A stretch of 50,460 bases of DNA, taken from a virus. The position numbers were made by a program, and so were the translations under genes. The notes below the pieces were generated by a model that saw only the letters and a list, made by a program, of their open reading frames with translations, did no database searches and had not been told where the DNA came from. This document shows positions 1 through 50,460 of this stretch, in pieces. Each line of letters begins with the position of its first letter. Within the stretch, counting starts at the first letter, position 1. Where the stretch lies: positions 1-50,460 of IMG/VR virus record IMGVR_UViG_3300035701_000048; one strand, written 5' to 3'.

Positions 1-414
1 GAAAGGGATTATTTAAAGTCGTTGTTAGATGATCTAGCTAATCACTTATCTGTCTTAAATGTGGGTGATGCAAATGAATTGGAAGTAGTAAAAGAGCGAA
101 CTGTGGAATTTAATGATCTTTATCAAAAATACCAACAGTTTAGTGTAACTGTACAGAGAGCTACATCCAAAGCTGTTATCAAAGTGAATGGTAAAGAATT
201 AAGTGTTGCGGACGCTATCGTCATTCGTGATATTTTAATAGAAAAAATCAATCACTTTAAACGCATTCAGGAGTATACCATTAATAAAGGTATTGATAGG
301 TATAAGCTGATTAATTTGGATGACATCTATAAGGAAACGGAAAAGATTCGTCTTGATATAAAGACACTCAATTCCGAAATTGAGTATGCATTGTGGAACA
401 TTGAGGTATCTTAA
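1..414 (+). CDS. Small helical protein, 5'-truncated by window edge (DIP1984-like?)
   Basis: The frame is open from base 1 to the TAA at 412-414, so 137 residues are visible. A TTG at 22 is in frame, but the true start probably lies outside the window. The protein is charged and probably helical throughout. Around the middle it reads T-S-K-A-V-I-K-V-N-G-K-E-L-S-V-A-D-A-I-V and then I-R-D. This recalls the 'T...dGrtLteAlaeRD' signature of the small DIP1984/septicolysin-like family, whose role is unknown. The resemblance is from memory and only suggestive. The stop overlaps the next start (TAATG), so the two genes are translationally coupled. Confidence 0.8.
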   Translation, partial: ERDYLKSLLDDLANHLSVLNVGDANELEVVKERTVEFNDLYQKYQQFSVTVQRATSKAVIKVNGKELSVADAIVIRDILIEKINHFKRIQEYTINKGIDRYKLINLDDIYKETEKIRLDIKTLNSEIEYALWNIEVS

Positions 415-683
415 TGTTTATCTTTAAATATTGGGTAGAGTTTGACGAAGAAGGCGAAATAAAAGCTTTGCATAAATCAAAAAGCCATTGTGAAGGCGGA
501 TGCGAAGAATTCTTAGTCAAACTTATACCCATTGAACGAGAAGACGATTTAGAGCAGGCTATAAGAGGGCTTAATAAAGAAGTTGTAGGGTTTACTAAGG
601 ATTTGGATGCGGTGAAGGATCTTGGTAAAAAAGTTAATTCCGAAGTTCGTAAGATTTCAGATTTAATGAGGAGGATTAAATGA
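414..683 (+). CDS. Hypothetical 89-aa protein
   Basis: I do not recognise this gene. It starts with an ATG overlapping the preceding TAA and ends in a TGA that overlaps the next gene's ATG region (680), a tight operon arrangement. The N-terminal part is beta-like and aromatic (MFIFKYWVEFDEEGEI). It has a C-E-G-G-C-E pair of cysteines near residues 26-30. The C-terminal half is a probable amphipathic helix or coiled coil rich in K, D and V. A small accessory or nucleotide-metabolism partner is possible from its place, but nothing in the sequence fixes a role. Confidence 0.75.
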   Translation: MFIFKYWVEFDEEGEIKALHKSKSHCEGGCEEFLVKLIPIEREDDLEQAIRGLNKEVVGFTKDLDAVKDLGKKVNSEVRKISDLMRRIK

Positions 684-1324
684 TTATTGGAATTGCTGGC
701 AAAGCCAGAATGGGAAAGGATACGCTTGCGAATTATCTGCAAGAAGAATTTAGGTGGCGTGACGCATACCTCCATATTACAGCTTTTGCTGAACAATTGA
801 AATGGATGTGCGGAAATTCGTTTGGCTTGAGTAAAGAACAGCTGTATGGAGATAAGAAAGAAGAACCTGATTTCAGATTCCCAAGAACTCTCCATGGTTC
901 TAGTCAAGGTATTTGGTCGGCCGCCTGGACTCCTAGAGAAATAATGCAGGCAGTCGGAAGTTTTTATCGATCTATTGATAAGGATTTTTGGGTAAAGGCT
1001 CTGGATAATAACATAAAGATTTATGAGATACCGAACGCTACAAATATTGCTATTTCAGATATTCGTCATGTAAATGAATGCGAATATGTCAAAAAGAAGG
1101 GGATTCTGATAAAGATAGTTCGAGGGAAAGTAGAAAAAGTCCATGGTTCGAACCATGAATCAGAAATCTCATTAGATGATAAACCAGACAATTATTTTGA
1201 TTTGGTTGTTGATAATAATGGCAGTCTGGATGATTTACGAGATGCCGTGCCCAACATTGTTGAGGCAATTATGGTTTTGAATAAATTGAAAGAAGAAGGG
1301 AGAGATTACAATGCCAAAAGGTAA
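680..1324 (+). CDS. Deoxynucleoside monophosphate kinase (P-loop kinase)
   Basis: The 214-aa protein begins with a Walker A loop, G-K-A-R-M-G-K-D-T at residues 7-15 (K13). Around residue 125 it has the D-I-R-H-x-N-E segment that follows the sensor strand in phage dNMP kinases such as T4 gp1. These cytosolic enzymes phosphorylate dNMPs to dNDPs, supplying precursors for replication. The length is normal for the family. It overlaps the gene before by four bases and the gene after by 14 bases. A 16-bp palindrome at 1142-1157 lies within it and is probably chance. I am confident of the P-loop nucleotide-kinase fold and fairly confident of the dNMP substrate class. Confidence 0.85.
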   Translation: MIIGIAGKARMGKDTLANYLQEEFRWRDAYLHITAFAEQLKWMCGNSFGLSKEQLYGDKKEEPDFRFPRTLHGSSQGIWSAAWTPREIMQAVGSFYRSIDKDFWVKALDNNIKIYEIPNATNIAISDIRHVNECEYVKKKGILIKIVRGKVEKVHGSNHESEISLDDKPDNYFDLVVDNNGSLDDLRDAVPNIVEAIMVLNKLKEEGRDYNAKR

Positions 1325-1577
1325 CATGTCAATTAGTATTTCCCCAGAAGAAATTATGGGTGTCGAGATTGGAAAAAGCGCTGATTACAAGTATGCGCGT
1401 ATGGGATGCAAAAAAGGCGATAAAGAATACCTTTCAGTATCTTATGAATGGGCTGGCGATACCATTCCAGAATTTGTTATGGGTTTGATGGATTGGGTAA
1501 AAGCCAATCAAGAAGAAATTGATAAATCTAAGGCCGAGAAAGCTGCGGAGTACGCAGCCAGTAAGGAGAAGAAATAA
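1311..1577 (+). CDS. Hypothetical 88-aa protein
   Basis: The ATG at 1311 lies inside the end of the kinase gene and is preceded by a purine-rich site (AGAAGAAGGGAGAG), which supports this start. The body looks like a small alpha/beta domain with a W-A-G-D motif. The tail, K-A-E-K-A-A-E-Y-A-A-S-K-E-K-K, is a charged Ala/Lys/Glu helix. I do not recognise a family. The TAATG overlap with the next gene indicates coupling. It sits among small early or accessory genes before the packaging block. Confidence 0.75.
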   Translation: MPKGNMSISISPEEIMGVEIGKSADYKYARMGCKKGDKEYLSVSYEWAGDTIPEFVMGLMDWVKANQEEIDKSKAEKAAEYAASKEKK

Positions 1578-1804
1578 TGGTTCTTTCAGAATCAGCTTTT
1601 CAAAAGCCCTATTGGATTCGATATATTGAAGGTCCTACTCTTTCAAGGGAGCTAGGTAGCGAATACGATGAAATGACCGATGCTTATGCTGATCCTAGAT
1701 CTTGGAGAGCAGAACCTCAACCAGGGTACAATGCTCAAAAGCCAGTTACTACTACAGATAGAATAGTTTTAACTGTGGACGCGCCTTATATTAGAGCGCG
1801 ATAA
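1577..1804 (+). CDS. Hypothetical 75-aa protein
   Basis: It starts at the A of the preceding TAA (TAATG) and ends in TAA at 1804. It is short, rich in Tyr, Pro and Arg, and has no cysteine pair or membrane segment. I recognise no domain. The next gene starts only 22 bases later, and the gap holds an AAAACGAATTAAA string that recurs at 9958. Coding status is supported by the overlap, the colinear direction and the AGGAG site at the 3' end of the preceding gene. Confidence 0.65.
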   Translation: MVLSESAFQKPYWIRYIEGPTLSRELGSEYDEMTDAYADPRSWRAEPQPGYNAQKPVTTTDRIVLTVDAPYIRAR

Positions 1805-1826
1805 AAACGAATTAAAGGAGAGAATT

Positions 1827-2396
1827 ATGGATTATCAGGACAGGTTAAATTTGTTTAAAAGTGAGTTAGAATTAATTGGGAAAGATAGTATAAGAGAGTT
1901 TACTAAAGCGTGCATAAAAGCGGCACCAGATTATGTTTTTACTGATTGCCCTTCTAGTTCCACTGGCAAGTATCATCCAATAGAAGAACTTGGTCCGGAT
2001 GGGACTGTTTTGCACACTAAGAAAGTGTTTGCTTTAGCTTATGAACTTTCACGTGGGTTAGATTGTGAAAACCATCGGGACGAAGTTTGCGCTGCCGCTT
2101 TACTACACGATCTTGCTAAACAGGGTTTGACAAGATGTGGAACAACAATTAAAGAGCATCCACAGATAATGGCAAAAATTGTTTTCGATGTATATGACAA
2201 AGAATTTAAAGATAAATTAGATAAGTCTTCTGCTATGTCTATTTATTCAGGTGTTTTTTTTCATTATGGGCCTTGGACAGATTCTTCTGTTAAGAAACCT
2301 ATTACTCAATACTCATTAGAAGAACTGACTGTTTATTTAGCTGATTATGTATCTAGTAAACGCTTTGTACACATTGATTATAAAAGGAACTTATAA
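1827..2396 (+). CDS. HD-superfamily phosphohydrolase-like protein
   Basis: The 189-aa protein carries the ordered metal ligands of an HD domain: H63 (L-H-T-K), H94-D95 (L-L-H-D-L-A-K), H111 (E-H-P), H146 (F-H-Y-G-P-W) and D163 (L-A-D-Y-V-S). HD enzymes hydrolyse phosphate esters of nucleotides or nucleic acids using one or two metal ions. The layout resembles the small nucleotide phosphohydrolases often found in phages. The substrate cannot be read from the sequence. It could be a dNMP or dNTP, which would fit the dNMP kinase nearby. An AAAGGAGAG site precedes the ATG. The gene ends three bases before the next start. Confidence 0.82.
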   Translation: MDYQDRLNLFKSELELIGKDSIREFTKACIKAAPDYVFTDCPSSSTGKYHPIEELGPDGTVLHTKKVFALAYELSRGLDCENHRDEVCAAALLHDLAKQGLTRCGTTIKEHPQIMAKIVFDVYDKEFKDKLDKSSAMSIYSGVFFHYGPWTDSSVKKPITQYSLEELTVYLADYVSSKRFVHIDYKRNL

Positions 2397-2398
2397 CT

Positions 2399-2671
2399 AT
2401 GGGAGAACTAAGCCCTGGATCAACTAAAAGACGTTGGGAACCCGAGGGGGGAATTCAAAAACTTAATGAGCGAATTCACAAAGAAAGTAAATTCGCTGAC
2501 GATCATAAAAATTTACCTTTTACTTTTTCAAAACCAACCAAACCTAAAAAAACTTCATTATTCCAATGTGCTGGATGTGGGCATACTTTTTATGCTCCTT
2601 CAAGAACTGTAATGTTATCTTGCCCGGAGTGTAAGAACGCATGCAAAGCCGAAAAGTTGGAGGCCGAATGA
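2399..2671 (+). CDS. Small zinc-ribbon protein
   Basis: This 90-aa protein has a disordered, Lys/Pro-rich N-terminal half. Its C-terminal zinc ribbon has ligands C57-x2-C60 (C-A-G-C-G-H-T-F) and C75-x2-C78 (C-P-E-C-K-N-A-C), plus another Cys at 82. Such ribbons bind nucleic acid or serve as protein contact modules. It lies directly upstream of the NusG-like gene, so a transcription role is possible but unproven. The TGA at 2669-2671 is followed one base later by the next ATG. Confidence 0.78.
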   Translation: MGELSPGSTKRRWEPEGGIQKLNERIHKESKFADDHKNLPFTFSKPTKPKKTSLFQCAGCGHTFYAPSRTVMLSCPECKNACKAEKLEAE

Positions 2672-2672
2672 T

Positions 2673-3158
2673 ATGCAAGAATGGCATGTTTGGTCTATAA
2701 TTCAGGCTCACTATAAGAATATTGAAAATTTTCTTACTAGTCTTCCAGAAATTGAAGAATTTCTTTACCCCAAAATCATAAAAGAATACGAAACTAAATT
2801 TGGTAGAAAAACTAAGAACATACCTCTATATAGTACCTATATATTTGTAAAGTATGATCATACACCCACCACGATGGCAAAACTTATGTCTTGCGAGTGG
2901 TTGAAAGGGTATATAGGTACGTGTAATGAACAAGAAATTGCGGCGGTAAATGAAGTATCTAAAAAGAAGTATGAAGACCTTATTCCTACTAAAGAAGTAA
3001 AAGTAGGGCATAGATATAAATTAATAGGTACGCCTTTTAAGGGAACGACTTGTTTAGTCAACGATATTTCTAATGATAGAATCACTGTTTCGGTGGAGAT
3101 ATTTGGTTCGGAGAAATTTATAAAATGCGCATACGAAGATCTGGATTTGGAAAGGTGA
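2673..3158 (+). CDS. NusG-like transcription elongation/antitermination factor
   Basis: The 161-aa protein has the two-domain plan of NusG. Residues 3-90 form an NGN-type domain: W-H-V-W-S-I-I-Q-A-H-Y near the start, I-P-L-Y-S-T-Y-I-F-V-K at 50-60, and W-L-K-G-Y-I-G-T at 76-83. Residues 107-160 form a KOW domain: V-G-H-R-Y-K-L-I-G-T-P-F-K-G at 111-124, ending in V-E-I-F-G-S like the 'IFGR' of NusG. NusG proteins bind the clamp of a cellular-type RNA polymerase, and phage or specialised paralogues often act as operon-specific antiterminators. It is slightly shorter than host NusG. Position just before the packaging and structural genes suggests control of late transcription. It could also serve the polymerase-like domain in the tape measure. 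Confidence 0.85.
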   Translation: MQEWHVWSIIQAHYKNIENFLTSLPEIEEFLYPKIIKEYETKFGRKTKNIPLYSTYIFVKYDHTPTTMAKLMSCEWLKGYIGTCNEQEIAAVNEVSKKKYEDLIPTKEVKVGHRYKLIGTPFKGTTCLVNDISNDRITVSVEIFGSEKFIKCAYEDLDLER

Positions 3159-3163
3159 TTATA

Positions 3164-3589
3164 GTGGAAATATTGCGTCGTAGAGGAAGGCCGTTTGGGC
3201 ATCGGCTTAGTGAGGAAACAAAAAATAAAATTCGAATAGGAAGGTCAGGCACTAAACATAGACAAGATACTAAAGATAAAATCTCAAGGTCGTTGTCTGC
3301 TTATTTTAAAAAGCGCGATTCTTTTGCTGCGGCTTTAGAATACGAGTATACTAATATTTCGGATGAGGCACTTGATTGGATTGATGATAATAGAGATGAT
3401 ATCGATATTTCTGATAGTATTATGACTGAAAGACGATTGCTACATTTAAGACAATTGGAAATAAGTATGGGCAGTGAGTTAGAGCAGCTTTTTGGCCATA
3501 ATGCCAACCCTGAATTTTTACTATTGCTTAAAGAAGAATTGATAAGACAGGATATTGGATTAGTAGCGGAGCTGCTTTCAATTATTTAG
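3164..3589 (+). CDS. NUMOD3-type DNA-binding protein before the terminase genes
   Basis: I chose the GTG at 3164 because an AAGGTGAT site (3152-3159) lies just upstream. An ATG at 3125 in the same frame would overlap the NusG-like gene by 34 bases. The 141-aa product begins with basic R-R-R-G-R-P-F-G (AT-hook-like). It then has L-S-E-E-T-K-N-K-I-R-I-G-R-S-G-T-K-H and D-T-K-D-K-I-S-R-S, the repeated helix pattern of NUMOD3, a DNA-binding module usually attached to homing endonucleases. No nuclease motif follows. The rest is acidic and helical. It may be a stand-alone DNA-binding protein, a terminase accessory factor or the remnant of a homing enzyme. Confidence 0.72.
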   Translation: MEILRRRGRPFGHRLSEETKNKIRIGRSGTKHRQDTKDKISRSLSAYFKKRDSFAAALEYEYTNISDEALDWIDDNRDDIDISDSIMTERRLLHLRQLEISMGSELEQLFGHNANPEFLLLLKEELIRQDIGLVAELLSII

Positions 3590-3597
3590 GAGGGTTC

Positions 3598-4128
3598 ATG
3601 GCCCCAAGAAAAAGAGGTAGGCCTAGTAAACTACCTAATCTAAAAGACTTACTAGCAAAAAGTATTCCTACCTCAGAGATTTTTAATGAGGATGAGAAGA
3701 AGATGTATGATAGTTTAATCAACATTTATTTACAGGATTTTGATGAAGACCAACTTACTGCTAATGACATGGATGATATTATGTTAATAGCTATGAATAG
3801 AGTGCTGGAATTCAGATTATTGAAATTGGGTAAAGATAGTGGTATTAGTCAGTTAGATTCGTCGGCTGCTATAGAACGTTTAAGAAAGCAAACAGACAAA
3901 CTCAAAGAAAGTTTGGCTACCAGAAGACGTGATCGTATAGATCCTAAAAAATTTAGTGGTTTCTCTATTGTGGATTTAGCAGCGGCTTTTGATAGCGAAC
4001 ACAGAAATAAATTACTAAAAAGAGACGAGGAGATGGAAGAAGAGGAAGATGGGGTGGTGCAAGCCGGTGATTCTGTAGGTAATAGGTTAGATGAGGATGT
4101 TATTATAGAAGGCGTGGAGGACGAATAG
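3598..4128 (+). CDS. Candidate terminase small subunit
   Basis: The 176-aa protein starts after an AGGAGG site and lies directly before the large terminase, the usual place of the small subunit. It opens with an AT-hook-like K-R-G-R-P-S-K (residues 4-10). A helical central part follows (E-K-K-M-Y-D-S-L-I, then A-I-E-R-L-R-K-Q-T-D-K-L-K-E-S-L) and suits the oligomerising coiled coil of small terminases. It ends in a very acidic tail. Small subunits form rings that recognise packaging sites and regulate the large subunit. The assignment rests on position and architecture, not on a clear helix-turn-helix. Its TAG is followed at once by the TTG of the next gene. Confidence 0.65.
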   Translation: MAPRKRGRPSKLPNLKDLLAKSIPTSEIFNEDEKKMYDSLINIYLQDFDEDQLTANDMDDIMLIAMNRVLEFRLLKLGKDSGISQLDSSAAIERLRKQTDKLKESLATRRRDRIDPKKFSGFSIVDLAAAFDSEHRNKLLKRDEEMEEEEDGVVQAGDSVGNRLDEDVIIEGVEDE

Positions 4129-5823
4129 TTGACATATGGCATAGAATCTCTAGAAGAAATTTTTGAACAGGGTAAAAACTTAGTAGAATTCTATAGACAA
4201 CACCCAGTTCTAGCTGCTTATGATTTATTAAAAGTTGATTTAGCGCCTATTCAGCGGATGGTTCTTAGGGACATGTGGTTCAAGAATTTTACTATTACCG
4301 TTATGTCGCGTGGAGGCGGGAAAACCTTTCTACTAGGCGTTAACGCTGTTCTGCATGCGTTGTTATACCCTGGTTATAGAATAGGATTGATTGCGCCGTC
4401 ATTCAGACAAAGTAAACTGATTTTTTCTGAGGTAGAAAAATTATATAGTAGATCTAGTATACTACGAGAAGCTACTGAAAAACGTCCTACTAGAGGCGCC
4501 GATAGTTGTTTTTTGAGATTTAAAGGCACACCTACTACCAATGGAAGTTATATTGAAGCGCTGCCTATTGGAGCGGATGGCGCGAAGATTCGTGGGTCCC
4601 GTTTCTATTTAATTGAAATAGATGAGTTAGCACAAATGATTCCGGAGATCATTGATTTAGTTATTAGACCTATGGCAGCGGTTTCATCGGAACCTATGGA
4701 GAGAGTTAGAAGCAAAGAGCGTCAAGAAGAACTTATACATCTTGGTTTAGCTACCGAGGACGATTTTACTGACCACGCGGCGAATAAAATGATCATGACT
4801 TCGTCTGGTTATTTTAAGTTCAATCACATGTGGAATAAAATGTGCTCTTATTGGCAAGCTATTAGAGAGCAAGGACCTAATTCTAGATACGCTGTTCATC
4901 AAATTCCATATACTCAATTACCAAAAGCATTTTTGGATGAGGAAAACGTTCGTGAATCACGTAGAATAATGTCTCGTATAGAGTTTATGATGGAATACGA
5001 GGCGGCAATGGTGTCGGATAGTGACGGATTTTTTAAAGCGTCTTTATTAGATGGTTGTACTTTAAACAGTGGGTTTACGGTTAAAGCCAATGGGGAGGCC
5101 GGTAAAGAATACCTTTTAGGGGTAGATCCTAATCAAGGTGGGGCTGCAGCGTGTGGATTGTCTCTAATAGAATTAGGTACTCCGCATAAATTAGTTTTTG
5201 TTCGCGAACTGAAAAAGAAAACCACCCAACAAATGGTCATGGAAATACAACGAATGTGCGGTCTATTTGCTGTTAAAAGAATTTTTATGGACTCTCAAGG
5301 CGGTGGAAAAGCCATAAAAGATTTATTAGAAGAGGGGTATAATAACAATGAACCTATACTTGATTTGGACGAAGAAAAAAATCGATTAAAGCCAGGAAGA
5401 CATATATTGAAATTAGTTAATCCGTCAACTACGTGGATTTCAGACGCTAATTTCGATGCTTTAGCTTTATTAGAAAATAAGCGCTTGAAATTCCCTTCAT
5501 TACCAACCTCGGCAGACCCGACCTCTGAATTGATTTATGAAGATGTAAGAAGACTTAAATCTCAAATGCTAAACATTTTTGTGAGTCAAACAGCCAGAGG
5601 CGCGGTTCATTTTGATACTCCTAAAAAAGGGCAAAATAAGGATTTATATTCATCTTTTATATTGGCGTGTTGGGGCGCAAAAGACTATTTTCGTGACACA
5701 GATGAAGAAGTTCATGTAGCTATGAGGGGTTTGGTTAGACCGCATCGACAAGGGGCAACGTTTGCTGGTGTGGGCATTGGTGCTGGGCAGAACTATACAC
5801 AACAAGCGACATTAAAGAAATAA
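4129..5823 (+). CDS. terL: Terminase large subunit
   Basis: The 564-aa protein shows the packaging ATPase: Walker A S-R-G-G-G-K-T at residues 60-66, a motor strand ending G-L-I-A-P-S-F-R-Q-S, and Walker B L-I-E-I-D-E at 161-166 (D165, E166). The C-terminal RNase H-like nuclease has G-V-D-P at 331-334 (D333) and I-F-M-D-S-Q with D388. A further acidic patch lies near the end (K-D-L-Y-S-S-F). The enzyme translocates DNA into the prohead and cuts concatemers. The start is a TTG immediately after the TAG of the upstream gene, with GGAGG about eight bases upstream; no in-frame ATG lies nearby. The length is normal for the family. Confidence 0.95.
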   Translation: MTYGIESLEEIFEQGKNLVEFYRQHPVLAAYDLLKVDLAPIQRMVLRDMWFKNFTITVMSRGGGKTFLLGVNAVLHALLYPGYRIGLIAPSFRQSKLIFSEVEKLYSRSSILREATEKRPTRGADSCFLRFKGTPTTNGSYIEALPIGADGAKIRGSRFYLIEIDELAQMIPEIIDLVIRPMAAVSSEPMERVRSKERQEELIHLGLATEDDFTDHAANKMIMTSSGYFKFNHMWNKMCSYWQAIREQGPNSRYAVHQIPYTQLPKAFLDEENVRESRRIMSRIEFMMEYEAAMVSDSDGFFKASLLDGCTLNSGFTVKANGEAGKEYLLGVDPNQGGAAACGLSLIELGTPHKLVFVRELKKKTTQQMVMEIQRMCGLFAVKRIFMDSQGGGKAIKDLLEEGYNNNEPILDLDEEKNRLKPGRHILKLVNPSTTWISDANFDALALLENKRLKFPSLPTSADPTSELIYEDVRRLKSQMLNIFVSQTARGAVHFDTPKKGQNKDLYSSFILACWGAKDYFRDTDEEVHVAMRGLVRPHRQGATFAGVGIGAGQNYTQQATLKK

Positions 5824-5844
5824 TCTAACTACTTCTTATAGAGA
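5821..5844 (+). repeat. Intergenic motif copy 1 (TAATCTAAC-CTTCT-TATAG)
   Basis: The bases read TAATCTAAC, TA, CTTCT, TATAG, AGA. The first three are the terL stop codon. A near copy lies at 7864-7889 before the protease gene, where the spacer is CC and AT is inserted between CTTCT and TATAG. Two copies in two consecutive head-gene leaders suggest a promoter, operator or RNA-processing element. The function is not known. Confidence 0.5.
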
Positions 5845-5870
5845 AGTGTCCATTTAGTGGGCACTATAAG
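5835..5870 (+). promoter_or_regulatory. Hairpin in the portal gene leader
   Basis: The inner stem AGTGTCC (5845-5851) pairs with GGGCACT (5859-5865) around the loop ATTTAGT, with one G-U pair. An outer stem CTTAT (5835-5839) pairs with ATAAG (5866-5870), leaving a 5-base bulge on the 5' side. No run of T follows, so it is not a standard terminator. It sits 20-30 bases before the portal Shine-Dalgarno site and may affect mRNA stability, processing or translation. Confidence 0.55.
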
Positions 5871-5901
5871 TAGGTGTTATTTATGAATAAAGAGGTGGTA
5901 A

Positions 5902-7824
5902 ATGGAACCTACCAAAATTGAAAAGATAACCGCTGATCTCAAGGACAAATATCCTGATGTCGGTATACAAAAAATAGAAGTGGATGAATCTACAGGTAAA
6001 TCAGTATTTTATCTTAATCCTAACCAGAGAGTCTTAGCTAGTATTTCCACAAATAAGGGTGGAGGTTTATCACCACGCATAGCTACTGCCGCCACAGTTC
6101 GTAGAGATGTGTTAAGCACGAGCTATTTAGATTTAGCTAAGACAGCGCCCTCCGCAGATGACCCACATAATTTATTTAAAAGGTCTATTCAATACTACAC
6201 GGATTTTGATATTTATGGTTCCCATATAGATGTTCTTACTAATCTAGCGTCTAAAGGATTTGAGAACGATCTAGATGACGATAAAATAAAAATGTTTTAT
6301 GATGTGTGGAATTTCGATGTAGGGTTTGACCAGTTATTGGACTGGATTTTCTTTGATTTTTTTAGAGTAGGCATGGTAAGAACTTATAAAATAGTAGGCA
6401 AGTATGAGCCTGGAATTACTTATTTTTCTAAAGTGCCTGGAAAGAATAAGGCCCGCGGTGAATTACAAGACATGCAAGACAGGGCTGATAGAATTTGGCA
6501 AAGGCGATTAGAACTTATTGATCAACGTATGAATAAGTTAGATGGACGGAATCCTGAGCAAAAACTTGTTAAAACCGAGTTAGCGGCTAAGAAGAAAATT
6601 TGGTCAAAGGGATATATGCCAATTTCTTATACGGTTTTGAACCCGCTGAATGTTACCATTGAGGGCAGTTTACTTTTCAATAATACGAAGGTTATTTTAA
6701 ACGCTTCGGCGGAATTGAAAGATTTAATTAAAAAAGCGCCAAGCGATTTAACAGATGATGAGAAAGAAATTATTAAATTGCTGCCTTCTGACTTTAAAAA
6801 CCAAATTACCACCGGTAAAATTGTACTCGATCCAATGTATGTGGGCTCAGTTGATTACAGAAAACAGCCGTATGAACGGTATCCTAAACCGCGTGGCGTC
6901 AAATCTTTTGATTCATTGGAATACAAAAATTCTTTGCGTAATGCTGACTTGAGCACTTTGGATGGTATTACAAATTACATTTTAAAGATTACAGTAGGAA
7001 ACGATCAATTTCCTTGCACCGACCAAGCACAATTAGATACAGTGGCTCAGTTATTCAATACCACTTCTAAGTCTTTTGATGTGGTCTGGAATCACACCCT
7101 TGATATTGAAAAAATAGTATCGCCAGAAATTGAGAGTATTTTAGGGCAAGATAAATATCAACAAGTTAATCAAGATATTACAGGTGCCCTGGCATTTTCT
7201 AGAGCGCTGCTTGATGGTACTGATAACATTAATCCAGCAGGAGCGGCACTGGTAACCAAAGTTTTGATTGAAGAAATAGGTTATGCGCGTCGTCAAGTAA
7301 CTGATTGGATTTACGCCGAATATCAACAAATAGCTGAAGCGATGGGTTTTCAACGATTTCCTAAAGTACGTTGGGACAATACGGTTTTGAAAGATATTAT
7401 TCTGTACATGAGTACAATTTCGCAATTAGTTGATAGAAGAATGTTGTCTTATGAAACCGCCCTTGAAGAATTGGGGTTTGATTTTAGTAATGAGTTCAAT
7501 AGTATGCAGAAGGAGTTGCCCTCGGTATTGGATGGTACTCTTGGTATAAAAGGCAGTCCATTCCAACAATCTAAGTTTGGGGCGCCAGGTGTTCAAACCA
7601 ATAGGCCCGCTGGTAAAGTAGCGAAGCCCAAACAGACTGATACTAATGTACAAACAAAAACTAAAGTGCCCAATCAATCGCCGTCTAATCAACCCAAGAA
7701 AAACCCCCAGGCGGCAAGTCTTACTGAGCGCCAACTAATAGAGTATGCAGCAAAAACCTTGTCAGATGAAGCCTTTACAGATTTTATGGGGGGGTTTTTA
7801 GATGAATTAAGAAAAGAAGATTGA
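5902..7824 (+). CDS. Portal protein
   Basis: The 640-aa protein directly follows the large terminase and is followed by the protease, the standard place of the portal. It has the expected mix of a helical N-terminal region with a 'stem'-like F-D-Q-L-L-D-W-I-F-F-D-F-F-R-V-G and a clip/wing region with Y-T-V-L-N-P-L-N-V near residue 250. A long C-terminal helix is followed by a low-complexity Lys/Gln/Pro tail (about residues 560-605). Portals form dodecameric rings at one capsid vertex that dock the terminase and later the neck. No short motif is diagnostic; position, size and general layout support the call. AGAGGTGG precedes the ATG. Confidence 0.85.
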   Translation: MEPTKIEKITADLKDKYPDVGIQKIEVDESTGKSVFYLNPNQRVLASISTNKGGGLSPRIATAATVRRDVLSTSYLDLAKTAPSADDPHNLFKRSIQYYTDFDIYGSHIDVLTNLASKGFENDLDDDKIKMFYDVWNFDVGFDQLLDWIFFDFFRVGMVRTYKIVGKYEPGITYFSKVPGKNKARGELQDMQDRADRIWQRRLELIDQRMNKLDGRNPEQKLVKTELAAKKKIWSKGYMPISYTVLNPLNVTIEGSLLFNNTKVILNASAELKDLIKKAPSDLTDDEKEIIKLLPSDFKNQITTGKIVLDPMYVGSVDYRKQPYERYPKPRGVKSFDSLEYKNSLRNADLSTLDGITNYILKITVGNDQFPCTDQAQLDTVAQLFNTTSKSFDVVWNHTLDIEKIVSPEIESILGQDKYQQVNQDITGALAFSRALLDGTDNINPAGAALVTKVLIEEIGYARRQVTDWIYAEYQQIAEAMGFQRFPKVRWDNTVLKDIILYMSTISQLVDRRMLSYETALEELGFDFSNEFNSMQKELPSVLDGTLGIKGSPFQQSKFGAPGVQTNRPAGKVAKPKQTDTNVQTKTKVPNQSPSNQPKKNPQAASLTERQLIEYAAKTLSDEAFTDFMGGFLDELRKED

Positions 7825-7831
7825 AAATATT

Positions 7832-7850
7832 GCCATTACATAGTGGTGGC
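7832..7850 (+). promoter_or_regulatory. Hairpin in the protease gene leader
   Basis: GCCATTA (7832-7838) can pair with TAATGGC-like TGGTGGC (7844-7850) through seven pairs, two of them G-U, around a five-base loop. It lies eight bases after the portal stop and before the repeated motif at 7864. It is a weak to moderate hairpin without a T tract. Confidence 0.4.
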
Positions 7851-7863
7851 ACAGACTTATCAA

Positions 7864-7889
7864 TAATCTAACCCCTTCTATTATAGGAG
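7864..7889 (+). repeat. Intergenic motif copy 2 (TAATCTAAC-CTTCT-TATAG)
   Basis: TAATCTAAC (7864-7872), CC, CTTCT (7875-7879), AT, TATAG (7882-7886), GAG. This matches the element at 5821-5844 except for the two-base spacer and a two-base insertion. It lies about 30 bases before the prohead protease start. Confidence 0.5.
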
Positions 7890-7903
7890 ACCCAGTTTAT
7901 TTT

Positions 7904-7910
7904 GGGGAGG
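7904..7910 (+). promoter_or_regulatory. Ribosome binding site fixing the protease start
   Basis: GGGGAGG lies six bases before the GTG at 7917. It falls inside any frame opened at the TTG at 7902, which makes the TTG an unlikely start. Confidence 0.75.
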
Positions 7911-7916
7911 AGAACC

Positions 7917-9017
7917 GTGAAAAAATACATACCTGTCAGATTAGAAGCTGAAATAGATATTATTGAAGGTTCTGAAGAGCTTAGAAAAGCAGTAGCTTCT
8001 ATCGTGAAATTCCCAGAAAACAAAACGCCCGACATGCTGTTTTTTTCTGGCATTTTTGTATCGTCAGGCGAAAATCTTAATAGGGCATTTTTCTTGCCGT
8101 CCGAACTAGTTAAAGCATTCCACACTATAGATAACAAAGCATTGGATATTGAGCATGATGAAATGCGGATTGTTGGGCATATTTATTCAAGTGCGTTTGT
8201 AGATCATGGTGGTAACAAATTAGATGTTGCCGAGCTTAAGAAAGTTCCGGAAGCGCAATTAAATAGTATGAATTTAGATATTATGATTGCTGGTATTTTG
8301 TACAGTAGTCGTTTTCCTGAACTTGCTACCGAAGTAAAAGATAAAAAATGGAAATTATCTATGGAAACTTATTTTCAGAATTTTGATGTGAAAATAGGTA
8401 ATTTAATTTTAACTCAGAAAGAAGCCGAAGTGTTAGGATTAACTGCGGATTCTATACTGGGTAGATTAGCTAGAGTGTTTAAAAAAGGGCAAGAAATAGC
8501 TAAAGGAAGTGTTGCTCGTGTATTACGTGAATTGTTATTTTCGGGATGTGGACTTGTCAAACAACCCGCTAATCCTAGATCTTTAATTCTAGAGGTCGCA
8601 ACTAAAAGGGGCGCTGGCATGAGTAAAGATGAAATTATTATAAATTTAGATGATCCTGATGGTAGTAGAGCGCGAGCTGCGGATTTACAATTTAATTCCC
8701 CAGTCGATGTCGCTCCTGGCCCAGGCGCTTTGGAAGATAGGACACAGACAAGCCCAGGGCTGTGTGTTAGTTATAAAAGACGAGTTATAGATGCAACTTT
8801 TGAAGGCCCAGATAGTAAAATTTTGCATGAAGATTGGTGTGCTCTTTATGAAAGAGGATGCACTTCTCCTTCAAGGGGGGCAGATAATCCAACATGTCTA
8901 CGAAATGTTATTCCAGACGAAGCCAAAAGAATTGTAGCGCACAGACTAGATGAAATTGATAAGAAAGATAATAGAAGCGGTCTTCTTAAACAATTACAAG
9001 AAGTGTTAGGCGCTTAA
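7917..9017 (+). CDS. Prohead maturation protease
   Basis: From the GTG at 7917 the product has 366 residues. The first 150 residues look like a phage prohead protease of the herpesvirus-assemblin fold. There is a His in L-D-I-E-H-D-E-M-R-I-V-G-H (H80), and the later strand K-W-K-L-S-M-E-T-Y-F carries the candidate catalytic serine S148. F-S-G-C-G-L-V-K-Q-P-A-N-P is a typical closing motif. These enzymes cleave scaffold and capsid proteins inside the prohead. The C-terminal part (about 280-366) is an extra segment with five cysteines (C-V-S-Y, D-W-C-A-L-Y-E-R-G-C and N-P-T-C) of unknown role. The place between portal and scaffold fits. The serine is inferred from pattern only. Confidence 0.75.
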   Translation: MKKYIPVRLEAEIDIIEGSEELRKAVASIVKFPENKTPDMLFFSGIFVSSGENLNRAFFLPSELVKAFHTIDNKALDIEHDEMRIVGHIYSSAFVDHGGNKLDVAELKKVPEAQLNSMNLDIMIAGILYSSRFPELATEVKDKKWKLSMETYFQNFDVKIGNLILTQKEAEVLGLTADSILGRLARVFKKGQEIAKGSVARVLRELLFSGCGLVKQPANPRSLILEVATKRGAGMSKDEIIINLDDPDGSRARAADLQFNSPVDVAPGPGALEDRTQTSPGLCVSYKRRVIDATFEGPDSKILHEDWCALYERGCTSPSRGADNPTCLRNVIPDEAKRIVAHRLDEIDKKDNRSGLLKQLQEVLGA

Positions 9018-9040
9018 ACTAGAAAGGAGGAGACTAATCT

Positions 9041-9445
9041 ATGCCACAAGCAATTTTGACAGGCAAAAGCATGCCTAAGATAGAACGAATTAAGGCGAGT
9101 GATGATGATGCTGTGATTCGCAAAAACGCTGGTGATGGACAAGACATTCCATTTTTGTGGGCAACTACAGTAACAGTTGTATCAGGTGTTTCTGAAGTTG
9201 TGATAGCCAGCGGTGTAGAGTTTGGCGGACATAAAGTATGTAATGGTCATGTAGTTGTTGCGCCTTTGGATCAGTACTTTGCCGCTTTTGAGTATTATGT
9301 AGATAAGAATACTGCTACTAATGTAGTAAAATTGGTATTAGGGGTTACTGCGAGAATAACATATTATGTTGATGTATATGTTTATCTTGGAAGTTCTGTT
9401 GATTACGATAGCACAGATAAGATCCAAATTTGGAAGAATCCGTAA
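9041..9445 (+). CDS. Small virion protein, paralogue A (decoration-like)
   Basis: The 134-aa protein follows an AAAGGAGGAG site. It is beta-rich, with few charged residues in the second half, and ends in D-K-I-Q-I-W-K-N-P. It is a clear paralogue of the next gene: both start M-P-Q-A-I-L-T-G-K-S-M-P-K, share I-P-F-L-W-A-T-T-V-T and A-S-G-V-E-F-G, and end I-W-K-N-P. Lying between the protease and scaffold genes, with no enzymatic motif, it is most likely an abundant head protein such as a decoration protein or capsid spike. That role is inferred from context. Confidence 0.8.
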   Translation: MPQAILTGKSMPKIERIKASDDDAVIRKNAGDGQDIPFLWATTVTVVSGVSEVVIASGVEFGGHKVCNGHVVVAPLDQYFAAFEYYVDKNTATNVVKLVLGVTARITYYVDVYVYLGSSVDYDSTDKIQIWKNP

Positions 9446-9449
9446 CGAA

Positions 9450-9473
9450 TTGATTTAGCGCTGAATAAATCAA
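9450..9473 (+). promoter_or_regulatory. Perfect 8-bp hairpin between the two paralogues
   Basis: TTGATTTA (9450-9457) and TAAATCAA (9466-9473) are exact reverse complements around the loop GCGCTGAA. It starts just after the stop of paralogue A. A second weaker stem AAGGG (9477-9481) with CCCTT (9495-9499) follows. No T tract is present, so this is more likely an mRNA stabilising or processing hairpin than a terminator. Confidence 0.55.
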
Positions 9474-9544
9474 ATTAAGGGTGAAGAGGCAAACCCCTTG
9501 AGATGATAAAAGAGCGCATATCTTAAAAAGGAGGAAAATCGCCT

Positions 9545-9952
9545 ATGCCACAAGCAATATTGACGGGAAAAAGCATGCCGAAAGTGGTGCGCGTTAATGC
9601 CGGTGATGGTGAAGCGGTGCTTTACAAAAATTTAGGTAATGGGCAACGCATACCATTTTTGTGGGCAACTACCGTAACTTTGGCATCCGGTGCCACCTCA
9701 GTGGTGGTAGCTAGCGGTGTTGAGTTTGGAGACATTAGAGTGTGCGATAAAGGGCATGTTGTATTTGCTCCTTTGTCCTCAGCTGGAGCGGCACTCACTA
9801 CTTACATTAACAAGAATACTGGTAGCAATGTGGTTACTTTAGTAGCTACTGGTGCTCCAAGTGTTGCATGCTTGTTTGATGTTTACATCTATGTCGGTGA
9901 CAATGTGAATTATGATAGTGGAGATAAACTTCAGATTTGGAAGAACCCATAA
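9545..9952 (+). CDS. Small virion protein, paralogue B (decoration-like)
   Basis: The 135-aa protein is preceded by AAAAAGGAGG and duplicates the gene 100 bases upstream. The first 13 residues are identical, and similarity continues to the shared end (D-K-L-Q-I-W-K-N-P). It differs mainly in residues 15-35 and 75-110, where loops of a beta-rich fold would vary. Two diverged copies kept in tandem suggest two distinct sites or a heteromeric layer on the capsid. No enzymatic motif is visible. A head-decoration role is inferred from position before the scaffold and major capsid genes. Confidence 0.8.
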   Translation: MPQAILTGKSMPKVVRVNAGDGEAVLYKNLGNGQRIPFLWATTVTLASGATSVVVASGVEFGDIRVCDKGHVVFAPLSSAGAALTTYINKNTGSNVVTLVATGAPSVACLFDVYIYVGDNVNYDSGDKLQIWKNP

Positions 9953-9972
9953 GCTTTAAAACGAATTAAAAA

Positions 9973-10024
9973 TAGGCCAAGGAAATGGAATTGAGTATTA
10001 AATTATTTAAACGAGGTTGGTCTA
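9973..10024 (+). promoter_or_regulatory. Long-range stem in the scaffold gene leader
   Basis: TAGGCCAA (9973-9980) can pair with TTGGTCTA (10017-10024), eight pairs with one G-U, enclosing 36 AT-rich bases. It lies upstream of the AGGAGG site of the scaffold candidate gene. It could be a structured leader, but the wide loop makes it uncertain. Confidence 0.35.
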
Positions 10025-10055
10025 CTCTAAATAACTTTGTAGGAGGTTTGCTTTT

Positions 10056-10844
10056 ATGACCGATCAACTTAATCTGGATGTACGCAAAGCTTTAGACGAC
10101 GTGCTAAAAGAGCGCGACGATGTTGCTATGCGTCAGGAAACTGAGGAAGCCCTGTTGAAGTCGACTGAAAAAATCAATGAACTTGTTTCGTCCTTGGAGG
10201 CAAAGGATAATGAGGCAAGCGCGTTGGTTACCAAAGTCGATGAACTTGAAAAAGTTGTAGCAGAACTTTCTGGTAAAGTTTCCGCGTTAACTACTGAAAA
10301 AGAAAATCTAGAAAAGGAAAAAACCACTTTTCAGGCTGAAAAAGATGAACTGTTAAAGAGGGCCCAAGCAGTTGAAGAAACCCTTGCTAACATTACGAAG
10401 GATCAGCTCGCGAAGACTAGATTTGATGAACTCAAAATCAGTGGTGTGGCAACTACAGAAGCTAAGGCAATGGAAGGTCAATTAGCCAAAGTTCGAGAGA
10501 TGACCGACGAAGAATTCGCAGCTTACAAAAATGAGCGTGTAGAACTTCGAAAAGTTATTCTTGCAGAACTAGAAGCTAAACCGGCCCCCGTTGTCGAGCC
10601 CGCTGCAGTTGTTGAACCAGTAGTTGTTCCAGCCCCAGTGGTTGAACCAATTGCTGATACTGCTGTTGTTGAGCCGACTGAGGAAGAACTCGCTGCTGCT
10701 GCGGTGGCTAGCGTAGTTAATCCTATGAATGCTATGGCTGCTGCTCTTAATATGGAAATAATCCCAACCCAGGACGATAAGGTGAAGTACAATGCTTTAG
10801 GCGCTGAGTTGGCTAAAAGAGTTAAGGAAAGAAAGAGACAGTAG
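10056..10844 (+). CDS. Coiled-coil capsid scaffolding protein (candidate)
   Basis: Of 262 residues, about 1-150 form an almost continuous coiled coil rich in E, K, L and A. A Pro/Val/Glu repeat linker follows (P-A-P-V-V-E-P, V-V-E-P-V-V-V-P and similar, about 175-210), then a helix and a basic end (A-K-R-V-K-E-R-K-R-Q). Scaffolding proteins have this shape: a long helix, a flexible linker and a short C-terminal capsid-binding helix. They guide capsid assembly and are removed by the prohead protease, encoded two genes upstream. AGGAGG precedes the ATG. The call rests on shape and position. An alternative is a neck or internal head protein. Confidence 0.7.
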   Translation: MTDQLNLDVRKALDDVLKERDDVAMRQETEEALLKSTEKINELVSSLEAKDNEASALVTKVDELEKVVAELSGKVSALTTEKENLEKEKTTFQAEKDELLKRAQAVEETLANITKDQLAKTRFDELKISGVATTEAKAMEGQLAKVREMTDEEFAAYKNERVELRKVILAELEAKPAPVVEPAAVVEPVVVPAPVVEPIADTAVVEPTEEELAAAAVASVVNPMNAMAAALNMEIIPTQDDKVKYNALGAELAKRVKERKRQ

Positions 10845-10872
10845 ATAAAAATCTTGTAAGGAGGACAGAAGT

Positions 10873-11457
10873 ATGTTTGTTCCTAGACATCCCGTTGTAG
10901 AGAATCAATATTGTCAATTAGCAGCTACTACCACTTCTGGTGGATTTGGTGGCGTTTTGGCATACGCTGGCTCGGTAGTTTATTTGGATGTTGGCAAGAC
11001 TACGGTTGAGCCTTATGTAAATATTTTTACAGGTAATGAAAATGTTTTGGCATTCGGTTTCTTAATGCAAAAAGTTAAGACCGGATATCATCTAATTCAT
11101 CCGCCTGGATTTTATATGCCAGGTGATCTTGGCTCGTCTGATGTTATTGCTCAACCTAGCTATGATGCCAATGGTCTCGTAAATGGAACCAAAGTGGCTC
11201 CGGTTGGTGTTGCGCATTTGGGAATTTGGGATACTATTCATTACGCTGGTGGTGTTCTATACTCTGGTGCAAAGATGTTTGTTCGCCAGTCCAGTTTATC
11301 TGAGATTTGCGACGCCAGTTTGACCGAGAATACACAGACCACCCTTGCTGGTAGTGGTGTATTAGCAATTGTTGTTAGAGGTGCTACCGCAGCGCAGGTT
11401 GCGGCTAACATGGCTAATACCACATTGTATCCTATTAGAATCAAACTCTTGGTTTAA
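10873..11457 (+). CDS. Head virion protein, probable decoration protein
   Basis: The 194-aa protein lies between the scaffold candidate and the major capsid gene and follows AAGGAGG. It is rich in Gly, Val, Thr and Ala and likely beta-structured. Recognisable stretches are F-V-P-R-H-P-V-V-E at the start, H-P-P-G-F-Y-M-P-G-D-L-G-S-S-D-V-I near residue 80, and A-P-V-G-V-A-H-L-G-I-W near 115. I recall similar proteins next to capsid genes in other phages, annotated only as structural or decoration proteins. No catalytic motif is visible. A capsid surface role is inferred. Confidence 0.72.
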   Translation: MFVPRHPVVENQYCQLAATTTSGGFGGVLAYAGSVVYLDVGKTTVEPYVNIFTGNENVLAFGFLMQKVKTGYHLIHPPGFYMPGDLGSSDVIAQPSYDANGLVNGTKVAPVGVAHLGIWDTIHYAGGVLYSGAKMFVRQSSLSEICDASLTENTQTTLAGSGVLAIVVRGATAAQVAANMANTTLYPIRIKLLV

Positions 11458-11462
11458 CTTTA

Positions 11463-11492
11463 TTGGATAAAACGCGCATTTAGCGCATCCAA
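11463..11492 (+). promoter_or_regulatory. Two-part hairpin in the major capsid gene leader
   Basis: TTGGAT (11463-11468) pairs with ATCCAA (11487-11492). Inside, GCGC (11474-11477) pairs with GCGC (11483-11486) around loop ATTTA. A five-base bulge AAAAC lies on the 5' side. The shape (outer stem, 5' five-base bulge, inner stem, ATTTA loop) is the same as in the portal leader. It ends ten bases before the Shine-Dalgarno site. Confidence 0.55.
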
Positions 11493-11501
11493 AATATGCT
11501 T

Positions 11502-11510
11502 GGAGGAAAG
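11502..11510 (+). promoter_or_regulatory. Ribosome binding site of the major capsid gene
   Basis: GGAGGAAAG precedes the ATG at 11517 with normal spacing. An upstream in-frame ATG at 11496 would place this site inside the gene and has no site of its own, so 11517 is preferred. Confidence 0.7.
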
Positions 11511-11516
11511 TTAGGT

Positions 11517-12584
11517 ATGGATAATAAAGAAATGATGGACCTGTTTAAAGCTACTGCTGCCATCAGTACACCGGAAGGGCTTAAAGCATACAAGGCGTTC
11601 GCCGCTGCTTTAACCACCCCTATTCTTCAGGCAATTGAGCTTCAGTCAATTATGAGAAAGCTTTTTGCCGTTGAAAGATTAGGTCCTGGTGCTCAGGCTA
11701 GTTATCCTGTTGCTGAGGATTTCGAAATCCCAGTATGGGTACTACCTGGACTTGGTTATGTAGCACAGAACTTCATCGAAGGTATCGGAGAAGAGGTCTA
11801 TGTACCTACATTCTCAGTGGATGCCTCTGGTGATTGGAAGTTGACTTATGCTAGAGATTCAAGAATTGATATCCCAGCGCGAGCCGCTGAGAAGGCTGCT
11901 AAAGCCATTGCCGATTACGAGGAGGAGTGCGGTTGGAGAGTAATTATTCCTGCTTGTACATCCTCTTTTCATGGTAAAGGTCTTTTGGGTACGCGCCCCG
12001 CTCCTCTTTATGAAATCAACCCCGCATCTACTGGTGCTGGGTATCTTTCAAAAGAGCTGATCAATAGAATGATGGTTGGGTTCAAGAGAATCGGTAGAAC
12101 TCTTACCGATCTTTATGTATCTCCTGAAGATGCAGCTGACATTCGTGAGTGGACTGACACCGACATCGACCCAGTAACTAGAAGGGAAATTTTCCAGGCT
12201 GGTGGTATGGGTAAGTTGTGGAATGTCAGCCTTAATGAAATTCAGCATCTTGGTGCAACCGGCATGTATAACATCAATGATGATACATCAGCTTATGGTA
12301 AGTTTATTGCTTCTGCTCACGCTTACAATAGCTATACTATCACCAATGGTAATATTACCGCTGCTGATGGTACCGTGAGCACTTTGGGCGAGACCCAGAT
12401 CATCGGTTTTGATCTTAGTGTTAACGATTCTCTCGTTATGCCTATCCGTAAGGAATACGAAGCATACGACGATCCTACCCTATTGAGAGTTCAGAAAGCT
12501 GGATTCTTCGGTTGGGAAGAGATTGGTTTGGCATGTCTCGATCCTAGAATGCTTGGACTTGGCATTATCGATAGATCACTTTAA
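11517..12584 (+). CDS. Major capsid protein (HK97-type fold expected)
   Basis: From the ATG at 11517 the product has 355 residues. It has a helical N-terminal region (M-M-D-L-F-K-A-T-A-A-I). It then has an E-loop-like stretch (Y-P-V-A-E-D-F-E-I-P-V-W and G-I-G-E-E-V-Y-V-P-T-F), a long helix A-E-K-A-A-K-A-I-A-D-Y-E-E, and a P-domain/A-domain-like second half with D-L-Y-V-S-P-E-D-A-A-D-I. Position after scaffold and immediately before a strong terminator, with higher use of C-ending codons than its neighbours, fits the most expressed virion gene. HK97-type proteins build the icosahedral shell. The sequence shows no obvious protease site. I am confident in the role, less in subfamily. Confidence 0.86.
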   Translation: MDNKEMMDLFKATAAISTPEGLKAYKAFAAALTTPILQAIELQSIMRKLFAVERLGPGAQASYPVAEDFEIPVWVLPGLGYVAQNFIEGIGEEVYVPTFSVDASGDWKLTYARDSRIDIPARAAEKAAKAIADYEEECGWRVIIPACTSSFHGKGLLGTRPAPLYEINPASTGAGYLSKELINRMMVGFKRIGRTLTDLYVSPEDAADIREWTDTDIDPVTRREIFQAGGMGKLWNVSLNEIQHLGATGMYNINDDTSAYGKFIASAHAYNSYTITNGNITAADGTVSTLGETQIIGFDLSVNDSLVMPIRKEYEAYDDPTLLRVQKAGFFGWEEIGLACLDPRMLGLGIIDRSL

Positions 12585-12597
12585 TTAACTAATAAAC

Positions 12598-12626
12598 GGG
12601 GCGCGTCGTAAGACGCGTCCCTTTTT
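12598..12626 (+). terminator. Rho-independent terminator after the major capsid gene
   Basis: GGGGCGCGTC (12598-12607) and GACGCGTCCC (12612-12621) form a 10-bp GC-rich stem with one G-U pair around loop GTAA. TTTTT (12622-12626) follows. This is the clearest terminator in the window. It separates the abundant head transcripts from the neck and tail genes. Confidence 0.92.
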
Positions 12627-12638
12627 CAAAGAGGGATT

Positions 12639-12977
12639 ATGAATTTACTACTTTGTTGTGTTATGGCAATTATTTTAACAGAAGCTATAACCAATGTTTT
12701 AACAAAATCAAAAATTTTCGAGCCGTTGCGAAAATGGTTTTTTGAGAAAGACGGTAAAGTTCTTAAATTTATTCATAGAATTTTAGATTGCCCATACTGC
12801 TGCTCTGTGTGGGTAGGTTTATTTAGTACTGGAATGTTGTACTTGTATCTGTTGGATTTACTACCGAAAATATTAACGTTGTTTTTTGTTGGACTAGTAA
12901 TACATCGATTATCGAATGTTTTACATTCTATAGTTGATAGGGTTGACTCGAATCATAGATTCGGACAAGGTAATTAA
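12639..12977 (+). CDS. DUF1360-like membrane protein
   Basis: The 112-aa protein has an N-terminal hydrophobic helix (about residues 2-18) and two further membrane segments near 57-72 and 74-92. The motif C-P-Y-C-C-S-V-W-V-G-L at 51-61 is the hallmark of the small DUF1360 family, found in spore-formers and many phages and of unknown function. It is the first gene after the major terminator, 13 bases beyond it, with an AGAGGG site. Its location among virion genes is odd for a membrane protein. It could act during infection at the host membrane, for instance in exclusion or assembly. Confidence 0.75.
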   Translation: MNLLLCCVMAIILTEAITNVLTKSKIFEPLRKWFFEKDGKVLKFIHRILDCPYCCSVWVGLFSTGMLYLYLLDLLPKILTLFFVGLVIHRLSNVLHSIVDRVDSNHRFGQGN

Positions 12978-12995
12978 CTAAGGAGGATAAGGTAG

Positions 12996-13484
12996 ATGAA
13001 AGGATATGTAAAAAATATAGGTCGTTTATGGCGTCACGCTTTAAAGCATAGTATTTCTCCAGGAGAAAAAATTTCATTAGATTTACTCTTTGAAGAATAT
13101 GGTGCAAAACATGGATTTGAGCCCGGAAGAAAATTCGCTGATTGGATAATGAATGTTAAGTTAAAAGATCCTAGTGTGTGGGAAGTGGTTTATGAAGACG
13201 AGATTGCTGCCACTGCCGCAGCTGTTGTTGAAGCTACGGATGCACCCCCAGCGCCTGAAAAAAATGTAATGCCGGTTACCACTTCACCTATAATGAAGAA
13301 AGATTTTGGGGTAATTGATATTATTAATATGTCAGTCAGAACTGCGAGGGCGGATCTTAGAAAGATGACAGATTTAAATTTGTTGAAGCATGCGTTAAGT
13401 GAGGCTCGCCAATTAGCGGGTAAAGATACTTTATGTATAATGCTTCGTAGAAGGATATCTGAGTTAGAGATTACTCGGAGGTAA
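12996..13484 (+). CDS. Hypothetical head-neck region protein
   Basis: The 162-aa protein follows AAGGAGG. Residues 1-65 look like a compact mixed domain (R-L-W-R-H-A-L-K-H, G-A-K-H-G-F-E-P-G-R-K-F-A-D-W). An Ala/Pro linker follows near 75-95 and a C-terminal helical part rich in Arg and Leu. I do not recognise a family. Position between capsid and connector genes suggests a virion or assembly role, which cannot be confirmed. Confidence 0.7.
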   Translation: MKGYVKNIGRLWRHALKHSISPGEKISLDLLFEEYGAKHGFEPGRKFADWIMNVKLKDPSVWEVVYEDEIAATAAAVVEATDAPPAPEKNVMPVTTSPIMKKDFGVIDIINMSVRTARADLRKMTDLNLLKHALSEARQLAGKDTLCIMLRRRISELEITRR

Positions 13485-13489
13485 TGTAG

Positions 13490-13759
13490 ATGTCTGAAAT
13501 GTATGATAAAAATTTACGATCTCCTAAATTCTATGGTAATTCTATAAATGTAGGCAGAATGGGGTATAATCCTCAGATAATTTGCTATTATGATAGTTCT
13601 GATCATTTGATGAGACAAGAAGAAACGTTTGATGGTAAGATTTATACGCAAACGATTTCTGGGTCTACTGTTTCCGGAGCTAATCATTTTACTACCTATT
13701 GGCCTGATTACAGTTATAAAATTACTTACGAAGCATGGGTGGAGACTGATACTCCATAA
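13490..13759 (+). CDS. Hypothetical 89-aa protein, head-neck region
   Basis: It starts five bases after the preceding stop with a GGAGG site in the end of that gene. The protein is beta-rich and aromatic (many Tyr), with no cysteine pair and no membrane segment. Strand-like pieces such as Q-I-I-C-Y-Y-D-S-S-D and S-Y-K-I-T-Y-E-A-W-V-E suggest a small virion component. I do not recognise it. The spacing and shared direction support that it is a real gene. Confidence 0.7.
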   Translation: MSEMYDKNLRSPKFYGNSINVGRMGYNPQIICYYDSSDHLMRQEETFDGKIYTQTISGSTVSGANHFTTYWPDYSYKITYEAWVETDTP

Positions 13760-13780
13760 TTGAACTAAAAAGAGGTTAAC

Positions 13781-14662
13781 ATGATACAGTTAACTGTTCA
13801 AGTAAATGATATTACTACTGTCATGAGTCTTTATGGTAAGATTCGTGTCTATAGTTCTGATAGTTATGGTGGGACATATGTTTTTCTTACTGACATAACT
13901 TTGGTAGCTGGTACAGTTGATTATATTTATAATCACACTGCTGGAACTCCAGATACATGGTATAAATGTGCTTATTATAATAGCACTTCAGGGGCGCAAA
14001 GCACTTATTCAGATCCTACTCAGGGTGAATCACCTATTTATCATATAGTTACTTACCCTGATGAATATGAATTTTCGTCATCAGAACAATTGATTATTAG
14101 AAAAATACGACGCCTAATAGGCGACATAAAAGGATTGAATCGATTATACATAGAGGGAGACCTGGCTTGCTCATCCATCTTAGAAGATGATAAAACAATA
14201 GATTTGGGCGCAAAAGGTTGGCCTCTTTATGTAAAAATTAATTCTACCGAATACATCGCTTTGGATAACCCAATAGTCCAAGGGTATCAATATCTAACTT
14301 TTAGTGGGACTTTAAATAGTGGTGTCCAAAATGATGTTATTGAAATTTGGTTTAATACTTTTAAGTTTTCAGACCGAGAAGTTTATGAAGCCTATGGCGA
14401 CGCTATGATCCCCGCCGGTTTAACAAGTAGTTCTGTTACGCAGGACCATTTGATTTTACAGGCGGCAATAGATTTGCTAGAAAGTCTTATTGCTCGAAAC
14501 ATCATGGATGATGGAGCATCTATAAGGGATGATCAAAATACGTATGATCCATCGCCCGGATTAAGAGCGGCAGAACAACTTTTAGCGCGATTGAAAAAAC
14601 GACTAGATGAGTTAGTCAAACAATATTTATTCTATGGTATTGAAGGCGTACTAATTGACTAA
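13781..14662 (+). CDS. Head-tail connector (adaptor) with N-terminal Fn3/Ig-like domain
   Basis: The 293-aa protein has two parts. Residues 1-85 look like a fibronectin-III-type strand fold (K-I-R-V-Y-S-S-D-S-Y-G-G-T-Y, W-Y-K-C-A-Y-Y-N-S-T-S-G). Residues about 95-290 resemble an adaptor that binds below the portal: an initial helix I-R-K-I-R-R-L-I-G-D, a beta insert, then long helices (Q-A-A-I-D-L-L-E-S-L-I-A-R and L-A-R-L-K-K-R-L-D-E-L). Such proteins form the first ring of the neck. The surface Fn3-like domain would point outwards and might touch cell-surface carbohydrate. The family is inferred from layout and position. Confidence 0.65.
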   Translation: MIQLTVQVNDITTVMSLYGKIRVYSSDSYGGTYVFLTDITLVAGTVDYIYNHTAGTPDTWYKCAYYNSTSGAQSTYSDPTQGESPIYHIVTYPDEYEFSSSEQLIIRKIRRLIGDIKGLNRLYIEGDLACSSILEDDKTIDLGAKGWPLYVKINSTEYIALDNPIVQGYQYLTFSGTLNSGVQNDVIEIWFNTFKFSDREVYEAYGDAMIPAGLTSSSVTQDHLILQAAIDLLESLIARNIMDDGASIRDDQNTYDPSPGLRAAEQLLARLKKRLDELVKQYLFYGIEGVLID

Positions 14663-14674
14663 AGGAGGTAGTCT

Positions 14675-15160
14675 ATGTGGGTAATGGCTCATTTTACACT
14701 GAGCGGCGTCCCCGCTACTGGATTATCTCCTTTAGTTACAGTGGTGGATATAGACAGCGGTGTCACCGTTGTTAGTAGTGGCACGATGGTTGACAAAAAT
14801 GGAGGATTTTATGGGTATGATTTTGCGGCATATGATGTCACTAAAAATTATACCTTTACTTGTGACAGTGTCACTTTAAGTGGTACCGAGAGATATAATT
14901 TCGCTACTAGTGGTGAATACGGTACTATTTTAGATGATATTCATGACACTGTAGATGTGGTAGATGTAAGAACCTTATTACTTAAGAAAATACAGACAAA
15001 TGCGCTAAAATTAAATGATGGTGATACTGGAAACTGGACTTTGTATGCTGACAATGGAAGTGATCCTCTATTAACTTTTAATGTTCGGGATAAAGCTGGT
15101 GATCTGATAATCCAGCAGGTACATGTTCCTTCACAAAGATCAAAGGCTATAGAATACTGA
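14675..15160 (+). CDS. Hypothetical neck-region virion protein
   Basis: The 161-aa protein starts after AAAGGAGG. It has a beta-rich N-terminal domain (A-H-F-T-L-S-G-V-P-A-T-G-L-S-P-L-V-T-V, D-K-N-G-G-F-Y-G-Y-D-F). A predicted helix near residues 90-110 (D-D-I-H-D-T-V-D-V-V-D-V-R-T-L-L-L-K-K) and a second beta unit follow. Small Ig-like plus helix modules of this kind are common next to connector genes. Its TGA overlaps the ATG of the inserted endonuclease gene. Confidence 0.7.
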   Translation: MWVMAHFTLSGVPATGLSPLVTVVDIDSGVTVVSSGTMVDKNGGFYGYDFAAYDVTKNYTFTCDSVTLSGTERYNFATSGEYGTILDDIHDTVDVVDVRTLLLKKIQTNALKLNDGDTGNWTLYADNGSDPLLTFNVRDKAGDLIIQQVHVPSQRSKAIEY

Positions 15161-16059
15161 TGAAACGATTAAATTTAGTGGGTAATAAGTATGGAAGACT
15201 GACTGTTTTGGGGTTTGCTTATGTAAAGCAAGGCAACGCTTGTTGGTATTGTAGATGTGAATGTGGTAATGAGATTATAGCTTTGGGATGTAATTTACGT
15301 TCTGGAAATACGACTAGTTGTAGTTGTTATAATAAAGAAATAGCCAATAAATCACGTAGATTGGATTTAGTTGGGCAAAGATTTGGTAGGTTGATGGTAA
15401 TAAGTAGATGTAAGCACGAAAGCCGACTTGGAAAATTTATTTGTAAATGTGATTGTGGTAATATAGTGCATGTGTCTATTGATCACTTACGTGCTGGTCA
15501 TACTAAAAGTTGTGGCTGCTATAATAAAGAGGTTGCTAGTGCTAGAGTTAAATCAAATCTCATAGGTATAAGATTTAATAGGTTGTTGGTTATAGCTGAA
15601 CATGGAAAAAACAAATATGGTATGATTAGATGGCTGTGTTTATGTGATTGTGGATCAGAGGTGGTTGTTGCTACTAATAATTTGACTGGTGGGCATACTG
15701 GAAGCTGTGGGTGTTATATGCGAGACCGAGCTTCAGAAGCTAATTCCGGTGCTAATGGCCCACATTGGAAAGGAGGCATTTCTTGTAATCCTTATTGTGC
15801 TGTTTGGAGAGACGAAGAATATAAAACTGATATCAAAATAAGAGATGGAAACACATGTCAAAATCCAAATTGTACGAAAACACACAATAAATTAGTTGTG
15901 CATCACATTGATTATAACAAAATGGATTGTAGCCCTGGTAATTTGATTACTTTATGTGTTTCTTGTAATATTAAAGCCAATACAAATAGGCTTGCATGGA
16001 AAGATTTTTATAAATCTGTGCTTAATAGTAGAGAAATTAAAAATGTCAATCATAACTAG
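15160..16059 (+). CDS. HNH homing endonuclease with three zinc-binding repeats
   Basis: The 299-aa protein has three tandem units (about 6-60, 70-124 and 134-189). Each has the pattern L-[VI]-G-x-[RK]-[FY]-x-R-L, then C-x-C-x-C-G and a closing S-C-x-C-Y. These repeats bind zinc and DNA in many phage homing enzymes. The HNH nuclease follows: C233 and C238, H248-H249, N261, C266 and C269. It cuts DNA to promote its own spread. The start overlaps the upstream TGA, and the end runs 17 bases into the next gene, so it is inserted exactly between two neck genes. No intron is visible. Confidence 0.92.
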   Translation: MKRLNLVGNKYGRLTVLGFAYVKQGNACWYCRCECGNEIIALGCNLRSGNTTSCSCYNKEIANKSRRLDLVGQRFGRLMVISRCKHESRLGKFICKCDCGNIVHVSIDHLRAGHTKSCGCYNKEVASARVKSNLIGIRFNRLLVIAEHGKNKYGMIRWLCLCDCGSEVVVATNNLTGGHTGSCGCYMRDRASEANSGANGPHWKGGISCNPYCAVWRDEEYKTDIKIRDGNTCQNPNCTKTHNKLVVHHIDYNKMDCSPGNLITLCVSCNIKANTNRLAWKDFYKSVLNSREIKNVNHN

Positions 16060-16498
16060 TGGTTGGGGCAGTAGCACCATAGGAACATGGGGTTGGGGTG
16101 CTGGTGAAGTTCTTTACATACCTATATTAATAGCTGAGTATTTAGAACATTATGCTTATTCATGTGTTTTAAGACGTAGTTACGCTGAAATAATAGATAG
16201 AGAGACCGGAACTCCTTTATTTAGAATTCCTTTAGATCCAATTCCAGAAAGAGAGAAAGAAACTATTTTAGAGCGGATAGTTTTTGGTCCGCTAACTAGT
16301 AGAAGAAATGTTGATTATATTATGTCCAGAGATTATGTTGATCTTGTATCTAGGGACAGAGGCGATGTTCTTTTAAGAGTTAGGATAGATGAAATGCCGG
16401 ATAGGATAGCACTAGAATTATTAGAAAGGGTAGCCACGACTGTGGTAGTTAGAAGCCCTGGTTGGCCAGAAGAAGCCGGCGAAATTTGCGAGGAGTAA
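16043..16498 (+). CDS. Hypothetical neck protein with Gly/Trp-rich N-terminus
   Basis: I place the start at the ATG at 16043, giving 151 residues. A longer frame from 15956 would lie inside the nuclease gene and read implausibly. The protein begins I-T-S-G-W-G-S-S-T-I-G-T-W-G-W-G-A-G, a short Gly/Trp-rich element I associate with phage virion proteins. Charged helices and repeated R-D/R-I-P-L-D stretches follow. The Shine-Dalgarno site is weak, perhaps because the nuclease insertion replaced the original leader. Function unknown; a neck or head-closure role fits the place. Confidence 0.7.
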   Translation: MSIITSGWGSSTIGTWGWGAGEVLYIPILIAEYLEHYAYSCVLRRSYAEIIDRETGTPLFRIPLDPIPEREKETILERIVFGPLTSRRNVDYIMSRDYVDLVSRDRGDVLLRVRIDEMPDRIALELLERVATTVVVRSPGWPEEAGEICEE

Positions 16499-16499
16499 A

Positions 16500-17033
16500 A
16501 TGGCAACTAAAAGACGTACCTTGACGAAAGAACGTTTTGCTAAAACCTGGAAAAAACTAGAACATGATCTAGGACAGCAAATTTTACTTTATTTATCTGA
16601 TACAGAAGCTGAATGTACAAATTGTTATTATGATAAAGTTAATAGAAAAAGCAGTGGAATTTGTAAAGTTGGTTTAGGTAACCCAAATTATTTTACAGTA
16701 GGTAGATGCCCGGTTTGTAGGGGTAAAGGGGTTTTAACTACTTCGCGAAGAAAATGCATAGACGCTTTAGTTATTTGGAATCCCAGAAGTGGTGGAGCAG
16801 CTAATAATATGGCTTTTAATGAAGCTGGTTATGAAGGGGCCACAAAGGTTCAAATAAAAACAGACATTTGTTATTTAGAATTGATTAAAGGTTCTAAATA
16901 CATAGTAGTAGATGGGGTCAGATGTAAATTATCTAACCCACCGATAATACGTGGTCTTGGAGATAACCATCTGTTAGTCGCTGATTTTTTTACTGAAAAT
17001 AAATTGAACCCAAATAGCGGTGAGACAGTATAG
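16500..17033 (+). CDS. Zinc-finger neck/head-closure candidate
   Basis: The 177-aa protein has a zinc-binding region with C-T-N-C-Y-Y-D near residues 39-45 and C-P-V-C-R-G-K-G near 69-76, with another Cys between them. The second half is strand-rich (V-Q-I-K-T-D-I-C-Y, I-V-V-D-G-V-R-C-K-L) as in head-closure proteins that cap the connector. The finger motif and the place, after the adaptor and before the tail terminator, suggest a neck component. GAGGAG precedes the ATG. The TAG overlaps the next GTG (TAGTG). Confidence 0.72.
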   Translation: MATKRRTLTKERFAKTWKKLEHDLGQQILLYLSDTEAECTNCYYDKVNRKSSGICKVGLGNPNYFTVGRCPVCRGKGVLTTSRRKCIDALVIWNPRSGGAANNMAFNEAGYEGATKVQIKTDICYLELIKGSKYIVVDGVRCKLSNPPIIRGLGDNHLLVADFFTENKLNPNSGETV

Positions 17034-17584
17034 TGGCTATTCAAACACGAATACTTGAAGACATAGTTAGTAAAGAAATTGATACTTTAGTAACTAAACT
17101 ATTGAAAAAATTCGACGAAGAAATAATTGACAAAGAAGACCCGGATGATCCTGCTAGACCTTCTATTTGTCGAGATGAATTCGAAAAATTTCTTAAAAAC
17201 AATGTTCGAGAAAACATAAAAATAACGAGTGATTTAATAGAAATAGGCGTAGGAGACGCAAATAAGCTAGGATTTTCACAAGAATTAGATGAAGATACTA
17301 CAGATTGTATCAAAATAATAGGAACCATTATTCAAGGAATTAGTGGGAATTACATTTTAGTTACTAGTGAAATGACTGGTGGTCCAGAAGGGCGTTTTGG
17401 TAAAGCTTTTATAATGCCATTAGAAGAATATAGACGAGAAGCTCCCATAAAAGGGTGGCCTATAAATAAGTCGATTTGGCAATTTTCTAATTTTTCTGGA
17501 ATTCCAGACTTTTTTACTAAATTGGATTTGAGTGAGTTGGTAAGCAATATAACGCGCCGAATAAGCGAGGCGATTAAACGATGA
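17033..17584 (+). CDS. Hypothetical tail-completion/neck protein
   Basis: The 183-aa protein starts with a GTG overlapping the preceding TAG. It has an acidic helical N-terminal part (E-I-D-T-L-V-T-K-L-L-K-K-F-D). A beta section follows with I-K-I-I-G-T-I-I-Q-G-I-S-G-N-Y, V-T-S-E-M-T-G-G-P-E-G-R-F-G and a basic C-terminal helix. It resembles the generic size and order of tail-completion proteins encoded before the tail terminator, but I recognise no specific family. It overlaps the next gene by four bases. Confidence 0.68.
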   Translation: MAIQTRILEDIVSKEIDTLVTKLLKKFDEEIIDKEDPDDPARPSICRDEFEKFLKNNVRENIKITSDLIEIGVGDANKLGFSQELDEDTTDCIKIIGTIIQGISGNYILVTSEMTGGPEGRFGKAFIMPLEEYRREAPIKGWPINKSIWQFSNFSGIPDFFTKLDLSELVSNITRRISEAIKR

Positions 17585-18384
17585 AGCAGTTGCGCAAAGA
17601 AGACCTGTCATTCCATCACTATTTACGGTTCAATGTTCTAAATGAATATATTGAAGAGGACACCGCGGTGCCTCTAGTTTATAGCGCAACTTTATCTACA
17701 GCTGGTTCTAATGTTTATGAAGCGCAGTCTACCAGGTCTCCTTCCCCGACCAGTTTAGGGCGTGGATGGGTTTATATGGATGCTTATGGGGACACCACAG
17801 AACAGACTACAATGGTGACGGTTTATGATGCAAGTAGTGCAGTAATTAGTGGTACTGATTATTTGATAGACTACATAGATGGTCGTATTGTTACTTCGGG
17901 AGTTGTGGTTCCAGCCAAAGTAACGTATAAATATTTCTATGTCTCCTTAGTAAACGATTGGGAAGACGTTCATGTAGCTGATGTGCCTGTTATTTCAGTT
18001 CTTTTCGACGATTACGAGAAACAAGGATTCCAATTAGGTGGGGGACAGTATATTCCGCGAAGATGCCATTTACAAATTTTTGCGTCAGATCAGGCAGAAC
18101 GAGATGATTTACTTGAAATGGTATTTGACGGGCTTCATCAAAAATGTTGCCCAAACCAAAACTGGACTCATGGAACGATAATCGATTGGAATGGAACTTT
18201 TAACGAAGATTATACTTATGAATTGGTTCAATATAGAAGTAGCTTACATTTCGAAAATATGAAAGGTCGAATAATCTATCCACCTTTATTAAGGATGACA
18301 ACTTCTGATTATACGATGTTAAGTGATCTAAATAGATATAGAGCACGAATAGATTTTGATTTGTATCATTATAAGGAATATTAA
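17581..18384 (+). CDS. Tail terminator-like protein
   Basis: The 267-aa protein overlaps the previous gene by ATGA and is the last gene before the major tail protein. Residues about 40-130 form a beta-rich insert. The following segment P-V-I-S-V-L-F-D-D-Y-E-K-Q-G-F-Q-L-G-G-G, with I-P-R-R-C-H-L-Q-I-F-A and D-Q-A-E-R-D-D-L-L-E-M, is typical of proteins that cap the tail tube end: two strands, then a helix. It is longer than usual for a tail terminator because of the insert. The assignment relies on pattern and gene order. Confidence 0.65.
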   Translation: MKQLRKEDLSFHHYLRFNVLNEYIEEDTAVPLVYSATLSTAGSNVYEAQSTRSPSPTSLGRGWVYMDAYGDTTEQTTMVTVYDASSAVISGTDYLIDYIDGRIVTSGVVVPAKVTYKYFYVSLVNDWEDVHVADVPVISVLFDDYEKQGFQLGGGQYIPRRCHLQIFASDQAERDDLLEMVFDGLHQKCCPNQNWTHGTIIDWNGTFNEDYTYELVQYRSSLHFENMKGRIIYPPLLRMTTSDYTMLSDLNRYRARIDFDLYHYKEY

Positions 18385-18527
18385 TGCCTCATTCCAAGCT
18401 TAGAGCTTGGAGGATAGGAAAAGGTAAGTTAGGGACGCAGATAAGCCTCGATCTGTAGACCGACTTTAGTTTTATCATTTTTACCAACCTCGGACTACTA
18501 AAATTAATGTAGGAGGAATACGCTGTT
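18385..18527 (+). promoter_or_regulatory. 143-base structured leader before the major tail gene
   Basis: This gap holds a perfect 7-bp hairpin, CCAAGCT (18394-18400) with AGCTTGG (18404-18410). It also holds a smaller stem CAGAT (18438-18442) with ATCTG (18451-18455) and a possible enclosing pair GGTAA (18423-18427) with TTACC (18481-18485). A GTAGGAGG site precedes the tail gene ATG. There is no clear T tract after the first hairpin. It is the longest non-coding gap in the window and may be a stabilising or regulatory 5' leader of an abundant mRNA. Confidence 0.5.
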
Positions 18528-20114
18528 ATGGCTAGAAATCGAATCATTTATGGTTCACAAAGTGTATGGTGTAATGGAGAAATTTTGTACAGAGTGCAAA
18601 CTCTGGGCAGCACCACCACTTTTACCTCCGCTGATATCTTTGAACTAGGCCATCTAGATATCATTGACGTTGTTGATGACGTTCCCGCTGTTGCGGTAAC
18701 TGTGAACACCAACGCGTGGGGTGATGTAAAAACTATGGCCATTCTAGCTCAAGTTAAGCCTGCGAAGCTAGCGATGATCGCTACTGCTGCCGATAATAAT
18801 GCTAACTTAGTTGTGGTTTCTGGTAGTGCTTTGACAGAAACCGCTACTTATTTGCACGGTGTTTGTCTTGCGGACTTCGCTATTGTTTGCGGAAACTTGG
18901 CTGGAATTACTCTTTGGGCTCCTGTCCAATCAGAGTGTGATCTTGGAACACTGGCTACTGATATAGACCAGACACTGTTTATGGACGAAGTGTTCATGAA
19001 TAGACTTGAGATGGGTTTCACAACCGGTGCCAATGCCACTGAGAACTATGCAGGAGAAACTGACCAGAAGATGTGGTTACTTAATGCTGGGAAGTTTGTT
19101 AACTGGGAAGAAATTGCTTACACAACTATCACTGGAGCTGGTGGCATTCCTATTGCTTCCGGTGTAACCATCGCTACTATGAGTGACAACACTTATGCAT
19201 TTTTGAGAAGCGATGCTAATGGTGCCAGAGCTGTTACTTGGTATGACGCTGATCAAGACGAAATGATTAATGTTGCAGTAGTTTCAGGAACTGTTGCTAC
19301 TACCACTACTTTCGTCTACAATGAAATAACCAAGAAATTACTAAAACCTACAGGCACCTCTTATGCCTCTGGTGACAAATTATTTGTTGTTTATGCTGCT
19401 GATGGGTATACTACTACGCCAACTAATAATGTGTATTTTACCGAACTGGACAGCACCTATCGTCCAGACACTATTGGTGCTATTAGACAAGGTCAAGTGG
19501 AAATTTATATTGTTGGCAACAACGATGTCTCTTATGCTAATGCATGGAGATTGACTGGTTGCACAATCACATCCGACATGACTCGTACCCCATTGGCTGA
19601 ATTAGGACACTTAGGCCCCTATGACAGACCTATGACAATGCCTGTTCCTATTACTATCACCATCGATACAACCGCTGGCGATTTGGAACATTGGGCGCGG
19701 TTTGCTAATAGATATGCGTCTTATGCGGCCGATACAATGGTAGAAATAGATTTGGCTGATCTTATGGCATCTGATGACATGAGTTTAATTGTCAAGGTGT
19801 TTGCTCAGACTGACGAAGAAGCTAATGGAACTGCTGCTAGTCGAAAGCTTGCGGTAGGTTCTGATCTTATTGGTCAACAGTATTTCAATGATGGCACCGC
19901 TGCTAATTATGCTGCTGCTAATGAGCGTGAGTATGCTTTGAAAACCATTATTGTTGAGCATCTTAAGATGACAAACGAAGCCTACACATTGAATATGGGC
20001 GCTAACGCTACTCAAACATTCAGCTTTCGTTCAACCAACGATCTGTATGTAGTAAAGGGTGATGTGTCTATCGCTAATATTACTGGCGCTTTTAGAGTTA
20101 GAAGAAACGGCTAA
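18528..20114 (+). CDS. Major tail (tube) protein
   Basis: The 528-aa protein opens with N-R-I-I-Y-G-S-Q-S-V-W-C-N-G and then T-T-F-T-S-A-D-I-F-E-L-G-H-L-D, a strand-rich start seen in phage tail tube proteins. An internal E-L-G-H-L-G echoes E-L-G-H-L-D at about residue 355, hinting at two related halves. High Ala, Thr, Val and Asn content and more C-ending codons than its neighbours suit a highly expressed structural protein. It is followed by two chaperones and the tape measure, the normal tail order. Its size could also fit a sheath, but no separate tube gene is present, so tube is preferred. Confidence 0.78.
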   Translation: MARNRIIYGSQSVWCNGEILYRVQTLGSTTTFTSADIFELGHLDIIDVVDDVPAVAVTVNTNAWGDVKTMAILAQVKPAKLAMIATAADNNANLVVVSGSALTETATYLHGVCLADFAIVCGNLAGITLWAPVQSECDLGTLATDIDQTLFMDEVFMNRLEMGFTTGANATENYAGETDQKMWLLNAGKFVNWEEIAYTTITGAGGIPIASGVTIATMSDNTYAFLRSDANGARAVTWYDADQDEMINVAVVSGTVATTTTFVYNEITKKLLKPTGTSYASGDKLFVVYAADGYTTTPTNNVYFTELDSTYRPDTIGAIRQGQVEIYIVGNNDVSYANAWRLTGCTITSDMTRTPLAELGHLGPYDRPMTMPVPITITIDTTAGDLEHWARFANRYASYAADTMVEIDLADLMASDDMSLIVKVFAQTDEEANGTAASRKLAVGSDLIGQQYFNDGTAANYAAANEREYALKTIIVEHLKMTNEAYTLNMGANATQTFSFRSTNDLYVVKGDVSIANITGAFRVRRNG

Positions 20115-20136
20115 TTTAGTCGTTTAGGAAATATGG

Positions 20137-20158
20137 GTGGGGAGAGAGATCTCCCCAC
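20137..20158 (+). terminator. Strong hairpin after the major tail gene
   Basis: GTGGGGAGA (20137-20145) and TCTCCCCAC (20150-20158) form a perfect 9-bp stem capped by GAGA, a GNRA tetraloop. TTATA follows rather than a full T run, so termination may be partial, or the hairpin may protect the upstream mRNA end. It would reduce tail chaperone and tape-measure expression relative to tube protein. Confidence 0.65.
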
Positions 20159-20190
20159 TTATACCAAATGATTATAGGAAGGAGTTTAGT

Positions 20191-20454
20191 ATGCAAATAG
20201 AAAAGGTAGATAAACATAAGGAAAAATTAATAAAATCAGTGACCGCAGAAGTAACAGATCTTTTTGAAAAGATTTTGGACTACGGAGAAGTGGCGGTCTC
20301 GAATTCTGAACAGTTTAAAAAATTTCGATCGAAAGTCCTACGATTTGGTAATAATTGTATTAGAAACATTGCTAAGGAAATCAATACACGATATGATATT
20401 AAATATGAGGCGCCGGGTGAGACTATAATAGAATTCTCAAGGCCGGTAAAATAA
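20191..20454 (+). CDS. Hypothetical 87-aa helical protein
   Basis: The start at ATG 20191 is chosen because GGAAGGAG (20177-20184) lies six bases upstream. A longer frame would run through the hairpin at 20137. The protein is basic and almost wholly helical (K-H-K-E-K-L-I-K-S-V, F-K-K-F-R-S-K-V-L-R-F). It ends in a short strand-like piece E-T-I-I-E-F-S-R-P-V-K. Not recognised. Position between tube and chaperone genes suggests a small tail assembly factor. Confidence 0.72.
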   Translation: MQIEKVDKHKEKLIKSVTAEVTDLFEKILDYGEVAVSNSEQFKKFRSKVLRFGNNCIRNIAKEINTRYDIKYEAPGETIIEFSRPVK

Positions 20455-20467
20455 GGAGGAAAAGGAA

Positions 20468-21220
20468 ATGGCTGAAATAACTAAGATTGTTGAAGGACGA
20501 AGAGAATTTAAGGATCCGGTTTCCGGAAAATCCTACTTTGTAGCTCCCCCAACCGCGGACGATATAAGAGGAGCTGATTGGCAGTATAGTAAAACCTATA
20601 CTAAATGTTTGATTGAGGGCATTACTACTGCTGCTGAAATGATGGACATTCTACTTAGGAGGGGTGTTGTTGGGACAGAATTTGAACAGCGACAGAAAGA
20701 ATTAACTGATTACTTGTCTAAAAAAGTAGAAGAGTTAAGATTCGCAGAAAGTATTGATCAGAAGCAAGAATCTGCTATGGCTGTTGCAAACGCAAGGTCT
20801 GAATTGTTTAGTTGGAATCAACGATTAAATGGACCAATGGCTAATACGTGCGAACAAATGGCGGATGATGCCAGACTTGAATTTCTTACGGCGTCTATAA
20901 TTCAGGATACCGAAGGAAAGCGTGTTTGGGATGCTTATTCGGATTTTCTCACCGAAAAAAATCAAAGACTTACTATGAGAGCTCGTTTTGAAGTTATGCT
21001 ATTTTTACAAGGTTTGGAGTCTGATTTTCTAGAGAGAACTCCTGAAGCCATGGCAATTAAAGAAGTAGAAGCTGAGATTCAAAAAAGAGCTACTGACATA
21101 CTAGATAACATAAAGAAAGAGATGGACCAAAAGACATTGGAGACGGAAGCACTTGCTGTATCTGAACCAGCGTCAGAAGCAACTCCTAAAAAACGCAGAT
21201 CTAAGAAAGCTGCGGAGTAA
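20468..21220 (+). CDS. Tail assembly chaperone 1
   Basis: The 250-aa helical protein follows AAGGAGG. Residues about 135-200 (R-L-E-F-L-T-A-S-I-I-Q-D, V-W-D-A-Y-S-D-F-L, then R-A-R-F-E-V-M-L-F-L-Q-G-L) match the corresponding part of the next gene, so the two are paralogues. The tail is Lys/Arg/Ala-rich. Phage tail chaperones coat the tape measure before tube polymerisation, and they lie directly between tube and tape-measure genes as here. The next gene begins three bases after the stop in the same frame, so no frameshift joins them. Confidence 0.72.
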   Translation: MAEITKIVEGRREFKDPVSGKSYFVAPPTADDIRGADWQYSKTYTKCLIEGITTAAEMMDILLRRGVVGTEFEQRQKELTDYLSKKVEELRFAESIDQKQESAMAVANARSELFSWNQRLNGPMANTCEQMADDARLEFLTASIIQDTEGKRVWDAYSDFLTEKNQRLTMRARFEVMLFLQGLESDFLERTPEAMAIKEVEAEIQKRATDILDNIKKEMDQKTLETEALAVSEPASEATPKKRRSKKAAE

Positions 21221-21223
21221 TTT

Positions 21224-22243
21224 ATGGAATTGACGTTTGAAGATGTTGAAAGATACTTAGAGCAAATTTTCACTCAAAGTAAAATTCTAGAGGTGAGTCC
21301 ACAAACTCTTATTTTTAAATTTCCTGGTATATCTGTTAGAGCGAAAGCCAAATATATTTATGATCAGGAATACAAAAGGTCTTTGGAAGAAGGTCTTTTA
21401 TCCACCGAAGATATGAAAAAAGTTTTAGAAACTCGTAATTTAATTACGGCGGAAGATAAACAGACTTTAGTATCTCTTAAGAATAAATTAGCTGCGCAAA
21501 AAATTCTTTTAGCTAAGACAACTAAAGTTAAAGCTAATCAAGAGCGCATTAAAAACATTATTCATGATTTGGAAGATCAGATAAGAAGAATAGAATTGAA
21601 AGAACGCAGCAAGCTTTCGATGACCGCAGAAAATAAGGCAGAAGAATCTAAATTATTATTTCTTTGTTGGGCTTGCACTTTTGAGTTTTATAGTGATCAT
21701 TTACTCTGGACAGAATTTGATCTTTTCTTGCAAGAACGTGATATTGAATTTAGACTTAGGGTTATGTCTGAATTTATGCTTTTTTATAGTGGTATTTCGA
21801 CATCCATTGTTAGAACGATAGCGAGAAGTGGATTGTGGAGAATTAGATATGTGACGAGTTTAAAAACGTCGGAGCCCCTTTTTGGGGTTCCGACTTCTGA
21901 ATACACAAATGATATGCTGAATTTGGCTTACTGGTCGCACTATTATCAGAATATTTATGAGATGCTTCCTGATAGTCAGCCACCAGAACATATTATTGAA
22001 GATGATGACGCATTAGATGCTTACATGCACGATTATTATGAAGAACAAAAGCGGGATAATGTTTCTAGAAGATCTCGCAAATCTCCTGGACGTATGATTT
22101 CAGCCTTTGATGCCCAGGAAGTAATTGTGACTAGAAGTAACGAATTGTATGAAGATATAGAGTATGATAAGCCGAAAGAAGCACAAGCTATCAAGGACAG
22201 GGTTCTAATTAAAAAGAAAGCGGGCGGGCGTTCCAGTCGTTAA
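21224..22243 (+). CDS. Tail assembly chaperone 2 with candidate frameshift site
   Basis: The 339-aa protein shares with chaperone 1 the pattern L-L-F-L-C-W-A-C, L-W-T-E-F-D-L-F-L-Q-E-R-D and F-R-L-R-V-M-S-E-F-M-L-F-Y-S-G. It has a coiled-coil stretch near residues 85-140. A distinct C-terminal part follows (L-W-R-I-R-Y-V-T-S-L-K, then L-A-Y-W-S-H-Y-Y-Q-N-I-Y-E-M-L) with a basic end. Exactly at the border, codons AGT TTA AAA form the slippery heptamer T TTA AAA (21859-21865), followed by an 11-bp hairpin (21868-21894). A -1 shift would end at TGA 21898-21900 and give a 225-residue short form. The chaperone role comes from order and homology to its neighbour. Confidence 0.72.
   Translation: MELTFEDVERYLEQIFTQSKILEVSPQTLIFKFPGISVRAKAKYIYDQEYKRSLEEGLLSTEDMKKVLETRNLITAEDKQTLVSLKNKLAAQKILLAKTTKVKANQERIKNIIHDLEDQIRRIELKERSKLSMTAENKAEESKLLFLCWACTFEFYSDHLLWTEFDLFLQERDIEFRLRVMSEFMLFYSGISTSIVRTIARSGLWRIRYVTSLKTSEPLFGVPTSEYTNDMLNLAYWSHYYQNIYEMLPDSQPPEHIIEDDDALDAYMHDYYEEQKRDNVSRRSRKSPGRMISAFDAQEVIVTRSNELYEDIEYDKPKEAQAIKDRVLIKKKAGGRSSR
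21859..21894 (+). promoter_or_regulatory. Candidate -1 programmed frameshift signal
   Basis: TTTAAAA at 21859-21865 is in the phase T TTA AAA of the chaperone frame. GTCGGAGCCCC (21868-21878) pairs with GGGGTTCCGAC (21884-21894), with one G-U pair, around TTTTT. The two-base spacer is short, but opening three or four basal pairs gives the usual 5-6 bases and still leaves a strong stem. The shifted frame ends after 11 codons. Confidence 0.55.
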
Positions 22244-22304
22244 TCCCACCTAAATTGGCAAGGAAAGGTCTTCTAATTTTATTGCTTGAGCTATTCACCA
22301 TTTT

Positions 22305-22310
22305 GGGAGG
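22305..22310 (+). promoter_or_regulatory. Ribosome binding site fixing the tape-measure TTG start
   Basis: GGGAGG lies eight bases before the TTG at 22319. The in-frame TTG at 22286 has no such site, so 22319 is the better start. Confidence 0.7.
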
Positions 22311-22318
22311 ACTTTAGC

Positions 22319-25300
22319 TTGCCACCAACCGATACCTACAAGATTCAAATTGAATCGATCAAAAATTCAGAAGCGGATCAGCCTACAAAAAATTTAGCTG
22401 AGAAAGTAACTCGCCTAGCTAGTGCTATGGAAAAACTGGAATCGGTAATGGAGAAGGTTGCCCCTATGATGGGCGACACTGGTAGAAGTGCGCTCGACAC
22501 CATCAGAACTGTTACTGGAATAGCTCAGTCCGTTGAAAGGGTTTCTAATAAGATTCAAGATACGGTTCAAGATTTGGATAATGAGATAAAAGGAATGAAA
22601 CGCGATGTTCCTTTAGCCATTTCTCAAGCTAAACAAACCGGTCAAATCGCTATTCAAGCCGCTCGGGATTTTCCTTATGGTAAAGCCATTTTAGATGCTA
22701 TTAAAGATCTTGCTAACACTTATAGACAATCACAAACTTCTCCAACTTATGCGACAGGTAGAGACGAGGTTCTTTCTAGTATATCAAATTTAGTGCGAGA
22801 ATTTGTTAAAAGAGATCGTGATGTTGGTAATATATTAGAAGCTTTGAAAAGCATGACTCAAGCTATGGGTATGGGTAAAATCGGTGCTCCAGCAGGTCAA
22901 CCGGCACTCGCACTCCCATCCACAATCATTGATATTAAAGATTTTAAAGTCGTAACACAAGAAAATATCAGTGCGCCTATTAAAGAACTTACTACAGCTT
23001 TAAAAAGAGTCGAAACCAACACTCAAGGAGAAATAAGTAAAGGTACTAAAATAGATAATAAAGGAATAACTGATGTTCTTAATGCGTTGGTAACGGCTGC
23101 TAGACAGTTAAAAACTGAAACCCCAGAAAAAACTGGAAACATTTCGGAACTTACAAGCGCTATAAAAGAATTAACTGTTATTGTTAAACAACTGCCTGCT
23201 GATGCTCTCCAAACAAGGGACGTTATTTTAAAACAGGTTAAATCGGCTTTAGCCGATACTACCATACCTACTAAACCACATGTGGAAGCCGTAGCCCCAC
23301 AAGCGCAATCTTATGTAGTCGCTCCTACTACAACTAAAATTCATGGTGATGTTGATTTTCTAGGCCAAGCACTTAAAAACATGGGCGTAGAGTTCGAGAA
23401 AATAAAATCCGAACTAAAAGATAAAATTGTAGTCGCCATAGATTTAGAAACTTCACAAATGAAAGACGCTGGTAAAAAAGATACACTCGGTAACGTACTA
23501 AAAACAGCCGATATTATAACTCAAATTGCTACTTTAAAAGGCACACTAGATCAAATACGTTCTGGAACTGCTACTAAGCAAAACATATATGTTAAACCTC
23601 CAGAAGGTATAAATACAGAAAAAGCCTATAACGACCTTATTGGAACTGTCGGTGAAGCCAAAATTGAATTGGGTAAATTATTATCTGAGGGTGTTAATGC
23701 AAAAGACGCTATGTCTTCGTTGGCGGAAACATTAAAAGACGCTGATGCTATAGTAGGACATAACATAGCTGGATTTGATCTTAATGTTATAAACGACCAG
23801 TTTAAAAAACTTGGGATGGACGTTAATCTATCTTTAAAAAAATATGTTGATACTGTGGATTTATCGAGATCGAATTTTCCAAATAGAATGGTCAGTTCTA
23901 TTACTGGTAAAAGGCTTGATACATCGCAACCTCATGCTTTACCACAGATAGAGGGAGACTTATCGTTGGCTGGCCACAAATTTGCAGGTGCAATGCACGA
24001 AGCTTCGCATGATGTTGAAGTGATAGGCCCACTTTTGAATGCTTTTGAAGAAGGCACAAAAGAATATAATGCTATGATGAAAAACAATACCGCGCAGATG
24101 AATGCAATTACTGCTGCATCTAGAGCGGCTGCTGGGCATTTCAAAGAAATAGGTGACACTTCTGCTAGATTAAGTCAATCTATGGCTGCTGCATCTGATA
24201 TTACTGATGAAATGATACAGGGTGGAGCGGATTATAATAGTAAACTTCGAAACGCAACTAGAAGTATCAGTGCTATGGAAGTTATGGGCGATCCAGTTAA
24301 AATGCGCTCCGCTTTACAAGCTATTCAATTCAAAGAGCAGGTTATTCACCCATCAAGTAGACCAGAAAATTTTGGATTTGCCGGGCCGGAAGGATCTACA
24401 AAAGATCAAGCTACTCTTTCTTATCTATCTGGTCTTTCAGAATCATTAAATAAATTACAAACCGGAATTGTAGAAGCTCTTGAACGTGGAATGACCAAAG
24501 GTGTTCAGATTCTTAAGACTAAGGGTGAATCTTTTCAATTAGCCCCAGGCGGTAGAGAATGGGAACTAAAAATTGCAGATGTAAGAGAACTACGAAAAGC
24601 AGTAACTGAAACATATCATAAATATTCCGCTCCAGGTTCATCAGCCGAAGAATTGGTGGATAGTTATAAAAAGGCTTTTGTTGAACGCCGCTTATCTACT
24701 CCAGTTCCAGCCTCTGAAATGGCAGCTTCAGTAGTAACAACAATAAGAGGTCTGACTAAAGAGCAGGCCAGTTCTCTCGGAGAAGATGTAAAAAATATTT
24801 TCGACAAAATACAACAAAGAAGTATAACAACCGAAGATGTTGAAAGTAACGCCGGATTGTATGGACTTTATAAAAACGTATCTCTTAAATTAGAATCTGA
24901 AAAGTCTGTAGAAGGATATATGAAGCGTTTGGCTATTCCTGCTGCGCGTGTGTCACAACAAGGTATTCCTATTTTAGAAACCAAGTATGGAGCAGAAAAA
25001 GGATTAGCTAATTTTGCTACTATTACCACAGGTTTAGAGAAGTTAATCGAAGAGTTGAAATTATTAAATACTCCGCAGATGGATGTTGAGAGATACAGCA
25101 GACAACTTTCTAATATTCCTTTACGACCGGCAACCGGATCTACTGGAGAAGCCGCTGCTGCAAAATTGGCGGAAGAGTTGCTTAGTGAAGTATCTGGTCG
25201 AGGCGGTACTAAACTTATTAGTGGCGGTTATGCTTCAGCCGCTACACTTAAAGAAGTAGATCGTGGCACCCCTCTTGAAGAAGCTCGTACCAAAGTCATG

Positions 25301-28300
25301 GGCTATGGCGCGAAAGGACTGGAGTCTTTAATAGAAGAATCTGGTAAATTGGGTGTCACAGCGCTTGATGTAGCTAAAGCTTTAAGTGAAATAAAACTTG
25401 ATAATTTCTACGATATGCTAAATCAGCTTCTTCAAGCTGGTAAAGTACCGTATTTAGAAAAACAAGCAGCGAATATTCATAAGTTTGATAGAAATCTTCG
25501 AGAAGTGTCGGGTGTAATTAACGATGTTATGGGCTTGATGCCTATGATAGAACCCGGTCGTCCACTAAGAAAGCCGTATGATGCGGCATCCTTGAGAGTA
25601 TTGACTAAGCCAACGGAAGAGTTGCGCCCAGCCGATGCTAAGTCTCACATAGTAGAAGCTAATTTACTTTGGAAAGATATGGCTGAAAACTCTAAAAAAT
25701 TGGGCGAAACCATGATTCAGGGCAAAGAATACATGGGGCAACCGATTGCGTCTTCGTTGGATTTAAGTGATGCTGCTAGTTCAGAATTAAAGCAATTTAA
25801 TCTTGAGTTTGGAAGTCGTTTACAATCTATAGATAAAACTATGATTGGAATGAATACGTCTGATTTACGTGGGTTATCTCCATTCAAGGATTTTAGTTCT
25901 ATTCAAAGACAGGTATCTTATATTACTAGTGGATTAACTGGTGGTATTCCTGGCGGCGGAAAATTTGAAACACCGTCTCTAGTAAGTGAACGTGAACGTA
26001 AATCCATTGAATCGGGTCAGTTTGGTACCGAAGGTTATGGTCTTAATGTTTTAACTGAAATAAGAAATACCGCTGGTACTTTTGAAGACCAAATCATGAT
26101 TGCTGGAAAGTTAGCCAAAGCATTTACGAATATAGTCCAAAGATTAGTAGAGCCTGGCACTAAAGTAGACATAACAGAGATTGAATCCGGAACTCAGAGA
26201 GTATCGTCACGCGCAAGAGATGAATTAAATAAACAAGTAGGCGATGTAGCAAAAGAATTTCAGACTATTTTAGGAGTTCCGGAGAGATATAGAGGTCGCG
26301 CTGATGTGGCTGAAATAGGTAAAGAAGTTGAGACGGTGATGAGAGAGCACCGTGGACAGACAATTGATGTTCAAACTGCTAAGTTAACAGAGACTTTCTT
26401 AGATTATTTTGGTAGAAAATTAGCCACTCGTTTTGGAACAAAGGGAGTTTCTATAACACCAGAAACAGCTCCTACTGAATTTAGAGAATATCAAGAGCTT
26501 GCTAAACTAATGGCCAGTGGAATGAAAGCTAAAATTGTTCCAGGCGAAGGGCTTGGCTATGCTCCTGTACCTAAGAGCGCCGGAACTTTGGTTTCTGAAA
26601 TGTTGTCAGACGCTTTTAAAGGATTACATACAGCCGAAGCCCCAAAAGAATTACACGATAAGTTAATTGAATCGGGTAATAAATTTATATCGGACTTATT
26701 TAAAGACACAAGATTAGTATCCGAAGATGAGGCCAAAAAGCAAACAGAATTATATGAACGAGTTAATAAAATTTGGACTGAAAAATTTGGCGAAGAGCTT
26801 CCTACAGGACCTTCTGGGATTAAAAAAATACGAAAATTATATGAGACTAATGAAACGTCTGCCGAGAACGGTATAATAGAAGAGGGCGAGTCGAGATCTG
26901 CTTATACAATGCAGCCTATAGAGGCTAGAATTAGTGCTCGTGGTATAGCAAAAAGAGGATTAATGCCAGAAGTTTTAGAGGCTATAATTAATAATTTAAT
27001 TGGAAGTAGGTCTGGAACTACTACCATTAAAGATACCATCGATGAGAAAGTTTTGACTGGAAGTAAAGAAGGACTTGCTACTATAAATGAATATTTAAGT
27101 AATTTAGGTTATGAAAAATTTACTGATATAGGTGAAATGGTTAAGAGACTTAAATCAGAAAATCCTAAACTTACTGATGCAGACATTGATAAATTAAAGG
27201 AATATGAATCTAATTGGTCAGTTTATACCACTATTTTAGATGAGTTTGGTAAAAAAACACAGGCTTTAGTTGCTCCTAAATTTTTACAAATAATAGAAGA
27301 GCCTCATCTGTTTGGTGAATGGACTCCACGCGAATTGGATAAAGGTGTTAAGGGTGCCAAATTAGATTATCAATCTTTCTCTGCATATGCTGGAATTTTT
27401 GGTGAAGGATCATCAATGCTTAAAGAATTAGCTGGATCCACTTCTTTGAATTCTAAAGAAGGGTGGGAATTAATTAGGGCATTCCAATTGATGGATCCGA
27501 CAATGAAGAATTTGAAGGAAAGTATTCTAGAGGGTTTACCTAAAATAGAGCTTTCAGACATTACTGAAAAATTCGAGGGCGCTACTGGAACAGTAAAAGA
27601 ATTAAAAGATACCATTCTAGATATAGCTAAATTTCCAACAGCTATGTCTCTTAAAATACCTGGTGCTAAGTCTGGAACTTATGATCAGATGTACGTTCCA
27701 GGACCAGCTCTTCGTGGAACATACCAAGAAGATTTGATGGGTAGAGCAGCTCCTACAAACGTTGCACGTTATTTAGCAAATCTAATAAATTCTGCAAAAG
27801 ATGTGGAAGAACTGACTGGCGCAGCTGCCAAAGGAAATATAGGATTAGGTGAGGAATTCCAAACCAAATTTGCTTCCACGCTTAAAGCCGAGTTAGTTAA
27901 AGCTCTTACTGATTTAATGAACAGATTTAAAGATATGGAAAAAGCACCTACTCCACAAAATATTGCTTTTATGGAAGAGATGATCAAGAAGTATAAGGGC
28001 GGTTTATCTACTGAACGCCCGGTGTCTCCTATTTATCAAGAGGGGCTTGGAACATCGGAAGCGGAAGCGTTTGAGGCGTTTGCTGGTAAAACCAAAGGTC
28101 CTAAAAAATATAGTACTACTATGGGCAGGCTTTCTGATTTGTTGATTGGCGCCGATCCTGAATCTCTTAGACGAGAAGAAGCTCGTATTAAATCGGCAAC
28201 AAAAACTTATGAAGAAAGTGGTAAAAAGCGAATTCCTTATGAGGTACTTTCAGAATCAGAGAAGGGGCGTTTAGAAAGCGGCACCGGTTTTGAAACCATG

Positions 28301-31300
28301 ATGCAGCAACATTTACGTAGAACTCAAGAGCGTGGTAAAGCTAAGTCTATATTTGAAGTGGAATTAGAAGCTTATAATCTTGATGCTTTTACTAAAAAAA
28401 TTGGAATGAGTCTCCAACAATCAGTTGAAGAAGCATTAACTACAAAGATGGAGTCTTTAAGCCGCGCTAAAGTGGCTTATGCTGAAGCGTTAGGCGAAGA
28501 AGTTTTTGGAAAGAAGAAAGGAATTGAGCAAACATTTTTTCAAAGAGTGACTCCAGCTGTTACAGGTAAAGCTGTTTCAGCTGTTACTGATAAAACCGAA
28601 GAGTTAATGACTCTTTTAACAGTGCTTAAAGATAATGAAATAGCAGGTTTAGAAGGACTGTCGGGTAGTTTAACAAAAATTATAGCGGGTCATAGCGAGT
28701 ACGTAGCTAAATCTAAACAATTAGGACTTCCAGTATTAAAGGAAGGTGAGATTGGTCTGCCTGGCGAAATGGCTAGAAAGGTCCCAGTAGAGGGAGGAAA
28801 TCTAGCTGATCTAATTAAGAAGCAACAAGAAACTTATGTAGAATCTATTAGATATCCTTTTACTGGAACGTTGAGTGTTCAACCACACAAAGCTAAATTG
28901 ATGGAAGACATTCTTCCTGAAGGCGGCAAGTACGGTAAATACTCAATTGCAGTTCCAGGCGCGCCTCAGCTTGATTTGCCAGAACTAAAGAAAATAATTG
29001 ATACTCTAAGAGAGTATATTGGTGTAGAGCCTAAAAAGAATTTGCCTAGTAATGTAGTTCCTTTGATGGAGCAGCGCGAAAAAGCTTGGGCTGAAAATAC
29101 AGATGCTGGTGCTCAGAAAGTCGCTGAGTTGACTAAAAATATAGAACAACTTCTCGCAGTAGTTGATAAGGCATCTCCAAAATTTATAGACATGGAGCAA
29201 AAACTAGATTTTGATGGTGATGCTTTGTTTGTACATACAGGGCAATTAGAAAAATCAAGAGAAGAAATTAAAAAACATTATGATATGTTAGGATCTGATG
29301 TTACGGCTGTTAGAAATCTTTTTCGATCGGTGTTTTCAGCTGTGAAAGACACAGATGTAGCAAGTTTATCAGAGATGTCTCAGGTTTTTGCTAAGAAACA
29401 TCCAAAAGCGAAGGGTTTTGAATTTCTTACCAAGCCCTATGTGACAGAAGGCGCAGAGAATCTTTCGATGCCAGAAGTTATAAAAGCTTTGCAAGAATAT
29501 TCTCCTGAAGCTGCTGGAAAGAAACCTCAAGAGTGGATGACCAAGAATTTAACATCTAATGTGATGCCACAAGTATTTGGTCGTTTAGGTGTTCCGGAAG
29601 GCGAAAGGCCTGGCTATCTTACTAACATGAAAGTAAGTGAGGAAGGATTACCAACTGTTGGTGGAGAAGGGCAGTTTGTAAAACGTATTAATGAGTTAAC
29701 CGAAGAATTATTAAGACGACAATTAGTTGAGAAGAAATATAGTGATGCTATTGAAGGGCAGCTTTTTAAATTACATACAGGTATTACAGTAGAAGGCATT
29801 AGTAGAATTGCTAGAATGACGGAGTTAGAAACAGGTTTTGGCCCTGGTTTAGCTAAAACTGGTTCAGGCGGGCCTCCGTCAAAAGAATTTTTGTCTAGAT
29901 GGCCTACAGAGAGTATGGCTCTTGATAAAAAACCCGCTGAAGCGTTTGCTGTACGAATAAATGAGATGCTTAGATTTGTGATTCAAAAAGGCATGGATGT
30001 AAAGCACGCTGGTGTTGAAGCAGTAGGCCAGAAAATAATTGAAAATCTCAATAAAGCTACTGGTGCTCAGAAAATTAAAGAAGCAATGTCCAGTATGAGC
30101 GAGCAGTTTGGTGAACTTGCAGATTTCAATGCACAAATCTCAAACGAAGTTAGATTGAGAGTAGGTAAACTTTCTACTCCACAGTTGAAAGAAGAACTTA
30201 AATTATTTGAGCCGGACATAGACGCCGCTAAATTATCTAATGATCGTGAAGAATTAATTAAAGGAATTATAAGTCATGTGGATATGAATGCGGTGTTTGA
30301 AGAGATATTCAAACAAATTCAATCCAACGCTATTAAAGGATACACTGAGCAGTTGGATAAACAACTTAGAGACATGCCGGCTGGTCCTTCTAAAGTAGCT
30401 TTATTGCGACAAGTTTCTGCCGCTGGTTCAAATGAAACAGTAGCTAGACAAAAAATAAAAGAAGAGTCCGAAACACCCGAAGGTATTAGTGTTTTAAAGT
30501 ATATAACCACACCACTAAGCCCGCTATATAAAATGCGGACTTCTATGGAAACTATAGGCACAGCAGCGCGCCGATCTGATGTAAAACTTCCAGAAGAAGA
30601 TTTAGGCTTACCAGCTACCGAAGAGGGTAAAAGATTAGCTAAAACGTTTGATGAAGTAAGGAAAGCAGCGAATACTCTGACTTCTGGGTTGGAAACTTCG
30701 GTTAGAGTTCCTACCAGAGGCGTGCATACGATGATGGTAGAGAGTGCGATAGAGAAGCGATACAAAGATCTTAAAGATCTGCTTGAGTTTTCTAAAGCGT
30801 CTAGTGAAAGTCCGACTAGTTTTCCGTATGCTTTTGCTGGAATATCCGATACCAGCAAAATGGCGTCTAAAACCTGGAGTGAATCGATGGGTGCAGCTGG
30901 AGTTTCTGGAGCTGGTTTGGTTCCCCCAGGAGAAATGGATATTACTTCTTGGATAGACCAGTTATTGAAAGCTAAAAAAATTGCGGAAGAAAAACTTGAG
31001 GAGTTGTCAGAAAAAGCAGGTCTTCCACAGATTTTACCTGAGGAACAAGCATTAATTGGATATGAATTTGAAAAACAGCACGGCAAACAGATGTCTGCTA
31101 ATGTTAGAGACTATGTTCAAAGAGGAGCTGCAGCTAAAGGTACTACGCTTTCCGAACAAGATTTACAAGCTCAAACAAATGAAATTTATCAAACCGCATT
31201 GGATGTTACTAAATTCCAAGCTACCATAGTGGAACAGTTCAGACGAATAGATGAAATGATAAAGACTGTTCCTGTTCAAATGGCCTACCTACGTGAAGCC

Positions 31301-34300
31301 TTTCCAGCTTTTGGATTGGATAAATCTACTCAAACAGCTGCACAATCTATACAAGAAGCTGCAGCGGATCACAGAACAACGTCAGAAAAAATCGAAGAGT
31401 ATTGGCAGAAGCAACGTGGAGTTTCTAAAGAAGCTGGTAAAGTTGTAGAAAACTCTATTAAAGGAATTGGAGAATCGCAAGCTGCTGGGCAAGATTTTTC
31501 TGGTGGGCTAAGAACTCCATCCGGAGTTTCTCAAGCCATAGACAAAGCCGATTTGGAACGAAAGCGCCGATCATTGCAGTATTTAGAAACAGTGGCTAAA
31601 GGTGGCGAAACATCAACTAAACTAGGCTTTGTTTCTGCTAGTCAGATCCACGCTGGTGGAGCTTATGGTGGTGGAACCCAAGAAGAAGCTATTACTAAAG
31701 CAATGGGTGGGGAAGACGCTGGAACCTTTGCTGAAGCTACTGCTTTTAGAGGTGGGGCTCTTCATAGACAGATCCAAGCCGAGTACGTTAAAAAATACCC
31801 AGGAACTAAAATTGAACAGTATGTAGAAGATGTAGAAAACAAAATAAGCGGTCACTTTGACATTCTTTACGAAGAAGCTGGCCAAAAAATATTAACTGAT
31901 ATTAAAACTATTTATAGCACGGCTGTTTTTGATCGCCTAAAAGAATTGTCAAGCGAAATAGAAAATCGCAAAATAACTGTACAAGAAAAATTAGAGGAAT
32001 TAAAATCTAATAAATCTATGTCTGATTTTGATAAAGATATAGTTAGACGACTAGAAGATTATTTAAGTCAAGTAAATGTTTACTTAAAGCATGTTGAAGG
32101 CGCCACAGGAAAAATTTTAGGCGTAAGTCAATTTAATACAGCTGAAAGATTTGAAATTCCAGTAGGTAAGTTTGATCCTGCTAGATTTGAAAAAGATTTG
32201 TCTGTGGTAAATAAAGCAAGAGGTGGAGTTCCTACTGGAACAGTTGCTACCGAAACCGCGCCTCAAGCTAGTGCGGCGGAAATTCTTAATAGGATGAATC
32301 CAGAGCAGCAAGATCGCTATGATAAATTAAGCAAATCATATATGGAAGATATTAGACGAGCACAAGAGCAAGGCTTGTTTAATAAAGGTGAACAGTGGTT
32401 TGCTACAGGCGGCGCTGGAGGAACCGAAAGTAAACGACATATTTTAGCTCCGGGTGAAGTTCCTAGTTTTAAAGGGACATTAATGGGTGCTGGTGGGGCT
32501 GGGGTTGGTGGAATGCCCCCAATTCCTCCAACTGGTGGTGGTGGCGGTGGAGATGATGATGATTTCTATAAGAAATTAAAAGAACTTCTTGATGGATTAA
32601 ATAAAAGAATTAAAAATGTTAATGAAATTCAAGTAGAAGAGATTGTTAAATTAGTTGAATACTATGAACAAGCGGGGATAGCAGCTGACGCTGCGCGTCA
32701 ATCTGGAAATGAAGATTTAGCTGGTTCTTTCGATGTAATACGTAAAGAAATCGAAGCTCTGATGACAAGTAAAGGCCAAGCCCTAGATTCTGCTAAGAAA
32801 ATAGCGGATTATTATAAACAATTAAATCAGTCCCTATCTGCCAGTGCTGGTGCTGGTGGGCCTTCTGATTTTGGTAGATTAGGAATGCCGCAGATTGAAA
32901 GAAACGCGCCAGAGAGGCCGGAAGCTAAACACCAAAACTTACGTGCCATGTGGGAGTCTTCGGTTAAGTACTATAAATTGGCGGACACTACGGAATTAAA
33001 CAAATTTCCTGGTGGTATTAGCGATATAATTAAATCTACTGCTGAACAAGGTCCTACACCAGACATAACTAAACAAATAAGAGAAGCCATTGCTGGTCTT
33101 CCTGAAGGACAACAAGGTGGAATGCGTAGAATTTGGATGTTCTACAAGAAGGCAGTGGGAGAATACTATCTAAAGCGCTTAGATGAACTAAAGCAAACCA
33201 TAGAAGAAGAAGGCGATTCTTCTAAGGCGCGACAAGCTTACGCGGAATACGAACAAGTAGTTGATAAGTACATAAAGAATATTGAATCTACTTTAACTAA
33301 GATGAGCGACATTTATACTAAAGTTGGTCCATCTGGAGTTAAGGGGGAATGGGTAGAACCTGATTTAGCTAAACTTACTGGTATGTATGAAGACCCCAAA
33401 AAATTAGCTGACCGTATTAAACATGATTATAAAATGAAGGCTAATGTACAACCTCTTATGGATACAATGGTTGGGGATTTGGATGCCACCAAGTTGGATC
33501 AGATGGCAACGCCTATAGATAAAGTAAGAGAAGCTTTTAGACAGATAACTGCGGAAAAGGCTGATATTAAGCCTTTGCTTGCTGATCTAGAAACTTTTAA
33601 ACGTCTAGGTCCTGAAGCGGTGCAAGCTTGGGATTTTAGTAAAATTTCTCAGGATGTGACCGAACTTAGAGCTGGTATGCAAGCGTTCCATAGATTGAAT
33701 TTGTCTGGTTATGGTGGATTGGGTGAGGGATATACTGAAGTAGTTCGTAAAAATGTTGAAGACACAATTAAATTATTGAAGCAACTAGAAAACTCCGTAT
33801 CTTCAGGTAATTTAAAAGCTTCAGAGTATAAACTGACTCCGGTTCCTCAATTTTTAGACACCGAATCGCAGAGATTGCTACATCGTAGAAATGTTGTACA
33901 ATTGCGTGAGACTTTTAGAACACCTACAGAAGCTGGTGGGCCACAACCAGGAGCAGCAATTAATTATAAAATGCGCATCATTGACCCCGCTTCAAAACAA
34001 GAAATAGAAAATGTTCGCGTGGAGTTTAATAAATTAGGTGAATCGGCAACTACAGCTGGAGTTAAGATTGGACTGTTCTCAGAACGATATGAGAACATGC
34101 TTACTAATTTCCAGGACAGAAGAGGAATAGGTCAAGCTTTTGAACGTGTTATCAGATGGGGTCTCGCTAGTAATGTAGTTTATGGTTTAACTGGCGCGCT
34201 AAATGACATGATACAGACCATATCTGATACAGAACTTGGAATGGCTAAGTTACGCCAAGTTATGAGCCCATTAGAAACCGATTTTACTAAACTTCAAAAT

Positions 34301-37300
34301 TCTGCTGTGCAGTTTGCTAAAGAGTATGGAACATCGGTTAATAAAGTATTAGAAGGTATGATTGTTTATGCTCAACAAGGTATAAATCAAAGAGAAGTTG
34401 TGGATAGAACTCAAACTTCTATGATGGCCGCTAATGTAACAACATTAAATGCTGCGGATGCTACCGAAGCTTTAACGGCTGCCATGATGAATTATGGTAA
34501 AGAAGGCGAGACAGCCATGAGATTTTTGGATTCATGGACGGAAGTTGAAGCTAGACATGCTGTTACTTCGAAAGATTTAGCTGATGCTTTAAGACGTACT
34601 GGTGCTGTTGCTAAGACTGTGGGTGTTACTTTCGATCAGTTAAATGGTATAACAACTGCCATCGGAGAAACAACCAGATTTACTGGAGCAGAAATTGGAA
34701 CCGCTGAACGATATATTTTTAGAAGATTAGAAACGGGAAAAGGACCAGCAGAATTATCCAAGGTAGGTATTGGTATTACTAGTAAAACAGGTGACTTGAG
34801 AAGTGCTTTTGATATTTTAGGCGATTTAGCTGGAGCTTGGGACAAATTAACAAATTCTCAGCAACTAAATATTGCTGCCGCTATAGGTGGTTTGCGTCAT
34901 TTTAACTCATTAATTGTTTTAATGGAGAATTGGAATGAAGCTTTAATTGCAACTCAGCAAAGCATGGATTCTAAAGGCGCCGCAGAAAGACGAAATGCCA
35001 TTGTAATGGATACGTATGCTAAGAAAATTGAGCAGGTAAAAGCAGCTGTTTCCGAATTACAAATTCAATTTGGTAGTGCTTTCTTACCGGTTGCTAAAAC
35101 TTTCTTAGATGCCGTTCGTTCTATAGTTGAAGCTTTTAGTAATATTCCACCATGGGTTAAAGCTACTGGCGCAGTACTTGGCGGCTTCTTTGTAATGTTG
35201 GCCAAGGGAAAGGATATTTTAGATTACTTTCATGGAATGTTTGGTGGGTTTGGGTCATCTGTAAAAGACGCTATTTCCACAGCAGTCCTTGAATGGAAGA
35301 AAGGTTTATTTGAAATTTCTGGATTTAAGTCTCCTGGATTAAATATTACTGGGCTAAAGAAAGTCACTGAAGTAGGCCACGTTTCTGAATTAGACACAAT
35401 GATGGGCAAGTTGGTTTATAAGATAGCTCCTATTGGTAGAGCGTGGAATAGTGTGCTTACAGATGTATTTAAAGGCGCTAGTACTGTCACTGACAAATTA
35501 GCTGATATGTTTGATTATATTGCTGGTAGTTCTTTTAAATTAAAAGGTGCTTTGAGTTTGACTGGTGTCGGATCATTTCTTGGTGCTGGTCTAGCAGGAT
35601 TTGGGGCTGTTTCAGATGTAGCGGCCTATGGATTGGATAAAATTTCTCAACTTTTAGGAATGACTGCGCAGCAAACTGCTAAATGGACGCAAGAAAACAC
35701 CGGTCTTTTAGCTACTTTTGGTCCATTGATAGGATCGTTTATTATTTTGGAACCTTTGCTTGCTAAACTATGGAATGGAATAAAACGATCGGCTATGTCT
35801 TCTAAGGATTATCAAGTTTCATTGGCGGATACTAGACGACAACAATCTGATCAACTTAGTGCTATAAGAGAATTAGCTTCGGGATATGATATATTAGAGA
35901 AACGATTGAAAAACGCTCAGAGAATGGGTGATCCTAAAGTTGCAAAAAAAGCCATGGATGAAGGTACTTATAAATCACCTACTAGGGAAATTGGAAATAT
36001 ATTAGAAGCTACTGTTGAATATAGTAATAAGTTGGCTGATAGTAATGATAAACTAGTTTTAAGTTATGATAAGTTTGGTAATGCTGCTCTTAAAGGTGCT
36101 GACAGTCTTAAAACTTTTATTAAGGTAGCGGAGACTTCCAAAATAGGTGAAATGTTCAGCACAGATTTAGATATTTTGAAAAAACATCTAGAAGATCTTA
36201 CAGATGTTGGTTTTGGTGAAAAACTTAAGCGTGAACTAAAACGATTTTTAAATGAGATTCCGGGATTTGGTCCTCAGATGGCAAAAATGATACATGTTTC
36301 ACCTGCCAAAATGTTAGAAGAAGAGACTGGTAATATAGATAAATTACTTTCTGCCAGAGCTCGATATCCCATGACCACAGCTTTTGATAAGACTATAAAA
36401 GAACGATCAGAATCATTAAAAAAGTCTAGAGATGAATTTCAAGATACGTATAAAGAGTTTAAGAAAATTTTAGCTGAACTTCCTACAAAGGGTTTAAGTA
36501 GTGGGCAAATTCAAGGAGCTCTTACATCGCCGGAACTACAAGAAGGCTATAAATTAATGGCTCAAATGGAGCCAAGACTTAGAGTTACCCCAGAAAGTAA
36601 TAAGACGGAACGTATTCCTGGATTTTGGAGCAATTTGATTAAGGGTGCAACAGGGCATGATATTGCTGCTAGACAAAAAGTACAATGGCAAGATGTTATG
36701 GGCATAGAAGTAATGAAGCGTTTAAATCCTGATCAGCCGTTTGATTATACTAAAAAATTAACGCAGGGATTGTTTATGCAATCTGGGGTGCAACCAAGAA
36801 AAGTGGGAGACACAGTATTTTCAGGAGAACGTGTTTTCTTTAGTGATAAAATAGCTGAGAAGTATAAAATAGCTGCTAACCAAGGTATTTTGAAAATAAC
36901 AGAAACTGCTAATGGTTTTATGGAAAGATCGGTAGAAGTTTTTGATACGGCGTTAAATAAGATGCGAAAACTTCCTTATGGGGCTGTGTCCAAATATGTT
37001 GAAAATATTTTTCCAATTAAGGCTATTCAGGAAGATTTATCTGAAAATTTAGAAGCTATGAAGGAAATGGTAGTTGGGGCAGAGGCTGGACTTGTAGGGC
37101 TAACGGGCAAACAGTTTAAGAAAGATTTTCCTTTGGGGGCAAGGTTTTTTAGTCAGATACCCACGAGTACTCTTATTCAGAGTACCAAAGGATACCAACC
37201 TGGAACAGGGTATGGGGAAATTCCATTTAAACAAGATTGGCCTAAATTTTTAGAAGAGTCTTTTATTAAACCAATGCACACTTATAAGCTAATGACTGAC

Positions 37301-40300
37301 CAGTTTACTGAAAATAAACGTTCTGAAACCCCTTTGATTGGTGCCAAGATAGAAGATCTTGAAAAGCAAGCCGATTTGATTAGAAATAATCAAATTGTTG
37401 TTCAATTTATGGGTGTTTTTGAGGATTTGAATAAAATTTTGTCGGAAGGAACTCGCACACTAGAACACAATATTATGGCAGAGCGCACAAGATTTGAATT
37501 GCTTACTAATGTTACTGGTACTTTAGCTGGGCTTCCTAGAGATTTGAAAGAGCTTGATTTGGGTAGGAAGGCGATAGAAGAACTAACTCCTCAACAACGA
37601 ATGGCTCTTGATGAACAGCGATTACCGCCTGAACGTAGAAATTATTTGAACACTTCCATGGCAATTCGTAGTAATGAAATGCGTCGAGAAAGTGCAGTAA
37701 ATGAAATTGTTGATATACGAAAAGCTATGCTAGATATAGGAGAAATAATTAATGTTTCTAGAGGATTTGGAAATGTATTAACCCCCGAAGAAATGGAAAA
37801 ATATACTGAAAATATTGCAAAAACTGGTGACAAAGCGGCTGGAATGCAGTTAACATCTTTAAATAGCATCGATAAAAATACGGCGGATTCTAGTGCTAGC
37901 TTAAATGAATTGAATGCAACTATGAGCGATGTAATGGGTGGATTTAAAACTAAATCTTTTGAAGCCGTAAAAGAAATGTCGCCCAGATTTATAAAAAGCG
38001 AAATGGAGCGGGTAGGGCCAAAATTAGCTGATGCTATTAAAGAAGGTAATATTCAACGAGCTCAAAATCTAGATCAGTATATGGGCCGTTTGGTTCAAGA
38101 ATTAATTATGAAAATAGGTGTAGGCCCAGCTTTACAGCAATCACAAAATATTGGAGGAATGACAAAAAGTCCGGTACTTGATTTTGCTCGTCGAGCGTTG
38201 GGCGTCACTACATACAAAGAATTTGGTACTAAGTTAAATGAAGTTTCTCCCGGCGTGATTGAAAAACCATTGTGGAAAGAATTAATGGCAGCAGAAGAAA
38301 AAAATAACGCGACTTCTATTACGAGTAATAAAACATTACAACAAGTATTAATGGTCTATAGTTTAATGAATTCTTTTGAAAAAACAGCTGCCGATAAAAA
38401 TACGGGTCTTTTAAGAGAGCAACTAGCTAAACTTGAGGACGTTAAAAACACAGCTAAACCAGGAACTGATTTAACTGGCATAGACAAGCAAATTACAGAA
38501 ACAAATGAAAAAATAGCTAATAGTGAACAAGACGCTAATGCTAGGTTGGCTAAAGAATTGCTTGGGCCTATAGCTTTAGCTTCTGAAGAACTTTTAAAAC
38601 AGATGGGGCTTTCTGAAGGAACAATTCGTACTATGGGTAAAATAGTTGGTGGAGCTTATCTTGGTGGTAAGTTATATGAAACCATGACTGGAGTACCAGT
38701 AGGCGATAAACTTCAAGGACTTTATGAAAAGGCTGGCAAAGGAGGAAGTTTTGCTAAAGAAAGAGCAGCGGCAGAATCTGCCATTAAGAAAGAAGGCAGT
38801 ATTTTAGATCCCGAGACAAAAAAGAAATTCGATGCGTTACTCAAGGAACAAGACGAAGCCGCTAAAAAAGGACCAAAAAGTTTATTTGAAGAAGCGAAGG
38901 AAAAATATAGAGCTGATCGTGAAAAGAAGGCGGAAGCCCCAGTAGATAAACTGTTAAATGAAACTCAGGATCAAACTACTATTTTACACGGCATTTATGA
39001 AAACACTAGAACATTGGCTGACAAAACTACCGATGCCGCTTCCGCTGTTCATGGTGTTTTACAAGCAAACAGACCCGAAGAGAAAAATTCTCGTGATGCT
39101 ATTATATCCAGTGTTGATGAATTGCGGAAAGAATATATTACTAGAAATCCGGGATCTCTTACTGGTAAGTTGCTTCTTGCTGCAACTGTAGTTGGTGCAA
39201 CAGGTTATGTTAAAGAGATCGGTGCAATGCGTAATATTTTGAATACTCTTGGTGGTCGCGCTGCTAACGAGACCGGTATTGGTGAAAAATTTGCTAAAGA
39301 AAATATTCCTACATTGGAAAAAGCTATTAGTGTTCATTTAGATGAAATTTTAAAGCGCGCTGGAATTCCAGAAACTAAAAGGCAACTAATTAGTGAGGTT
39401 GCCGACCCAAAAAAACGGAATGAACTTTTTATAGCAGAATTAAACAGAGTGGCAGGTCTTTCAAAAGAAGAGCTTGATAGATTAACCGCGGTAGTAAAAG
39501 ATGAACGTAGCGCTCTTAGTGAGTTACCTACAAAATTAGCTACGGCCATGGAAGACGCTATTAGAAAGGGTGTGCGTGATGTATTTCCATTTCTAACTCG
39601 AACTAATGTTAAAGCTCTCGGAGGCCCACTTAGGGAGGCTGGATTAGGGGAAGGAGCTATTCCAGAAATTCCTGGTATAAAAAGTCTTTCAGAATTAACA
39701 GGATTAGAGAGAGCCGTTGTGGAATCGCGAAAAGTAGGTAATACTAGTTTAGAAAAAGAAATTTATGCTTATAAATCTCTTTCTGCTCAACGCCAAAATT
39801 TTATTGATAAACAAACTGTTGATTTAATAGATATTGGTAAGAAGGACGAGCTGTTTAATGCAACCACTGATCCTACAGAAAAAAGTTTAATCAGTGTAGA
39901 AATAGAATTGTTAAAAAAATCTATCAAGGACACCGCAAAAAACATAGATGAAGTAACTCTTGCTTTAGATAAACTAGCTAAAGTTCCAGTAGTAAACGCT
40001 TTAGGTACATTGCTACAAAGTTTTGAAAAAATGAAGCGCAGTTTTATAGACACAGAAGTGCTTACGTCTTTTAAAAGGTTGACTGACGCATCTGAAAAAA
40101 CTAGACTCGGTGGGAAACACCCATTGTCCCCGCAATATCCAACTTTTGAGATGCTTAAGATGGGCGTCAAAGGTGAAGATCTATTCAAATATAATCAATT
40201 CGATCAACAGAAAATGGCTTTGTTAGCACGTGGTGGACAGATTAACTTGGATGAGTGGTCTCAAATAGAGTTTAATACAAAAAAAGCTGTGATGCAACAT

Positions 40301-43300
40301 GAGCAGCAACCAGAAGAGGACAAGTTGAATCGACAACAGTCGGCTGCGGAACAAACTCGTCAAATGCTATTGGAGGCTCAAAGAAATATAAATCTTCTTC
40401 CTGAGAGTGAGACTAAGATAAAAGGATTGGCTGAAGTAGAGGAGTTGGTTAATTATCTAGAAAATCAGTTATACAATAGTGGGTTTAAACGTACAGTAGC
40501 AGATGAGTATTCAGGAGTTACAAGAGAAGAATACCTTGGTGTTAGTTTAAGTGGATTTGAAACACGAATTAAAAATATAATATCTAAATTTGGCCCAATA
40601 GACGCGAAGACATTGACAGAGCTTGAGAAACAAACTGGTATATTAACCAATATAGAAGACGTTTTGAGAAAGGCTTACAATATACCAAAAGAAATATCAT
40701 CACCTATTTTTCCATATCAAAGCTCTAATATGGAATCATTTAAAGGAGCGGATTATACTGTTAACGATCGAGATGAAGCTTTACGGAAGAAGATCAGTGA
40801 AAGTATGCCATCTGAGGCTAGATTTATTGGTAGGGAAGCTAGTGCTAGACGTGGTGGCAAATCGTTGGGTGAAGAAATAGAGCAAGGTTCACAAGCTTTT
40901 GTTGATTTTGGTTCACTAATTAAAAGGAAGTGGAATGAATTGGGTGTATATTTAAACGCTCCTAATGCGGACGAACCTCCTATACGAGTTTTAACTTTTC
41001 AGGATGAACTCGACAAAGCTGGGGCAGCTATAACCGAATTTAGCAACATTGTGTGGGAAAAGGGAGGTAATGCGATAAAGACTGTTTTAGAATATTTTGC
41101 GCAACCCGATCTTATACCTCCGCAATGGCGCAATAATTATGGCGATGATTATGTAGCACCAGAGGGGCAACAAACAGGCGGCCAGATTGTTGGCCCTGGT
41201 GGTCCTACAGATGATGTAATTCCTATAATGGCTAGTTCTGGGGAATATGTTATTAAAGCAGCCTCTGCTAAAAGATTAGGTAAAAACGCATTGAATTATA
41301 TTAATACCACTGGTCAACTACCTAGACTCGCTGGCGGCGGAGATCTTGATTATTTTTATAACCCAGAAAATCAATTTGATGAAAGCGGCTATTTTCCAAA
41401 ATCGGAACAGGGAGCAGCTAAATCACAAGGGACTTCCTTTGTTGACACCTGGTCTAGAATTTTAGGAAAAGCCGGAGCTGGTGTTGGTGAATTTGCTGGT
41501 AATATTACTGATTATTGGTCAGGTAAAAGCCCAGATAATTTCTTACTTCCGAATATGTCTATGTGGACTAAGGAAGAAGAAATGGATTATGCTAGACAAA
41601 ATCCTAATAAATATGCTCTTACCGCAACTGCTGCTAGTTTTATGCCAATGGCAAAATATGCTTATTCACCCACCGATGTGGAAGAATTTAATGCATCTAG
41701 CAGAGGCTCGAAATTATTGTCTATAATGTCAGAGACTCCTGGTAAAATAATGGGTGGGGGTAAAGCAGCTGCCAATTTGGGAAAACTAGGCCAAGGAGTG
41801 GGAAAACTAGGCCAAGTTGTAGGAAAGGGCGCTAAAGAAACATATGAATTGGGACAAAATTTTGGCGTTCAATCTGCTTTGAATGTCTCAGGTAAAGTGA
41901 TTAAAATAATGGATTTTATTGGTGTAGGTGATCCCGCATTATTAAAAAGCAAATTAGCTACTAGAGCAGCGGAGTCATTGGAAGACTATTTTTATAAAGT
42001 TGTTGATAAGGTTGGTATAAAGGCTTTATTTGATAAAAATATGTTTGGTTACATGTTTTTTGATTCTAAAAATGTGTCTGCTTCCAAGAAAGCAGTGAAA
42101 GATGCCATTGATCAGATAGCTGAATTTACAAAGTATGTAGATCCGCATGACATTAATTTTAAAAAATTCTCAGTAGGTACTAGTGAATTTCTAGGGGATT
42201 ATTCACAAAAAACTGGTACAATAAGATTAGGTATGCAGTCTTTACTTAACCCATTACAGACAGTAAAAGATTATGCAGCTAGCACTGTTAAGAAGTCATC
42301 ACCATGGCATCCATTTACACCACGGGCTACGGACGTATTTAAATCCACCATGTCGCATGAGTTGGGGCATGGATTTACTAAGCCAGGTCCTGGTGCACAT
42401 GTTTCTGGTTCAGCTGAGAAAATGGTTGGTTTGGGTAAAAATACGTATGAAACTACGCAAAAATACTTGGATACACAAACAACAAAAGCTGTGTCTGGTA
42501 CTGGTAGATTTAAACGGCTTAAAGACGTTTATGATTTTTATTCGCAATATGAAAATGAAGCTCGTGCCATAAAAGAAGTGAAGGATAGCATAGCTGAGTT
42601 GACGCCTAAAGTGTCTAGCCGTTATGGATTAACAAATGTGGATGAAAAGGTAGCTACTTTAATAGAAGGGGCAATGCACACACCCATGAAATATGCATTG
42701 CCTGATGTTAAACAGGCGAAAAAATTACTTGGTATTCAATATGCTGAAGGCGGTTCAGTTATGCCTTCGGAATTAGTAGCTTATGTAAATAAGATTATGG
42801 CTCAGAAAAAGTCTGGTAAACTTATGGTAGGGAATTTGGTAGCTAAACAAGACGCTTCTGGTAAATGGACTTTTAGTAATGCCAATAGAATAGACGAATT
42901 AACGAGAGCTACCACAGAAGGTCGTCGTGATCCTTGGGAATTAATGAGTTCAGCAGCACCTTTTGGTTTAACTGGACCATCCGATATATCTAAACTTGGG
43001 CCAGCTAATGCGGCTGAATTTGCTCAGTCTGGTAGATATGCTTCTGTTGGTGAAGGTGATAATAAAGTGTTTGCTTTTAGAGACGATAAAGGCCAGTGGG
43101 TATTAAGTAATGTAGGAGATAGCATACATAAATATGGTCCGGCATCCTACGCTCAAGGCACGTCTTATGTTCCTAATACTCAATTAGCTATGTTACATAA
43201 AGGTGAGGCGGTTATTCCGGCTAAATTCAATCAAGGCGGTCAGGTTGGAAATGTTATAGATACAGCTGATATGGCTGACATAGGTACGCAAATTAGTGAT

Positions 43301-43762
43301 GCCATAACTACCGCACTTGAGCCAATAGTATCTAGAATGGAAAACATCAACATTAATTTCAATATTCCTACTTCTGAAGAATTGCCTAAATTGGAAATAG
43401 GTAATTTAGAGGATTTAAAGAATGTAATCGGTAATGTTGGAGCAGATGGAGCTAAGGGAAAGATTGATACTTTCATAGACACGGTTAAAACAGAGTTAAA
43501 ACAGTTTGATTCAAAGATTGTGGATGGGGATAAAAGAATTACCATATTAGAGAGTTCTAAATTAGTCGAGGAGAGCGAACGAAAGTCTGAATTAGAGTCT
43601 AAATTGACGGATGCTATAGCCGAAATTACACAAAATGAATTGGCTCCTATGAAATCCAATATTTCTATGCTTCAGTCGACTTTAAACAATGCTATAAACG
43701 AAACTGATAAGGTTTATGATAAAGTAACTTCGTTAAGTAACAGGGTGAGCTTGATAAAATAA
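22319..43762 (+). CDS. Giant tape-measure protein with nuclease, RNAP-like and zincin motifs
   Basis: One uninterrupted frame of 7147 residues starts at TTG 22319. The tape-measure core lies at about residues 3925-4295 (R-G-I-G-Q-A-F-E-R-V-I-R-W-G and later A-A-A-I-G-G-L-R-H-F-N-S-L), with hydrophobic segments near 4280, 4461-4486 and 5616-5631. Two closing motifs typical of tape measures occur: G-E-Y-V-I with L-G-x-x-A-L-N-Y-I-N near 6310, and H-K-G-E-A-V-I-P near 6962. The last 95 residues form a coiled coil. Around the core are a DEDDh exonuclease (365-581), an RNA-polymerase beta'-like DFDGD loop (2297-2301), a PD-(D/E)XK nuclease (3094-3294) and a zincin HELGH (6680-6684). The N-terminal 350 residues and most of 590-2050 are helical and unassigned. 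At about 0.15 nm per residue the full chain would span roughly 1.07 micrometres, but the enzymatic parts may be folded cargo. Tape measures set tail length and are ejected into the host. The stop overlaps the hub gene start (TAATG). Confidence 0.95.
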   Translation: MPPTDTYKIQIESIKNSEADQPTKNLAEKVTRLASAMEKLESVMEKVAPMMGDTGRSALDTIRTVTGIAQSVERVSNKIQDTVQDLDNEIKGMKRDVPLAISQAKQTGQIAIQAARDFPYGKAILDAIKDLANTYRQSQTSPTYATGRDEVLSSISNLVREFVKRDRDVGNILEALKSMTQAMGMGKIGAPAGQPALALPSTIIDIKDFKVVTQENISAPIKELTTALKRVETNTQGEISKGTKIDNKGITDVLNALVTAARQLKTETPEKTGNISELTSAIKELTVIVKQLPADALQTRDVILKQVKSALADTTIPTKPHVEAVAPQAQSYVVAPTTTKIHGDVDFLGQALKNMGVEFEKIKSELKDKIVVAIDLETSQMKDAGKKDTLGNVLKTADIITQIATLKGTLDQIRSGTATKQNIYVKPPEGINTEKAYNDLIGTVGEAKIELGKLLSEGVNAKDAMSSLAETLKDADAIVGHNIAGFDLNVINDQFKKLGMDVNLSLKKYVDTVDLSRSNFPNRMVSSITGKRLDTSQPHALPQIEGDLSLAGHKFAGAMHEASHDVEVIGPLLNAFEEGTKEYNAMMKNNTAQMNAITAASRAAAGHFKEIGDTSARLSQSMAAASDITDEMIQGGADYNSKLRNATRSISAMEVMGDPVKMRSALQAIQFKEQVIHPSSRPENFGFAGPEGSTKDQATLSYLSGLSESLNKLQTGIVEALERGMTKGVQILKTKGESFQLAPGGREWELKIADVRELRKAVTETYHKYSAPGSSAEELVDSYKKAFVERRLSTPVPASEMAASVVTTIRGLTKEQASSLGEDVKNIFDKIQQRSITTEDVESNAGLYGLYKNVSLKLESEKSVEGYMKRLAIPAARVSQQGIPILETKYGAEKGLANFATITTGLEKLIEELKLLNTPQMDVERYSRQLSNIPLRPATGSTGEAAAAKLAEELLSEVSGRGGTKLISGGYASAATLKEVDRGTPLEEARTKVMGYGAKGLESLIEESGKLGVTALDVAKALSEIKLDNFYDMLNQLLQAGKVPYLEKQAANIHKFDRNLREVSGVINDVMGLMPMIEPGRPLRKPYDAASLRVLTKPTEELRPADAKSHIVEANLLWKDMAENSKKLGETMIQGKEYMGQPIASSLDLSDAASSELKQFNLEFGSRLQSIDKTMIGMNTSDLRGLSPFKDFSSIQRQVSYITSGLTGGIPGGGKFETPSLVSERERKSIESGQFGTEGYGLNVLTEIRNTAGTFEDQIMIAGKLAKAFTNIVQRLVEPGTKVDITEIESGTQRVSSRARDELNKQVGDVAKEFQTILGVPERYRGRADVAEIGKEVETVMREHRGQTIDVQTAKLTETFLDYFGRKLATRFGTKGVSITPETAPTEFREYQELAKLMASGMKAKIVPGEGLGYAPVPKSAGTLVSEMLSDAFKGLHTAEAPKELHDKLIESGNKFISDLFKDTRLVSEDEAKKQTELYERVNKIWTEKFGEELPTGPSGIKKIRKLYETNETSAENGIIEEGESRSAYTMQPIEARISARGIAKRGLMPEVLEAIINNLIGSRSGTTTIKDTIDEKVLTGSKEGLATINEYLSNLGYEKFTDIGEMVKRLKSENPKLTDADIDKLKEYESNWSVYTTILDEFGKKTQALVAPKFLQIIEEPHLFGEWTPRELDKGVKGAKLDYQSFSAYAGIFGEGSSMLKELAGSTSLNSKEGWELIRAFQLMDPTMKNLKESILEGLPKIELSDITEKFEGATGTVKELKDTILDIAKFPTAMSLKIPGAKSGTYDQMYVPGPALRGTYQEDLMGRAAPTNVARYLANLINSAKDVEELTGAAAKGNIGLGEEFQTKFASTLKAELVKALTDLMNRFKDMEKAPTPQNIAFMEEMIKKYKGGLSTERPVSPIYQEGLGTSEAEAFEAFAGKTKGPKKYSTTMGRLSDLLIGADPESLRREEARIKSATKTYEESGKKRIPYEVLSESEKGRLESGTGFETMMQQHLRRTQERGKAKSIFEVELEAYNLDAFTKKIGMSLQQSVEEALTTKMESLSRAKVAYAEALGEEVFGKKKGIEQTFFQRVTPAVTGKAVSAVTDKTEELMTLLTVLKDNEIAGLEGLSGSLTKIIAGHSEYVAKSKQLGLPVLKEGEIGLPGEMARKVPVEGGNLADLIKKQQETYVESIRYPFTGTLSVQPHKAKLMEDILPEGGKYGKYSIAVPGAPQLDLPELKKIIDTLREYIGVEPKKNLPSNVVPLMEQREKAWAENTDAGAQKVAELTKNIEQLLAVVDKASPKFIDMEQKLDFDGDALFVHTGQLEKSREEIKKHYDMLGSDVTAVRNLFRSVFSAVKDTDVASLSEMSQVFAKKHPKAKGFEFLTKPYVTEGAENLSMPEVIKALQEYSPEAAGKKPQEWMTKNLTSNVMPQVFGRLGVPEGERPGYLTNMKVSEEGLPTVGGEGQFVKRINELTEELLRRQLVEKKYSDAIEGQLFKLHTGITVEGISRIARMTELETGFGPGLAKTGSGGPPSKEFLSRWPTESMALDKKPAEAFAVRINEMLRFVIQKGMDVKHAGVEAVGQKIIENLNKATGAQKIKEAMSSMSEQFGELADFNAQISNEVRLRVGKLSTPQLKEELKLFEPDIDAAKLSNDREELIKGIISHVDMNAVFEEIFKQIQSNAIKGYTEQLDKQLRDMPAGPSKVALLRQVSAAGSNETVARQKIKEESETPEGISVLKYITTPLSPLYKMRTSMETIGTAARRSDVKLPEEDLGLPATEEGKRLAKTFDEVRKAANTLTSGLETSVRVPTRGVHTMMVESAIEKRYKDLKDLLEFSKASSESPTSFPYAFAGISDTSKMASKTWSESMGAAGVSGAGLVPPGEMDITSWIDQLLKAKKIAEEKLEELSEKAGLPQILPEEQALIGYEFEKQHGKQMSANVRDYVQRGAAAKGTTLSEQDLQAQTNEIYQTALDVTKFQATIVEQFRRIDEMIKTVPVQMAYLREAFPAFGLDKSTQTAAQSIQEAAADHRTTSEKIEEYWQKQRGVSKEAGKVVENSIKGIGESQAAGQDFSGGLRTPSGVSQAIDKADLERKRRSLQYLETVAKGGETSTKLGFVSASQIHAGGAYGGGTQEEAITKAMGGEDAGTFAEATAFRGGALHRQIQAEYVKKYPGTKIEQYVEDVENKISGHFDILYEEAGQKILTDIKTIYSTAVFDRLKELSSEIENRKITVQEKLEELKSNKSMSDFDKDIVRRLEDYLSQVNVYLKHVEGATGKILGVSQFNTAERFEIPVGKFDPARFEKDLSVVNKARGGVPTGTVATETAPQASAAEILNRMNPEQQDRYDKLSKSYMEDIRRAQEQGLFNKGEQWFATGGAGGTESKRHILAPGEVPSFKGTLMGAGGAGVGGMPPIPPTGGGGGGDDDDFYKKLKELLDGLNKRIKNVNEIQVEEIVKLVEYYEQAGIAADAARQSGNEDLAGSFDVIRKEIEALMTSKGQALDSAKKIADYYKQLNQSLSASAGAGGPSDFGRLGMPQIERNAPERPEAKHQNLRAMWESSVKYYKLADTTELNKFPGGISDIIKSTAEQGPTPDITKQIREAIAGLPEGQQGGMRRIWMFYKKAVGEYYLKRLDELKQTIEEEGDSSKARQAYAEYEQVVDKYIKNIESTLTKMSDIYTKVGPSGVKGEWVEPDLAKLTGMYEDPKKLADRIKHDYKMKANVQPLMDTMVGDLDATKLDQMATPIDKVREAFRQITAEKADIKPLLADLETFKRLGPEAVQAWDFSKISQDVTELRAGMQAFHRLNLSGYGGLGEGYTEVVRKNVEDTIKLLKQLENSVSSGNLKASEYKLTPVPQFLDTESQRLLHRRNVVQLRETFRTPTEAGGPQPGAAINYKMRIIDPASKQEIENVRVEFNKLGESATTAGVKIGLFSERYENMLTNFQDRRGIGQAFERVIRWGLASNVVYGLTGALNDMIQTISDTELGMAKLRQVMSPLETDFTKLQNSAVQFAKEYGTSVNKVLEGMIVYAQQGINQREVVDRTQTSMMAANVTTLNAADATEALTAAMMNYGKEGETAMRFLDSWTEVEARHAVTSKDLADALRRTGAVAKTVGVTFDQLNGITTAIGETTRFTGAEIGTAERYIFRRLETGKGPAELSKVGIGITSKTGDLRSAFDILGDLAGAWDKLTNSQQLNIAAAIGGLRHFNSLIVLMENWNEALIATQQSMDSKGAAERRNAIVMDTYAKKIEQVKAAVSELQIQFGSAFLPVAKTFLDAVRSIVEAFSNIPPWVKATGAVLGGFFVMLAKGKDILDYFHGMFGGFGSSVKDAISTAVLEWKKGLFEISGFKSPGLNITGLKKVTEVGHVSELDTMMGKLVYKIAPIGRAWNSVLTDVFKGASTVTDKLADMFDYIAGSSFKLKGALSLTGVGSFLGAGLAGFGAVSDVAAYGLDKISQLLGMTAQQTAKWTQENTGLLATFGPLIGSFIILEPLLAKLWNGIKRSAMSSKDYQVSLADTRRQQSDQLSAIRELASGYDILEKRLKNAQRMGDPKVAKKAMDEGTYKSPTREIGNILEATVEYSNKLADSNDKLVLSYDKFGNAALKGADSLKTFIKVAETSKIGEMFSTDLDILKKHLEDLTDVGFGEKLKRELKRFLNEIPGFGPQMAKMIHVSPAKMLEEETGNIDKLLSARARYPMTTAFDKTIKERSESLKKSRDEFQDTYKEFKKILAELPTKGLSSGQIQGALTSPELQEGYKLMAQMEPRLRVTPESNKTERIPGFWSNLIKGATGHDIAARQKVQWQDVMGIEVMKRLNPDQPFDYTKKLTQGLFMQSGVQPRKVGDTVFSGERVFFSDKIAEKYKIAANQGILKITETANGFMERSVEVFDTALNKMRKLPYGAVSKYVENIFPIKAIQEDLSENLEAMKEMVVGAEAGLVGLTGKQFKKDFPLGARFFSQIPTSTLIQSTKGYQPGTGYGEIPFKQDWPKFLEESFIKPMHTYKLMTDQFTENKRSETPLIGAKIEDLEKQADLIRNNQIVVQFMGVFEDLNKILSEGTRTLEHNIMAERTRFELLTNVTGTLAGLPRDLKELDLGRKAIEELTPQQRMALDEQRLPPERRNYLNTSMAIRSNEMRRESAVNEIVDIRKAMLDIGEIINVSRGFGNVLTPEEMEKYTENIAKTGDKAAGMQLTSLNSIDKNTADSSASLNELNATMSDVMGGFKTKSFEAVKEMSPRFIKSEMERVGPKLADAIKEGNIQRAQNLDQYMGRLVQELIMKIGVGPALQQSQNIGGMTKSPVLDFARRALGVTTYKEFGTKLNEVSPGVIEKPLWKELMAAEEKNNATSITSNKTLQQVLMVYSLMNSFEKTAADKNTGLLREQLAKLEDVKNTAKPGTDLTGIDKQITETNEKIANSEQDANARLAKELLGPIALASEELLKQMGLSEGTIRTMGKIVGGAYLGGKLYETMTGVPVGDKLQGLYEKAGKGGSFAKERAAAESAIKKEGSILDPETKKKFDALLKEQDEAAKKGPKSLFEEAKEKYRADREKKAEAPVDKLLNETQDQTTILHGIYENTRTLADKTTDAASAVHGVLQANRPEEKNSRDAIISSVDELRKEYITRNPGSLTGKLLLAATVVGATGYVKEIGAMRNILNTLGGRAANETGIGEKFAKENIPTLEKAISVHLDEILKRAGIPETKRQLISEVADPKKRNELFIAELNRVAGLSKEELDRLTAVVKDERSALSELPTKLATAMEDAIRKGVRDVFPFLTRTNVKALGGPLREAGLGEGAIPEIPGIKSLSELTGLERAVVESRKVGNTSLEKEIYAYKSLSAQRQNFIDKQTVDLIDIGKKDELFNATTDPTEKSLISVEIELLKKSIKDTAKNIDEVTLALDKLAKVPVVNALGTLLQSFEKMKRSFIDTEVLTSFKRLTDASEKTRLGGKHPLSPQYPTFEMLKMGVKGEDLFKYNQFDQQKMALLARGGQINLDEWSQIEFNTKKAVMQHEQQPEEDKLNRQQSAAEQTRQMLLEAQRNINLLPESETKIKGLAEVEELVNYLENQLYNSGFKRTVADEYSGVTREEYLGVSLSGFETRIKNIISKFGPIDAKTLTELEKQTGILTNIEDVLRKAYNIPKEISSPIFPYQSSNMESFKGADYTVNDRDEALRKKISESMPSEARFIGREASARRGGKSLGEEIEQGSQAFVDFGSLIKRKWNELGVYLNAPNADEPPIRVLTFQDELDKAGAAITEFSNIVWEKGGNAIKTVLEYFAQPDLIPPQWRNNYGDDYVAPEGQQTGGQIVGPGGPTDDVIPIMASSGEYVIKAASAKRLGKNALNYINTTGQLPRLAGGGDLDYFYNPENQFDESGYFPKSEQGAAKSQGTSFVDTWSRILGKAGAGVGEFAGNITDYWSGKSPDNFLLPNMSMWTKEEEMDYARQNPNKYALTATAASFMPMAKYAYSPTDVEEFNASSRGSKLLSIMSETPGKIMGGGKAAANLGKLGQGVGKLGQVVGKGAKETYELGQNFGVQSALNVSGKVIKIMDFIGVGDPALLKSKLATRAAESLEDYFYKVVDKVGIKALFDKNMFGYMFFDSKNVSASKKAVKDAIDQIAEFTKYVDPHDINFKKFSVGTSEFLGDYSQKTGTIRLGMQSLLNPLQTVKDYAASTVKKSSPWHPFTPRATDVFKSTMSHELGHGFTKPGPGAHVSGSAEKMVGLGKNTYETTQKYLDTQTTKAVSGTGRFKRLKDVYDFYSQYENEARAIKEVKDSIAELTPKVSSRYGLTNVDEKVATLIEGAMHTPMKYALPDVKQAKKLLGIQYAEGGSVMPSELVAYVNKIMAQKKSGKLMVGNLVAKQDASGKWTFSNANRIDELTRATTEGRRDPWELMSSAAPFGLTGPSDISKLGPANAAEFAQSGRYASVGEGDNKVFAFRDDKGQWVLSNVGDSIHKYGPASYAQGTSYVPNTQLAMLHKGEAVIPAKFNQGGQVGNVIDTADMADIGTQISDAITTALEPIVSRMENININFNIPTSEELPKLEIGNLEDLKNVIGNVGADGAKGKIDTFIDTVKTELKQFDSKIVDGDKRITILESSKLVEESERKSELESKLTDAIAEITQNELAPMKSNISMLQSTLNNAINETDKVYDKVTSLSNRVSLIK
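23410..24080 (+). other. DEDDh (DnaQ-type) exonuclease domain in the tape measure
   Basis: Three ordered motifs are present: ExoI V-V-A-I-D-L-E-T-S (D375, E377), ExoII I-V-G-H-N-I-A-G-F-D (D487), and ExoIII H-E-A-S-H-D (H560, D565). All five catalytic residues of DEDDh 3'-5' exonucleases are there, in the right order. The domain is longer than the usual 180 residues because of an insert after ExoI. In this family two metal ions cleave single nucleotides from 3' ends of DNA or RNA. Confidence 0.85.
27300..29330 (+). other. RNA polymerase beta'-like catalytic region in the tape measure
   Basis: The loop D-F-D-G-D-A-L-F-V-H at residues 2297-2306 matches the D-F-D-G-D-Q-M-A-V-H loop of cellular RNA polymerase beta' in seven of ten positions, including all three metal-binding aspartates (D2297, D2299, D2301) and the His nine residues on. 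Upstream, I-R-Y-P-F-T-G-T-L (R2178) recalls the R-x-P-T-L element before that loop, though the gap of 119 residues exceeds the usual 35. D-K-G-V-K-G-A-K-L (residues 1674-1682) is a speculative candidate for the lysine-bearing first barrel. Single-chain two-barrel RNA polymerases are known in phages (YonO, crAss-like gp66). Activity is inferred only. Confidence 0.6.
31600..32200 (+). other. PD-(D/E)XK (RecB/Cas4-like) nuclease domain in the tape measure
   Basis: R-G-G-A-L-H-R-Q-I (H3149) is followed by K-I-S-G-H-F-D-I-L (D3181), L-T-D-I-K-T-I (D3194, K3196) and, after a helical insert, L-E-D-Y-L-S-Q-V-N-V-Y-L. This is the H...D...D-x-K...Q-x-x-x-Y order of RecB/Cas4-type nucleases, which cut DNA using metal ions. 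All key residues are present. Confidence 0.82.
34087..35200 (+). other. Tape-measure core domain
   Basis: Residues about 3925-4295 have the classical tail tape-measure signature. It runs from R-V-I-R-W-G-L-A-S-N-V-V-Y-G, through T-E-L-G-M-A-K-L-R-Q-V, A-D-A-L-R-R-T-G-A-V-A and A-I-G-E-T-T-R-F-T-G, to a hydrophobic W-V-K-A-T-G-A-V-L-G-G-F-F-V. This is the part that identifies the whole protein as a tape measure. Confidence 0.9.
41779..41816 (+). repeat. 21-base tandem repeat in the tape-measure gene
   Basis: GGGAAAACTAGGCCAAG occurs at 41779-41795 and again at 41800-41816, encoding L-G-K-L-G-Q-G-V-G-K-L-G-Q. It probably arose by slippage in a Gly-rich hydrophobic linker. Confidence 0.8.
42240..42770 (+). 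other. Zincin metallopeptidase-like domain in the tape measure
   Basis: H-E-L-G-H-G-F at residues 6680-6686 is an HExxH zinc site with E6681 as candidate base. A later Y-E-N-E-A-R-A (E6745, E6747) resembles the E-x-x-A helix that supplies the third ligand in many small zincins. The domain lies between the two tape-measure closing motifs. It may cut envelope proteins on entry or process the tape measure. Substrate unknown. Confidence 0.68.
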
Positions 43763-46023
43763 TGTACTCTTATAACACTACAGCCGGAACTCAAATTTTT
43801 TATGCATGGGATAAGGCTACTGGTATTAATGCTGCAGCAGAGCGCTGGTTGATGGAAGAAAATCAATTTGATAGCGATTTTCCATCAGTTCCACAGAATC
43901 CTGGGACTTCTTTAGCTGTGCATATTATAAAGAACATTTTTAAGTTACCATTGGCTGATGAGAATACGAATATTGGTGGGTATTTGCCTGGGTATGATAT
44001 CCAAAATCGCGAACCGTATCAAATGATTCAGCTATCTTTAGCCACTGAATTAACTAATAGAAGATTTGTAGAGTGCTATATGAATGAAAATGGCAAAGTT
44101 GATTTTTATCCAATAGGGGAGAGCGGTGCTGGTATAAGCAGCGATGTTTTATATAGCACTGATAGTGCTAATTATAGTCAGAAATGTGAAAATGTCATTA
44201 TTGAAGGATACGACCCGCCGCTTAAAAAATTTACGCGTGGTACTTATGATATTTTTGAGATGGCTAAAACATATTTTTCTCTTGAAATGAAAAAAGTCGG
44301 AGACCCAAAATACGATCCCATATTGGATGGCAAAGCTCCTACCACTGATCCACAATCTACTTATCCATTAAAATATTGTTTAGGTGACATGATGGATGTT
44401 GAAGCTTGTAAATATTTTCAAGAAGGGTATATTGTTTATGGTGATCCAGGACTTACTGATGCAGAAAAAATGACTACTGGAAACAATGCGGTATACAAGA
44501 CTAAAGAATTTGAAGAAGTTTTGGAATGGATTTATGATGTAAATATTCCGTGGTTTAATCAGTCTTCTACGGAAGTTACTTTTGAAGCTAGGTCACCTTA
44601 TTATCATAAAATAAATAATTTTGGTAAGTTATTTAATAGACAATGGACGCCAGCAGGTACGTATGTTACACCAATATGCCAATCTTGGCAAGACGTAAAT
44701 ACTACAGACCCGAATTTAGGTATAGATTTACCTATGAGTGATTGTGCGAGATTTAATGGAGTTAAAGAAGTCATTTTGTATGGGTTTAATATAAAAGTTC
44801 TTCAATTAGACGAGACTTTAGATACTGTGACTGGAAATATAAAAAAGGGTGACTATGATTTTGTGGTGGATATAGACACTATTGCGCATGAACCTATTAG
44901 ATTAGTAGAGGGAGAGGATTATGTAGTAGTTAAAAAAGATACGACAAATCTTTATAAAATAATATTTTTATGTAGTCTTAATCCTAATATCAGAAAAAGA
45001 TTTGATGGTGTTCCTACGGGAACTGATAAAGTAGAAAGACTGCCAAAAATACGACTTAGTCCTAGTTGTGTGAATGGTCCTACTCCAGGAACTCCTCCAA
45101 CTTCTCCAGAGGGAACTAAATTTACTAGTTGGTGGGATATTTTAAAAGGTGAAGGGTTTTTGAGAGATAATATAACTCGCGTAGCGCCTGGTGATAATGA
45201 TACATTTACTGATGTAGTCATTTTTCCTACCGGTGAAGGAACTACCGGATATGGTATGCTCAAAAACAAAGGTAAAATTTTTGTAGTTTATGATTGGGAA
45301 GCTCCTTGTGTGCATTTTAAGGATTTTAATAATACAGTAACTGTTGATAATTTGAATCGAGTTTCAATTAAGTTGCATCCAATCATTCAAAAAGATTTGC
45401 CTAGGCCAATAGCTATTTGCAACAAGGGTAATACAACTATGCTCGACCCAAGAGAAACTATTCCAGATTATAGCTATGGATCTGTACAGAATTTAACAAC
45501 GTCTAATTATCAAAAAGCTATGGATGCTTTAGAAAACGGTGATGTTCATTTAACATTACCATTTATAGCATGCGAAAAAAATTCTTGGGAACCTTGCCAG
45601 GAGTTAATGAATGCCGCTTCTTTTATTTATTCATTACAAAAACAAGTAATTAATACGACAACTTATGTTTGTAAACCAAACGCAAACCCAATTTTAGGAA
45701 GAATTATGAAAGGTTCTGGTAGCAACCAACAAATTATTAACAGCATCGATTATTCGTACCAAGATTCTAGTCAATATTTAATTACTGTGAATGCTGGTCC
45801 GATTTGGCAAGGATTCGGTGGATGGGATCAATCTATTTATCAAAATAAAACTGAGCGTGTGCAGGTAGAAGGAGTAGTTAGGGAAGTACATTGGTCTAAT
45901 TCCCGCGCTTCTGTATGGCTAGAAAGAATAGGAATGCTGGAGTGTGTTAATGCTATACCTGACATGCTAGAAATTGGTGATGTAGTTAAAGTTACGCTTT
46001 ATAATAATCCAATAAGTATATAG
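43762..46023 (+). CDS. Tail hub / distal tail protein
   Basis: The 753-aa protein starts inside the tape-measure stop (TAATG), the standard place for the distal-tail or hub protein. It is mostly beta, with an insert rich in Pro and Gly near residues 430-460. Near the end, R-I-M-K-G-S-G-S-N-Q-Q-I-I-N-S-I followed by D-Y-S-Y-Q-D-S-S-Q-Y-L and V-N-A-G-P is a pattern I associate with tail hub proteins. It is followed by a small barrel-like end (V-Q-V-E-G-V-V-R-E-V-H-W, V-K-V-T-L-Y-N). Hub proteins cap the tube tip and hold the tape measure C-terminus. No lysozyme motif is visible. Confidence 0.72.
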   Translation: MYSYNTTAGTQIFYAWDKATGINAAAERWLMEENQFDSDFPSVPQNPGTSLAVHIIKNIFKLPLADENTNIGGYLPGYDIQNREPYQMIQLSLATELTNRRFVECYMNENGKVDFYPIGESGAGISSDVLYSTDSANYSQKCENVIIEGYDPPLKKFTRGTYDIFEMAKTYFSLEMKKVGDPKYDPILDGKAPTTDPQSTYPLKYCLGDMMDVEACKYFQEGYIVYGDPGLTDAEKMTTGNNAVYKTKEFEEVLEWIYDVNIPWFNQSSTEVTFEARSPYYHKINNFGKLFNRQWTPAGTYVTPICQSWQDVNTTDPNLGIDLPMSDCARFNGVKEVILYGFNIKVLQLDETLDTVTGNIKKGDYDFVVDIDTIAHEPIRLVEGEDYVVVKKDTTNLYKIIFLCSLNPNIRKRFDGVPTGTDKVERLPKIRLSPSCVNGPTPGTPPTSPEGTKFTSWWDILKGEGFLRDNITRVAPGDNDTFTDVVIFPTGEGTTGYGMLKNKGKIFVVYDWEAPCVHFKDFNNTVTVDNLNRVSIKLHPIIQKDLPRPIAICNKGNTTMLDPRETIPDYSYGSVQNLTTSNYQKAMDALENGDVHLTLPFIACEKNSWEPCQELMNAASFIYSLQKQVINTTTYVCKPNANPILGRIMKGSGSNQQIINSIDYSYQDSSQYLITVNAGPIWQGFGGWDQSIYQNKTERVQVEGVVREVHWSNSRASVWLERIGMLECVNAIPDMLEIGDVVKVTLYNNPISI

Positions 46024-46031
46024 AGGAGATC

Positions 46032-46616
46032 ATGACTTCTTTTGAAAAACAAATAATTAGGGCAGAAATATGGATTGGTGGACTGAAGATCGAAACCCCC
46101 AATATAGAATCGTTTAGTATTCATAGAGCTAGGGGACAAGCTTCAGCTACTTTTAGTGCGAGTGTAAAAGTAGACTATCAAAAGGTTTCACAATTGAAGG
46201 TTGGTGAAGCAAAAGTAGTTATCAAAGCTGGTGAAGGCAGTCTTCCTACTATTTTTACTGGGGTTATTCATAGCTGCACTGCCAATCCTGTTAGAACAGA
46301 TGCCAGATTGGTGATGCTCAATATTAGTGGTAAAGATAATATGTTTATTATGGAAGGTCAAAAAATTAATAGAAGATTAACAACTTACAGAGATGGTGCT
46401 ACTCCTCCGGAAAGATGGGGTGTAATTAATTCTATTTCCAAACAAAATACTCCTATGAGAAAAAGGCTACCTCTTAAAGTTTTTCAGCCACGCACCGGAC
46501 TTGTAGGGTTGTCATCCACATATTATGTTCCAGTTGATCCAGCTTTTCCTGAACTCAAACGAGGTGGGCCTTTTCAAGATAGAGGTGGATTATCGGCTAC
46601 AAAGGTGGTGCCATAA
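46032..46616 (+). CDS. Tail hub-associated baseplate protein
   Basis: The 194-aa protein starts after AGAGGAG, eight bases downstream of the hub stop. It looks like a hub N-domain of the gp27/D type: I-E-S-F-S-I-H-R-A-R-G-Q-A-S-A-T-F-S-A, then G-E-A-K-V-V-I-K-A-G, I-F-T-G-V-I-H, and N-I-S-G-K-D-N-M-F-I-M-E-G-Q-K-I. The last 60 residues are basic and Pro/Gly-rich, and probably extended. It may assemble with the hub as a ring at the tail tip. The stop overlaps the next start (TAATG). Confidence 0.65.
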   Translation: MTSFEKQIIRAEIWIGGLKIETPNIESFSIHRARGQASATFSASVKVDYQKVSQLKVGEAKVVIKAGEGSLPTIFTGVIHSCTANPVRTDARLVMLNISGKDNMFIMEGQKINRRLTTYRDGATPPERWGVINSISKQNTPMRKRLPLKVFQPRTGLVGLSSTYYVPVDPAFPELKRGGPFQDRGGLSATKVVP

Positions 46617-47068
46617 TGGCTGCTACTAAGACAACGCCTACAGCGACTACTTTTCAACCCAGTACTCAAAATATAACGACTTTTACAGCAACTGTAGGAG
46701 ATACCATTCGAATAAATAGACCAGTAGGCTATCCGCCTTTTATACGTGATGAAAAGACTGGGGCTTGGCCGAGCTACTCGACTGATTTACCTAAAACTGA
46801 ATATTCGGCATTAAATTTTACAGTAGTTAATAAAACTTTAGGTAAGTTTGTAAATTTCGCCAATCTTACATACGATGATGGCTATATTTATTACAAGCAA
46901 GAAAAAAGCGGTAAGCAAATAATTGAATATCTTTCAGACGGTATTCAAGTAGCTAAATTTTATATTGTGATTGCTGCTATGCAAGTTCATGATCATGCTA
47001 GTGTGTATATGGGTGGCCCAGCTTTTGCTACTTATTACGCCGATGTCGATCATCCAGAGGAGACTTAA
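46616..47068 (+). CDS. Baseplate protein with His-rich C-terminal motif
   Basis: The 150-aa protein overlaps its neighbours by TAATG at both ends. It has a Thr-rich start and a beta domain (F-T-A-T-V-G-D-T-I-R-I-N-R-P). Near the end it has V-H-D-H-A-S-V-Y-M-G-G-P-A-F-A-T-Y-Y followed by D-V-D-H-P-E. The clustered His and Asp residues could bind a metal at the tail tip. Related tails of this kind occur in other phage baseplate genes, as far as I recall. Exact function unknown. Confidence 0.68.
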   Translation: MAATKTTPTATTFQPSTQNITTFTATVGDTIRINRPVGYPPFIRDEKTGAWPSYSTDLPKTEYSALNFTVVNKTLGKFVNFANLTYDDGYIYYKQEKSGKQIIEYLSDGIQVAKFYIVIAAMQVHDHASVYMGGPAFATYYADVDHPEET

Positions 47069-47733
47069 TGGCTTCTTTAACCCCTACTTTTAGAACATGC
47101 CAATGCGACATTGTAGCCAACTTTCCTATAGTTGCGGGGTTGGGCGTTATTTCTGCGAGTTTGCGCTCTAACGCAAATGTGGTGAAGGTTGGCGATTCTC
47201 TTATTGCGCATGGGCCTACTTATGGAGATTTGTCTCTCACAGCTTATGATCCTTTAATTGCCGAAACATTACCATGTGCTGCTAATGCAAGTGTCAGTTT
47301 TGAGTGGGAACAGCATGTGGATTGTGACACAGAAGTTGGTAAAATAATTATGAGATTTATCCCGAGAGGAAGGGAAAAGGCGTTTCAGGAAGGCCAAGTA
47401 ACAAACAAGATCTCCATGGCTTACATAAATAAAGATCCTTATACATCTTTTAATGCTTCAGCTTCTAGTGGTCCTCATACTCCATATTTTATGAATTCTC
47501 ACTATGATGGATATGATTTTAGATATACAGGAAAGGCTGGCAACCCAGTTCTTATTCCGATAGATGCTAATAGTGGAGCTCACCCCACTGTGGTAACTTT
47601 TTTAAATACCCCTGGTCATACGCTTTTGCCTGGGGGTTCCGCACTGTACTTAACGAACTTTTCTTGGACTTATAATCCACCAGAAGTTCCCACAGTATCG
47701 TATTCATTTTTATTTTCTTATTCGGGAGGTTGA
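47068..47733 (+). CDS. Tail tip/baseplate structural protein
   Basis: The 221-aa protein is beta-rich and coupled to the gene before by TAATG. It has two cysteines near the start (R-T-C-Q-C-D-I-V-A), aromatic strands and a C-terminal W-T-Y-N-P-P-E-V-P-T-V-S-Y-S. It has no enzymatic motif. Tight packing with the hub genes indicates a tail component, perhaps a receptor-binding or baseplate ring subunit. I do not recognise a family. Confidence 0.68.
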   Translation: MASLTPTFRTCQCDIVANFPIVAGLGVISASLRSNANVVKVGDSLIAHGPTYGDLSLTAYDPLIAETLPCAANASVSFEWEQHVDCDTEVGKIIMRFIPRGREKAFQEGQVTNKISMAYINKDPYTSFNASASSGPHTPYFMNSHYDGYDFRYTGKAGNPVLIPIDANSGAHPTVVTFLNTPGHTLLPGGSALYLTNFSWTYNPPEVPTVSYSFLFSYSGG

Positions 47734-47736
47734 TAA

Positions 47737-48048
47737 ATGGCCACTCCTAATGGAATCACCCATGTCACTCAATCATATAAATTAAGATCATCCGGAGCTA
47801 TGCCTATAAGCTCTAGTAATTTTTTTGTACAAACATTCGGTGTAGATGAAAACGATGTTACTTCATATGAAGGAAGCACCCAATTACCTGATACATATGA
47901 TTTTACTGGTGCTAGTGTTGATGGAAATTACATTAGTGCTAATTTTCAAAGACTGCCTTATTTATCGTCAGACGGCGACCATATCTTTTCAGGTAAAATG
48001 GTGAGCAGAACTCATTTTTATCCTGAATCAGTTTTGGGGGTATATTAA
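47737..48048 (+). CDS. Small tail structural protein
   Basis: The 103-aa protein starts three bases after the preceding TGA, with GGGAGG upstream. It is Ser/Thr-rich and beta-like (V-T-Q-S-Y-K-L-R-S-S-G-A, F-V-Q-T-F-G-V-D-E-N-D-V), with no cysteine or membrane segment. Its stop overlaps the next ATG. Not recognised; part of the tail-tip operon. Confidence 0.68.
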   Translation: MATPNGITHVTQSYKLRSSGAMPISSSNFFVQTFGVDENDVTSYEGSTQLPDTYDFTGASVDGNYISANFQRLPYLSSDGDHIFSGKMVSRTHFYPESVLGVY

Positions 48049-48296
48049 TGGCTAAAGAACTAATTGAGTTTATAGATTGCGGATCTTTATCAATAAGCTT
48101 TGACGCCACTGGCAAAGCATCTGTATCGCTTACAATACTAAGAAATGATAACCTGATGTATAAGGTTGAAAATTATACCAATAGAACTTGGGGTCAAACT
48201 CTATTTGATTTAATTACCATGTCTGCTTCAGCAGAGTCTCTAGTGGGGGGTGATTGGACGCAGTGGTCTGTCCAAATGGAGGGTGTGGGTTATTAA
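48048..48296 (+). CDS. Small tail structural protein
   Basis: The 82-aa protein overlaps its neighbours by TAATG on both sides. It is strand-rich (I-D-C-G-S-L-S-I-S-F-D-A-T-G-K-A-S-V-S-L) with a helix near residues 48-62. No catalytic motif is seen. I recognise no family; context suggests a tail-tip component. Confidence 0.68.
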   Translation: MAKELIEFIDCGSLSISFDATGKASVSLTILRNDNLMYKVENYTNRTWGQTLFDLITMSASAESLVGGDWTQWSVQMEGVGY

Positions 48297-48505
48297 TGGG
48301 ATGTAATTGTGGAAGAACTCAATCTAAAAATGTTAGAGACCCATTAGATGTTATGGGCGGTTATAGATATTTGAAGCCACATCAAGTAGTTGCTAGATTA
48401 GAAGTTTTTAAGCGTAGTAATTGTCCAGAGTGTCCAACGCGATATACATGTGATTACGCAAATTATTTGAATTGCAAGGCAAAAGCGCCTGTAGGAGGGC
48501 AATAA
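48296..48505 (+). CDS. Small cysteine-rich protein in the tail operon
   Basis: I choose the ATG at 48296, which overlaps the previous TAA. A longer frame from 48254 would sit mostly inside the upstream gene. The 69-aa product has C-N-C at residues 3-5 and later C-P-E-C, T-C and N-C, seven cysteines in all counting the pairs. This could bind zinc or an iron-sulphur cluster, or form disulphides. It is unusual beside purely structural tail genes. A metal-binding tail-tip piece or assembly factor is possible. Confidence 0.72.
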   Translation: MGCNCGRTQSKNVRDPLDVMGGYRYLKPHQVVARLEVFKRSNCPECPTRYTCDYANYLNCKAKAPVGGQ

Positions 48506-48506
48506 A

Positions 48507-49205
48507 ATGGCTATAATTTTGGGAAGCATGACCCAAGTCAATGTAGGTGGCGCAACAAACGGTTTTCAATCTATAAATTGGAATATTGATCGCCAACCTA
48601 CTAGACTATGGCAGTTAGGTAGTTGGGATCCTTACAGAACGCAAGTAGGAGCTACTATAAATGTAAGTGTAACTACTTATGCCGGAGTAATTCCAGTTAT
48701 ACCACTAGTTCCTTCGATTAATTGTACGGATAGTTCTGCTAATAAGCAAATAATTATTTCGGCATCGGCTTGCGGAGGGTCACCAGTTAACATTAACTAC
48801 ACAACTATGTTTCTTTCCAGTTATAGCTATTCTAAAGGCGATCCTTTGGGGTTTGGAACGGAGAGCTGGTCATTTCAAAAATGGATAGATAGTGGTGTAG
48901 CAAGTCCTTTTATTAGAGTACCTATTCCCTCCTACGTTTTGCAAGGCCGAACCGAAGGAAGTCGTTCAGGTAATATTGGAAATGGAACAACGGATTTAGG
49001 TGTTAGATTTGTTGCTGAGCCAGGAACAGGCCAAGTAGTAAGCGGTGAGCAGGGAAGTGTATCTGCCGGGTTTCCTGGGCAGGGAGAAACTAACATAACT
49101 TATTTAGGCATGATTGACAGAGTAGGTGGTGGTTTATTGGAAGCTGCAGGACAAACAGGGCAATCCAGCGCTACAATCCCATTGCAGCCTATTTATACAT
49201 CATAA
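48507..49205 (+). CDS. Tail/baseplate structural protein
   Basis: The 232-aa protein starts after GTAGGAGG. The N-terminal half is beta-like (V-N-V-G-G-A-T-N-G-F-Q-S-I-N-W, Y-R-T-Q-V-G-A-T-I-N-V-S-V). The C-terminal third is glycine-, serine- and threonine-rich with low complexity (G-R-T-E-G-S-R-S-G-N-I-G-N-G), likely flexible or fibre-like. No enzyme motif is seen. It belongs to the tail-tip operon; precise role unknown. Confidence 0.7.
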   Translation: MAIILGSMTQVNVGGATNGFQSINWNIDRQPTRLWQLGSWDPYRTQVGATINVSVTTYAGVIPVIPLVPSINCTDSSANKQIIISASACGGSPVNINYTTMFLSSYSYSKGDPLGFGTESWSFQKWIDSGVASPFIRVPIPSYVLQGRTEGSRSGNIGNGTTDLGVRFVAEPGTGQVVSGEQGSVSAGFPGQGETNITYLGMIDRVGGGLLEAAGQTGQSSATIPLQPIYTS

Positions 49206-49214
49206 GGAGATAAT

Positions 49215-49640
49215 ATGGAATTTAGAATCGCTGACAAATTTCGGCTTGAGATTCATTGGAGTCGAGCTATTTATGAACAGGATGGAATAGCTAAATTAGA
49301 TCGATGCTATTTAAGTGGCCCAGTCATTCAAGAAGTGGAAGACATGAATCCAAAAGACACCATGTATTTAGATTTCGGTAATCAATACAAGGTTTTTACT
49401 CCTTATTATTATATTGCTTTGTTTTCTTGGGATGGTGTTAATAGGGTTATAGACAGAATAAATTTGAACAACGTTGTCCTAATTAATAGAGATGTTAACT
49501 GTGTGCCTAAATTTAATAACGATGATTTTATTCTAGTTGATACGACTAATCACGAGAATGAAAAACATCAAATGTATTTGACGTACCCGTCCTATTTGAT
49601 TAAATATGATGGTGAACGTTATGATTTTTGGAGGAGCTAA
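49215..49640 (+). CDS. Hypothetical tail-region protein
   Basis: The 141-aa protein follows AAGGAG. It is rich in Tyr, Asp, Asn and Ile with alternating strands (Y-K-V-F-T-P-Y-Y-Y-I-A-L-F-S-W-D-G). No known motif is seen. The last codons carry the GGAGG site of the next gene, whose ATG overlaps this TAA. A beta-rich baseplate or tip subunit is likely from context. Confidence 0.68.
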   Translation: MEFRIADKFRLEIHWSRAIYEQDGIAKLDRCYLSGPVIQEVEDMNPKDTMYLDFGNQYKVFTPYYYIALFSWDGVNRVIDRINLNNVVLINRDVNCVPKFNNDDFILVDTTNHENEKHQMYLTYPSYLIKYDGERYDFWRS

Positions 49641-50047
49641 TGCCACGTAATCCAATAGCTAAATGCGAAGTTGCATGGGCGGAAAAGTATGGAACCACTA
49701 TTAGTGGTAATTTAGCTCAGTATGAGGTGGGGGTGTGCATTGAAGATACGGTAGATATTGATACGGTGCAATTAATTTTTCCGTGGGTAAATATTCAAGA
49801 TTTTCATTACTATAATATTCAATGCCCATATGCAATAGAATCTAATTTTCATTATGTTAGAATTACAGACAAAACAGACCCAAATTACTGGGAATCTAAA
49901 GAAGTTGTTGTGGGAGCTCAGAGTGCTCATACTTCGACAAGTGGTATTATGATTAAACATTCACGTGGGAGCAAGCATGGATGGCTTTGCGTTGATCCCA
50001 ATTGTACTTATTACACGCTTTATGGTCAAAACTATTTTTATTATTAG
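49640..50047 (+). CDS. Hypothetical tail-region protein
   Basis: The ATG at 49640 overlaps the preceding TAA and has GGAGG seven bases upstream, so I prefer it to the TTG at 49628. The 135-aa product is aromatic and beta-rich, with a C-terminal H-G-W-L-C-V-D-P-N-C-T-Y-Y, two Cys and several His and Tyr residues. No family is recognised. The operon context indicates a virion tail component. Confidence 0.68.
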   Translation: MPRNPIAKCEVAWAEKYGTTISGNLAQYEVGVCIEDTVDIDTVQLIFPWVNIQDFHYYNIQCPYAIESNFHYVRITDKTDPNYWESKEVVVGAQSAHTSTSGIMIKHSRGSKHGWLCVDPNCTYYTLYGQNYFYY

Positions 50048-50058
50048 GAGGAGTTTAA

Positions 50059-50460
50059 ATGGCTACTAATGTTACCGTAAGGGATTTAGACAATTATCCC
50101 GATAATTACAAAACTGTGACGGTAGATCAAACCACAATAATCCCTACGGATGCTCGTGGTGATGAAAAGTGGGTTGCATCTTTTTCTACAACCGCCTACA
50201 GTAACAACACAGCTTTAACTTCTATTCAAGACATTTATGTTCAACATTTTAAAGTTGGGTGGGCTAAAGGCTCAATTGTAAGTGGTCCTTTTGTCGTTGT
50301 AAATGGCAACAAGACCCTAGGAATTAGGCTTGATGGCGGAACAACTCCATATTATGTTACACTTACTTCAGGTACTTATTTTGGGGATGCTCTTGCCGCT
50401 CATCTAGAAACTCAGATTCGTGCTATTCCTACTACTAGCGGAGCTGGTTGGGATTGGAGT
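50059..50460 (+). CDS. Tail fibre/baseplate protein, 3'-truncated by window edge
   Basis: The ATG at 50059 follows AGGAGGAG. The frame stays open to the last base, 134 codons. It starts M-A-T-N-V-T-V-R-D-L-D-N-Y-P-D-N and has repeated short strand segments rich in Thr, Ser, Tyr and Gly, such as I-R-L-D-G-G-T-T-P-Y-Y-V-T-L-T-S-G. This looks like the beginning of a larger tail-tip or fibre protein. The rest lies outside the window. Confidence 0.75.
   Translation, partial: MATNVTVRDLDNYPDNYKTVTVDQTTIIPTDARGDEKWVASFSTTAYSNNTALTSIQDIYVQHFKVGWAKGSIVSGPFVVVNGNKTLGIRLDGGTTPYYVTLTSGTYFGDALAAHLETQIRAIPTTSGAGWDWS

Follow-up and report, generated by a model that had tools for sequence, protein, structure and literature searches.

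The closest described counterpart of the protein reported here is gp96 of the Thermus phage P23-45, in which a tape measure and an active virion RNA polymerase (RNAP) are joined in one chain of 5,002 aa (Chaban 2024, PMC10770324). Residues 327-1124 of gp96 constitute the active RNAP, which is found in virions as part of the full-size protein; gp96 binds the pre-early genes, and a second, non-virion RNAP of P23-45 (gp64) takes over from it (PMC10770324). P23-45 and P74-26 have tails longer than 800 nm, with a lumen of about 4 nm. At 0.15 nm per residue, the value used for all length estimates below, the 5,002 residues of gp96 amount to 750 nm or, once the 798-residue RNAP has been subtracted, to about 630 nm; given the observed tails of >800 nm, the RNAP stretch thus seems to be counted as part of the ruler. 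A literature search, with subscription papers and most preprints lying outside its reach, returned tape-measure/RNAP fusions from P23-45 and its Thermus relatives only. Single-chain two-barrel RNAPs within giant proteins are also described for phi14:2 (gp66) and other crAss-like phages, where they are believed to enter the cell together with the genome; they are not described there as tape-measure fusions. The giant RNAP of the N4-type phages belongs to the T7-like enzyme family, which is different from that of the two-barrel enzyme discussed below; these phages are short-tailed and their RNAP is no tape measure. In the Schitoviridae this RNAP is part of the virion, from which it is ejected into the cell (PMC12633501). 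With respect to orientation, the tape measure of phage 80alpha has its N-terminus at the DNA end and its C-terminus at the tip, and its fragmentation in virions has been reported.

The window, i.e. the entire stretch of 50,460 bases that was analyzed, is the IMG/VR record IMGVR_UViG_3300035701_000048 and, the record being linear, probably represents a fragment of a phage genome. Terminase and capsid genes are followed in it by the tube candidate, two small genes, a giant gene and further tail-type genes (Table 1). Beginning at 22286 or 22319, the giant frame stays open through 43762 with zero Ns and zero internal stops, and 21.4 kb without a stop is not a chance occurrence. The TTG at 22319 is preceded by GGGAGGA; residue numbers given here are counted from the upstream TTG at 22286 (7,158 aa) and are converted to the 7,147-aa numbering by subtracting 11. 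Apparent TTG initiation with a strong ribosome-binding site ahead of it was observed family-wide in the giant genes of complete relatives (e.g. L018, L022 and L026). The original prediction, made from the letters of the window, had described a single 7147-residue frame with a DEDDh exonuclease, an RNAP-like loop, a PD-(D/E)XK nuclease, a tape-measure core and a zincin motif, and all of these were located in the same order. We consider it probable that the protein is a tape measure with an injected virion RNAP, flanked by nucleases, as its N-terminal half, making it a larger and independently diverged counterpart of gp96.

Table 1. Features of the giant gene and its upstream neighbors in the window
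Feature	Position	Strand	Residues	Remarks
Giant gene, probable tape-measure/virion RNAP fusion	22319..43762	+	7147 aa	open frame, TTG start
DEDDh 3'-5' exonuclease-like domain	23378..24085	+	~365-600	Pfam RNase_T E 6e-6; PHROG 403 E 3e-11
Conserved region ahead of the RNAP core	24383..25852	+	~700-1190	alignment occupancy >0.9 over most of it
Predicted two-barrel RNAP core	25853..30085	+	~1190-2600	invariant motifs in 25 relatives
Barrel B motif GTFEDQ	26075..26092	+	1264	FED (1266-1268) invariant in 25/25
Barrel B motif GRKLATRFGTKG	26411..26446	+	1376	RK, TR, G and KG invariant in 25/25
Barrel A motif ESIRYPFTG	28841..28867	+	2186	R, P, F and G invariant
Predicted catalytic metal-binding loop LDFDGD	29204..29221	+	2307	D2308, D2310, D2312
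QKGMDVKHAG, candidate bridge-helix/trigger-loop element	29984..30013	+		Q, G, D, K and G invariant in 26/26
PD-(D/E)XK nuclease domain, RecB/Cas4/lambda-exonuclease type	31634..32230	+	~3117-3315	
Conserved tape-measure region	32933..37885	+	~3550-5200	full-length alignment; PHROG 4211 E 2e-72
TP901-type tape-measure core (PF10145, PhageMin_Tail)	34298..34891	+	4005-4202	E 5e-31
Single strongly hydrophobic, possibly membrane-spanning segment	35702..35764	+	4473-4493	hydropathy scan
C-terminal tape-measure motif GGxIVGPGGPTDDVIPIMASSGEYVIKAASAKRLG	41174..41365	+		PHROG tape-measure matches; conserved in relatives
HELGH, candidate zincin-like metallopeptidase motif	42356..42370	+	6691-6695	
Probable major tail tube protein	18528..20114	+		before the tape measure; internal duplication, self-comparison E 7e-4
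Two genes located where tape-measure assembly chaperones usually lie	20468..22243	+		ORFs 20468-21220 and 21224-22243

With the tape-measure core as the query, viral contigs yielded 16 loci at 46-52% identity, and when an alignment built on the polymerase region was used to scan IMG/VR, 37 contigs were recovered, which include these 16 loci. Polymerase and tape-measure core lie in one open frame in all 32 contigs that extend to the core, the remaining five of the 37 stopping short of it and being left out of this count. Both ends of the frame are present in eleven relatives, in which it spans 7,007-8,654 codons from stop to stop and has no stops inside. Of the domain order by which the original prediction proposed to look for relatives, the fusion of the RNAP to the tape-measure core recurs in every informative case. 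Among these relatives the TP901 core shares 45-59% identity with that of the window, and distances in the RNAP and in the tape-measure core correlate (Spearman 0.77; 0 of 2000 permutations), indicating that the two parts travelled together. Neither the RNAP nor the tape-measure core recovered any relative from 84,980 bacterial and archaeal genomes, and the RNAP region of the window had no match among 50,697 phage records. An assembly error or frameshift joining separate genes in the window contig, which the original prediction had named as the finding that would overturn it, has a negligible probability. In contig G002 (L003/L068) the giant gene is split over several frames, either by a real break or by a sequencing error, and sequence errors may thus occur in the collection; but the fused frame shared by all 32 informative contigs excludes an assembly join for practical purposes, and the 11 complete relatives are free of stops over their entire length.

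In the N-terminal half, a conserved block spans residues ~700-2830 of the full-length alignment, and its leading part, ahead of the polymerase core, has blastp matches in nearly all relatives. Within this block, the positions invariant or nearly so across 25 sequences are PF at 1199-1200, FED, RK..TR.G.KG at 1377-1387, R.PF.G at 2189-2194, QKLD[FY]DGD at 2305-2312 and, further on, QKG.D.K.AG, the last of which we tentatively regard as a bridge-helix or trigger-loop element. The DFDGD/DYDGD loop is present in 26 of 26 sequences, with F or Y at the second place. We take GTFEDQ to correspond to the β-subunit motif GYNFEDA and GRKLATRFGTKG to the β-subunit motif GDKLAGRHGNKG, while ESIRYPFTG and LDFDGD presumably correspond to the R-x-P and NADFDGD motifs of the β'-subunit, all in the same order. 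The RNAP-like loop of the original prediction is therefore present, but it is one motif within a conserved region of ~1,400 residues that contains both halves of the enzyme, and GTFEDQ, GRKLATRFGTKG and ESIRYPFTG had not been part of that prediction. These features point to a two-barrel RNAP; the AlphaFold model of the region, obtained with a 12-sequence alignment as input, is of low confidence (pLDDT 50.9), and for this reason the two double-psi β-barrel fold is inferred only from the sequence. Similarity of barrel A to known RNAPs is confined to a short stretch around DFDGD, where the Pfam β'-subunit profile PF00623 matches 16 of 25 records weakly and under its curated cut-off, and 12 of 25 members when each is scanned alone. 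A coiled-coil-like insertion is visible inside barrel A in the alignment of the relatives (window positions 28958-29185, residues ~2225-2300). Matches of the RNAP profiles to the kinesin KIF21A in the PDB were discarded, being due to this insertion, and Pfam matches such as YpsA, ATG17-like and Baculo_PEP_C were set aside as weak coiled-coil or chance similarities.

A link between the fused region and cellular RNAPs is provided by a stand-alone protein of ~1,090-1,180 aa encoded by three contigs, namely G005 (228 kb), G023 (238 kb) and one of 70 kb. G005 and G023 are the two longest contigs, and their stand-alone proteins carry both PF00562 and PF00623. In the PDB, the protein from G023 finds bacterial RpoB (E 7e-4), aligned exactly at GDKLAGRHGNKG, and a search of the related records with this protein recovers the polymerase region of the giant frames (E 1e-5 and weaker). 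In profile-profile comparisons with hhalign the fused and stand-alone RNAPs align over 432 collinear columns (E 8e-7, probability 92%), a control comparison with the tape-measure core giving a probability of 0.2%; barrel A on its own aligns with the stand-alone RNAP exactly on DFDGD (E 0.003). Since the stand-alone RNAP matches both, the fused region is linked through it to RpoB. The stand-alone RNAPs (L101, L102 and L103; G023 112994-116533, G005 ~23325-26588) with their β and β' signatures occur on jumbo-sized contigs of the same lineage, and they are probably its non-virion RNAP. A second RNAP was found in only these three contigs of the collection and was absent from scans of two close relatives, G019 and G020; of its own phage, the window covers a 50 kb fragment.

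The DFDGD domain might alternatively be no transcribing RNAP at all, but for example a primase, an enzyme that makes RNA without a template or a nucleotide enzyme acting in counter-defence. QDE-1 and other RNA-dependent polymerases are likewise two-barrel enzymes, the domain adjoins two nucleases, and the low confidence of the structural model leaves room for such a role. However, the presence of β-subunit-type motifs in barrel B and the connection to RpoB via the stand-alone RNAP, along with the precedent of P23-45, whose enzyme transcribes from a DNA template, make this quite improbable, and we retain the interpretation as a transcribing RNAP.

The comparison with gp96 itself is one of architecture. 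Both are giant tape measures with an N-terminal RNAP, a DFDGD loop and a tape-measure region behind it, and P23-45 has a second, stand-alone RNAP, as do the three contigs of the present family discussed above. They differ in several respects: the protein in the window has 7147 residues against 5002 in gp96; its barrel B has the β-like FED and GRKLxTRxGxKG motifs, whereas gp96 has a reduced LKG only; nuclease domains have been added; and a TP901 core and an HExGH motif stand in place of the M23 peptidase of gp96, which has no match to a Pfam tape-measure core. No profile similarity between the RNAP of the window and gp96 was detectable with hhalign (probabilities of 0.5% and 0.8%), and a comparison of the stand-alone RNAP with gp96 gave a weak link at barrel A (E 5.5e-5). 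The window protein is therefore best described as probably working like gp96 while standing outside the gp96 family, and the transfer of function from gp96 rests on the shared architecture. The fusion may have arisen separately in the two groups, or they may have diverged past detection. The original prediction had called both of its readings unusual, but the architecture has a precedent in gp96, which likewise fuses an RNAP to a tape measure; the prediction's comparison with the ~5000-residue tape measures of Thermus phages was one of length and missed the RNAP carried there.

Two predicted nuclease domains flank the RNAP region. In the N-terminal DEDDh domain, whose RNase_T score exceeds the cut-off, D386, E388, D498, H571 and D576, i.e. 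the four acidic residues and the motif III histidine, are invariant in 7/7 sequences comprising the window and its six nearest relatives (the window subclade), and blastp found no match to it in the N-termini of relatives outside this subclade. The exonuclease query showed C-terminal similarity in G011/G015 (E 0.007). The PD-(D/E)XK domain is far more widespread: its motifs in the window are GHFD at 3189, DIK at 3205-3207 and SQVN at 3261, and the residues H3160, E3177, D3192, D3205, K3207, Q3262 and Y3266, among them those of the D...DxK and Q-x3-Y signatures, are invariant in 29 of 29 sequences, the domain escaping blastp in a few lineages (L047, L056, L061, L063 and L065). It was modelled by AlphaFold at a pLDDT of ~80-88, and Foldseek matched the model to Exo5, LHK-Exo, lambda exonuclease, MGME1 and Cas4 with probabilities of 0.99-1.00, albeit with E-values of only 0.01-0.3 as the query included 1,000 other residues. 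The catalytic residues and fold are thus like those of RecB/Cas4/lambda-exonuclease-type nucleases, from which the domain differs in its location, with an RNAP on one side and a tape measure on the other. Near the C-terminus, a HE[LFVI]GH motif occurs in 5 of the 11 complete proteins checked; the region around it in the window has no match in Pfam, and we treat it as a candidate zincin-like metallopeptidase motif. Given these distributions, neither the zincin motif nor the DEDDh domain is a defining part of the family.

The conservation of these domains also bears on whether the polymerase and nucleases could be decayed or catalytically dead, serving as mere spacer in a long ruler. The coiled-coil-like insertion in barrel A and its weak similarity to known RNAPs might be taken as signs of decay; but with only about a third of the residues shared, the catalytic carboxylates and lysines of the RNAP, the PD-(D/E)XK and the DEDDh domains are all invariant, while the linkers beside them diverge freely, and the domains are very unlikely to be dead. 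At the level of sequence comparison, then, a single frame joining RNAP motifs and a tape-measure core to two predicted nucleases, whose catalytic residues are intact, has been kept across a phage lineage.

The C-terminal half contains the tape-measure core proper, whose PF10145 score of 108.5 bits lies well above the curated cut-off of 33.2. The core is shared with the Bacillus phages Slash, Staley, Stahl and Stills and the Lactococcus phage WRP3 at 27-30% identity over ~370-470 residues, and the terminase of the window is closest to those of the Slash/Staley group and the Microcystis phage MaeS (~29%). The giant protein very probably sets the tail length; if all of its residues count, the tail is predicted to be ~1.07 micrometres long, up to 1.3 micrometres in the longest relative and ~0.54 micrometres if the N-terminal half is discounted. 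A contractile-sheath gene was sought within the window and not found, so that a long flexible tail is likely. If the N-terminal half were folded cargo that is cut off or packed elsewhere, residues ~3540-7147 would set the tail, at the shorter of these lengths. The concentration of several enzyme domains in that half and the fragmentation of the 80alpha tape measure in virions are compatible with such an arrangement. We nevertheless regard it as unlikely, since the P23-45 RNAP is detected within full-size gp96 in virions, the tails of >800 nm fit all 5002 residues of gp96 better than 5002 minus the RNAP, and a ~4 nm lumen offers hardly any space for a folded RNAP. Ruler and cargo, between which the original prediction had left a choice, are probably not mutually exclusive, as gp96 carries an active RNAP within a full-size tape measure, and the protein in the window is most likely both at once.

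As ruler and injected cargo together, the protein might function in the following manner. During tail assembly the chain would be extended within the tube with its C-terminus, bearing the zincin and tip motifs, at the tail tip, and with its N-terminal half adjoining the DNA end; by analogy with 80alpha, whose N-terminus sits at that end, the polymerase would come to lie beside the leading DNA end. Upon infection the protein would be injected, refold in the host and transcribe the pre-early genes. Where the DNA enters, nucleic acid of the host or the phage is the probable target of the PD-(D/E)XK and DEDDh domains, this being the least certain step, and in some relatives the stand-alone two-barrel RNAP would take over later, much as gp64 does in P23-45.

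We found no earlier description of this family in the searchable literature, and it appears to be a larger variant of the gp96-type fusion with nucleases added. Fusion of a tape measure to an RNAP would thereby change from a peculiarity of a few Thermus phages to a recurring strategy, shared by no fewer than 37 other phage contigs. From the nucleases that have been added it seems that the cargo of a tape measure can extend beyond a polymerase. A more far-reaching proposal, which is possible but as yet rather doubtful, is that the entire lineage of long-tailed phages carries a pre-assembled takeover kit on its ruler, with an RNAP closer to the bacterial β type than gp96 and fused independently of P23-45, co-injected nucleases and tails of 1.05-1.3 micrometres; in that event the nucleases would clear away or process nucleic acid where the DNA enters, and the tails would be the longest known. 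The architecture raises the questions of how a folded enzyme passes through a tail tube of ~4 nm, whether enzyme domains count toward the length of the ruler, and by what means DNA entry and early transcription are coupled.

Certain neighboring genes deserve mention. A scan with the gene downstream of the giant frame (43762-46023) gave no match, and the two small genes immediately upstream of the giant gene match no known family; from their position they may be tape-measure assembly chaperones. The internal duplication of the tube candidate recalls the two-domain tube protein of P74-26, which forms trimeric rings. An HNH endonuclease gene (15160-16059), probably a homing element, lies within the head-tail cluster and overlaps the next frame. 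Beside the capsid genes are two tandem paralogues of 134-135 aa (9041-9445 and 9545-9952) with the common start MPQAILTGKSMPK, which are possibly decoration proteins.

Follow-up and report, generated by a model that had tools for sequence, protein, structure and literature searches.

The window (the whole stretch of DNA analysed, 50,460 bases of a single virus record of the IMG/VR type) is occupied for 43% of its length by one ORF on the + strand, 22286-43762, which is without an internal stop across 7,158-7,161 codons. The frame was identified as a tape measure by the Pfam model PhageMin_Tail (6e-31) and by PHROG 4211, tape measure (1e-83), both in the same frame as the exonuclease described below, and its GC content is even along the gene, at 36-39%. 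The start is likely the TTG at 22319 rather than the first TTG at 22286, since the N-terminus and the ribosome-binding site are conserved and GGAGGACT lies just upstream. A GGAGG-type site precedes the aligned TTG in six relatives (L034-L039), being GGGGG-like in L037 and L038. Counted from this start, the features of the gene, all on the + strand, are as follows:

22306-22313, +: Shine-Dalgarno site GGAGGACT for the TTG start, read directly
22319-43762, +: giant tape measure ORF, an open frame of 7,147 aa with a TTG start, containing all the domains below
23348-24115, +: DEDDh (DnaQ-type) 3'-5' exonuclease domain, about aa 344-599, by family profile; activity predicted
23432-24022, +: Pfam RNase_T core of the exonuclease, aa 372-568
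23441-23449, +: motif ExoI, D375-L-E377 (DxE), both acidic residues invariant in 7/7 carriers
23756-23779, +: motif ExoII, GHNIAGFD487, D487 invariant in 7/7 carriers
23996-24013, +: motif ExoIII, H560-x4-D565, H560 and D565 invariant in 7/7 carriers
24434-30625 (limits approximate), +: two-barrel (DPBB) RNA polymerase-like region, about aa 706-2769, a conserved family block
26411-26446, +: barrel-B signature GRKLATRFGTKG (RpoB 1063: GDKMAGRHGNKG), top HHalign match to E. coli RpoB
29207-29221, +: barrel-A metal-binding signature DFDGD (RpoC 460), top HHalign match to RpoC
29984-30013, +: QKGMDVKHAG, candidate bridge-helix/trigger-loop motif, near-invariant in the family and assigned by analogy
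31598-32257, +: PD-(D/E)XK nuclease (RecB/Cas4-like), aa 3,094-3,313, by its catalytic motif set
34298-34891, +: tape measure core (PhageMin_Tail), aa 3,994-4,191, Pfam match
42356-42370, +: HELGH zinc-protease-like motif near the tape measure C-terminus, motif only

HExGH motifs are also present in some relatives of the giant tape measure, and the tape measure protein (TMP) of Thermus phage P23-45 has a metallopeptidase annotation. Elsewhere in the window, genes for a deoxynucleotide monophosphate kinase (PF21448) and an HD-domain protein (680-1324 and 1827-2396) lie upstream of the packaging genes and hint at altered nucleotide metabolism, and an HNH endonuclease gene (PHROG 374; 15160-16059), probably a homing endonuclease, is found upstream of the tape measure, between genes for structural proteins.

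According to the initial annotation, a DEDDh exonuclease lies near the N-terminus of the tape measure and is complete, its five catalytic residues standing in canonical motifs. With the TTG at 22319 as start, the residue numbers given there are exact, the codons of D375, E377, D487, H560 and D565 beginning at 23441, 23447, 23777, 23996 and 24011. ExoII fits the DEDDh pattern (G/N)H-N-x(3-4)-F-D, and the H-x4-D spacing of the third motif is that of the 'h' form, not of DEDDy (Y-x3-D). Pfam RNase_T scored 30.9 bits in the isolated domain (curated cut-off, 24 bits), PHROG 403 'DNA polymerase exonuclease subunit' matched with an E-value of 2.4e-11, and the DnaQ, PolC and DinG models of NCBIfam matched below their equivalog cut-offs. 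E-values obtained from the single window sequence are modest, and the weight of the identification lies in the family-level comparison. HHalign aligned the exonuclease family with 19 stand-alone phage DnaQ-like exonucleases over 181 columns covering all DEDDh motifs (probability 98.4%, E 4.7e-15), and a reversed-alignment control of this comparison gave no match. Searched against the PDB, the family profile matched entries named 'exodeoxyribonuclease III' (TREX-like, 3e-5), DnaQ (8e-5), RNase T (9e-5) and PolC (1e-3), and one member of the family matched the PolC model at 6e-13.

Relatives of the giant protein were found solely through alignments of the tape measure core and the RNA polymerase-like region, by which 37 viral contigs with the same protein were gathered; viral records were treated as possible fragments, and complete frames reach up to 7,600-8,050 aa. 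Six independent contigs (L034-L039) carry an exonuclease in the corresponding position (blastp 4e-61 to 1e-24), with 31-44% identity to that of the window. Six of the resulting seven carrier records have it in one open frame (ORFs of 6,910-7,532 aa), and the frame of the seventh ends at the contig end. The initial annotation had named missing catalytic residues in relatives as an outcome that would speak against its reading; this was checked, and all five were found to be kept in 7/7 carriers, although only 21 of the 243 model columns are invariant (chance, ~3e-6). The DT and R positions typical of the DEDDh family are kept as well, and the exonuclease core forms an island of conservation, with a mean pairwise identity of 40% compared with 22% before and 21% after it, rising to 43% at the start of the domain that follows. 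The domain sits inside a structural protein and its activity is predicted from sequence, as would suit a fold retained for a structural or nucleic-acid-binding role with no enzyme function; we consider this improbable, given that the five metal-binding and general-base residues are invariant at such low overall identity.

A chance match or an assembly artefact, for which the modest Pfam score of the single sequence (28.5 bits) might be quoted, deserves almost no credence in view of the seven independent contigs, the HHalign E-value and its clean reversed control. A chimeric assembly is ruled out by the uniform GC together with the presence of the exonuclease in seven independent records. By these comparisons, the exonuclease inside the tape measure is confirmed as real, and it is a DnaQ-type DEDDh domain whose predicted active-site residues are intact and which shares an open frame with the polymerase-like and tape measure parts.

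The exonuclease profile matched 7 of 35 virus records (window included), only inside the tape measure, and gave no match in any of the 28 other giant tape measure records. In a tree of the adjacent domain, built by maximum likelihood from 30 rows, a branch with 100/100 support separates the seven carriers, and on this tree the presence of the exonuclease needs one change, compared with 6.4 when the labels are shuffled. The tree is unrooted and is compatible with one possible gain of the exonuclease or one possible loss in the sister group; by either course the domain, as traced on the tree, is inherited as one clade. Because most relatives with the same RNA polymerase do without the exonuclease, its distribution marks it as accessory. 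Two candidates for a wider occurrence were rejected: a weak BLAST match between the exonuclease and the C-terminal part of L008, L014 and L017, in a sequence without DEDDh motifs, and hidden exonucleases in the relatives lacking one, for which a Pfam scan of 20 N-termini gave scattered weak matches and the exonuclease profile none. A search of viral contigs with the exonuclease alone as query returned no match, and neither did a tblastn search of cultured phages with the N-terminal parts. The ORFs examined around other exonuclease matches were never longer than 640 aa, so that the fusion to a tape measure is so far confined to the carrier clade.

Three further records among the relatives deserve mention. 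The giant frame of L003/L059 (contig 3300009702_000031) has only 2,524 aa and begins within the polymerase region, as in a split gene or a sequencing frameshift; that of L068 (contig 3300005264_000830) stops after 4,534 aa within the locus, well short of the other relatives. L151 (QNDS01000020.1), a relative of the polymerase region, comes from a Candidatus Fermentibacteria MAG from Guaymas and may be a hint at the host or a binning error.

Downstream of the exonuclease, aa ~706-2,769 form the best conserved stretch of the enzymatic half. The motif LD[F/Y]DGD is present in the window and in 16/16 relatives fetched via the tape measure core alone, and was thus not selected for by the way in which these relatives were found. 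The barrel-B pattern G-x-K-x3-R-x-G-x-K-G (GRK-x-x-TR-x-G-x-KG) occurs in 29 of 30 members and coincides with RpoB 1063-1075. The best local HHalign matches fall exactly at 1063 in RpoB (GDKMAGRHGNKG) and exactly at 460 in RpoC (DFDGDQMAVH), neither being significant alone, and barrel B lies upstream of barrel A, which is the N-to-C order of single-chain two-barrel RNA polymerases. HMMER and HHalign searches against solved RNA polymerases and P23-45 gp96 gave no significant whole-domain match; against the PDB, HMMER returned chance or coiled-coil matches only, and against gp96, HHalign aligned only ~10 columns around LDFDGD, with no significant profile similarity beyond them. Such a result has a precedent, as many RNA polymerase families of this type have no significant mutual similarity outside the DxDxD region (PMC10770324). 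What had been annotated as a polymerase-like domain can thus be sharpened at the level of motifs: given both barrel motifs and their order, it is very probable that the region represents a two-barrel RNA polymerase, and probable that it is related in kind to the TMP-fused virion RNA polymerase of P23-45. The family of 7,000-8,000-aa tape measures with such a fused region (L002-L017, L034-L070) comprises dozens of environmental phage contigs and is apparently undescribed.

A second nuclease lies between the polymerase-like region and the tape measure core, its motif being present in most, not all, relatives. The PD-(D/E)XK set (H, E, D, D/E-x-K) is invariant in 13/13 aligned members; PF12705 was matched at 3e-5 in this region of the relatives, not from the window sequence alone, and PDB 4ic1 at 4e-4.

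We compared this architecture with known systems. Among the closest is long-tailed Thermus phage P23-45, whose gp96 is the precedent for a virion RNA polymerase fused to a tape measure (PMC10770324): as predicted for the window, a giant tape measure has a two-barrel RNA polymerase bearing DFDGD in its N-terminal part, followed by tape measure parts and a metallopeptidase. Unlike the window protein, gp96 has 5,002 aa, and PMC10770324 mentions no exonuclease or nuclease. The P23-45 enzyme transcribes pre-early genes, as proposed during DNA entry (PMC10770324). That paper also cites crAss-like phi14:2 gp66 and the N4 virion RNA polymerase as polymerases that are fused with large, host-delivered virion proteins. 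Unlike the window protein, these two are not tape measures of long-tailed phages. The N4 enzyme, moreover, has a different polymerase fold. The tape measure core is 26-31% identical to those of cultured Bacillus (including SPbeta-like), Lactococcus, Staphylococcus and Brevibacillus phages; in five such tape measures, which unlike that of the window have no enzymatic N-terminal part, the core begins ~330-740 aa into the protein, compared with ~3,960 aa in the window, suggesting that ~3,200 residues, mostly enzymatic, were added N-terminally here.

The closest relatives found for the exonuclease are stand-alone phage DnaQ-like proteins (PHROG 403; for example L075 and L078), which have the same domain with all motifs but, in the loci seen, are separate proteins of ~215 aa without fusion to a virion protein. 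DnaQ epsilon, the PolC exonuclease, TREX and RNase T share with the window domain the DEDDh residues, the H-x4-D and the DT...R spacing; in contrast to it they are cellular and cytoplasmic, and the exonuclease of PolC is fused to a DNA polymerase, not to an RNA polymerase and a tape measure.

The position of the exonuclease bears on what it may act on. In phage 80-alpha, the TMP is a trimer with its N-termini immediately beneath the DNA end and its C-termini at the tail tip (PMC11661146). By analogy, the exonuclease, which precedes the probable fused virion RNA polymerase in the N-terminal part of this giant siphophage tape measure, would sit at the end nearest the head. Because the tape measure would enter the host ahead of the DNA, the two enzymes would reach the leading genome end together and would act beside it before phage gene expression, the exonuclease removing 3'-terminal nucleotides at that end. 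We infer that it is an active 3'-5' enzyme delivered in this way with the RNA polymerase, and we consider it probable that an intact exonuclease, carried at the head-proximal end of the tape measure ahead of the virion RNA polymerase and delivered together with it, would trim 3' ends. As for which 3' ends these are, the leading phage DNA end and the nascent end of the virion RNA polymerase transcript appear about equally likely as substrates, with somewhat lower odds for nucleic acid of the host or an oligonucleotide related to defence.

If the substrate is DNA, the exonuclease may trim or resect the 3' strand of the leading genome end during its passage along the tape measure, perhaps so that the RNA polymerase can be loaded or the genome circularised. 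The orientation of the 80-alpha N-termini towards the DNA end, the presence of the PD-(D/E)XK nuclease within the same protein and the fact that the nearest named exonuclease families (PolC, DnaQ and DinG) act on DNA are in line with this possibility, though these families do not fix the substrate and the phage records are treated as fragments. Such end processing is conceivable but, taken by itself, doubtful.

Alternatively, the exonuclease may serve the fused virion RNA polymerase by clearing RNA 3' ends that are misincorporated or backtracked, and would thus proofread or trim transcripts. In proofreading DNA polymerases, the exonuclease domain is likewise N-terminal to the polymerase, and in 7/7 carriers the exonuclease is immediately N-terminal to the RNA polymerase-like region; the PolC match of one family member points in the same direction. 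However, ~100-120 poorly conserved residues separate the two, the polymerase active-site residues show no clade-specific change, and at least 28 relatives have the same RNA polymerase without the exonuclease, so that this polymerase does not generally require proofreading. Service to the polymerase is thus a possibility to be held with the same reserve as genome-end processing.

A further candidate, that the domain replaces the phage's own proofreading exonuclease, was judged unlikely: the largest carrier contig (G020, 150 kb) has its own family A DNA polymerase, so that the tape measure exonuclease is not needed to explain proofreading in its replication. No other RNase_T exonuclease was found in that contig, and the carriers yielded no DNA polymerase of other families (PolC/DnaE, B).

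The patchy, clade-restricted presence of the domain is typical of accessory conflict genes and could reflect host takeover or counter-defence, in which the delivered exonuclease would destroy the DNA or RNA of the host or else a short nucleotide with which a defence system signals; DEDDh enzymes do include oligonucleotide-degrading members. Against this, no defence or counter-defence neighbour was identified, and the copies per virion, few if the 80-alpha trimer is a guide, would be too few for bulk host degradation. We regard this role as unlikely.

Among open-access papers, seen in part, none was found that describes an exonuclease within a tape measure, which is not proof of absence; the combination of an exonuclease ahead of a probable built-in RNA polymerase within such a protein seems to have no earlier description. 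Tape measures have long been viewed as rulers and channels, and P23-45 showed that an RNA polymerase can be aboard. In the present family of ~7,000-8,000-aa tape measures, which spans dozens of environmental phages, the N-terminal part can unite several enzymes in one module: an exonuclease, a probable RNA polymerase and a PD-(D/E)XK nuclease. This raises the testable question of enzymatic work on nucleic acid during the first moments of entry, before phage gene expression. That the module includes a virion-delivered, single-chain RNA polymerase with a built-in 3'-5' exonuclease acting on the nascent transcript, injected with the tail, is a tentative and rather unlikely proposal; if true, it would be a proofreading or trimming RNA polymerase in a single chain.

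Follow-up and report, generated by a model that had tools for sequence, protein, structure and literature searches.

Does the tail protein of an uncultivated phage carry the active site of a cellular-type RNA polymerase? The window, that is the whole stretch of DNA analysed (50,460 nucleotides), is a 50 kb fragment of such a phage, and one frame encodes a giant protein (Table 1) that comparison with PHROGs places firmly among tape measures. TTG 22319 is a plausible start, with GGGAGGA at 22305-22311, seven bases upstream; residues are numbered here from TTG 22286 unless stated otherwise. The frame lies near a module of head and packaging genes, with the terminase at 4129 and the major head protein at 11496. 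Near the left end, the window also encodes an HD-domain protein (1827-2396) and a predicted transcription antiterminator (2673-3158). The only Pfam families above cut-off in the giant protein are a DnaQ-like exonuclease and PhageMin_Tail. A sequence-only reading had pointed, within the same chain, to a loop resembling the metal-binding site of the β′ subunit of multisubunit RNA polymerases. A tape-measure-fused polymerase is already known: gp96 of the Thermus phage P23-45 is a virion RNA polymerase whose activity, presence in the virion, occupancy of early genes and structure are all proven (PMC10770324; PDB 8h2m, 8h2n).

Two scans of viral contigs returned 26 and then 41 loci, mostly overlapping, and two more loci were found on contigs binned in bacterial metagenome-assembled genomes (MAGs). 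Removal of duplicates left 34 distinct members, the window included; a search of 50,697 phage records found no relative of the polymerase region. Members are often only ~30% identical to each other, and the catalytic residues of both barrels are kept. PhageMin_Tail occurs in the same frame in the window and in 29 of the 33 relatives, so that the loop does share its chain with a classical tape measure, as first noticed. The open frames with PhageMin_Tail range from 2,524 to 8,654 residues; the short ones belong to contigs in which the frame is cut by the contig end or interrupted, and intact frames are mostly 6,400-8,650 aa. In one relative, L021, in-frame TAG codons at 8432-8434 and 9449-9451 break an otherwise conserved polymerase-tape measure frame, which suggests either TAG recoding in that phage or an error. 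Contigs L072 and L073 come from a Gammaproteobacteria MAG and a Candidatus Fermentibacteria MAG, respectively; binning does not fix their hosts.

Table 1. Features of the giant tape-measure protein and of the stand-alone polymerase of its relatives; positions are those of the window unless a contig is named.
Feature	Position	Strand	Residues and basis
Giant ORF, RNA polymerase-tape measure fusion	22286..43762	+	7158 aa; 7147 aa from TTG 22319
DnaQ-like DEDD 3'-5' exonuclease domain	23432..24022	+	aa 383-579; RNase_T E 1.2e-5 (over cut-off), phrog_403 E 5.6e-11
β-type barrel, first signature YGLNVLTEIRNTAGTFEDQIMI	26024..26110	+	within aa 1247-1275; alignment and side-by-side comparison with β counterpart
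β-type catalytic lysine motif GRKLATRFGTKGVS	26411..26452	+	aa 1376-1389; K1378, K1386
β-type PIEARISARGIAKRGLMPEVLEAIINN	26915..26998	+	aa 1544-1571; resembles β stretch; HHalign to stand-alone polymerase
KGAKLDYQSFSAYAGIFGEGSSMLKEL, resembling β C-terminal stretch	27350..27433	+	aa 1689-1716; alignment and visual match only
β′ N-terminal/clamp-like region	27497..28390	+	~aa 1738-2035; structural alignment of aa 1738-2350
β′-type double-psi barrel, DPBB-A	28508..29245	+	~aa 2075-2320; AlphaFold model and VIA-align
RYPFTG, counterpart of β′ NRAPTLHRLG	28850..28867	+	aa 2189-2194; R, P, G invariant; HHalign secondary match
Coiled-coil insertion within DPBB-A	28970..29176	+	~aa 2229-2297; helices in AlphaFold model
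Metal-binding loop DFDGDALFVH	29207-29236	+	aa 2308-2317
Bridge-helix/trigger-loop-like region	29723..30205	+	~aa 2480-2640; contains QLFKLHTG and QKGMDVKHAG
QKGMDVKHAG	29984-30013	+	Q, G, D, K, G invariant (Q.G.D.K..G; 34-sequence alignment)
PD-(D/E)XK-like nuclease domain	31676..32224	+	~aa 3131-3313; GHFDI...LTDIKT motif and weak phrog_1706 match
Tape measure core, PhageMin_Tail	34298..34891	+	~aa 4005-4202; E 1.1e-30; phrog_4211 E 3.7e-83
HELGH zincin-like motif	42356..42370	+	aa 6691-6695; direct reading
Stand-alone polymerase	L122:2332-5595; L121:2326-5604; L080:1-3537		1,088-1,180 aa frames

The loop DFDGDALFVH (residues 2297-2306 when counted from TTG 22319) is identical to E. coli β′ DFDGDQMAVH at seven of ten positions. 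In 2000 composition-preserving shuffles of the giant protein the expected counts were 0.001 for DFDGD and 0.002 for D[FY]DGD, and D[FY]DGDxxxxH never occurred. The pattern KLD[FY]DGDxxxxH is intact in all 34 distinct members, and with it the three aspartates that the sequence-only reading had expected homologues to keep. Upstream lies RYP (aa 2189-2191, window 28850-28858), likewise recognised in that reading as a β′-like element; its R and P are invariant across the 34-sequence alignment.

An AlphaFold model of aa 2040-2780 built on this alignment (mean pLDDT 74.7) retrieves RNA polymerase largest subunits only, among the 50 VIA-align matches listed (Z 11-12). The double-psi barrel on which the first reading had let its proposal depend is present around the loop: DPBB-A has the β′ fold and aligns with Rpb1 342-519 (Z 12.0, rmsd 3.2 Å over 121 residues). 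Alignments of this model reach Rpb1 ~1400, in its C-terminal part; the longer ones (220-260 residues) enter the C-terminal third of Rpb1, which includes portions of the bridge-helix/trigger-loop region and sequence past it. The structures of gp96, crAss-like gp66 and QDE-1 are absent among the 50 matches listed and may rank lower. Foldseek searches of the PDB and BFVD have polymerases among the top matches, none with E <0.001. A second model covers aa 1195-2394 (pLDDT 71.9, pTM 0.43), and its residues 544-1156, corresponding to aa 1738-2350, align with bacterial β′ 11-578 (Z 8-9.8, rmsd ~5 Å); this model suggests that β′ N-terminal and clamp parts are present in the tape-measure polymerase.

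The sequence-only reading had also called for a second barrel with conserved lysines. That signature exists: GRKLATRFGTKGVS is the counterpart of E. coli β GDKMAGRHGNKGVI, with the same lysine spacing (K1378/K1386 versus K1065/K1073), and its R, K, R, G, K and G are invariant in the 32 members whose frame covers it, to which the count for K...R.G.KG is limited. The lysines proposed at the outset, K1675/K1678 (K1686/K1689 from TTG 22286), were the wrong pair and fall in or beside the segment resembling the β C-terminus. Against E. coli RpoB, the best-scoring HHalign alignment lies on GRKLATRFGTKGVS and is not significant alone; downstream, PIEARISARGIAKRGLMPEVLEAI mirrors a further E. coli β stretch. 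The β-type barrel itself is poorly modelled (pLDDT mostly <60 at aa 1195-1420), so this half is assigned from its motifs and from profile comparison. The motifs run in the order β, then β′, as in natural β-β′ fusions and fused polymerases.

We therefore regard it as very probable that the N-terminal 40% of the tape measure is a single-chain, two-barrel RNA polymerase that would be packed in the tail, ejected and engaged in transcribing the first genes. The region could alternatively be a degenerate, non-catalytic polymerase relic with a structural role in the tail; it does sit in a structural protein, and its activity is predicted. Such a relic would be expected to lose its catalytic residues, whereas the two lysines, the arginine and proline of RxP, the aspartates, the histidine after DFDGD and QxGxDxK stay invariant amid sequence that varies freely, and we judge this alternative unlikely.

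Besides the polymerase, the chain carries nuclease-like domains. The DnaQ-like exonuclease is confined to the window's subclade (WIN, L001, L002, L030-L033); the PD-(D/E)XK-like domain, between polymerase and tape measure, is conserved in all members covering it. The HELGH region near the C terminus has no Pfam match. Two-barrel enzymes include archaeal PolD (PMC10770324), and with two nuclease-like domains in the same chain the core might make another product, synthesising DNA as a primase or PolD would, in concert with these domains. DNA synthesis is very unlikely: most members lack the exonuclease, the listed structural matches are to RNA polymerases, the chain has a region resembling bridge helix and trigger loop, and gp96, the tape-measure-fused precedent, makes RNA.

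Searches with known polymerase families gave fainter signals. No Pfam β or β′ family matches above threshold in the window itself; RNA_pol_Rpb1_2 is found in the same frames of three relatives (E 6.6e-5 to 4.3e-4), under its curated cut-off. A search for T7-type polymerases was empty, with controls equally silent. Run against gp96, RpoB, RpoC and phi14:2 as single sequences, HHalign picked the expected motifs for RpoB, RpoC and the gp96 DFDGD, with weak or marginal scores; against small RpoB, RpoC, gp96 and crAss profiles the tape-measure family also scored weakly, the RpoB and RpoC profiles being narrow (E. coli plus one phylum).

Homology is further shown by profile comparison with a second protein. 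A stand-alone single-chain polymerase, a candidate two-barrel, non-virion enzyme, is encoded by two jumbo relatives, of 228 and 238 kb, and by one further contig; in one of them it exceeds the Pfam cut-off for RNA_pol_Rpb1_2, and it has no match in the phage records. Its motifs EDQ, KxxxxxxxKGV, KIDVIVS-KR-ILEALINN, RFP, LDFDGD and QKxG stand in the same order as their counterparts in the tape-measure family, from which it differs in lacking the tape measure fusion and the insertions. In HHalign, the tape-measure family aligns with this enzyme in the β half at E 2.8e-7 over 503 columns, the RxP block at E 3e-5 and the DFDGD block at 0.0048, all co-linear; the reversed-profile control gives E 0.48. 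The stand-alone polymerase in turn matches RpoB (E 1.3e-5) and gp96 (E 7.3e-5), the latter providing an indirect link between the family and gp96; its match to RpoC is not significant. That the DFDGD likeness arose by chance might be entertained for so long a protein, in which D.DGD is expected 0.08 times by shuffling and for which profile searches of PDB sequences returned no polymerase, only kinesin coiled coils (the sole PDB matches of the coiled-coil insertion) and chance matches, but this explanation is negligible and is excluded above all by conservation in every relative, with the structural match, the second-barrel motifs and the profile score adding to the case.

Taken as an RNA polymerase, the chain would be organised as follows. 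The β-type barrel would supply the two lysines, K1378 and K1386; a clamp-like segment would follow, then the β′-type barrel with the DFDGD metal site, putative bridge-helix and trigger-loop elements, a nuclease-like domain and the classical tape measure. If it works as P23-45 gp96 does, the fusion protein would be packed in the tail, the polymerase would be ejected along with the tape measure upon infection, and it would transcribe the first genes during DNA entry.

The family resembles gp96 in domain order. Both are giant chains in which a single-chain two-barrel polymerase, proven in gp96 and predicted here, is N-terminal to the tape measure and has RxP upstream of DFDGD, and both carry a metallopeptidase-like motif, that of the window being the zincin-like HELGH. 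The P23-45 genome also encodes a second, non-virion polymerase, for which the stand-alone enzyme of the two jumbo relatives is a candidate counterpart. Direct sequence similarity between gp96 and the family is not detectable (HHalign P 0.11). At 5,002 aa, gp96 is shorter than most intact frames of the family, and it is clamp-less and flat, whereas the window model aligns to β′ from residue 11 (pTM 0.43). Relatives of gp96 among the 50,697 phage records number ten, from Thermus phages only. The polymerase gp66 of crAss-like phage phi14:2, also single-chain, two-barrel and virion-delivered in a giant protein (PMC7886860, PMC10770324), differs in lying outside the tape measure, and profile similarity to it was not found (HHalign P 0.6). 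Cellular β/β′ and phiKZ/AR9-type polymerases share β/β′ motifs with the family, including FED-I and IDV-S-KR, as well as the structural matches; theirs are separate subunits, whereas the window has one chain with large insertions.

No tape-measure-polymerase fusion other than gp96 was found in the open-access literature. The present family is separate and larger and, in that literature, previously unreported. New relative to gp96 are frames of up to 8,654 aa and the added nuclease-like domains, the DnaQ-like one in the window's subclade only; the coiled-coil insertion inside the DFDGD barrel and the clamp-like β′ parts, both seen in models, may be new as well. A tentative reading, which we hold at somewhat less than even, is that the family captured its polymerase apart from P23-45, as a fuller, clamp-bearing β-β′ enzyme that either descends from the family's stand-alone polymerase or arose together with it by duplication; phages would then have fused a polymerase to their tape measure more than once.

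The sole proven tape-measure-fused polymerase, gp96, is confined to a few Thermus phages and could be an oddity of thermophiles. If the RNA polymerase reading is true, a diverged family spread over dozens of metagenomic phages, some with genomes >200 kb, would show that delivering a polymerase of cellular type within the tail tape is a general strategy. The family also offers a further set of sequences for the evolution of two-barrel polymerases, and nuclease-like domains would be delivered by the same chain. It sharpens the question of how a multi-domain enzyme of ~1,900 residues, with large insertions and perhaps a clamp, gets through the tail tube. Should independent capture be true, a clamped polymerase would have to be able to thread the tail tube, and tail-delivered transcription would be a recurrent solution.

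Follow-up and report, generated by a model that had tools for sequence, protein, structure and literature searches.

What is a nuclease doing inside a phage tape-measure protein, and what would it cut? The question is raised by IMG/VR virus record IMGVR_UViG_3300035701_000048, which was analyzed whole (50,460 bases) and is referred to here as the window. A first-pass annotation had placed a RecB/Cas4-like nuclease domain just before the tape-measure core, and had suggested that an enzyme delivered with the genome might destroy the host chromosome or competing phage DNA, or might counter host nucleases. Here we consider in turn whether the domain is real, how it is inherited, whether it would enter the cell, and on which DNA it would act.

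Organization of the giant tape-measure gene

The giant gene (22286–43762) matches the tape-measure family phrog_4211 at 2.1e-83 and, like all of its features described below, lies on the plus strand. It contains 7158 stop-free codons when counted from 22286, the first possible start. Translation more likely begins at a TTG at 22319, which GGGAGGA precedes, and the protein would then have 7147 aa. Residue numbers in this paper, including those of the nuclease active site, are counted from 22286; numbering from the TTG runs 11 lower. The order of domains is a DnaQ-type exonuclease (residues ∼383–585), a polymerase-like region (∼1196–2770), the nuclease (3132–3314) and the tape-measure core (about 4005–4200; 34298–34891), the last identified as PhageMin_Tail (PF10145, 7.6e-31). 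The nuclease therefore sits between the polymerase-like region and the tape core, as had been described. Beyond the core are a candidate membrane segment at residues 4474–4492 (35705–35761; Kyte–Doolittle mean of 1.83 over 19 residues), which is downstream of polymerase and nuclease alike, and a HELGH sequence at residue 6691 (42356–42370). This zincin-like assignment was made from the motif. With a Glu downstream, HELGH could mark a zincin peptidase; it is unseen in most relatives, many of which end before that point.

Genes for the terminase and major head protein lie upstream of the giant gene. The structural module also contains an HNH endonuclease gene (15160–16059; 25 Cys in 299 aa), which is probably a homing-type insertion. 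Scans of the region for repeats and promoters gave no excess over expectation. On three related contigs (L020, L074 and L079) the giant protein is seemingly split over more than one frame, representing either true splits or sequencing errors.

The nuclease active site is invariant among relatives

When used as a query, the window's own nuclease domain (31679–32227) finds nothing in IMG/VR, among named phages or in the PDB. Relatives were instead reached first through the polymerase-like region, which as a query identified 26 and then 41 loci in IMG/VR, and subsequently through an alignment of the nuclease domain. The polymerase-like region has no relatives among 50,697 named phages, and no cultured relative was found. 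A nuclease profile run against the relatives' giant frames locates the domain at the same place, about 700–920 residues past the DF/YDGD polymerase motif described below.

Comparison of 28 distinct sequences shows that the residues expected of a RecB-type active site are identical in all of them: H3160 of a G-x-x-x-H motif (31763–31765), E3177 (31814–31816), G3189 and D3192 of GxxD (31859–31861), D3205 and K3207 of the D-I-K form of D-x-K (31898–31906), and Q3262, N3264 and Y3266 of a Q-x-N-x-Y helix motif (32069–32083). Residues Q3132, G3156 and D3304 are likewise invariant. The first-pass annotation had named H3149, D3181, D3194 and K3196 with a downstream Q/Y helix; these are the same residues numbered exactly from the TTG at 22319, and the conservation of D-x-K that it proposed as a check holds in 28 of 28 sequences. 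The motif constellation by itself is moderately unusual and proves little, as a loose RecB-type pattern matches 2.5% of whole-protein shuffles and 0.6% of local 600-aa shuffles. Mean pairwise identity across the domain is 30%, however, and because the active-site residues are conserved throughout at this level of divergence, we conclude that the domain is real; conservation rules out a chance motif as its origin. Judged by its sequence, the domain is apparently an intact, metal-dependent, DNA-cutting nuclease.

Predicted fold and family assignment

An AlphaFold2 model of the nuclease domain was computed from a 17-row alignment (pLDDT 85.8, pTM 0.81). In the numbering of this model (A1), to which 3106 is added to obtain giant-protein numbering, the secondary structure consists of a helix at 40–64, strands at 69–76, 81–91 and 94–103, a helix at 141–161 and a strand at 167–175. 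D86 is on the second strand, D99 and K101 are on the third, and Q156 and Y160 are on the next long helix. As modeled, this αβββαβ arrangement is that of a PD-(D/E)XK enzyme. The predicted structure was the place where the earlier assignment could have failed, and the PD-(D/E)XK core is present in it.

The best Foldseek match to the model is SSO0001 (2.2e-5), which we take to be a Cas4 protein, followed by AdnA (2.2e-4) and human Exo5 (4.3e-4). Alignment with VIA-align gives Z scores of 11.9 for SSO0001, 10.6 for MGME1, 10.4 for LHK-Exo, 9.7 for lambda exonuclease, 8.6 for Exo5, 8.4 for Dna2 and 7.8 for AdnA. At the level of sequence profiles, the Cas4-like family phrog_1706 matches 15 of 17 members (best 1.5e-9; window 6.1e-4) and Pfam PDDEXK_1 (PF12705) matches 5 of 17 (best 1.7e-5), with the window's own sequence unmatched by the latter. 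A search of the PDB with a profile of the nuclease alignment returned chance matches only. SOX and other alkaline nucleases are found among the lower structural matches with Z of about 7, which raises the idea that the domain cuts RNA for host shut-off, as the SOX branch of this fold does. We consider this very unlikely, because the better matches are DNA exonucleases and the QxxxY and GxxD motifs belong to the RecB/Cas4 branch.

The fold and the H, GxxD, DxK and QxxxY motifs are shared with the branch that includes RecB, Cas4, AddB–AdnA, Dna2, Exo5, MGME1 and lambda exonuclease. The window domain differs from this branch in being embedded in a tape measure, in having no helicase partner that we could find and in lacking iron–sulfur cysteines. 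There is no cysteine in any of the 28 domains, which therefore are without a Cas4/AddB-type iron–sulfur cluster, and the absence of the four cluster cysteines rules out Cas4 proper. No helicase family scores above threshold in the giant protein, and the neighboring genes, which were scanned in part, yielded no helicase partner; the fused helicase that defines a RecB/AddB helicase–nuclease is thus missing from the giant protein. The RecB/Cas4-like assignment is upheld by conservation, profiles and predicted fold, but not in the strict sense of Cas4. On the basis of the model, the domain at 31679–32227, within the 21-kb open frame, belongs to the RecB/Cas4/lambda-exonuclease type of PD-(D/E)XK domains.

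The neighboring region is a probable RNA polymerase

The region upstream of the nuclease (25871–30595) contains the sequence KLDFDGD at residues 2306–2312 (29201–29221) and an invariant QKGMDVKHAG motif at residues 2567–2576 (29984–30013). KLDFDGD or KLDYDGD is found in 36 of 36 distinct relatives, a set gathered partly by the DF/YDGD motif itself, although six other peptides had served to identify the first 26. In a structural model spanning residues 1196–2388 (pLDDT 65, pTM 0.35), model positions 544–1149 align with RNA polymerase β′ chains with Z up to ∼8, and positions 895–1122 of this low-confidence model align with a designed double-psi barrel with Z of about 6–8. Foldseek gave no confident match for the 1193-residue model, and a weak match of the region to KIF21A was rejected as a coiled coil.

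The closest precedent is gp96 of the Thermus siphovirus P23-45, a tape measure–polymerase fusion for which experiments showed presence in the virion and binding to early phage DNA (PMC10770324). Its polymerase was recognized by the same motif, without sequence similarity to known polymerases (PMC10770324). Like the window protein, gp96 is a single giant Cys-free tape measure; its DFDGD two-barrel polymerase precedes the tape part, as the probable polymerase does here. It is shorter (5002 residues vs about 7150 here), its polymerase region has no detectable sequence similarity to that of the window, and our profile detects no PD-(D/E)XK domain in it (best score 1.1 bits). Comparisons of the window's polymerase region with gp96 and with PDB chains, including profile comparisons, revealed no relation. 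Taken together, the motif, the middling fold match and the P23-45 precedent indicate that region ∼1196–2770 is a probable two-barrel RNA polymerase.

Nuclease and polymerase descend together, but the nuclease can be absent

A tree of the polymerase region with 36 rows includes 28 relatives with the nuclease, 5 without it and 3 that are cut off. The nuclease is therefore absent from 5 of 33 testable relatives, which requires at least three separate changes on the tree, and the polymerase motif is kept in all 36 rows, including those that lack the nuclease. Divergence of the nuclease parallels that of the polymerase (Mantel rho of 0.74, 0 of 2000 permutations), and this congruence rules out recent domain shuffling. 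The tree changes alone leave gain and loss undistinguished; with the domain present in 28 of 33 relatives and diverging in parallel with the polymerase, loss is the simpler reading. A scan of genome contigs produced a single match, which lies on a 20-kb contig from a Gammaproteobacteria MAG; the fetched stretch ends before the domain.

Lineages without the nuclease mostly have less sequence separating the polymerase from the tape core. This, with the absences themselves, counts in favor of a dead nuclease fold retained as a structural spacer, but a spacer would hardly keep every catalytic residue invariant across 28 sequences of such low identity, and we regard this explanation as extremely unlikely. 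Because the domain is inherited with the polymerase yet missing from some relatives, it is probably a useful but dispensable enzyme, which we infer to be delivered with the polymerase. The pattern of absence favors an accessory role and names no target; breakdown of host or competitor DNA and a counter to host nucleases, the roles raised in the first-pass annotation, are both possible.

Other nucleases encoded by these phages

The giant protein of the window carries a second putative nuclease, a DnaQ/RNase T-type (DEDDh) 3′–5′ exonuclease domain at 23432–24040 (PF00929, 8.6e-6; phrog_403, 4.7e-11) in which D386, E388, D498, H571 and D576 are kept. Profile hits to this domain occur in 7 of 7 members of the window's clade, with none convincing outside it.

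Of 10 records checked, 6 have a separate PDDEXK_1 gene encoding 387–427 aa, and in two of these 6 the fused domain is missing. Two examples, at 2979–4262 on the minus strand of L086 and 3057–4220 on the plus strand of L088, are near DnaJ, glycosyltransferase and thymidylate synthase genes. The two neighborhoods, with DnaJ and thymidylate synthase and, in one of them, a Toprim primase gene, are replication or nucleotide modules. One standalone protein compared with the fused-domain profile gave no match. Since the standalone gene occurs with or without the fused domain, it is unlikely that the standalone nuclease moved into the tape measure, and the fused domain is not simply a replication nuclease relocated.

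Evidence bearing on delivery

Not one cysteine occurs among the 7158 residues of the giant protein, vs 116 in the 8365 aa (1.4%) encoded by the 33 other genes of the window, and the relatives' giant proteins have 0–4. P23-45 gp96, the N4 virion RNA polymerase (vRNAP), lambda H and parts of two other tape measures are also Cys-free. Depletion of cysteine fits passage through the tail and periplasm; it is seemingly general in such proteins and does not constitute proof, and cysteine avoidance may mark tail-ejected proteins generally. Delivery with the genome, as suggested by the first-pass annotation, thus gains indirect support from the fusion of tape measure and probable RNA polymerase as in P23-45 and from the near-absence of cysteine, a trait shared with the N4 polymerase, which is ejected.

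The order of domains also bears on where the nuclease would act. The polymerase should end in the cytoplasm because it requires nucleotides and ribosomes, and because the nuclease sits between the polymerase and the hydrophobic segment, it would be on the same side of the membrane. The N-terminal half of siphophage tape measures is expected to be nearest the head, and on this ground the nuclease might act in the producing cell rather than the infected cell, in tail or head–tail assembly (for example, in trimming DNA at the portal). This role is improbable, as the neighboring polymerase makes sense only after entry and several lineages do without the domain.

A proposed role at genome entry

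From the computed fold, active-site conservation, fusion order and pattern of inheritance and absence, we infer catalysis, ejection, topology and target, and propose with about even confidence that an intact RecB/lambda-exonuclease/Cas4-type nuclease in a polymerase-bearing tape measure is delivered by the virion and acts at entry, likeliest on non-self DNA. In this model, the giant protein would be packed in the tail tube and would leave it before or together with the DNA, and its later segments would insert in the inner membrane. The polymerase would reach the cytoplasmic side and the nuclease likewise, tethered at the entry pore, where it would cut or resect DNA within minutes of the onset of infection. 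The likeliest target would be non-phage DNA, such as host chromosome ends or forks, plasmids, or defense or competing phage DNA. Attack on non-self DNA is our first choice because the domain is evolutionarily dispensable and additional to the standalone nuclease. A fuller version, in which this widespread group of uncultivated siphophages injects a tethered polymerase and RecB-like nuclease (joined by a DnaQ exonuclease in one clade) to transcribe the phage genome and destroy non-self DNA at the entry site, is offered tentatively, as a possibility we hold to be the weaker bet.

The main rival has the nuclease working on the phage's own genome as it enters, trimming or resecting the leading ends so that the genome can circularize through terminal-repeat annealing, for recombination, or so as to open the template for the neighboring polymerase. 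It takes this place because domain and polymerase have evolved together and because the fold is like that of end-resecting exonucleases (the closest folds include lambda exonuclease, LHK-Exo and RecE); the nuclease also adjoins the polymerase, and in the window's clade the DnaQ-type exonuclease is in the same protein. We nevertheless think it rather unlikely, given that the tree shows three separate points at which the domain is lacking while the polymerase motif is kept, and that the tape-fused polymerase of P23-45 works without a nuclease domain (PMC10770324). Two considerations weigh against attack on non-self DNA. The domain tracks the polymerase phylogeny without swapping, unlike many arms-race effectors, and this would also fit housekeeping in genome entry. 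In addition, a nuclease tethered at the pore would have to spare the phage's own entering DNA.

Relation to known systems and implications

The virion RNA polymerases of N4 and crAss-like phages are also giant virion proteins, but those phages are podoviruses and their polymerase is separate from the tape measure. A similar combination of several enzymes in a single chain, presumed to accompany the DNA into the host, is seen in the polyvalent proteins of phages and conjugative elements (PMC5512222). The phage examples are described as likely capsid-packaged and, in the part of that source considered here, occur mostly in portal–terminase contexts, with no tape-measure or Cas4 example. The SNIPE defense nuclease (PMC13190303) acts at the tape measure and entry pore, as is proposed here for the window nuclease, but it is host-encoded and anti-phage, whereas the window nuclease is built into the tape measure of the phage itself. 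Searches of open-access papers other than bioRxiv preprints turned up no tape measure described as carrying a nuclease domain, a result that falls short of proving absence. The tape-fused virion polymerase was already known from P23-45; what the present sequences add is a conserved nuclease beside a probable polymerase.

Tape measures are regarded as rulers and channel formers, and a fused polymerase has been proven in one case. The conservation of a nuclease next to the probable polymerase in 28 or more distinct phage sequences suggests that entire sets of enzymes are delivered by tails, and that in these phages a nuclease is injected as infection begins. How an injected nuclease would spare the phage's own DNA becomes a testable question, and tape-measure proteins become a place to search for injected effectors.
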